Of a DNA stretch of 27,686 bases, positions 1-27,686 are shown piece by piece; positions within the stretch are counted from its first letter, which is position 1; every line of letters begins with the position of its first letter. This DNA is from a bacterium. Lineage in GTDB: Bacteria > UBP4 > UBA4092 > JAOAEQ01. The notes under the pieces were generated by a model. It did not search any database. It had not been told where the DNA came from and saw only the letters and a program-made list of their open reading frames with translations. Both the position numbers and the translations under genes were made by a program. Where the stretch lies: contig JAOAEQ010000001.1 in the NCBI GenBank assembly GCA_026416715.1, positions 243,043-270,728 on the forward strand, given 5' to 3'.

Positions 1-2979
1 GGCACCCGGCGTATTCCGATACACCCCAACCGCTAGATTATTCACTAAATCCGCATATCGCTGTTGCGCCGCATAAATTTCCGCTTCTGCTCGCTTTCGC
101 TCGGTTATATCCCGAGCAACCCCAACCGCATGCCACCGACCTTTCAATAATACCGACGATAATGATAATTCTATCGGAATTTCTAGCCCGTCTTTCCGGC
201 GCGCACGTAACTCAACGGTTTTCCCTACCACATTTCCTTCGCCGGTCTCCTGCCATTTTCTGAACGCCGCTTGATGGGCAGCGTGATATTCTGCCGGCGC
301 TAGTGTTGCATGCAAATTCTTCCCCAGAATTTCCGCCGCTCGATACCCAAAAATTGTCTCCGCCGCCTGATTCCAATACGAAATATTCCCGTCATTATCC
401 ATTAAAATAATCGCATCTTTAGCAGAAGTCGTTATTGTTCGGAACAATAGTTCATTCTCACGTATCGTTTCTTCCGCCTGCTTTCGCTCGGTCATATCTT
501 CAATGATACCTACCCCGCCAATAATCGTTCCGTCATCAAGAATAATCGGCGCATACTCTACTTTAATCGGAACGAGTTTCCCAGAGGTTACAGAACGATA
601 ATCTCCTTCATAATGGGCAAACTCACCACTTAACGATTTTTTCACCGCAATAACCATATTTTTATCCGGCAGAGTGGTTAAATTTAATCCGATTATCTTT
701 TCCTTTGTTGACCCAAGCATCTGCACTAACGTATCGTTACAGGTTATAACCGTACCGGTGGCATCAAAATGAACTATTCCAAGCGGAACATTATTAAATA
801 TCAGCCGATATTTCTCTTCACTTTCCTTTAAGGCGAGTTCCGCCTGTTTCCGTTCGGTAATATCTATTCCGCTCGCGATAACATATTCGACCTTACCGCT
901 TGCATCATATAATACCGTATTTGTCCAACTGATAAGTCGTAATCGACCATCTTTCGTAATCCAATGGTTTTCCTGTTTACTCGGAAATGCATCCAGCGGA
1001 AAGGTTCCGCTTACCAGTTGTCTAAACCCGCTGAGAACTGTATCGAGTTCACTAGGCGGAATCAGAAATTCCCAGAACGGCTTCCCAAGCACTTCATCAG
1101 ATTTATAACCGGTAGTCGTTTCGCAGGCGCGATTGAACCGAACAATCCGCCCGTCTCGGTCGAGAACCACCACTAACGCGCCGACGGTAGTAATCACCGC
1201 ATCGATAAACTCTCGTTCTTGTTTCAGCGCATCTTCCATCAGTTTACGGTCGGTAATATCTTGTGCGGTACCAAAAAGTTGAACAACGGTACCGTCAGCG
1301 GCATGGCGTGGTTTTCCAATTGCCATAATATATCGAAGCTCACCGTTCGGACGAACTACCCGGAGCATAATCTCATACGGTTTTCCTTCTGTAATCGCTT
1401 GATGAATGGCAGTATCGAGTTTATCCATATCTTCGGGATGGATGATTTTCCGATGTTCCTCTGGATAAGATGGTGCACCTTGCTTCGGGTCGAGACCAAA
1501 TATCCGAAACAGTTCTTCGCTCCAAGTAACCCGCGAGGTTTTTACATCAAGAATCCAGCTGCCAATCTTAGCGACCGATTGCGCTTCTTGCAAATTCGAT
1601 TCACTCGCTAGTATCCGCTGTGCGGATTCGATCAATCGAAACCGAACAATGAAAAAACCGGTGATTAATAGTGAAATAAACAAAATGACCCCGATTGGCG
1701 CTAACCTTCGGGTTGCAATCATTGTATACCAATCTTTTGCATCAATATCTATCCCTAACACCCCAATAACCTTCTGGGTTTTCAAATCACGTATCGCCGC
1801 AAAACCGGAGACAAAACTCCCCCATTCGTCGGTATATGGTCCTGCCGTTAATGCGAGCCCAGTGGTAAATACCGTATATAATTCCGGTGGTGGTTGTTCA
1901 TAATTCGCTTGCCCCGAATCAACATGACCGTATTCACCTTCAGGAATTGAATCTACAATAAAGGGTATCTTACCGTTTTGCAACCGCATCGTATATAACC
2001 AGCGCAATTGCGGATTCGATTGGTTCATCAAAATCAGTTGTTCCCGTAATCGAATATAATCCGGATTTTTTAGGTCGGCTAACGTTCCGCTAAGATTCGC
2101 AAATCGTTCCGGATTGATTGCTGCCGCCGCTATTTTCGCCTGATTAAGAATATGCTCCCGTTCTCTACTTTCAGCATTTTTTCCGACTCGGTCAACCAAA
2201 AACCATCCGCTGGTTAAAATGATGAGTAGTACAATGGTTAGCTGTAACCCGTAATGGGGGCGCGTCTTCTTTTCTATCTGCCGCCACAGTTCCCGTTGAT
2301 GATGTTGATGATACTCCCAGATAAATGATACGAGTAGTATCGCAAAAAGTGTTCGAAATATCTGAATAGGAATCCCGGTTACGGTAACAAATGAGGTTTC
2401 ATTAAGGATTGATGCCGGTAGGAAAACCGATTTCGGAACAATGATTCCTCCGGTAACCGCATAACCGACCATGCTTACCGCAGAAAAGATTAACCACCGA
2501 TTTCGCGATGCTTCGCGCTGCCCAGCGAAATAAAGTGCTGCTGCGGCATAGAGAGTACCAATGAATCCTAACGTATATCTACAGGAAGCATTAAATCCAC
2601 TTAATCCGAACCGACTGCCGAGTAACGCAATAGCTAGTAGCGGGATATAAATCCATCGTGCAGGACTTTTAATATTAATATCCAACTTCCTGATTCCGAT
2701 TCTGCCAAATTCAAATACTAAGATGAATGATACCGCCAGCACCCCGACTCGGATACTCGAAAAATAGAGATTATCTCCAAGACTTACCACCAGCATTTCT
2801 AGCCATTCATGAATCCCATGCAAAACCCCGAATAAACCGAGCCAATACCACGGCAGTCGGTTGGTTCGTTCTTGATGAAGGAGCATGCAAATTGATGCTA
2901 GAAGAATAAAGGCAAATCCATTAACGAAGTAGAGATAATCGAGTTGATGTCGGAAGAATTCTGTCGCCATCATAAGCAT
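1..2979 (-). CDS. Multi-PAS membrane sensor protein (likely histidine kinase or diguanylate cyclase), C-terminus missing
   Basis: The frame is open from 2979 to base 1 (993 codons) and runs off the left edge, so the output domain is not visible. Residues 1-220 are hydrophobic with several membrane helices and a HQLDYLYFVNG start typical of PAS-kinase N-termini. A further helix near 234-255 and another near 423-446 bracket an extracytoplasmic Cache/PAS-like sensor of about 165 residues. At least four cytoplasmic PAS-PAC units follow (about 471-576, 591-706, 710-830, 850-959), three closed by DITERK/DITDRK and one by DMTERK; a fifth begins at about 970. Start candidates are the ATGs at 2979, 2973 and 2970; none has a clear Shine-Dalgarno, and an in-frame TAA lies upstream. 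The gene is divergent from pepA. Kinase versus GGDEF output cannot be decided here. Signalling role is certain by family; the ligand is unknown. Confidence 0.9.
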   Translation of the reverse strand, partial: MLMMATEFFRHQLDYLYFVNGFAFILLASICMLLHQERTNRLPWYWLGLFGVLHGIHEWLEMLVVSLGDNLYFSSIRVGVLAVSFILVFEFGRIGIRKLDINIKSPARWIYIPLLAIALLGSRFGLSGFNASCRYTLGFIGTLYAAAALYFAGQREASRNRWLIFSAVSMVGYAVTGGIIVPKSVFLPASILNETSFVTVTGIPIQIFRTLFAILLVSFIWEYHQHHQRELWRQIEKKTRPHYGLQLTIVLLIILTSGWFLVDRVGKNAESREREHILNQAKIAAAAINPERFANLSGTLADLKNPDYIRLREQLILMNQSNPQLRWLYTMRLQNGKIPFIVDSIPEGEYGHVDSGQANYEQPPPELYTVFTTGLALTAGPYTDEWGSFVSGFAAIRDLKTQKVIGVLGIDIDAKDWYTMIATRRLAPIGVILFISLLITGFFIVRFRLIESAQRILASESNLQEAQSVAKIGSWILDVKTSRVTWSEELFRIFGLDPKQGAPSYPEEHRKIIHPEDMDKLDTAIHQAITEGKPYEIMLRVVRPNGELRYIMAIGKPRHAADGTVVQLFGTAQDITDRKLMEDALKQEREFIDAVITTVGALVVVLDRDGRIVRFNRACETTTGYKSDEVLGKPFWEFLIPPSELDTVLSGFRQLVSGTFPLDAFPSKQENHWITKDGRLRLISWTNTVLYDASGKVEYVIASGIDITERKQAELALKESEEKYRLIFNNVPLGIVHFDATGTVITCNDTLVQMLGSTKEKIIGLNLTTLPDKNMVIAVKKSLSGEFAHYEGDYRSVTSGKLVPIKVEYAPIILDDGTIIGGVGIIEDMTERKQAEETIRENELLFRTITTSAKDAIILMDNDGNISYWNQAAETIFGYRAAEILGKNLHATLAPAEYHAAHQAAFRKWQETGEGNVVGKTVELRARRKDGLEIPIELSLSSVLLKGRWHAVGVARDITERKRAEAEIYAAQQRYADLVNNLAVGVYRNTPGA

Positions 2980-3030
2980 CGTAAAAATATATAAAATATA
3001 CTTTATTTACCGGTATATTTATATAATAAA

Positions 3031-3059
3031 ATTCTATCCGTTATAGGGAATAATTGCAA
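3031..3059 (-). promoter_or_regulatory. Putative sigma70-type promoter of the PAS sensor gene
   Basis: Read on the minus strand, TTGCAA (3059-3054) is followed after exactly 17 bases by TAGAAT (3036-3031). These match the consensus at 4/6 and 5/6 positions. Transcription would start near 3024 and leave a leader of about 45 bases before the ATG at 2979. The surrounding A+T-rich DNA makes chance matches possible. Confidence 0.4.
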
Positions 3060-3112
3060 GAAGAAAATATGGAATGGTCGCGTTCATTCGAGTTTTTTCG
3101 CTTGGAATAGCA

Positions 3113-3161
3113 GGTGGGGTTGCGTGGGTATTGCTCAAAGCAATACCCACGCAACCCCACC
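3113..3161. repeat. Perfect 22-bp inverted repeat with 5-base loop
   Basis: Bases 3113-3134 and 3140-3161 are exact reverse complements separated by TCAAA. The left arm is G-rich (GGTGGGGTTGCG...). The element sits between two divergently transcribed genes, so it is not at the 3' end of either, and no T-run follows it on either strand. That argues against a simple terminator. It could be a REP-type element, a miniature mobile element remnant, or a cruciform or regulator site acting on the divergent promoters. Confidence 0.85.
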
Positions 3162-3237
3162 ATAAACCACCAGAAACACTCATGGTTACATTGGCACCAA
3201 GTTATGGATTAAAGTCTGAGTCTAATACTTTCAGGGC

Positions 3238-3267
3238 TTGATAAATTAACCCTCTCCCTGATATGAT
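3238..3267 (+). promoter_or_regulatory. Putative sigma70-type promoter of pepA
   Basis: TTGATA (3238-3243) and TATGAT (3262-3267) are separated by 18 bases, each matching consensus at 5/6 positions. Predicted start is near 3274, giving a leader of about 38 bases that contains the GAAAGGA Shine-Dalgarno. Confidence 0.5.
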
Positions 3268-3311
3268 TATTACCAAATATTGAACCCCATTAATTGAGAA
3301 AGGAATATGCC

Positions 3312-4850
3312 ATGCAAATTAAAGTTACTGCTGGAGATATAACCAGCATTAAAACTGATGGAATTATCATTAACCTTTTTGAAGGTAGCAAAAAACCGGA
3401 CGGAGCAACGGCGGCAGTTGATAAATTGCTCAATACCGTTATTAGTCAGATGCTTTCAGCCGGTGAATTTAAAGGAAAACTGAATGAAGTTGCGGTTATC
3501 CCGACATTCGGGAAACTGCCGGCAAAAAAAGTTGCTATTGTCGGACTCGGTAAACCGGAACAATTCGCTCTCGACCGAATTCGGCAAGCGACCGCAGAAG
3601 CTGCGCGCACGTTACGGAACTCCGGCGCGAAACGTATCGCATCAATCGTTCATGGTGCCGGAGCCGGTGGAATATCGCCAGAGCATGCCGGACAAATGGT
3701 TGCTGAAGGAGCGATTCTCGGGTTATACACCTTTGCTAAATATCAAACGAAATCTGGAAATAGTAAACAGGTAGATGAATTTCTCCTCATTGAATCAGAT
3801 ACGCAGAAAATCCCAGCGGTACAATCTGGGGTTAAAAAAGGCGAAATCATTGCGAACGCCGTTAATTTCACCCGCGATTTGGTTAATGAACCGGCATCGG
3901 TTATGACCCCAACTGAATTAGCCAATCGCGCACGAAAAATCGCTCGGCAAGTTGGTTTAGAAATAAAAGTCCTTGGTCGCCCTGAACTTGAAAAACTTGG
4001 GTTCGGTGCGTTGCTTGCTGTAGCAAAAGGCAGTCAGCAACCGCCGCAGTTTATCATTCTTCGGTATTGGGGTGCAGGTAAAAAATCGAAATTAGCGCCG
4101 GTAGGTCTTATTGGAAAAGGGATAACCTTCGATTCCGGCGGGATTTCGATTAAACCGTGGAGCGGGATGGATGAAATGAAAGCGGATATGGCAGGAGCGG
4201 CTGCGGTTATCGGAACGATGGTTGCCATTGCCCAACTGAAACCGAAACTCAATGTTACCGCATTAGTTCCCGCAACAGAAAATCTGCCGAGCGGGTCAGC
4301 GTTTAAACCTGGAGATATCCTGCGAACGTTCAGCGGAAATACCATTGAAATCGTTACCACCGATGCGGAAGGAAGATTAATTTTAGCGGATGCGATTGGG
4401 TATGCTAAACGTCTCGGATTAACTCCGCTGATTGATGTCGCGACATTAACCGGTGCGTGTGATATTGCGCTCGGTCCATTCACTAGCGGCGCGTTTGGGA
4501 ATAACCAGCAGCTTATTGATGAACTTATCCAAGCGAGTAAACCTGCTGGAGAATATATCTGGCAGATGCCGATGTTTGAAGAGTATGCGGAATTAGATAA
4601 AAGTAATATTGCGGATATTAAGAATATCGGCGGACGTAGCGGTGGTGCGATTACCGCAGCGAAATTCATCGAATTCTTCGTTGGAGATACCCCGTGGGTG
4701 CATTTTGATATCGCGCCGACGAATTTTGTTGGAACTAGCGAGAAAGAAAAACATTATCGGCTCCGTGGCGCTACTGGCGTTATGGTTCGGACGTTGGTGA
4801 ACTATCTTCTCTCTACAAGTTTGGAAATGAATAAGCGCAGAGGAAAATAA
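3312..4850 (+). CDS. pepA: Leucyl aminopeptidase, peptidase family M17
   Basis: This 512-residue cytosolic metallo-aminopeptidase removes N-terminal residues from peptides, normally as a hexamer. An N-terminal macro-like domain (about 1-170) precedes the catalytic domain. All active-site elements are present: K269 and D274 in GKGITFDSGG, K281, D292 in MKADMAG, and D351, E353 and R355 in TTDAEGRL. Each lies one residue before the E. coli PepA equivalent as I recall it. The canonical NTDAEGRL signature has Thr in place of Asn. The ATG at 3312 is chosen over the upstream TTG at 3294 because GAAAGGA (3298-3304) lies 7 bases before it and would otherwise fall inside the coding region. It is probably monocistronic and a conserved housekeeping gene next to the island. 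Confidence 0.97.
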   Translation: MQIKVTAGDITSIKTDGIIINLFEGSKKPDGATAAVDKLLNTVISQMLSAGEFKGKLNEVAVIPTFGKLPAKKVAIVGLGKPEQFALDRIRQATAEAARTLRNSGAKRIASIVHGAGAGGISPEHAGQMVAEGAILGLYTFAKYQTKSGNSKQVDEFLLIESDTQKIPAVQSGVKKGEIIANAVNFTRDLVNEPASVMTPTELANRARKIARQVGLEIKVLGRPELEKLGFGALLAVAKGSQQPPQFIILRYWGAGKKSKLAPVGLIGKGITFDSGGISIKPWSGMDEMKADMAGAAAVIGTMVAIAQLKPKLNVTALVPATENLPSGSAFKPGDILRTFSGNTIEIVTTDAEGRLILADAIGYAKRLGLTPLIDVATLTGACDIALGPFTSGAFGNNQQLIDELIQASKPAGEYIWQMPMFEEYAELDKSNIADIKNIGGRSGGAITAAKFIEFFVGDTPWVHFDIAPTNFVGTSEKEKHYRLRGATGVMVRTLVNYLLSTSLEMNKRRGK

Positions 4851-5027
4851 TGCCCATAGCAAAATGGGAAACTAGTCCACCGTAATTGCGGTAAAACACA
4901 ACTTCCTGGTTACGAACGTTTTGTTTCCCACTGAACGCAACAAGGGTAATAGCACAACACTATCATTGTTACTGCGCGAAAGTTGTTACGTAAAAAAACC
5001 ATGGCTCTTTTCTAGATTTAAAACAGT
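4851..5027 (+). other. Intergenic leader with possible folded structure
   Basis: This 177-base gap precedes the first URO-D gene. TGGGAAAC (4865-4872) can pair with GTTTCCCA (4923-4930), and inside that loop ACCG/CGGT (4879-4892) forms a small hairpin. I see no T-run that would make a pepA terminator and no B12-box sequence that would make a cobalamin riboswitch. No good promoter was found, although transcription of the island probably starts here. Confidence 0.3.
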
Positions 5028-6260
5028 ATGCAATCTCGAGATCGGATTCTATTCGCCTACCAACATAAAGAAGGAGACCGGGTTCCGTTATTTGAGCAAG
5101 CGGTAGCGGATAGTGTAGCGTCGGAGATTTTAGGGAGGAAAGCGTTTACTGGGAGTGCGAGTTTGCATCGGGAAGAAGCGGAAGCTTGGTTGCGTGGAGA
5201 GCAAGCGCATCAAGAATTTCTGGAAAAAACCCGGCAGGATATCGTTGCTTTAGCGAGAAAACTAGAATTCGATGCGATTCGAACCCCGTGGTTACTCGGA
5301 GAAAAACCGACAAAGAAGTTAGATGCGTATACTTACCTATATGGTGATTTAGCGAGTGATAGATGGACTATTCGGAAATATGATCCGGTTTCCCAAATGT
5401 TTGGGATCTATGACTCGAGCGACAATACTTTAGATATCGATGGATTAGAAAGAAGAATCGAAAAAATTGAACAAGAGTATAGAACAAAAACATTTTCGAA
5501 CGACGATTTTACCGAATTGATTGCTTACCGTACCTATTGCGGGGATGACTTAGAGGTGTTTGGTTATACGGCGATGTGTATACCCTATTATCCACCGATA
5601 TGGCTTGAAGCCATCGTTTTACGTCCAGATCTTATCGAGCGATGGTTAGATGCATTATTGGACTATGAGAAGAAATCCGTTGCGGTTCAGAAGACCTTGG
5701 GGATCCGAGTTGTGTTTGGGGGCGGGGATTTTGCGGATAAGAATGGTCCGTTCTATGGTCCGAAAGTTTTTCGCCGGATGGTAGTACCGCGATTACACCA
5801 CATGACGGAATATTGTCATTCATTAGGAATCTATTATTCCTTCAGTAGTGATGGCAATCTATGGTCGGTAGCAGATGAGTTATTTCTCGAGTCCGGCATC
5901 GATGGCTATGGTGAGATTGATATTGATTCGGGGATGGATTTAGCGGAAGTAAAAAGACGATACGGGCATAGGATTACCCTCTGGGGTGGGCTGAGTTGCG
6001 GGACAATCCTTCTCCAAGGGACTAAACAAGCGGTGATTGATGCTACCAAAAAAGCTATTGATGCTGCTGCTCCTGGTGGCGGATATATTTTTGGTTCGTC
6101 AAATATCATCATGAGTGGAACCCCGGTCGAGAATGTTTATGCCGCGTTCGAAACAGCGAAAGAGTATGGGAAATATAATAATAATTTTAGTAATACATTG
6201 AGCTCAAATCAATTTCATCATGAAAAGGTTACTGATATATCTAACCAAAGTTTTTCATGA
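5028..6260 (+). CDS. URO-D/MtaA-fold family protein, variant without the His-X-Cys zinc motif
   Basis: This 410-residue protein has the (beta/alpha)8 plan of uroporphyrinogen decarboxylase and corrinoid methyltransferases: N-terminal RDRILFAYQHKEGDRVPL, GGDFADKNGPF (231-241), LWGGLSCG (318-325) and PGGGYIFGSSN (349-359). Where the methyltransferase branch has a zinc-binding His-X-Cys-Gly, this one reads YYSFSSDGN (269-277), so it probably does not bind zinc in the usual way. It is not a heme-pathway HemE: no other heme gene is nearby and its neighbours are sugar genes. The last 25 or so residues are polar and low-complexity. The start lacks a Shine-Dalgarno. A decayed relative of its first 35 codons lies at 23242-23340. 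Family assignment is secure; substrate unknown. Methyl transfer or C-C chemistry on a sugar-derived compound is a guess. Confidence 0.85.
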   Translation: MQSRDRILFAYQHKEGDRVPLFEQAVADSVASEILGRKAFTGSASLHREEAEAWLRGEQAHQEFLEKTRQDIVALARKLEFDAIRTPWLLGEKPTKKLDAYTYLYGDLASDRWTIRKYDPVSQMFGIYDSSDNTLDIDGLERRIEKIEQEYRTKTFSNDDFTELIAYRTYCGDDLEVFGYTAMCIPYYPPIWLEAIVLRPDLIERWLDALLDYEKKSVAVQKTLGIRVVFGGGDFADKNGPFYGPKVFRRMVVPRLHHMTEYCHSLGIYYSFSSDGNLWSVADELFLESGIDGYGEIDIDSGMDLAEVKRRYGHRITLWGGLSCGTILLQGTKQAVIDATKKAIDAAAPGGGYIFGSSNIIMSGTPVENVYAAFETAKEYGKYNNNFSNTLSSNQFHHEKVTDISNQSFS

Positions 6261-6308
6261 GAAGTGTTCAGTGTAAATCCATTCAGGGTAAGTATTTTTT
6301 TCGGAGAC

Positions 6309-6321
6309 TGTAATAATTACA
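6309..6321. promoter_or_regulatory. Possible operator palindrome TGTAAT-A-ATTACA
   Basis: A perfect 6-bp inverted repeat around one central base lies 18 bases before the ATG at 6340 and just upstream of a TATAAG that could be a -10 element. It has the size of a dimeric regulator site. In A+T-rich DNA this may be chance, and no second copy was recognised. Confidence 0.2.
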
Positions 6322-6339
6322 TTATAAGAGATTAAAAAT

Positions 6340-7440
6340 ATGCCAAATAATTTATTAACTAAACCAGTTGAACCGGATTTTGAAGCATTGCGAAATAATA
6401 TTTTGCGTAAAGGAACACCAACCCGGGTCCATTATATGGAATTGTATCAAGATAATGAAATAAAAGATGCAGTAGTTGCCCGATATGATTTGGAGAATAA
6501 ATTAGATAAAAATGATAAGTATTATCGCTATCAACGTGAGGTATTAATCCAAAAATTTCTCGGTTATGATATTGTTTGTGGTGCACTTGAGCCGCCAGTG
6601 ATATATCCAAATTTTATCACCGCACCAAAATCGCAAGATACAACGGCAATTATAAACCAAAATCGAGGAGAACGAATCTGGGCAAATGAACATCAGGGTC
6701 CAATTCAAACCTGGGAAGATTTCGAAAAATATCAATGGCCAGATGTCAATAAACTTGATTTATCATCGTTAGATTGGGCAAATAAAAATCTTGAGCCAAA
6801 TATGAAAGTCTATCTACCGACACACTCAATTTATGAACTCGGGTCTGCATTATTTGGTTATGAGCAACTATGTTACAAAATGTATGATGAGCCTGAATTA
6901 GTCGATGCTGTTTTTGCAAAAGTCGGTGAGAATCGTTTGAAACTAGCAGAAGTATATTGCGATTACGATTGTGTTGGGATGTTGTTTGGTGGAGATGATA
7001 TGGGATTTAAGACTGGTTTATTAATGCCGAAACAATTTTTACTAGAGAAAGTTTTACCGTGGTATAAAAAAATGGCAGAGGTTGCGCATAATAAGAATAA
7101 ATTGATAATACTCCATTCATGTGGAAATATTGAACCATTAATGGACTCGTTGATTAATGAGGTAAAGCTTGATGGCCGCCATTCGTTTGAAGATGTTATA
7201 ACACCGGTAACAGAAGCAAAACGTTTGTATGGTAATCGGATCGCGATTATTGGGGGTATCGATATGAATTTTATTTGTACGGCAACCGAATCAGAGATTC
7301 GTAAGCGTGTGAGGCAAACGTTAGATATCTGTCAACCCGGTGGCGGATATTGTTTAGGCACCGGCAATACTGTAGCAAATTATATTCCGTTAGAAAACTA
7401 TTTAATTATGTTGGATGAAGGTAGGAAATATACCAGTTAA
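6340..7440 (+). CDS. URO-D/MtaA-fold protein with His-X-Cys zinc motif
   Basis: This 366-residue member of the uroporphyrinogen decarboxylase superfamily is of the type found near carbohydrate genes. Key segments are GGDDMG (217-222), HSCGN with H259 and C261, GGID (305-308), and PGGGYCLGTGN (333-343) followed by NYIPLENY. H259, C261 and a downstream Cys (C331 or C338) fit the three protein zinc ligands used by MtaA-type methyltransferases to activate a thiol or other methyl acceptor. Haem-pathway HemE enzymes need no metal, so the motif favours methyl transfer. It lies 79 bases after the first URO-D gene and 21 before the next, in one probable operon. The Shine-Dalgarno is weak (AAGAGA). The actual substrate cannot be read from sequence. 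Confidence 0.85.
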   Translation: MPNNLLTKPVEPDFEALRNNILRKGTPTRVHYMELYQDNEIKDAVVARYDLENKLDKNDKYYRYQREVLIQKFLGYDIVCGALEPPVIYPNFITAPKSQDTTAIINQNRGERIWANEHQGPIQTWEDFEKYQWPDVNKLDLSSLDWANKNLEPNMKVYLPTHSIYELGSALFGYEQLCYKMYDEPELVDAVFAKVGENRLKLAEVYCDYDCVGMLFGGDDMGFKTGLLMPKQFLLEKVLPWYKKMAEVAHNKNKLIILHSCGNIEPLMDSLINEVKLDGRHSFEDVITPVTEAKRLYGNRIAIIGGIDMNFICTATESEIRKRVRQTLDICQPGGGYCLGTGNTVANYIPLENYLIMLDEGRKYTS

Positions 7441-7461
7441 TAGCTTATATAGGTTTCGATA

Positions 7462-8613
7462 ATGCAAAAACAAGATTTTACTAAACATAATGAAGAAGTT
7501 AAACAGGTGTGGGATGCCTATCGAGCCGGAAAACCAATTCGGGTTCCGATGACATTAGGTATTGGTCCGCGGATTTGGATATTTGATCCTAAATTAAATC
7601 AAGAAGGTATCGAATGGGAGCAATTTAGCAATGACCCAGAATTAATGTTTCAAACTTTTTTAAAATATAAATATTATGTAGTACATAATTTACCTCACGA
7701 TATTGAAATGGGTATACCTTCATCTCATTGGGAAGTATGGACTGAATTTGTAAATGTAACGGAAGAGGCTTGGTTGGGAAACGAGCTATATTATCCACCT
7801 GGACAAGTTACCGCAACCCGTCCGAGATATACTGGCGACAAAAAAAATGAGATATTCGATCGCGGAATTCCGGACCCATTTAGTGGAATATTTGCTCGCG
7901 TAAAAGAATATCATGAATATTTTATAGAAAAGGCCAAATCATTTGAGTTTTATGGTAAACCTGTCAAAGTCCTCCCTCCTTGTCCGCTAGCAACTGATGG
8001 AATATTTACCGTAGCGTTTAATATCAGGGGAAGTGAATTATTGGAAGATATTATGCTTGATGCGGAATATTTCCATAAATTGCTAACTTTGGTGACCGAT
8101 GCAATTATTCTAAAAATTAAAGCTTGGAGAAAATATTTGAATGTTGAAATGAAGCCGAAATCAGGCGCGTTTGCAGACGATGCCATTCAATTTATTTCAA
8201 CGGAAATGTATCGAGAGCATGTGTTACCATATCATCGGCGGTTTTTAGCGGAGTTGGCTGGAGAAGGTCCACATGCTATTCATCTTTGTGGTGATGTGCA
8301 ACGACACTTACCAACATTGGTGAAAGAACTCAATATTAAGTCATTTGATCTCGGATATCCCATTGATTATACAAAAATACGCGATGAACTAGGCGACGAC
8401 GTTGAAATTTTCGGTGGTCCATTAATAACGGATTTACTTGCATTGAGTCCGGAAGAGATAAAAGAGAAATCACGACATATTTTATGTAGTAGTATTAAAC
8501 GGGGTGGAAAATTTATTTTTAAAGAAGCGAATAATTTACCTCCTTGTGTACCAATAGCCAATATTCAAGCGATGTATGATTCAGTTAAATTATGGGGAAA
8601 ATACGAACCTTAA
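7462..8613 (+). CDS. Third URO-D/MtaA-fold protein with His-X-Cys motif
   Basis: This 383-residue superfamily member is clearly divergent from its two neighbours, so not a recent tandem copy. It has AGKPIRVPMTLG near the N-terminus, an ADD (238-240) in the strand preceding the active-site face, HLCGDV (H274, C276) and a later Cys (C342) spaced to complete a zinc site, then GGKFIFKEANNLPP near the end. By family it could be the methyltransferase component that takes or delivers a methyl group. Its last 22 bases overlap the start of the following sugar-binding lipoprotein in another frame, implying translational coupling and shared regulation with sugar uptake. Family assignment is good; reaction unknown. 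Confidence 0.82.
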   Translation: MQKQDFTKHNEEVKQVWDAYRAGKPIRVPMTLGIGPRIWIFDPKLNQEGIEWEQFSNDPELMFQTFLKYKYYVVHNLPHDIEMGIPSSHWEVWTEFVNVTEEAWLGNELYYPPGQVTATRPRYTGDKKNEIFDRGIPDPFSGIFARVKEYHEYFIEKAKSFEFYGKPVKVLPPCPLATDGIFTVAFNIRGSELLEDIMLDAEYFHKLLTLVTDAIILKIKAWRKYLNVEMKPKSGAFADDAIQFISTEMYREHVLPYHRRFLAELAGEGPHAIHLCGDVQRHLPTLVKELNIKSFDLGYPIDYTKIRDELGDDVEIFGGPLITDLLALSPEEIKEKSRHILCSSIKRGGKFIFKEANNLPPCVPIANIQAMYDSVKLWGKYEP

Positions 8614-9899
8614 TTCGTAGCGTTCAAATAATTATTGTTAGTGTATGTATTGTTCTTTTTCTAGTTACTTGCGGGAGTAATCGTTTATCTCAGCAGGAGA
8701 AAGACAGTAAAGTTATCATAACCTGGATGGTGGGAGTTGATTTTTATAAACCGATGTACGAAGAGTTGATTTCCCGATTTGAACAGCTATATCCCAATAT
8801 TCAAGTTGAGATGATGTGGGTACCGGGGACCCAGTATCAAACGAAATTAAAAACATTAATTGCTGCGAATCAGGCACCAGATATCATTTATACCGGCGAT
8901 GTTTGGGTGGCATATTTATTGCCATACCTAGCTGATATCACCGATTATATTACTCGAGATGCAGGAGAAATGGATCTCGAAGATATTTATCCAGAGATTC
9001 TCCATGCATGTCAGTGGAATGGCAGGTTTTACTTTGTTCCGCGATGGTTTAATGTTTCCTTACTCTATTATAATAAAAAAATATTTCGCGAAGCAGGGGT
9101 TCCTTATCCGACATCAGCATGGACCTGGAACGATTATATTACCGCAGCGCAAAAATTGACCAAAATTGGGAAAGATGGTAAAGTTGAAATTTGGGGCAGT
9201 AATATTATGACCGGCTGGTGGGGTGAATGGTTGATATTTGTTCGGCAAGCTGGTGGAGAAATGTTTAACGAAACTGTCACAAAATGTACCTTGGATACCC
9301 AGGAGGCAATTCAAGGAATAAGATTTTATTATGATAAAATTTATACCTATAAAATTTCGCCGAAACCGGGATATGGGCCAGATAAAGGATTTGCGAGTAA
9401 TAAACTTGCTATGGATTATGGCGGACATACCGGATTATGGTTAATTTATAATAAATTTCCGGAATTGGAATGGGACATAGAGATTTTACCGAAAGGACCA
9501 AAAACACGAACTGGTGGCGAACTCGCATTAGATGCAGTAGGTATGTCGAAAACAACAAAACATCCAGAAGAAGTATGGCAATTTTTAAAATTTATCTGTT
9601 CTAAAGAAAGTATTCGTCGCCATGCACAAGAAGGGTTTATTCCGATCCGTAAATCGGTAGCACAAGAGTTTTTCTTTCGGAAAAATCGAACAGAAAATCC
9701 ACAAAATATTCAAGCTTTATATGAACAACTAAAATATTGTAAACAGATTCCGAAGTTACCGGACTATATAGAATTAGCGTCCGATGTGATCCAGCCGGAT
9801 ATCGACCGCATGCTGATTGAACAAATAGAACCAGAAAAGATATGTAAAAAGATAACGAATTCAACGAATAAATTTTTAGAAACGATTGGCAGTAAATAG
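8592..9899 (+). CDS. Extracellular sugar-binding lipoprotein, family 1, of an ABC importer
   Basis: A 435-residue solute-binding protein. A basic N-terminus and hydrophobic stretch end in the lipobox LVTC (Cys27), so the mature protein is lipid-anchored outside the inner membrane. The body is typical of MalE/UgpB-type family 1: TWMVGVDFYKP, FEQLYPNIQVEM, ANQAPDIIYTGDVW, WTWNDYITAAQKLTK, and HPEEVWQFLKF. It should hand an oligosaccharide to the two permeases encoded immediately downstream. Its start lies inside the preceding URO-D gene (22-base overlap); the lipobox placement supports this ATG. It is related to the second binding protein at 19511. Ligand not predictable, though the GH130 neighbours suggest a mannose- or GlcNAc-containing oligosaccharide. 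Confidence 0.93.
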   Translation: MGKIRTLIRSVQIIIVSVCIVLFLVTCGSNRLSQQEKDSKVIITWMVGVDFYKPMYEELISRFEQLYPNIQVEMMWVPGTQYQTKLKTLIAANQAPDIIYTGDVWVAYLLPYLADITDYITRDAGEMDLEDIYPEILHACQWNGRFYFVPRWFNVSLLYYNKKIFREAGVPYPTSAWTWNDYITAAQKLTKIGKDGKVEIWGSNIMTGWWGEWLIFVRQAGGEMFNETVTKCTLDTQEAIQGIRFYYDKIYTYKISPKPGYGPDKGFASNKLAMDYGGHTGLWLIYNKFPELEWDIEILPKGPKTRTGGELALDAVGMSKTTKHPEEVWQFLKFICSKESIRRHAQEGFIPIRKSVAQEFFFRKNRTENPQNIQALYEQLKYCKQIPKLPDYIELASDVIQPDIDRMLIEQIEPEKICKKITNSTNKFLETIGSK

Positions 9900-9913
9900 T
9901 CAGTGATAAAACT

Positions 9914-10810
9914 ATGAAATTAACTCAACATCAGACACTTTGGTTTTATCTCATGATTTTACCGAGCTTGGTTGGTTTTGGATTATTTACATTCGGGCCC
10001 ATGGTATATTCGTTTTATTTAAGTTTTACGAAATATAATGTAGTTACGCCACCGAAATTCATTGGGTTAAAAAATTATCTCTATCTCCTAACGATGGATC
10101 CGGGGTTCTGGCCTTCAGTGAAAGTGACATTCATTTATGCAATAGTGAGTGTTCCCTTGCATATTGTTATTTCCTTATCTATAGCGCTATTACTCAGTGC
10201 AAATATTCGATGCATTGGATTATTCCGAACCATCTATTTTCTTCCTTCGTTATTACCCGCGACAGCGTCTGGAATCCTCTGGATATGGATATTCAATCCG
10301 AATTACGGTTTATTAAATAAAATATTAGCCACGGTCGGTATTGAAGGTCCGGCATGGACATTATCGACCACTTGGGCATTACCGGCTTTGATTATAATGG
10401 GACTCTGGGGATTTGGTGGCGGAATGATAATTTTTCTCGCCGGATTACGTAACATTCCCAGAACTTTTTATGAAGCTGCTGAAATGGATGGTGCTAATCT
10501 ATTTCAGAAATTTATCAATATAACATTTCCAATGCTGTCGCCGGTCATCTTTTTTAATTTCGTTATGGGGTTAATAGGTGCTATGAAAGTATTTGACCAG
10601 GCTTATGTGTTTGGTGCAGCTGGTCCTGGACCAGGGGGACCCGCTAGAGCGACATTATTCTATGTACTTTATTTGTATCAAAAAGCATTCGGTCATTTTC
10701 ATATGGGGTTAGGTTGTGCTATGGCGTGGATGCTTTTTGTGGCCATCGTTATATTAACCTATTGCAATTTTAAATTATCGAAAAAATGGGTTTTTTATAG
10801 TGGTGAATAA
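9914..10810 (+). CDS. Sugar ABC transporter permease, MalF/UgpA type
   Basis: This 298-residue inner-membrane protein has about six helices. The first (about 9-30) follows a short cytoplasmic end, and the conserved loop that docks the ATPase reads YEAAEMDGANLFQKF followed by IxFPML. This is the EAA motif with the G of the EAA---G pattern intact. The N-terminal segment through KFIGLKNY is typical of the MalF/UgpA family, without the long extra periplasmic loop of E. coli MalF. It starts 14 bases after the binding-protein gene and should pair with the MalG-type protein that follows. No strong Shine-Dalgarno is seen. Confidence 0.94.
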   Translation: MKLTQHQTLWFYLMILPSLVGFGLFTFGPMVYSFYLSFTKYNVVTPPKFIGLKNYLYLLTMDPGFWPSVKVTFIYAIVSVPLHIVISLSIALLLSANIRCIGLFRTIYFLPSLLPATASGILWIWIFNPNYGLLNKILATVGIEGPAWTLSTTWALPALIIMGLWGFGGGMIIFLAGLRNIPRTFYEAAEMDGANLFQKFINITFPMLSPVIFFNFVMGLIGAMKVFDQAYVFGAAGPGPGGPARATLFYVLYLYQKAFGHFHMGLGCAMAWMLFVAIVILTYCNFKLSKKWVFYSGE

Positions 10811-10822
10811 CCTGATAGATTT

Positions 10823-11668
10823 ATGGTTCATAAGAAAAATATCGCAACGTTCAGTATTTATTTGGTTTTAGTTATCGGTTCGATAGTTATGATATTGCCG
10901 TTAACCTGGATGGTTTTAACGTCACTAAAATCATTTCAGGAAATATTGATATCACCAGAAAAATGGATTCCAGAACGATTGCAATGGCATAATTATGTAG
11001 AAGCACTCACTACATTTGATTTTTTACTTTATCTAAAAAATTCTTTGTTTGTAACCACGATGATTATTGCTGGCACATTAATATCAACCAGTTTATCTGC
11101 ATACGCTTTTGCATGTCTTTATGCGAGATGGGGAAATGTAATCTTTGGGATCCTATTAAGCACCATCATGTTACCAGGGCAAATAACGATAATTCCAGTG
11201 TTTCAACTTTTTGTGAAATTAGGATGGATTAATACGTATTACCCATTAATTGTCCCAGCATGGTTAGGAACTAATGCGTTTAGTATTTTCCTTCTCCGAC
11301 AATTTTTTAAAACTATTCCCAAAGATTATATTGACGCAGGTAGAATTGATGGCGCATCGGAGGTGCGAATTTTATGGGATGTATTTATTCCTTTATCCAA
11401 ACCAGCGTTGTTAACGATAACGGTATTTACTTTTATCGGTTCTTGGAACGATTTGTGGAGCCCATTAATCTTTATCCACAAAGAAAAATTATATACATTA
11501 CCAATTGCGTTAATTAATTTTATAGGCATTACTGGACATGTACAAGGAACTCCTTGGCATTTGATTATGGCGGTTTCAACCGTAATGATGATTCCGATTA
11601 TTGTACTTTTTTTCATAGCACAAAGGAAGTTTATTGAAGGCATTAGTATGACAGGATTGAAAGCATGA
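10823..11668 (+). CDS. Sugar ABC transporter permease, MalG/UgpE type
   Basis: A 281-residue membrane protein of the MalG branch: N-terminal helix, LTSLKSFQEI, NSLFVTT, then the EAA-type ATPase-docking loop YIDAGRIDGASEVRILWDVFIPLSKPAL, here split as YIDAGRIDGAS and IPLSKPAL, and GSWNDLWSPLIF. The ending FIEGISMTGLKA is characteristic of the family. It begins 12 bases after its partner. Its TGA stop overlaps the ATG of the decayed URO-D gene (ATGA), so the operon once continued into that gene. No ATPase gene is present anywhere in the window; a shared MsmX/MalK-type ATPase encoded elsewhere is presumably used. Confidence 0.94.
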   Translation: MVHKKNIATFSIYLVLVIGSIVMILPLTWMVLTSLKSFQEILISPEKWIPERLQWHNYVEALTTFDFLLYLKNSLFVTTMIIAGTLISTSLSAYAFACLYARWGNVIFGILLSTIMLPGQITIIPVFQLFVKLGWINTYYPLIVPAWLGTNAFSIFLLRQFFKTIPKDYIDAGRIDGASEVRILWDVFIPLSKPALLTITVFTFIGSWNDLWSPLIFIHKEKLYTLPIALINFIGITGHVQGTPWHLIMAVSTVMMIPIIVLFFIAQRKFIEGISMTGLKA

Positions 11669-12578
11669 GTAAAGTGTACCGAGACCATTACCATTTGACT
11701 TCACGAGAGCGGGTCACAATCGCAATTCGTAATCAAAAACTAGACCGATTGCCGGTGAAACCGGATATTTCTTGAATAGTTTCTTCCTGGCTAATAAAAA
11801 GATTAAAAAAATTCAAAAGGATTAGTCACGGTTTTAATATCTTTTAGGTGAGATTGAATATAAAGACATTGGTTGAAATCCAAGGGTAAGAACTTGGGCA
11901 ACGTAAGAGGCGAGAATTAGCATTGCTGCTATTGGATTTCATGTATGAACCTCCTATTTTGACAACGGAATCGAAATGTAAATTATATCCTTGTTGATAC
12001 CCTGGCGATATTTGATGAACTTATCGTATCATGCAACATTTAACTAATATTGTAAAAGAAGAAACCTTAATTTTATTCTTATAGGAGATTCAGGATTACT
12101 TGCCTTGTCGTCATCGTAGTTAGTATAGTTGCATATTCGTTTGCGAAACTTAACAGCAAAGTGAATATTATTCTCAGCATGGTATATTGATAATCGATAC
12201 ATTCATATGGGCAAGGAAAGTTCGCGGACGAGATTCGTTTCCGTGAAACAGTATTAATAAACTGTATGGATCCGCTAGAAGTTCCTCCATGGTGATTGTA
12301 TTCTAACGGTAGTAAACAAATTGTTAAGGATATCAAGCCTGCTTTAATGGCGAATTTACATCCTCTTGAGATTAGCTATTGGGAATAGTCGACCAGGTGA
12401 AAAATGCAGTGAAAAAAGCGATTGATGATGCTGATCGAAATGGTGGGTTTATTTTAGCTATATTAGAGAATAATGTAACCACGATGCACCTAATGAAAAT
12501 ATTTTAGCATTAGTTGAAACTAAGGAACATATACGTAAAGGAACCATTATTCATTTGGCAAACACCATTGAGAAATAA
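11665..12578 (+). pseudogene. Decayed URO-D/MtaA-fold gene
   Basis: The start overlaps the permease stop and opens well (MSKVYRDHYHLTSRERVTIAI, then LDRLPVKPDIS), but a TGA halts it at codon 37. Homology resumes in fragments: LGEIEYKDIG-stop-NPRVRTWAT, MDPLEVPPW near 12265, VDQVKNAVKKAIDDADRNGG with FILA near 12390-12455, then a frameshift to APNENILALVET and a final TAA at 12576-12578. The order and spacing match a full-length gene of about 300 codons with several stops and at least one frameshift. Two of the stops fall where Trp codons are expected (TGG to TGA). This was the fourth URO-D paralogue of the operon, placed directly 3 bases before the GH130 start. No functional protein is expected. 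Confidence 0.82.
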
Positions 12579-12581
12579 TTT

Positions 12582-13649
12582 ATGTTAGGAAAACGACATC
12601 ATTTTAATCCGCTGATTACTCCGCAAGATATTAAGCCATCCTGTAATGATTTTGAAGTGATCGGAGTATTTAATGCTGGTGCAACTATTTATCAAAATGA
12701 AGTTATCCTATTGTTACGAGTTGCGGAACGACCGAAACCAGAAAAGGGTTGGATACATATTCCCATTTTAGACCTCGCTGCTATATCTAAATCTAATAAA
12801 TACCCCATTAAGATAATATCGTTTCATAAAGATAAGTCTGGTTTAGAGACTTCTGACCCTCGAGCTATCTATGATGAATGGAAATTATATCTGACGAGTA
12901 TATCGCATTTTCGTCTCGCAAGAAGTAAGGATGGAATGCATTTCCAGATTGCTGCCGAACCGACTATTTATCCACAAAATGCATATGAAACATACGGTAT
13001 TGAAGATCCGCGTATAACTAAAATTGATAATATATATTATATAACCTATGTAGCGGTTTCAGAAGCTGGTATTTGTACTGCATTGCTTTCAACGAAAAAT
13101 TGGCAAAAATATTATCGGCATGGAATTATTTTCCATCCGATGAATAAAGATGTAGTTATTTTCCCTAAGAAAATTAATGATGTGTATGTAGCACTTCATC
13201 GTCCCGATGCCGCGCCCTGTACGAAACCATCAATTTGGCTTGCTTTTTCACCGGATTTAATCCATTGGGGAAAACATCAATTATTACTACAACCTCGAGA
13301 AACTAAATGGGATGCGGAACGAATCGGAGCGGGTGCACCACCAATATTAACCAAACATGGTTGGCTTGAAATCTATCATGGCGTATCGAAAAAATATGGA
13401 TACTCACTGGGTGCATTACTTTTAGATAAAAATCACCCGGGAAAAATTATTGCTCGATCACCAAAACCGATTTTATTTCCACAAGAAGATTATGAAAAAA
13501 ATGGATTTTTCGCTAATACGGTATTTACCAATGGGATTGTCCAATGGCCTGATGAGCCGGATGTAATTCATATATATTATGGAGCCGGGGATACCTATAT
13601 TTGTCATGTCGCCGTATCTTTGCAGGAAATTTTCCGTAGTCTAAGATAA
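12582..13649 (+). CDS. GH130-family glycoside phosphorylase or hydrolase
   Basis: A 355-residue cytoplasmic five-bladed beta-propeller enzyme without signal peptide. GH130 hallmarks in order are FNPLITP (8-14), FNAGATI (30-36), LLRVAERP (44-51), GIEDPRIT (139-146) with the catalytic-type D142, LHRPDAAP, GAGAPPI and the C-terminal YYGAGDTYICHVA. GH130 members use phosphate to cleave beta-1,4- or beta-1,2-mannosides and related Man-GlcNAc links, or hydrolyse beta-1,2-mannosides. Which one applies cannot be told by eye. It would act on the oligosaccharide imported by the transporter upstream. It follows the decayed URO-D gene with only 3 bases between, so its translation may have depended on that gene; its own ribosome site is weak. 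Confidence 0.92.
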   Translation: MLGKRHHFNPLITPQDIKPSCNDFEVIGVFNAGATIYQNEVILLLRVAERPKPEKGWIHIPILDLAAISKSNKYPIKIISFHKDKSGLETSDPRAIYDEWKLYLTSISHFRLARSKDGMHFQIAAEPTIYPQNAYETYGIEDPRITKIDNIYYITYVAVSEAGICTALLSTKNWQKYYRHGIIFHPMNKDVVIFPKKINDVYVALHRPDAAPCTKPSIWLAFSPDLIHWGKHQLLLQPRETKWDAERIGAGAPPILTKHGWLEIYHGVSKKYGYSLGALLLDKNHPGKIIARSPKPILFPQEDYEKNGFFANTVFTNGIVQWPDEPDVIHIYYGAGDTYICHVAVSLQEIFRSLR

Positions 13650-14338
13650 TTGATACTGAAAAGTCAACTATTAGAAATCTTAAAATCTAAACGAAAAGGA
13701 TTCATAAGTTTCCAAAATCGAACTACAACAAGAAGCAATAATCTGATTTCGGGTAGCGCTAAAAACTAACATGATGTTCATTAGAAAAGAGAAACCGTTA
13801 TCCCAAGAATATAAAAGCGGTTAAAATCACACTATATCTTATTTAACCGATTTAAAATGGACCAAATGAATTCTGGGAAAGGCATCGTACTGCGAACCCA
13901 TGTGTAATTCGGTTTAAAAAGAGCTAAGAGTTTTTAGGATATCGTGCTGGGAGTTAGATGGAGCAGTTCAATGAAATTGGATATGGGATAATAGTAAGTA
14001 TTAGATTATAAAAATCCCGAGAAGGTTTATATCGTTCGACGAAATTAATCACTCCATTACAGTTAGAATTCGGATGGATCATAAGTGAATCGTGCAATCT
14101 CTGTTCCGAAATAATTGGAGTAGCAGAAAAGTTCATGCCAGAAAAGGTATGAAAAAAATATTGAGCTTGAGCGTTCTTGAAGATAAAGGGATAACATTTA
14201 GTTCCCCAATGTTTAAATGGCAACAGCAGAAAAGTGGATTATTGCCATTATATAAGGAAAAATATATTTTGTTAGATTGCATCAAACGATATACACCTTT
14301 GTTTACCATAGGATTTTTTCCGTGATGGAGGATATAAC
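13650..14338 (+). other. Degenerate stretch, probable remains of an unidentified gene
   Basis: This 689-base gap holds no intact gene. From about 13869 one plus-strand frame reads protein-like text interrupted by three stops (FWERHRTANPCVIRFKKS, EFLGYRAGS, MEQFNEIGYGIIVS, LITPLQLEFGWIISESC), and a second frame continues from 14150 (MKKILSLSVLEDKGITFSS). The pattern looks like a decayed gene. I do not recognise the family. The last 20 bases before 14339 contain a weak GGAGG-like site (gatggaggat) serving the sulfatase. Confidence 0.4.
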
Positions 14339-15898
14339 ATGGAGTCCAATTTAATCTCTCGAAGAGATTTTATACGGAAAGTTGCATTAGGGGGCGTTGC
14401 AATGAGTTTATCCTATAAAATGCCAGCAAAAATAATCTCACCAGCAAGCATTTTCACGAAAACAACAAAAATGCCTAATATTATGCTAATTTTAACTGAT
14501 GATTTAGGTTGGGGTGATTTGAGTTGTTATCCGCAATCACTGCAAGAACCGGATGCCTGGATTTAGACTCCCAATATAGATAGACTAGCAGCAGAAGGTA
14601 TTAAGTGTATGTAAGCGTATGCAACGTGCGCGGTATGTACACCTTCCCGGGCAGGATTGCTTACCGGCAGATATCAACAGTATTTCGGTTGGTATGATTT
14701 TAAAGAAGCTTTGGTTGGTATTCCCAAAAATGAAATGATGATACAAGAATATTTAAAGTCGCTAGGATATGCTACCGCTCTTATAGGAAAATGGCATCTC
14801 GGATATCACCATGAAATCGGACCACTCCATCGAGGATTTGACCGGTTTTATGGTTTTCTCGGTGGTCAACATGATTATTTTGATCCCCGTTTAGGTGATC
14901 CAACCGTTGGATTTCCGCTAGATTATGATGCCTATGTTTTCGATCAGAAAGAACCGGTCCAAAAGATGGATTATTTAACTGATGAACTAACCCAACGAAG
15001 TATTCAGTTTATTGAAGAACAAACAAAATCGAAAAAACCATTTTTCTTATATTTAGCATATAATACACCGCATCCACCGATGCAAGCAAAATGGGAAAAA
15101 CTTGAAAAATACGCATTAAAACGGAGCGGTAAATTTAATCATCGCGATATTACTCGAGCGATGATAGATTCGTTAGATGATGGAATCGGCCGAATTATGA
15201 CGAAACTTAAAGAACTGGAAATTGAGCGAGATACGCTAATAATTTTTACGAGTGATAATGGAGGCGCAGATGATCGCGGAGAAGGTCAGCCAGTAGTACA
15301 ACATAATGGTGGGCTTCGTCCACGAAAAGGATTTTTGTGGGAAGGAGGGATTCGAGTCCCTTTTATTTTGCATTGGCCTAAAAAACTACCAACAGGAATC
15401 ACCTACATTCATCCAGTGAGTCATCTTGATATTTTTGCGACTATAGTTGGAATAACCAAACCTTCGCAATTACCAAAACCACTTGATGGGATTAATCTTC
15501 TTCCTTACCTCCAAGGCAAAATAAAAAATATGCCACATCAAACACTTTTTTGGGGATTTGAATCGGAAGTAGATCGCTGGGCAATTCGGAAAGGAAAATG
15601 GAAATTAACCAGAGATGTTGTAAGTCCAAAATCACAATATGACGGAACTAATGTCTTGGTGGCGGAACTCCATGATTTGGAAAACGACCCGGAAGAACGA
15701 ATCAATTTATCAGCGAAGTATCCTGAAAAAGTGAAAGAATTAACCGAATTGAAAGAAAAATTTTATACTAAGTGTATGCCAACTATAGCCACTCAAAGTG
15801 TTATTAGTGCATGGCAAAAGGATTTACAGAATCGTCGCGAGAAGCTGCCGCATTCAGAACAGCTGCGTCGGGATGGCGCACCTGGGCACTGGTTATAA
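14339..15898 (+). pseudogene. Tat-exported S1 sulfatase interrupted by two in-frame stops
   Basis: Read through, this is a 519-residue formylglycine sulfatase. A twin-arginine signal (SRRDFIRKVALGG) precedes MLILTDDLGWGD, the metal-binding Asp pair. The activation motif CTPSR has Cys100 (14636-14638) as the residue oxidised to formylglycine. IGKWHLG, FTSDNGG and WEGGIRVPF follow, all in one frame. Two stops interrupt the start: TAG at 14564-14566 and TAA at 14612-14614. In sulfatases both sites commonly hold Gln or Lys/Thr (WI-x-TPNIDRLAAEG, KCM-x-AYAT), so each is explained by one C-to-T change from CAG and CAA. The remaining 428 codons are undamaged. A good GGAGGAT site precedes the ATG. 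Likely a recent pseudogene; read-through or sequence error are alternatives. No sulfatase-maturing enzyme is in the window. Confidence 0.9.
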
Positions 15899-15950
15899 CT
15901 ATTCCTATGTATACCGTCATTTAATAAACTCAAAGGAAAAAGAGAATAAT

Positions 15951-17111
15951 ATGAAGGTGGTGCCGATGACTTTAGAACAATCTAAAAACTTTTTTAAAAA
16001 TGGAGTTTTCGATTGGCAGTTCGCTGAACAAGACCGTAAAAAAACATGGCTGGAACGTTGTTATTCAAAAGAACGGTGGTGGGGCGATTTTCCAAAAGAT
16101 TTAAAAGTACCCCAAAACTTATTTCATGAATATCCATGGGCTATAGGGCCTTTTGAGAAGTATACCGGTAACCCTATCCTTGCGCCGACTCCTGGTTCAT
16201 GGGACCAAGGTCATTTTAGTGGTGGTGTCCATAATGGTTCGATTTTGATTCGAGATGGGAAATTCTATTATATTTATCGAGGTGAGCGTCCAATAGATAT
16301 TCGCACGTCGAGTCCTATTGATTATATTTGTGATATTGGTCTTGCCGTGAGTAATGATGGAATTCATTTTATTAAAGATGATATCCATAGTCCATTTTTT
16401 CGAAAAGGCGAAGACCAACGCTTTAGTTATGAAGACGTATGTTGTGTAAAATATAAAGATGTGTATTATTTATTTTGTAATCAATGGTTGTGGGAAGAGA
16501 TGCATAATCCACGGATGAGCGGGGTATTTTTAGCTATTTCTCATGATTTGTTTCATTGGGAAAAAGTAGGGATTGTATTTCCTAAAGCGAACCGCATTCA
16601 TCGGAATCCAGTTGTACTTCAAAGTCCCATCAATGAAGCAGTTCGGGTGAATGGTAGTTTTGTTATGTATATTAATGATGGATTGATGGCATATTCAGAC
16701 GATTTAATTCATTGGGAATCAAAAGAAATCGAATATCGCTGGCCTGGTGGAGAAGGATGTTTTGCTCTGACAAATCATAGTCCAGAAAGATCCGAGGATA
16801 TCATTCTTTTTACCGGCGGACACCATACTGGTCATTTTTATGCCATAGGTGAAGTTTTATTTTCACAATCTAATCCCGAAAAACCATTAGCCTATCTTCC
16901 AAGACCGGTGCTCTATGCAGAACCGAAATATCCTTACGAAAACGGGTTTACAGCTGAAGAACCACATCGGTTTATTTCGAGTTTTGCAGATACGGTATTT
17001 TTTACTGGGCTTACGCGTTATGCTGGTCGATGGTGGTTGTATTACGGTGGGAGTGAATATTATACTTGTTTAGCAAACGCCGATGCTGGACAATCTAAAA
17101 ACAGCGAGTAA
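15951..17111 (+). CDS. GH130-like five-bladed propeller glycosidase
   Basis: A 386-residue protein with the repeated beta-propeller blades of GH130/GH43-like enzymes: YTGNPILAPTPGSW (71-84), GGVHNGSILIRDGKFYYIYRGER, LAVSNDGIHF, SYEDVCC (159-165) with E161-D162 where GH130 has EDPR, ISHDLFHWEKVG, YSDDLIHWE and the terminal RWWLYYGGSEYYTCLA. The DPR part of the catalytic motif is altered, so subfamily and activity are uncertain; a hydrolase-type GH130 or an inactive binder is possible. There is no signal peptide. The ATG at 15951 is preferred over longer in-frame starts because AAAGGAAAAAGAG precedes it and the upstream extension overlaps the sulfatase. It lies 52 bases after the sulfatase. Confidence 0.8.
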   Translation: MKVVPMTLEQSKNFFKNGVFDWQFAEQDRKKTWLERCYSKERWWGDFPKDLKVPQNLFHEYPWAIGPFEKYTGNPILAPTPGSWDQGHFSGGVHNGSILIRDGKFYYIYRGERPIDIRTSSPIDYICDIGLAVSNDGIHFIKDDIHSPFFRKGEDQRFSYEDVCCVKYKDVYYLFCNQWLWEEMHNPRMSGVFLAISHDLFHWEKVGIVFPKANRIHRNPVVLQSPINEAVRVNGSFVMYINDGLMAYSDDLIHWESKEIEYRWPGGEGCFALTNHSPERSEDIILFTGGHHTGHFYAIGEVLFSQSNPEKPLAYLPRPVLYAEPKYPYENGFTAEEPHRFISSFADTVFFTGLTRYAGRWWLYYGGSEYYTCLANADAGQSKNSE

Positions 17112-17179
17112 GTATGTTATATATCTCTGTATTTTTATAAAAAATTTAATTTTTACAATTTTATAAGAAGGTAATATAT

Positions 17180-19474
17180 ATGAAATTAACCAACAATGAT
17201 AACAGTTTTATAGTTCTGGCAAAAAATTATTTATTTTGGAAACCACCCTTGATACGAAATTATATTCCACTATCCATCATCGTAGTATTGTGCTTAATAT
17301 TTCCCATTCATCTTTTCGCTAAAGAATATAGCAATGTTAACATCATTTATGTAGATACGACATCATTTAAATTACAAACTGGCAACTATTTACTGGAATA
17401 TTCAGTCAAAACCACGGAAAATATCCAGGGATGGATTATCATCCGGCGAACTGGAGTCAATAATTTTGGGATCGCTACAAAGTTAGCAAATGGACAGGGA
17501 TTGGATGTAACTGATGCTTGCGGTTCCCGTGAGGCCTCTCTCTATGGATGGAAAGATTTGCGTAAAGATTCAAATATGTTCCGTTTCCTGACCGTTGAAG
17601 ATACAACGGATATGATACAAATTCGTATTCAAACAGAAAGACAATGGGCAAAATTCGATGCTTACCTGTATGTTTATAAAAAATATCCTGGCTTGATACG
17701 TTGGACTGTAACCGCATATGCTAAAGAAGATAAAGCATTTTCGGGTAAAGCAACACCCGATTGTTTTTTCTATGTCAACGGAATGATAACTCAATGGGGT
17801 GAACAACCACAAGAAGTTGTTCGATATAGTGTGCAGCGAGGTCCAGCTTCAGGGATTTTATATTTTCGGAGCATTCCGATGAATAGCTACGTTTTTTATT
17901 TTGAGGATTTTTCGTCTTTAAACGATATTTACCGCCTTACGCAATGTGATAATCCTTATGATTATCCCGCTTTGGGAAACCCTGGTGCTGTTCGGATGGG
18001 CCACCCGGAAAGTTGGTTCCAGATGTCCAGTCCCGATGGGAATAATGTCCAGCCGCTCAAACCATATCAAGAGAAAATTGAAAAGTTTTCTGAATTCGGA
18101 TATGAACGACCGCAGAGTTATCGTATCCCCAAAGGAAAAACAGTTACCTTAGCAGATACATATCTTTATCTTCGGCCAGTGACTAACCATGATAATATTA
18201 CCATCTGTAAAAATTTTGTTGAAATGCTAGCTGATATCTATCAATACATCTATAAACCGCCAATGATAAAAACTGATTGGGCTAACGATATTGTACCCCA
18301 AATGGTTAATGATATTATGCGGATTGAAAACACATCGATTGTGTTGGGAAAATATAAAATACCACGCGCTTATGTACATTATGAACATGAAGATAGCCAA
18401 CTCTGGACGATAGTTCAGCTTCTTCACCCGTTAGAATTATATATAAAAAAATATCCGGGTAAGAAAAATGCAGTTGAGTTACGAAACCGTTTAAATGAAT
18501 CACTTCCATTATTTTTCGATAAGGAATGGAAGGGATTCCATAATAATCTAGCGCCAATTAATCAGGATGTATTTTTTACCGTTGTTTATATTTTTACTCC
18601 TGCGGTAATTATTGCAGACTTAGCACGATTAGGAAATCAAAATGCTACAACGATGCTGATGGGATTTCGTGATCGTTTATTAATTATGGGGAAAGCGTAT
18701 AATTATGAAATGGCAGATATCTGGTTACGTGATTTCAGTAAACAAAAAGGATATTATCAGACGGACGCGCTTTGTTGTTATATGTATGTAATGATGGCGT
18801 TATATGAGCTCAGTGGCGGGAAAGATAAGGAATGTTTATCCGCAGCAATAGCTGCCGCTAAACGGCTAGAACTTAGATGTATGGACTTAATGTGGGAAGC
18901 GAATATGACCGCTGCGGGGGTTGTAGCTTGCGAACAATTATACAAAGCTACAGGCGACGAGAAATACCGAGCATTAGCATATATTCCACTAGCGAATGTT
19001 TTACGCGAATGTTGGTTATGGGAATCAGATTATGGTGCAGGTGAAAAGACGGTAACATTTTGGTCGGTTTGTCCTTGTCCTGGCGCACCTACGACAGCAG
19101 AATTTGAAGCCCATCGAATGCGATACCATTTTAAAGAGTATCAAAAAATGGCATCTGATTTTTTGTCATCTAATGTAAACGCGTTATTAATTGATAGTTG
19201 GAAGCGAGGCCCTACACAAAGTAGATTTGCACTTCCTCCGATTCTTGCAAAAGAAGGATTGATTCAATATATGGCCAAAGAAGGGAAAACTCAGACTAAC
19301 TGCGGAGAAATTAGGTATACCCAGATGATTCCTTTCGAAGATGTGCGAGCAACTTGGGGTACGGATTTAGAATGGTGGCAGAATAATACTAAATTAGGCG
19401 CAGTTGGACAGGAAATATACGGTGCTGGTGGACCGATTTGGTATGCGATATGGCAAGATGAGTTAAATGAATAG
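17180..19474 (+). CDS. Secreted protein of unknown family, helical toroid-like C-terminal half
   Basis: A 764-residue protein beginning with a long basic leader and a hydrophobic helix (about 29-47, LSIIVVLCLIFPIHLFA), either a signal peptide cut after A47 or an anchor. The first half (about 50-350) is rich in beta-type segments, with NVNIIYVDTTSFKLQ and a cluster of aromatic residues. The second half is helical with repeated helix pairs (YYQTDALCCYMYVMMALYE, LYKATGDEKYRALAYIPLANV), as in (alpha/alpha)6 glycosidases and lyases. WSVCPCPGAPTTAEFEAHRM is the most distinctive segment. I do not recognise the family; it is not a standard SusD, GH127 or heparinase by eye. A good Shine-Dalgarno, AGAAGGT, precedes the start. 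Context suggests an extracytoplasmic polysaccharide-degrading enzyme feeding the transporters. Confidence 0.75.
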   Translation: MKLTNNDNSFIVLAKNYLFWKPPLIRNYIPLSIIVVLCLIFPIHLFAKEYSNVNIIYVDTTSFKLQTGNYLLEYSVKTTENIQGWIIIRRTGVNNFGIATKLANGQGLDVTDACGSREASLYGWKDLRKDSNMFRFLTVEDTTDMIQIRIQTERQWAKFDAYLYVYKKYPGLIRWTVTAYAKEDKAFSGKATPDCFFYVNGMITQWGEQPQEVVRYSVQRGPASGILYFRSIPMNSYVFYFEDFSSLNDIYRLTQCDNPYDYPALGNPGAVRMGHPESWFQMSSPDGNNVQPLKPYQEKIEKFSEFGYERPQSYRIPKGKTVTLADTYLYLRPVTNHDNITICKNFVEMLADIYQYIYKPPMIKTDWANDIVPQMVNDIMRIENTSIVLGKYKIPRAYVHYEHEDSQLWTIVQLLHPLELYIKKYPGKKNAVELRNRLNESLPLFFDKEWKGFHNNLAPINQDVFFTVVYIFTPAVIIADLARLGNQNATTMLMGFRDRLLIMGKAYNYEMADIWLRDFSKQKGYYQTDALCCYMYVMMALYELSGGKDKECLSAAIAAAKRLELRCMDLMWEANMTAAGVVACEQLYKATGDEKYRALAYIPLANVLRECWLWESDYGAGEKTVTFWSVCPCPGAPTTAEFEAHRMRYHFKEYQKMASDFLSSNVNALLIDSWKRGPTQSRFALPPILAKEGLIQYMAKEGKTQTNCGEIRYTQMIPFEDVRATWGTDLEWWQNNTKLGAVGQEIYGAGGPIWYAIWQDELNE

Positions 19475-19510
19475 AACAGCAATGTCATAATATTTCCAAC
19501 CGAATTAAGT

Positions 19511-20803
19511 ATGAACGTACAAAATGATATTGTTATCTACATGTGTGGTATCGGACTCATATTCGGATTATTGGCTTGTTCGCACAAAACAACAAATAAC
19601 CAAACGAAAAAGCAAATAATTATTGTTAATATGACTCGGGATATGGTTGAGATTCATCAGGAAAATTTAAAAATCGAGCAAGAATTTATGCGATTAAATC
19701 CGAATATTAAAGTTATAAATATCAATGTACCGAATCGAAGTTATTGGACAAAATTATTAACGATGATTGCTGCCGGTAATCCGCCAGATATGATTTTATT
19801 AGATACAGAACAATTCCCAAAATTTGTTAAACGAGGTTATCTGCTTGATTTAACGCCATATCTTGAGAAAGATAGGGAAATTGAAATAGATGATTATTTT
19901 CCGGAAGCGGTTCGGCGAAGTTCATATCAAAAGAAAATCTTCGGTATTCCAACAGATACTGCAATAGCCCTTCCTTTTTACAATTGTGATATATTTGACC
20001 AAGTAGGAATACCATATCCATCTGAACATTGGAGTTGGGATGATTATCTTAGGATCGCGAAAAAGTTGACCCGAGATATTGATGATGATGGGAAAATTGA
20101 TATTTATGGTAGTGGCGGTGTTCCTTGGATTCAATATACATTTTCGCAAGGAGGACATTTTGTTGATAATCCCATAAATCCTACTAAATGTACCATTGAT
20201 GACCAAATTGTAATGAATGCAATCCAGTGGGTAGCTGATTTACGATTAGTCCATAAGGTTTCACCGGATCCAGCGCAACTCGCTTATGAAACTGTCGATG
20301 ATATGTTTGTGGCTGGGAAAATCGCGATGAATATCAATGGCCATTGGCTAGTACCTAAATATAGAGCAATTAAGAAATTTCGCTGGAATGTTGCATCAAT
20401 GCCAACCGGAAAAGTCGGGAAAGCGGCGATTAATTTTGGTTCCTGTTATGCAATTCCAGCTGGAACTAAACATCCAGATGCTGCTTGGAAACTCTTAAAA
20501 TTTTATGCAAGTATACCTATTGCAAAGCGATTTGTTTCGTTTGGATATTTTACTCCGGCCAATAAGTTGATTGCATACTCTCCAGAATTTTTAAACAGCG
20601 GTTTACCTCCGGCTAATGAAAAAGCTTTCCTTGAAGCAATGCATTATACTGTTTCGTATCCGTTTTTCGAGAAGAATTCGGAAATGATTGATATGTTCAA
20701 TTCGGAATTACAATCGATTTTTATTGGGACTAAAAAAGCTAAAGATGTTTGTCCGCAACTTGCAAAACAAATAAATCAACGTATTTTTAATCGAGGTGAG
20801 TGA
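19511..20803 (+). CDS. Second family-1 sugar-binding lipoprotein, without its own permeases
   Basis: A 430-residue extracytoplasmic solute-binding protein. The N-terminal hydrophobic stretch ends at lipobox LLAC (Cys23). Family features are VNMTRDMVEIHQ, FMRLNPNIKVI, AAGNPPDMILLDTEQFP, WSWDDYLRIAKKLTRD, INFGSCYAIPAGTKHPDAAWKLLKFY. It shares the layout of the binding protein at 8592 but is clearly diverged, so it probably binds a different sugar. No permease follows; it may share the permeases at 9914-11668 or have lost its own in the degenerate DNA nearby. Its stop overlaps the coding start region of the next GH130 gene, coupling the two. Confidence 0.92.
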   Translation: MNVQNDIVIYMCGIGLIFGLLACSHKTTNNQTKKQIIIVNMTRDMVEIHQENLKIEQEFMRLNPNIKVININVPNRSYWTKLLTMIAAGNPPDMILLDTEQFPKFVKRGYLLDLTPYLEKDREIEIDDYFPEAVRRSSYQKKIFGIPTDTAIALPFYNCDIFDQVGIPYPSEHWSWDDYLRIAKKLTRDIDDDGKIDIYGSGGVPWIQYTFSQGGHFVDNPINPTKCTIDDQIVMNAIQWVADLRLVHKVSPDPAQLAYETVDDMFVAGKIAMNINGHWLVPKYRAIKKFRWNVASMPTGKVGKAAINFGSCYAIPAGTKHPDAAWKLLKFYASIPIAKRFVSFGYFTPANKLIAYSPEFLNSGLPPANEKAFLEAMHYTVSYPFFEKNSEMIDMFNSELQSIFIGTKKAKDVCPQLAKQINQRIFNRGE

Positions 20804-20808
20804 CCTTT

Positions 20809-21954
20809 ATGAAACCATATAGATTACCGGTTCAACGTATCAATGATGGTAAACCTATTATTACACCTCAAGGTTCTGCGTGGGAATCTGGGGTAACCTT
20901 CAATGCAACCGCGATTTATTTACCTAGGTCGGAAAAGAACGACGCAATAATTTTGAAATTGCTGGGACTAAAAGAAATATCCGATAAAAAGTTAGATGAT
21001 GGAGTTGTAGCAATATTTTACCGTGCTCGACCCAAACAGGATCCGGGATATCGATGGTCACGTTCCTACATCGGACTAGCAATATTTACTCCTATGTTTG
21101 AATTGCTAAAACGGTTCCCTGAGCCAATCTTATCTCCCGCGAACAAGGTAACAGCGTATGATGGATTAGGCGTTGAAGACCCTAGAATTACTAGGATAGA
21201 CGATACATTCTACTGTGTTTATTGTGGTGTTGCTGATAAATTGAATGGAGATTATCAGGCATCAATATGTTTGGCACGTTCAACTGATTTATTCACATGG
21301 GAAAAACTTGGTCCAGTTCAAGGTGAAGTTAATTTCCCACATATAAAAAATAAAGATGGCGTTTTATTTCCTGAGAAAATTGAGGGAAAATATTTTCTGC
21401 TCCATCGACCGTATCATAATGAGTTACCATTATCTGATTTTAGTATACATCTCGCAATGGCGGATTCGTTACCTGGAGTTTGGAAAAATTGTGGGGAAAT
21501 ACTTCACTCTTTTATAAATCCAGAATGTTGTGATTCTTGGGTTGGTGCCGGCTCGGTTCCGATTCCGATAGGAGATAAAAAATATCTGGTTATATACCAT
21601 ATTGGTAATTTTTTGAAAAAGGATAAGAATTTACGAGAATATGATTTAGGGGCAGCGATTTTTGATTTTAATAACTTTTCAGAAAAGCAGCCAGCGGTAA
21701 TTGTTGATAAGAGATTAGAACCGTTGATGGTTCCGGAGACTAAATGGGAAATAGAAGCCCCGTATTCGGATAGTGTAGCGAATGTTGTTTTTATTTGCGG
21801 GTCGTATGAATACAAAGGAGATATTTACCTCATTTATGGTGGTGGAGATACTTATACTCTTGCTGCGAAGGTGAACAAACAAGTATTGTTAGAAGAACTA
21901 CAAAAAAGCGATTCTACTAACCCATATATCAAAAATAAAACAAATTTTTTATAA
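20809..21954 (+). CDS. GH130-family glycoside phosphorylase or hydrolase (third propeller gene)
   Basis: A 381-residue cytoplasmic GH130-fold enzyme: GKPIITPQGSAWES, FNATAI (31-36), FYRARPKQDPG (70-80), GVEDPRIT (121-128) with the catalytic-type D124, LHRPYHNELP, GAGSVPI, and C-terminal IYGGGDTYTLAAKV. It is diverged from the two other propeller genes, so a distinct linkage preference is likely. The ATG at 20809 is preferred over the GTG at 20800 because GAGGTGA (20793-20799) sits 9 bases before it, inside the end of the binding-protein gene. It is the last intact gene of the island; no terminator hairpin was seen after it. Confidence 0.92.
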   Translation: MKPYRLPVQRINDGKPIITPQGSAWESGVTFNATAIYLPRSEKNDAIILKLLGLKEISDKKLDDGVVAIFYRARPKQDPGYRWSRSYIGLAIFTPMFELLKRFPEPILSPANKVTAYDGLGVEDPRITRIDDTFYCVYCGVADKLNGDYQASICLARSTDLFTWEKLGPVQGEVNFPHIKNKDGVLFPEKIEGKYFLLHRPYHNELPLSDFSIHLAMADSLPGVWKNCGEILHSFINPECCDSWVGAGSVPIPIGDKKYLVIYHIGNFLKKDKNLREYDLGAAIFDFNNFSEKQPAVIVDKRLEPLMVPETKWEIEAPYSDSVANVVFICGSYEYKGDIYLIYGGGDTYTLAAKVNKQVLLEELQKSDSTNPYIKNKTNFL

Positions 21955-22661
21955 GAATGGCAGAGAATGTTAAAATAAAGTAGAAATTGTTTATTGTGTT
22001 GGAATAGCAACATTTAAATAACTGCATTATATTTTCTAGTACGCTTTTGATGACCAACAGAATATCCGAGTATTCTTGCAGTTACTTACTAATTTAGCTG
22101 ATTATGCTAATAAAGCTTACCGAAAGCATGCTCGAGCTGAAAATATTCGACGAGGCGCATTACCCAATTAGGAGAAGAAAATCGGTTGAGGTTTTTATAC
22201 AATTAGATATTAAAATGATGTATGATGAACAAAAGAAACGTTAAGGATTGATGGCGAACAAATGTTCCTGTAAGTTCAAGTATGTCCGGATTGTATGCAA
22301 GCAAAAGCTTGCGCGTCGAAACGGATTTTTTTATCAGCCGCTTGCCAATCTCTCGTTGGATAACAACAGTACATTCGAAGTACACTTCTAGTGAGTGGCG
22401 ATCTCACTGGTATGGATCGTTCCTTCAGCCGGATGCCCAAAAATAGTCTCGGAGCCCAACCGTTTAAATAATATTTTATAAATGGTTCTATGTTACCCGG
22501 GTTATTTCGAAATAGATGTCCTCGAAATTGACCGAGTGGTTGATTAAATACAATTTGCATTATCCGTAACAAGTTTATACTATTAAATGCTGCTGTATGA
22601 CAATTGATATAATCAATACAACACAGAACGAATTCATAGGTATAAAAGGTCCTAAAATACC
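21955..22661. other. Degenerate region with coding-like scraps
   Basis: There is no intact gene. One plus-strand scrap of 43 codons (22040-22171, starting AFDDQQNIRVFLQLL) is bounded by stops and reads like a helical protein fragment of unknown family. Another stretch (22250-22430) contains several short coding-like pieces in different frames on either strand. Together with the recognisable fragments downstream, this looks like decayed island genes. Confidence 0.45.
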
Positions 22662-22772
22662 GGTTATTGTCGTTTTTTTAATCAGGGATTGTTTTTATAT
22701 AAAAATCAATGGTGGTTATATTATGGTGCAGCGGATCATGTCTGTTGTGTAGCGACCGCACATCTGAAGTAA
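22662..22772 (+). pseudogene. C-terminal fragment of a GH130-type gene
   Basis: A 36-codon open stretch ending in a natural TAA reads NQGLFLYKNQWWLYYGAADH then VCCVATAHLK, the terminal blade of GH130 enzymes (compare YYGAGDTYICHVA at the end of the gene at 12582 and RWWLYYGGSEYYTCLA in the gene at 15951). Nothing recognisable of the N-terminal blades lies directly upstream. This is a remnant of a fourth propeller gene, not a functional protein. Confidence 0.75.
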
Positions 22773-23241
22773 TCAGAACATGCATTGGTTGGAGAAAGAA
22801 TAAAGAAATTTTCATCGAGATTTCAATTCTTTTAGTCTTATACGTATGCACAATGTGCTCTATTAACCCGTAGCTATTCCTCAAATTGGTATGCGAGCTA
22901 TTTCTCGTAATATTAGTTAATTATACCCGATATCTGCAAAAGTATTACAACAAGATTGGGGTTATCCCGTTAGAATAGGTAAATTTCACTGATTGCAGAA
23001 TTGGCTATAGGAGTATAAACGCTAACAATAGATAGCATCTCCTGTTAGGGGGAAGTGGCCAGGAAATTGCTTAGACGAAAAATATTTGAGTACCCGCTAC
23101 TAAATGACGCTGCCATAGAGTTAAACGAGGATTCGGGATTAAAACCCCTAGGATTGGATAGGCTACCATTTTCCCGAGTTGAAGCTCGGGGAGATTGAAT
23201 ACTTTGACCTAATTCGTCCCTAGTTTTAGTTAGAAGGAATA
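22773..23241. other. Non-coding or degenerate region
   Basis: There is no intact gene. A scrap near 22870-22985 reads IPQIGMRAISRNIS-stop-LYPISAKVLQQDWGY, protein-like but of unknown family. A small hairpin, CCCGAG/CTCGGG, lies near 23173-23190, without a T-run. Nothing else was recognised. Confidence 0.4.
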
Positions 23242-23340
23242 GAATACGCTTTATCAATCGGAAAGGAAGGAGACCGTGTTCCCTTAATAAGAGCAAGCGG
23301 TAGCAGATAGTGTAGCTACATACTAGGGAGGAAAGCGTTT
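23242..23340 (+). pseudogene. N-terminal fragment of a URO-D gene
   Basis: One frame reads KEGDRVPL near the start and ILGRKAF at the end, matching residues 14-21 and 34-40 of the URO-D protein encoded at 5028, with a stop and small indels between. At DNA level long runs agree with 5046-5150, for example GAGCAAGCGGTAGC and GGGAGGAAAGCGTTTA. It is therefore a decayed paralogue of that gene. Similarity stops at 23340, exactly where an RHS core sequence begins. Confidence 0.75.
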
Positions 23341-23587
23341 ATCGGTGTGCTCGGTGGTATGACTCGGTAGTGGGGAGGTTTATAACCAAAGATCCTCGGG
23401 TTAAAACGAATATTTTATATTATCAAGAGGTGGGTGCGGTCAACGAAAAACCTCCAGCGGTGAAATGAACCAGGTTTTGAAATATCCAGAAAATCTAAAT
23501 CCTTATGGTTATAGTACGAATAATCCGATAAACTTTATTGATCCAACAAGCAGATGTACAAAAAAAACCAGAATGAGTGCCCTTAGA
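23340..23587 (+). pseudogene. RHS repeat-associated core domain fragment
   Basis: The frame from 23340 reads YRCARWYDSVVGRFITKDP, the hallmark of the RHS core (Y-x-R-A-R-x-Y-D-x-x-x-G-R-F-I-x-x-D-P). It ends at a TGA (23466-23468). A frame shifted by one base continues with NPYGYSTNNPINFIDPTS, the conserved end of the same core (N-x-Y-x-Y-x-x-N-N-P-x-N-x-x-D-P-T-G), before a stop at 23585-23587. RHS proteins are very large secreted or surface toxins; here only about 80 codons of the core remain, with a frameshift and neither the repeats nor an intact toxin tail. Confidence 0.85.
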
Positions 23588-23608
23588 AGAACCGCCATAA
23601 ATGTAAAA

Positions 23609-23850
23609 ATGGGTGGAAAATAAATCACCCCATCATACGGGAATGTGGCAAGATGATTACATAGGTTGTTGTGAAGAGATTGGACAATTATGCCGTGTAA
23701 TCGGTTAAGATTTTCATTCCATTTCGGTTCCGGTTCCCAAGTTTTATAAATTATATTAAGGCGAGTTAAAATATCATTATCTATTTTCTTCGAAACCGAC
23801 CGAAGAAAATAAATCCGTAAGTAATCGAATTTGATTGGGAAATCTATCAA
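23609..23850 (-). pseudogene. Small truncated gene downstream of the DUF499 ATPase, family unknown
   Basis: A minus-strand frame opens at a TTG (23850), 20 bases after the DUF499 stop. It reads about 80 codons of credible protein (FDYLRIYFLRSVSKKID, WEPEPKWNENLNRLHG, ATFPYDGVIYFPP). The frame stays open to 23509, but its last 33 codons are simply antisense to the RHS fragment and turn hydrophobic, so real coding probably ends near 23609. A TAA lies just upstream of the start, and no Shine-Dalgarno is visible. It may be the surviving 5' part of a third gene of the DUF1156-DUF499 operon, cut by the RHS scrap. I do not recognise the family. Confidence 0.35.
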
Positions 23851-23870
23851 ATAGAAGCAGCGTTATTTTT

Positions 23871-26531
23871 CTATGGTTCTTCTTTCCAGTCTTTAATGTC
23901 AGCGCCTATTTGGTGCAGGGTTTCTTTAACTTTACTATCCAGCGTGGTTCGATCATACCCTGGCAACGATTCCGCCCGGATTTCGATAGTAATTTCTGGT
24001 ACAGCGCCACCTTTTTCTTTTAGCGGACCGATAACTCCTTTCATCACATGACTGAGTTTATCCCAAGGAACTGTTGCGCGGATATTTACTCTGCGGACTA
24101 TCGGTGCTGGACCTGTTGTGGGTTCAGATACTGGCGGGATGGTTCCAGTTCCTGTTGGAGTTTCTGGCGGTTGTTCTGCAGTTCCTCGAGGTTGCCCTTC
24201 TGCTTCTTTTTCTTTCATCATCTTTTCCGCGATTGCGCCTCGCATAACCACCGCATCCATATCCGGTAAAACCCGCTGTTTATACTTGATTTCGTTACCA
24301 ACTTGGATACCTAATATCCCTGACTCGCACCCTTGTTCTACTGCATTAAGGATAATCTTCTCACTTTCCGGTATCGGCATTCCTGGCGTTTTCAAAAACA
24401 GTTCGTATATTTCCCGAACTGATTTTTGCGATTCATCTTTCCCGAAGGTTTTATCCAGCAGATATTTCGGAGTAACTGCGGTGAGGATTATCTCCTGGTC
24501 GCATAGATATTGTTTGACTCGTTCCGAAATCGTCTGACTCGTTCCGATAGTCGGGATACCTAAATCTTTCCAACCCAATCCGCTGTTTTCCATCAGCGCT
24601 AAATAGCGATATGCGTTGAGTATTTCGAATGGAATCTTCTTTTCAATCTCGATACTCTTTTTTTTCAATTCCTCGCGAGTCGGTTTCGTTAGTGTTTCGA
24701 GTAACGATTTATCGTTCTGGATATCACTAAGCGCTAGATACTGTCGAATCAATTTCGTTAGCACCAGATGCTGATGTGTATCCATTGCTAGAGTAAACAA
24801 CGTATTTTTATATATTCTGAATCCTATTCCTGCTTTCTCAAACAATTCGGTGGTAAGTTGTTTTCCTTTTGCGGAATCATATCCATAGTCAGGCGATAAT
24901 ATCGCTAATTTCAGATTCTTATTATCGGGTATATCGGACGATTCTTTAGGCCAGAGATATATTTCTAACGCTCGACCAGCATATTTTTCCAGCAAGACGT
25001 ATAGTTCTTCTTGTATCCTCTCTTCCGTAATGGTTTCTTCGCGGTCAAGGATAACCCGATTCAAGTTCGGTTGATTCCGAAACGCATATTGGTTGTTTTC
25101 TGAATGGAAATACCAGAGTTCATCCGCAAGTTTCGCGACCGCATCGCCAACGATGGTTGCGGGAATACCCTCCCGAAGTAAAGATATCCGAATTCGGGGT
25201 AACGTCGTCCAGTTATGTTCTCCACCGCTAAAAGAATAGAGAAACACTGCGGTCGCTATCCCTTGAGCGATATTATATTTTTCATATTCACTACCCATCT
25301 CCTTATCAATTTTCAAGGATTTCGCATTCTGTCCCGCAATGTCAGACGCAATAACCGATTCGAATTCGTTACCAATATGGTTGATAAACTCACGGCGAAT
25401 CGTCTGATTTGCGAGATTAACCAATGCGGAGTGGATTAACGGCGAAACTACTTTCCGTTGATATAGGTCAGCGATAACTTCCGCTAATAACCGTAACACA
25501 CCTCGGGTACGTTGGAATGTCGAAATTGAGCCCCACCGTTCGTATAATACGTCTATTAGTTCCGGATGAAATGGATATGCGCATAGTATCCGTTCTCGAT
25601 ACGCAACTTCTTTAACTTCTGACGGAACTTCGGTGCTTAAACTCTGATACAATGAAAAATAGCTCTCCGCAACCTGTTTCCGAACCTTTTCGTCTCCAAG
25701 ATTCTCGAATAACCGTTTCCGAATCACTTCATAGTATTCCATCCCTTCAACTGGGGTATAAATCGTTTCAATTCGACCGCTAATCTTCTGTAATTGTCGG
25801 AGCGATCTTTCCGCTTCTTCATCGTATTGTTCAAGGATACTCGAGGGAAGTGTTATCACCAGCGCACAATGTTCCGATGCGGCAACCACTTCCGATATCT
25901 CATGCAGGAAGGCGAGGGTTTGCCCTCGGGTGGTTTTCGTTACTTGCTCGGCGCGATTCGCTTTAACAATATACTCCAGCAGTTCATCTATCAGGATTAA
26001 CGTCGGACCGGAAGCATCGATTATTTGTTTAAGTTTTTCCTTGCCGGGAGCAATGCGGTTTTTATCGTGTTCTTTAACGAGAGCATACTGACCGAGTTGA
26101 TCCGCAAGAGCGCCCCACGGGGTTTTCCCCGCAAGCGCATCCGCTTGGGTGCCAACAAAAACCGCTACTTGCGCTTGCTTCGGTTTGGGTAAGTTAGCGA
26201 TTTCGCAAATATGGTCGATTTTTTTCCGATGCTTAATCAGATGATAAAGGGTTACTAACGCATGGGTTTTCCCGCCACCGAACGGGGTCTGCAGTTGGAT
26301 TACCGGATCACCTGTGCCGTCAGTTAATCGCGTGAGAACATTATTAACGAGATTGTTCAATCCGTGTGTCAGATGGGTTTTCTGGAAAAATATACTTGCA
26401 TCCTGATATTCGAGCGGCGCTTTGCCATTAACCACATCACCTAAATCGCACGCAAATATCGCTTCACTCAGTTTACCTTCACGAATATCTTTATGCGGTG
26501 TTGCTACCTGCCACCATGAGGGGAGTGACAT
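23871..26531 (-). CDS. DUF499-family P-loop ATPase, candidate defence protein
   Basis: An 886-residue protein of the DUF499 (COG1483) family of AAA+-like ATPases. The N-terminal signature WWQVATPHKDIREG is followed by Walker A FGGGKTH (84-90) and Walker B LILIDE (178-183). The middle includes GVLRLLAEVIADLY and a long helical region. A Pro/Thr/Gly-rich linker near 775-800 leads to a small C-terminal domain ending DIKDWKEEP. Length is normal for the family. The ATG at 26531 has a strong GGAGG site overlapping the upstream methylase stop, so the two are co-translated. DUF499 ATPases are found beside DUF1156 methylases in many prokaryotes and have been proposed to form a restriction- or exclusion-type defence; the mechanism is unproven. 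Sequence and start appear intact. Confidence 0.9.
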   Translation of the reverse strand: MSLPSWWQVATPHKDIREGKLSEAIFACDLGDVVNGKAPLEYQDASIFFQKTHLTHGLNNLVNNVLTRLTDGTGDPVIQLQTPFGGGKTHALVTLYHLIKHRKKIDHICEIANLPKPKQAQVAVFVGTQADALAGKTPWGALADQLGQYALVKEHDKNRIAPGKEKLKQIIDASGPTLILIDELLEYIVKANRAEQVTKTTRGQTLAFLHEISEVVAASEHCALVITLPSSILEQYDEEAERSLRQLQKISGRIETIYTPVEGMEYYEVIRKRLFENLGDEKVRKQVAESYFSLYQSLSTEVPSEVKEVAYRERILCAYPFHPELIDVLYERWGSISTFQRTRGVLRLLAEVIADLYQRKVVSPLIHSALVNLANQTIRREFINHIGNEFESVIASDIAGQNAKSLKIDKEMGSEYEKYNIAQGIATAVFLYSFSGGEHNWTTLPRIRISLLREGIPATIVGDAVAKLADELWYFHSENNQYAFRNQPNLNRVILDREETITEERIQEELYVLLEKYAGRALEIYLWPKESSDIPDNKNLKLAILSPDYGYDSAKGKQLTTELFEKAGIGFRIYKNTLFTLAMDTHQHLVLTKLIRQYLALSDIQNDKSLLETLTKPTREELKKKSIEIEKKIPFEILNAYRYLALMENSGLGWKDLGIPTIGTSQTISERVKQYLCDQEIILTAVTPKYLLDKTFGKDESQKSVREIYELFLKTPGMPIPESEKIILNAVEQGCESGILGIQVGNEIKYKQRVLPDMDAVVMRGAIAEKMMKEKEAEGQPRGTAEQPPETPTGTGTIPPVSEPTTGPAPIVRRVNIRATVPWDKLSHVMKGVIGPLKEKGGAVPEITIEIRAESLPGYDRTTLDSKVKETLHQIGADIKDWKEEP

Positions 26532-26547
26532 AATATAAACCTCCTAG
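26532..26547 (-). promoter_or_regulatory. Strong ribosome-binding site of the DUF499 gene overlapping the methylase stop
   Basis: On the minus strand TAGGAGGTTTATATT runs from the methylase TAG stop into the ATG at 26531. GGAGG begins with the last base of the stop codon and lies 8 bases before the start, so translation of the two proteins is coupled. It is among the best Shine-Dalgarno matches in the window. Confidence 0.75.
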
Positions 26548-27686
26548 AACAAAGTTGGTTGCGATGGTCTTTCTTTTTCCTTGGTGTATGTTGCTTTACC
26601 GTATAAAAAGCCTTGCAGCATCTGTTTCTCTTTATCTCCGTCAGGGAGCACTTCAGCAATCGCTTGTGCGACCTGCCAGAACGCATTGTTGTTCGTAGTT
26701 CCGGTAGTCGCGAGCAGTTCGGAAATCGCTTTTCGATTATTCTGCTCCCAGTAGAGAAGACACGCATGTAAAATATCTATCATCCTATCAAACTTCTCTC
26801 TGTGTAAAAACGCTCTCCCCCGTTCTTTCGCCGTTAAAACGGAAATGTTTTCCTTCTCTTTCCTGATAAATCCGTTAGTCCATTCTTCCGTAATTTCAAT
26901 GCCAACCGCTTGCGCCAGTTTACGCGCATCATCGAAATGGACGCTCGCTGAATTATACGTCCATCGCCAGAGCAGATAGAATCGGGTTGCGCGATCAATT
27001 CCAGCTAACTGCGGGCTCTGGAGTATCTTCGATAACGCATATTCGCTCACTACTTTGCGGATATACTCTAGCAGTTCTTTTGCAGAGACCTTTTCACCGG
27101 AAACCTTCTCTACACTTTCATACTTCCCGAACACTTCCATTGCCGGACCGATAGCCGATATGAAAAAATCACTGCCACCAATCCCTTCGTTCCAGAACTG
27201 GTCGAGTTTCTCTTGAATCCGTTGTTCAATCTGCGGTTTCAGTTCGTTAAAATACGCGGTTTTCATCTCGGTTCGTTTACGGCAAACCATATAGATACTC
27301 GACGCAAGCGCAGCAGATTCCTTCGCCATCAATCTTTCTTTCATTTCAGTATGTACCGGCCAACTCGCCGTTAGGTATAATCCGGAATTGAGTAACGCAT
27401 TGAGAATCGTCTCCCAAGCATCCGTCGATTTATGCGCAAAAACAATACAAGCGATTCCGTCAGGTTTTAACACCCGATAGATTTCCTGAAACGCTTTGGT
27501 AATCATAGTTTCAAAAAACTGTTTTGCTTTTTTATCATCACCATGTCTAACTGGATTTTGCACTATTTCTTCTGCTTTCGGAACAAGTGGAGTGGCAAAA
27601 AGTTCCGGATATAAATCGCCAACAGTGCGTTTTAACCAGACATAAAAAAAATCTGATAACTCAGCATAATTTACATTATCATAATA
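26544..27686 (-). CDS. DUF1156 adenine-specific DNA methylase, N-terminal part beyond the window
   Basis: The open frame runs from the right edge for 380 residues to TAG. An internal GTG at 27563 is not the true start, because the frame continues upstream with YYDNVNYAELSDFFYVWLKR. This is the sequence that follows the DPP of catalytic motif IV in DUF1156 (COG1743) methylases, so the motif straddles the window edge. VLKPDGIACIVFAHKS and SSIYMVCRKR are later Rossmann-fold strands. The C-terminal 250 residues are mostly helical and end RPSQPTLF. The enzyme is expected to methylate adenine in DNA using S-adenosylmethionine. It is translationally coupled to the DUF499 ATPase. Such pairs are thought to serve phage defence or self-marking. 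Confidence 0.9.
   Translation of the reverse strand, partial: YYDNVNYAELSDFFYVWLKRTVGDLYPELFATPLVPKAEEIVQNPVRHGDDKKAKQFFETMITKAFQEIYRVLKPDGIACIVFAHKSTDAWETILNALLNSGLYLTASWPVHTEMKERLMAKESAALASSIYMVCRKRTEMKTAYFNELKPQIEQRIQEKLDQFWNEGIGGSDFFISAIGPAMEVFGKYESVEKVSGEKVSAKELLEYIRKVVSEYALSKILQSPQLAGIDRATRFYLLWRWTYNSASVHFDDARKLAQAVGIEITEEWTNGFIRKEKENISVLTAKERGRAFLHREKFDRMIDILHACLLYWEQNNRKAISELLATTGTTNNNAFWQVAQAIAEVLPDGDKEKQMLQGFLYGKATYTKEKERPSQPTLF

What the first reader, a model, noticed from the sequence alone, without database searches (positions are those of the whole stretch)
5028..21954. Candidate system: URO-D/MtaA-like proteins built into a GH130-sulfatase-ABC glycan locus
Seen: three dissimilar URO-D-fold genes run directly into a sugar-binding protein (22-base overlap) and two permeases, a fourth URO-D gene overlaps the permease stop, and GH130 and sulfatase genes follow. 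Known: the non-HemE branch of this fold (MtaA, MtbA, CmuA-type) moves methyl groups through a zinc site. Inference: the locus may take up a decorated, possibly O-methylated, glycan and strip methyl groups before or after GH130 cleavage. Against it: no corrinoid protein, no reductive activator and no obvious methyl acceptor in the window.
Basis: partly seen in the sequence, partly recalled or inferred. Interest (0 to 1): 0.75.

Follow-up and report, generated by a model that had tools for sequence, protein, structure and literature searches.

The report
Methyl-transfer enzymes in a mannoside locus
Three enzymes distantly related to a heme-synthesis enzyme sit beside sugar-uptake and mannoside-cleaving genes in a bacterium from a poorly sampled phylum; comparative evidence suggests they belong to vitamin-B12-dependent methyl-transfer systems, and so may strip methyl groups from imported sugars, though the substrate is unproven and part of the locus is decaying.

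Summary
The core observation holds: three intact, dissimilar URO-D genes (5028-8613) run into an ABC sugar-binding protein (22-base overlap) and two permeases, and GH130 genes follow. The "fourth URO-D gene" is a pseudogene, the sulfatase has two in-frame stops, and a GH130 fragment lies downstream, so the island is partly decayed.

None of the three is HemE, and none falls in the MtaA/SCMT branch. UROD3 orthologs sit beside corrinoid protein and/or RACo activator genes in 7 of 42 loci elsewhere. Armatimonadota genomes with UROD1, 2 or 3 almost always encode RACo (55/55, 106/107, 87/88; about half of all genomes do). Outside the window, the genome has one MtaC-type corrinoid protein, one RACo, one methyl-H4folate:corrinoid methyltransferase and an Fhs-MetF-MtaA-like run beside a GH38 mannosidase. 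The finding's main counter-argument therefore falls.

UROD3 keeps two of MtaA's three zinc ligands; the third is an invariant Asn. UROD1 lacks all three. The "MtaA-like zinc site" is not met.

Best reading: substrate-specific MTI enzymes sharing one corrinoid hub, demethylating imported sugars. The methyl-sugar substrate is inferred, and transporter linkage is rare in relatives. New variant of a known kind.

The parts
5028..6260 (+). UROD1, URO-D-fold protein (410 aa), lacks MtaA HxC and third Cys; invariant D234, D275, E296, D298, N359 in its family
   Evidence: Pfam URO-D 9.9e-15; family alignment A4 of 17; AF2 model pLDDT 90.5, Z 28-29 to HemE and MtaA structures
6340..7440 (+). UROD2, URO-D-fold protein (366 aa), HSCG ... 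Asn
   Evidence: Pfam URO-D 1.3e-17; MtaA best solved relative E 1.3e-4; two own-genome paralogs in the same clade
7462..8613 (+). UROD3, URO-D-fold protein (383 aa), HLCG ... invariant Asn357; orthologs sit in corrinoid methyltransferase cassettes
   Evidence: Pfam 7.4e-20; 39-member family with invariant D239 D240 H274 C276 N357; AF2 pLDDT 96; clusters with CP/RACo in L035, L127, L129, L130, L132, L133, L138
8592..9899 (+). ABC sugar solute-binding protein (SBP_bac_1)
   Evidence: Pfam 6e-35
9914..10810 (+). ABC permease (MalF type)
   Evidence: Pfam BPD_transp_1 1.9e-10; 42% identical to the permease next to the Anaerolinea UROD3 (L031/L135)
10823..11668 (+). ABC permease (MalG type)
   Evidence: Pfam 7.3e-16; 48% identical to the permease next to the Anaerolinea UROD3
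11665..12578 (+). URO-D pseudogene (UROD4): start overlaps permease stop, then stops and scrambled frames
12582..13649 (+). GH130 mannoside phosphorylase (intact)
   Evidence: Pfam GH130 1.8e-56; nearest NCBIfam model NF050092 mannobiose phosphorylase, 433 bits, below its 550 cut-off
14339..15898 (+). Sulfatase gene broken by two in-frame stops (TAG 14564, TAA 14612) ahead of the CTPSR active-site motif
   Evidence: Pfam Sulfatase 1.8e-42 for the part from 14657
15951..17111 (+). GH130/GH43-like five-bladed propeller protein, divergent
   Evidence: sub-threshold GH130/GH43; beta-1,2-mannobiose phosphorylase model 1.5e-20
17180..19474 (+). 764-aa protein of unknown family with hydrophobic N-terminus
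   Evidence: no Pfam or NCBIfam hit
19511..20803 (+). second ABC sugar solute-binding protein
   Evidence: Pfam SBP_bac_1 3.1e-36
20800..21954 (+). GH130 (nearest beta-1,2-mannobiose phosphorylase model)
   Evidence: Pfam 9.1e-33; NF052550 2.1e-43
22611..22760 (+). GH130 C-terminal fragment (ghost)
   Evidence: 36% over 50 aa, E 1.9e-5

Best explanation
The three URO-D proteins are substrate-specific methyltransferases (MTI) that work with one corrinoid protein encoded elsewhere in the genome. An ABC importer brings in a decorated mannoside. GH130 enzymes open it by phosphorolysis. Each URO-D protein takes a methyl group from a particular methylated sugar and passes it to cob(I)alamin on the shared MtaC-type corrinoid protein. 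RACo reactivates oxidised cobalt. The methyl-H4folate:corrinoid methyltransferase (MTII) moves the methyl to H4folate, and MetF with Fhs oxidise it towards formate. Shown here: the anatomy, the presence of every named partner gene in the genome, and the association of these families with corrinoid systems elsewhere. Inferred: the methyl-transfer reaction itself, that the methyl donor is an O-methyl sugar, the direction of flux, and that the single corrinoid protein serves these URO-Ds.
For: 1) UROD3 orthologs are next to corrinoid protein and/or RACo in 7 of 42 loci in Clostridia, Armatimonadota and Anaerolineae. In the 1.5-Mb Clostridia genome G006 the only two URO-Ds are an UROD3 ortholog and an MtaA-like protein, in one cassette with corrinoid protein and RACo. 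2) Across 291 Armatimonadota genomes UROD3 occurs with RACo in 87/88 (66/203 without UROD3), UROD2 106/107, UROD1 55/55. In the RACo-poor half: 31/31, 20/20, 6/6. 3) The own genome has one B12-binding_2 corrinoid protein (best NCBIfam hit MtgC), one AcsV/RamA-like RACo and one MTII (NF005719, 345 bits vs cut-off 259). It has no acetyl-CoA synthase match, so this set is not explained by a Wood-Ljungdahl pathway. 4) Fhs, MetF and an HxC..C MtaA-like URO-D form a same-strand run next to a GH38 alpha-mannosidase (L016), and the corrinoid gene lies 3 kb from a GH130 gene (L026). 5) The nearest UROD3 relative (54%, Anaerolinea) sits in SBP-permease-permease-GH4-UROD3-MttB, with permeases 42-48% identical to the window's. 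6) Loss of Cys zinc ligands is what is reported for O- rather than S-methyltransferases of this superfamily (PMC10418091), and a zinc-free URO-D-fold MTI is solved (CdmB, PMC13222342).
Against: No corrinoid gene is within the window or near any of the 18 UROD1 or 20 UROD2 loci examined. Transporter linkage is rare in relatives. UROD2 orthologs sit among housekeeping genes. UROD1 lacks all three MtaA zinc ligands. The sulfatase and fourth URO-D are dead, so the locus may be losing its function. Genomes in the survey are not phylogenetically independent. No gene specific for methylated sugars was recognised in the window.
Confidence: 0.5

Rival explanations
1. The URO-D proteins are corrinoid-dependent MTIs, but the methyl donor is not a sugar O-methyl group: it is an S-, N- or aryl-O-methyl compound, and the glycan setting is incidental.
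For: Known substrates of URO-D-superfamily corrinoid methyltransferases are methoxyaromatics, chloromethane, methyl thiols and selenides (methoxyaromatic systems). UROD3 sits next to an MttB-like (trimethylamine methyltransferase family) gene in Anaerolinea. UROD2 orthologs lie among housekeeping genes.
Against: The window transporters are family-1 SBPs with MalF/MalG-type permeases and the neighbours are GH130s. Other own-genome URO-Ds sit with GH42/GH20, GH172/CE2 and NamZ. Loss of Cys ligands argues against S/Se donors (PMC10418091).
Confidence: 0.22
2. The proteins are sugar-acting lyases, isomerases or decarboxylases that reuse the URO-D TIM barrel, with no methyl chemistry.
For: UROD1 has invariant carboxylates and Asn but no MtaA zinc ligands. 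Its orthologs lie beside AP_endonuc_2 sugar-isomerase-like, GH2 and DUF5107 genes. The model also scores Z 14 to a 3-keto-glucopyranoside lyase, as TIM barrels can.
Against: The near-absolute co-occurrence of all three families with RACo and the CP/RACo clusters of UROD3 have no ready explanation under this reading. UROD3 keeps the His and Cys of MtaA in 39/39 members.
Confidence: 0.17
3. The island is a decaying remnant, no longer functional as a unit; the intact URO-Ds are survivors without a current glycan role.
For: UROD4 pseudogene, two nonsense codons in the sulfatase, an unreadable 13650-14338 stretch and a GH130 fragment.
Against: UROD1-3, both SBPs, both permeases, the GH130s and the 764-aa gene are all open, and UROD1 and UROD3 keep their family-invariant residues.
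Confidence: 0.11

Closest known systems
MtaA/MtbA soluble CoM methyltransferases (SCMTs) and Mlp proteins of type 1 MGCs
   Same: URO-D fold; best sequence relatives in PDB for UROD2 alone and for the UROD1 and UROD3 families (4AY7); UROD2 and UROD3 keep the HxC motif; partners CP and RACo exist in the genome
   Different: third zinc Cys is Asn; 39-49 bits against the MtaA/CmuA subfamily models, whose cut-offs are 235-244; outside the HemE/MtaA clade; in a glycan locus rather than in an MGC
O-demethylase / CdmB-type MTI of corrinoid ether-cleaving and dehalogenating systems (OdmB, VdmB, MtvB, MtoB, CdmB)
   Same: URO-D-fold MTI (CdmB) plus one corrinoid protein, an MTII and a RACo; zinc ligands not conserved as in SCMTs; CdmB matches the UROD3 profile (E 2.8e-7)
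   Different: known donors are methoxyaromatics or chloromethane; genes are clustered, whereas here the CP, MTII and RACo lie on other contigs and the URO-Ds sit with sugar uptake and GH130
HemE, uroporphyrinogen decarboxylase
   Same: fold (Z about 22-29)
   Different: N-terminal RQAGR motif absent; HemE His at the third position is Asn; separate clade
GH130 mannoside phosphorylase loci with ABC importers
   Same: SBP, two permeases and several GH130s
   Different: URO-D genes built in; sulfatase broken

Membership tests
HemE | N-terminal RQAG substrate motif | tested here: not met
   absent from all 14 own-genome URO-Ds, present in the HemE control L040
HemE | placement in the HemE clade / TIGR01464 cut-off | tested here: not met
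   17.1 bits for UROD3, no hit for UROD1/2, cut-off 303; tree
MtaA/CmuA (SCMT) family | score above TIGR01463 / NF004889 cut-offs | tested here: not met
   34-49 bits vs 235-244
MtaA/CmuA (SCMT) family | His-Cys-Cys zinc ligands | tested here: not met
   UROD3: H, C, N in 39/39; UROD2: H, C, N; UROD1: no His or Cys, N
MtaA/CmuA (SCMT) family | clade with MtaA | tested here: not met
   HemE + MtaA + own L016 group 96/94, window proteins outside
Corrinoid methyltransferase MTI (functional class) | URO-D (or equivalent) TIM barrel | tested here: met
Corrinoid methyltransferase MTI (functional class) | genomic association with CP and RACo | tested here: met
   UROD3: 7/42 loci physically linked; all three families co-occur with RACo at genome level. 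UROD1 and UROD2 mainly by co-occurrence
Corrinoid methyltransferase MTI (functional class) | CP, RACo and MTII encoded in the same genome | tested here: met
Corrinoid methyltransferase MTI (functional class) | methyl transfer from donor to Co(I) | not testable with these tools
   needs enzymology
O-demethylase/CdmB-type MTI | clade with OdmB/VdmB/CdmB | tested here: inconclusive
Type 1 MGC | Mlp2 and Mlp3 in one gene cluster with CP and RACo | tested here: inconclusive
   no CP or RACo in the window; Mlp reference sequences not available; the Clostridia cassette L035 has one SCMT-like and one UROD3-type protein

The most novel reading that the evidence does not exclude
Glycan-degrading bacteria of several phyla run a hub-and-spoke methylotrophy: a dozen or more divergent URO-D methyltransferases, each placed with the uptake and hydrolysis genes for one methylated glycan, deliver sugar methyl groups to a single shared corrinoid protein and on to folate for oxidation. 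This would be a B12-dependent anaerobic route for demethylating methylated sugars.
Probability: 0.35. Interest if true: 0.85.

Novelty: new variant of a known kind. Interest (0 to 1): 0.6.

Why it matters
O-methyl sugars can block glycosidases, and the known bacterial demethylation route for them that I can name from memory is oxygen-dependent (P450, marine Bacteroidetes; not checked here). An anaerobic corrinoid route would link polysaccharide breakdown to C1 metabolism. It would also give a function to part of the large unassigned portion of the URO-D superfamily, which reaches 12-32 copies in five of the six relatives' genomes examined and is easily mis-annotated as heme biosynthesis.

Tried and rejected
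HemE reading rejected. 'Four URO-D genes' rejected: the fourth is a pseudogene. The idea that UROD2 orthologs sit next to a ~710-aa alpha-glucuronidase (GH67-like) was tested and failed: the neighbours are RecQ, PriA and a protein with no Pfam hit. Fold comparison does not separate HemE from MtaA: best Z differs by under 2 for UROD3 and by about 1 for UROD1; CdmB was not among the listed chains. Wood-Ljungdahl explanation for RACo and MTII not supported: no CdhC/AcsB match in the own genome. In-phylum comparison gave nothing: one other genome, without UROD1. Literature searches found no description of URO-D genes in glycan loci; this is limited to the open-licence library.
Full report
WHAT IS THERE. 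The window lies in a 2.96-Mb genome (100% complete by the tool's estimate) of a phylum with only two held genomes. Downstream of an M17 aminopeptidase gene, three URO-D ORFs (5028-6260, 6340-7440, 7462-8613) lead into an SBP_bac_1 gene (overlap 8592-8613) and two BPD_transp_1 permeases. A GH130 gene (12582-13649), a divergent GH130/GH43-like gene (about 15951-17111), a 764-aa protein with no Pfam hit, a second SBP and another GH130 (20800-21954) follow. The alleged fourth URO-D at 11665 reads 36 codons and then breaks up. A 26-residue stretch near its start matches a URO-D at 61.5%. The sulfatase frame 14339-15898 holds TAG at 14564 and TAA at 14612, both before CTPSR. A GH130 fragment lies at 22611-22760. 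The island is therefore a mixture of intact and decaying genes.

NOT HemE, NOT SCMT. The genome has at least 14 URO-Ds: 13 plus UROD2. None carries the HemE RQAGR motif. Against NCBIfam the window proteins score at best 39-49 bits with the MtaA/CmuA subfamily models, well below cut-offs of 235-244, and 17 bits or nothing with HemE. In a maximum-likelihood tree HemE, MtaA and the own-genome protein L016_9398 fall in one group (96/94), while UROD1, UROD2 and UROD3 fall in three other clades, each supported at 100/98 or better. Long branches make deep relations unsure. At the third zinc-ligand position HemE has His, MtaA has Cys and all three window proteins have Asn, invariant in 39 UROD3 and 17 UROD1 family members. 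UROD3 keeps MtaA's His and Cys in 39 of 39; UROD1 keeps neither but has invariant D234, D275, E296 and D298. Predicted structures (pLDDT 96 and 90) are URO-D folds and match HemE and MtaA about equally.

LINK TO CORRINOID SYSTEMS. A genome-contig scan found UROD3 relatives in Anaerolinea, Armatimonadota and Clostridia. In Clostridia L035 the order is UROD3, corrinoid protein, MtaA-like URO-D, a 183-aa protein, RACo, and that genome has only these two URO-Ds. Counting all fetched UROD3 loci (42 after removing duplicates), a corrinoid protein lies within about 8 kb in L035, L127, L129, L130, L132 and L133, and RACo in L035, L129, L130, L133 and L138. A rough expectation for RACo by chance is 0.2 loci, against 5 seen (Poisson p about 3e-6; it assumes 1.6 RACo copies per 4.3-Mb genome and 14-kb stretches). 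Several clusters hold multiple URO-D genes. At genome level, RACo is found in 153 of 291 Armatimonadota. It accompanies UROD3 in 87/88 (66/203 without UROD3), UROD2 in 106/107 and UROD1 in 55/55. The single exception, G529, is the same for UROD2 and UROD3. In the RACo-poor half of the list the figures are 31/31, 20/20 and 6/6. Fisher p values are tiny but ignore shared ancestry; RACo-positive runs of genomes in that half held UROD3 in 13 of 17 cases, assuming list order follows relatedness. For UROD1 and UROD2 the support is co-occurrence only.

PARTNERS IN THE OWN GENOME. One B12-binding_2 protein exists, closest to glycine-betaine MtgC models, beside a PocR/AraC regulator and 3 kb from a GH130 gene and then a GH116 gene. 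One RACo is AcsV/RamA-like. One MTII passes the NF005719 cut-off. Fhs, MetF, the MtaA-like URO-D, a radical-SAM/SPASM protein and a GH38 alpha-mannosidase lie on one strand in L016. No CdhC-type acetyl-CoA synthase was found. The main parts needed to take methyl groups to folate, and MetF and Fhs for onward oxidation, are thus present, on separate contigs; the folate enzymes between MetF and Fhs were not searched for. That they work together is inference.

LINK TO GLYCANS. Other own-genome URO-Ds sit with GH42/GH20/GHL10 (L024), GH172 (DUF2961)/CE2 (L018) and NamZ (L021). The nearest UROD3 relative lies in an Anaerolinea run of SBP, two permeases (42 and 48% identical to the window's), GH4, UROD3, MttB-like and a SIS-type gene (SIS and FGGY names are my reading of the sequence). 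In G565 an UROD1 relative lies within 8 kb of two permease-like genes and a sulfatase (L185), and in G067 UROD3, another URO-D and UROD1 sit together next to an SBP_bac_5 gene. These are the only transporter linkages recognised among some 80 loci, with searches that would miss divergent transporters, and UROD2 orthologs sit beside PriA and RecQ. Glycan linkage is thus real but patchy.

JUDGEMENT. The finding survives with corrections. What is well supported is that the three families, UROD3 most strongly, belong to corrinoid methyltransferase systems. What is plausible but unproven is that the donor is an O-methyl sugar of a mannoside. Published work says Cys-to-other changes at the zinc site mark O-methyltransferases (PMC10418091) and that zinc-free URO-D-fold MTIs exist (PMC13222342), which fits. 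No paper describing glycan-locus URO-Ds was found in the open library searched.

Noticed in passing
L016 (G000:C25), 4707-13107, minus strand: Fhs, MetF, MtaA-like URO-D (HxC..C kept), radical-SAM/SPASM and GH38 alpha-mannosidase in a row: a C1-folate run beside a mannosidase.
   Followed up: partly
L026 (G000:C11), 3362-10622: The genome's only MtaC-type corrinoid protein lies next to a PocR-AraC regulator and about 3 kb from a GH130 gene, with a GH116 gene beyond.
   Followed up: partly
L129 (G459), L133 (G442), L138 (G291): Clusters of several divergent URO-D genes with RACo, and with a corrinoid protein in L129 and L133, in Armatimonadota and Anaerolineae; each URO-D may have its own substrate.
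   Followed up: partly
L021 (G000:C29), 7925-10340: A URO-D gene overlaps the end of a NamZ exo-beta-N-acetylmuramidase gene. MurNAc carries a lactyl ether, so an ether-cleaving role could be tested.
   Followed up: no
window 17180-19474: 764-aa protein with no Pfam or NCBIfam hit and no homolog in the fetched loci; possible new glycan-active family.
   Followed up: no
window 23871-27686, minus strand: DUF499 gene next to a protein whose start reads like part of a DNA methyltransferase (339 aa, no Pfam hit); perhaps a defence or mobile element pair.
   Followed up: no
L036, L038 (Clostridia), 5661-8000 region: Tandem UROD3-type genes between a glyoxalase-like gene and a ~750-aa gene on the other strand, a recurring arrangement without corrinoid genes nearby.
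   Followed up: no
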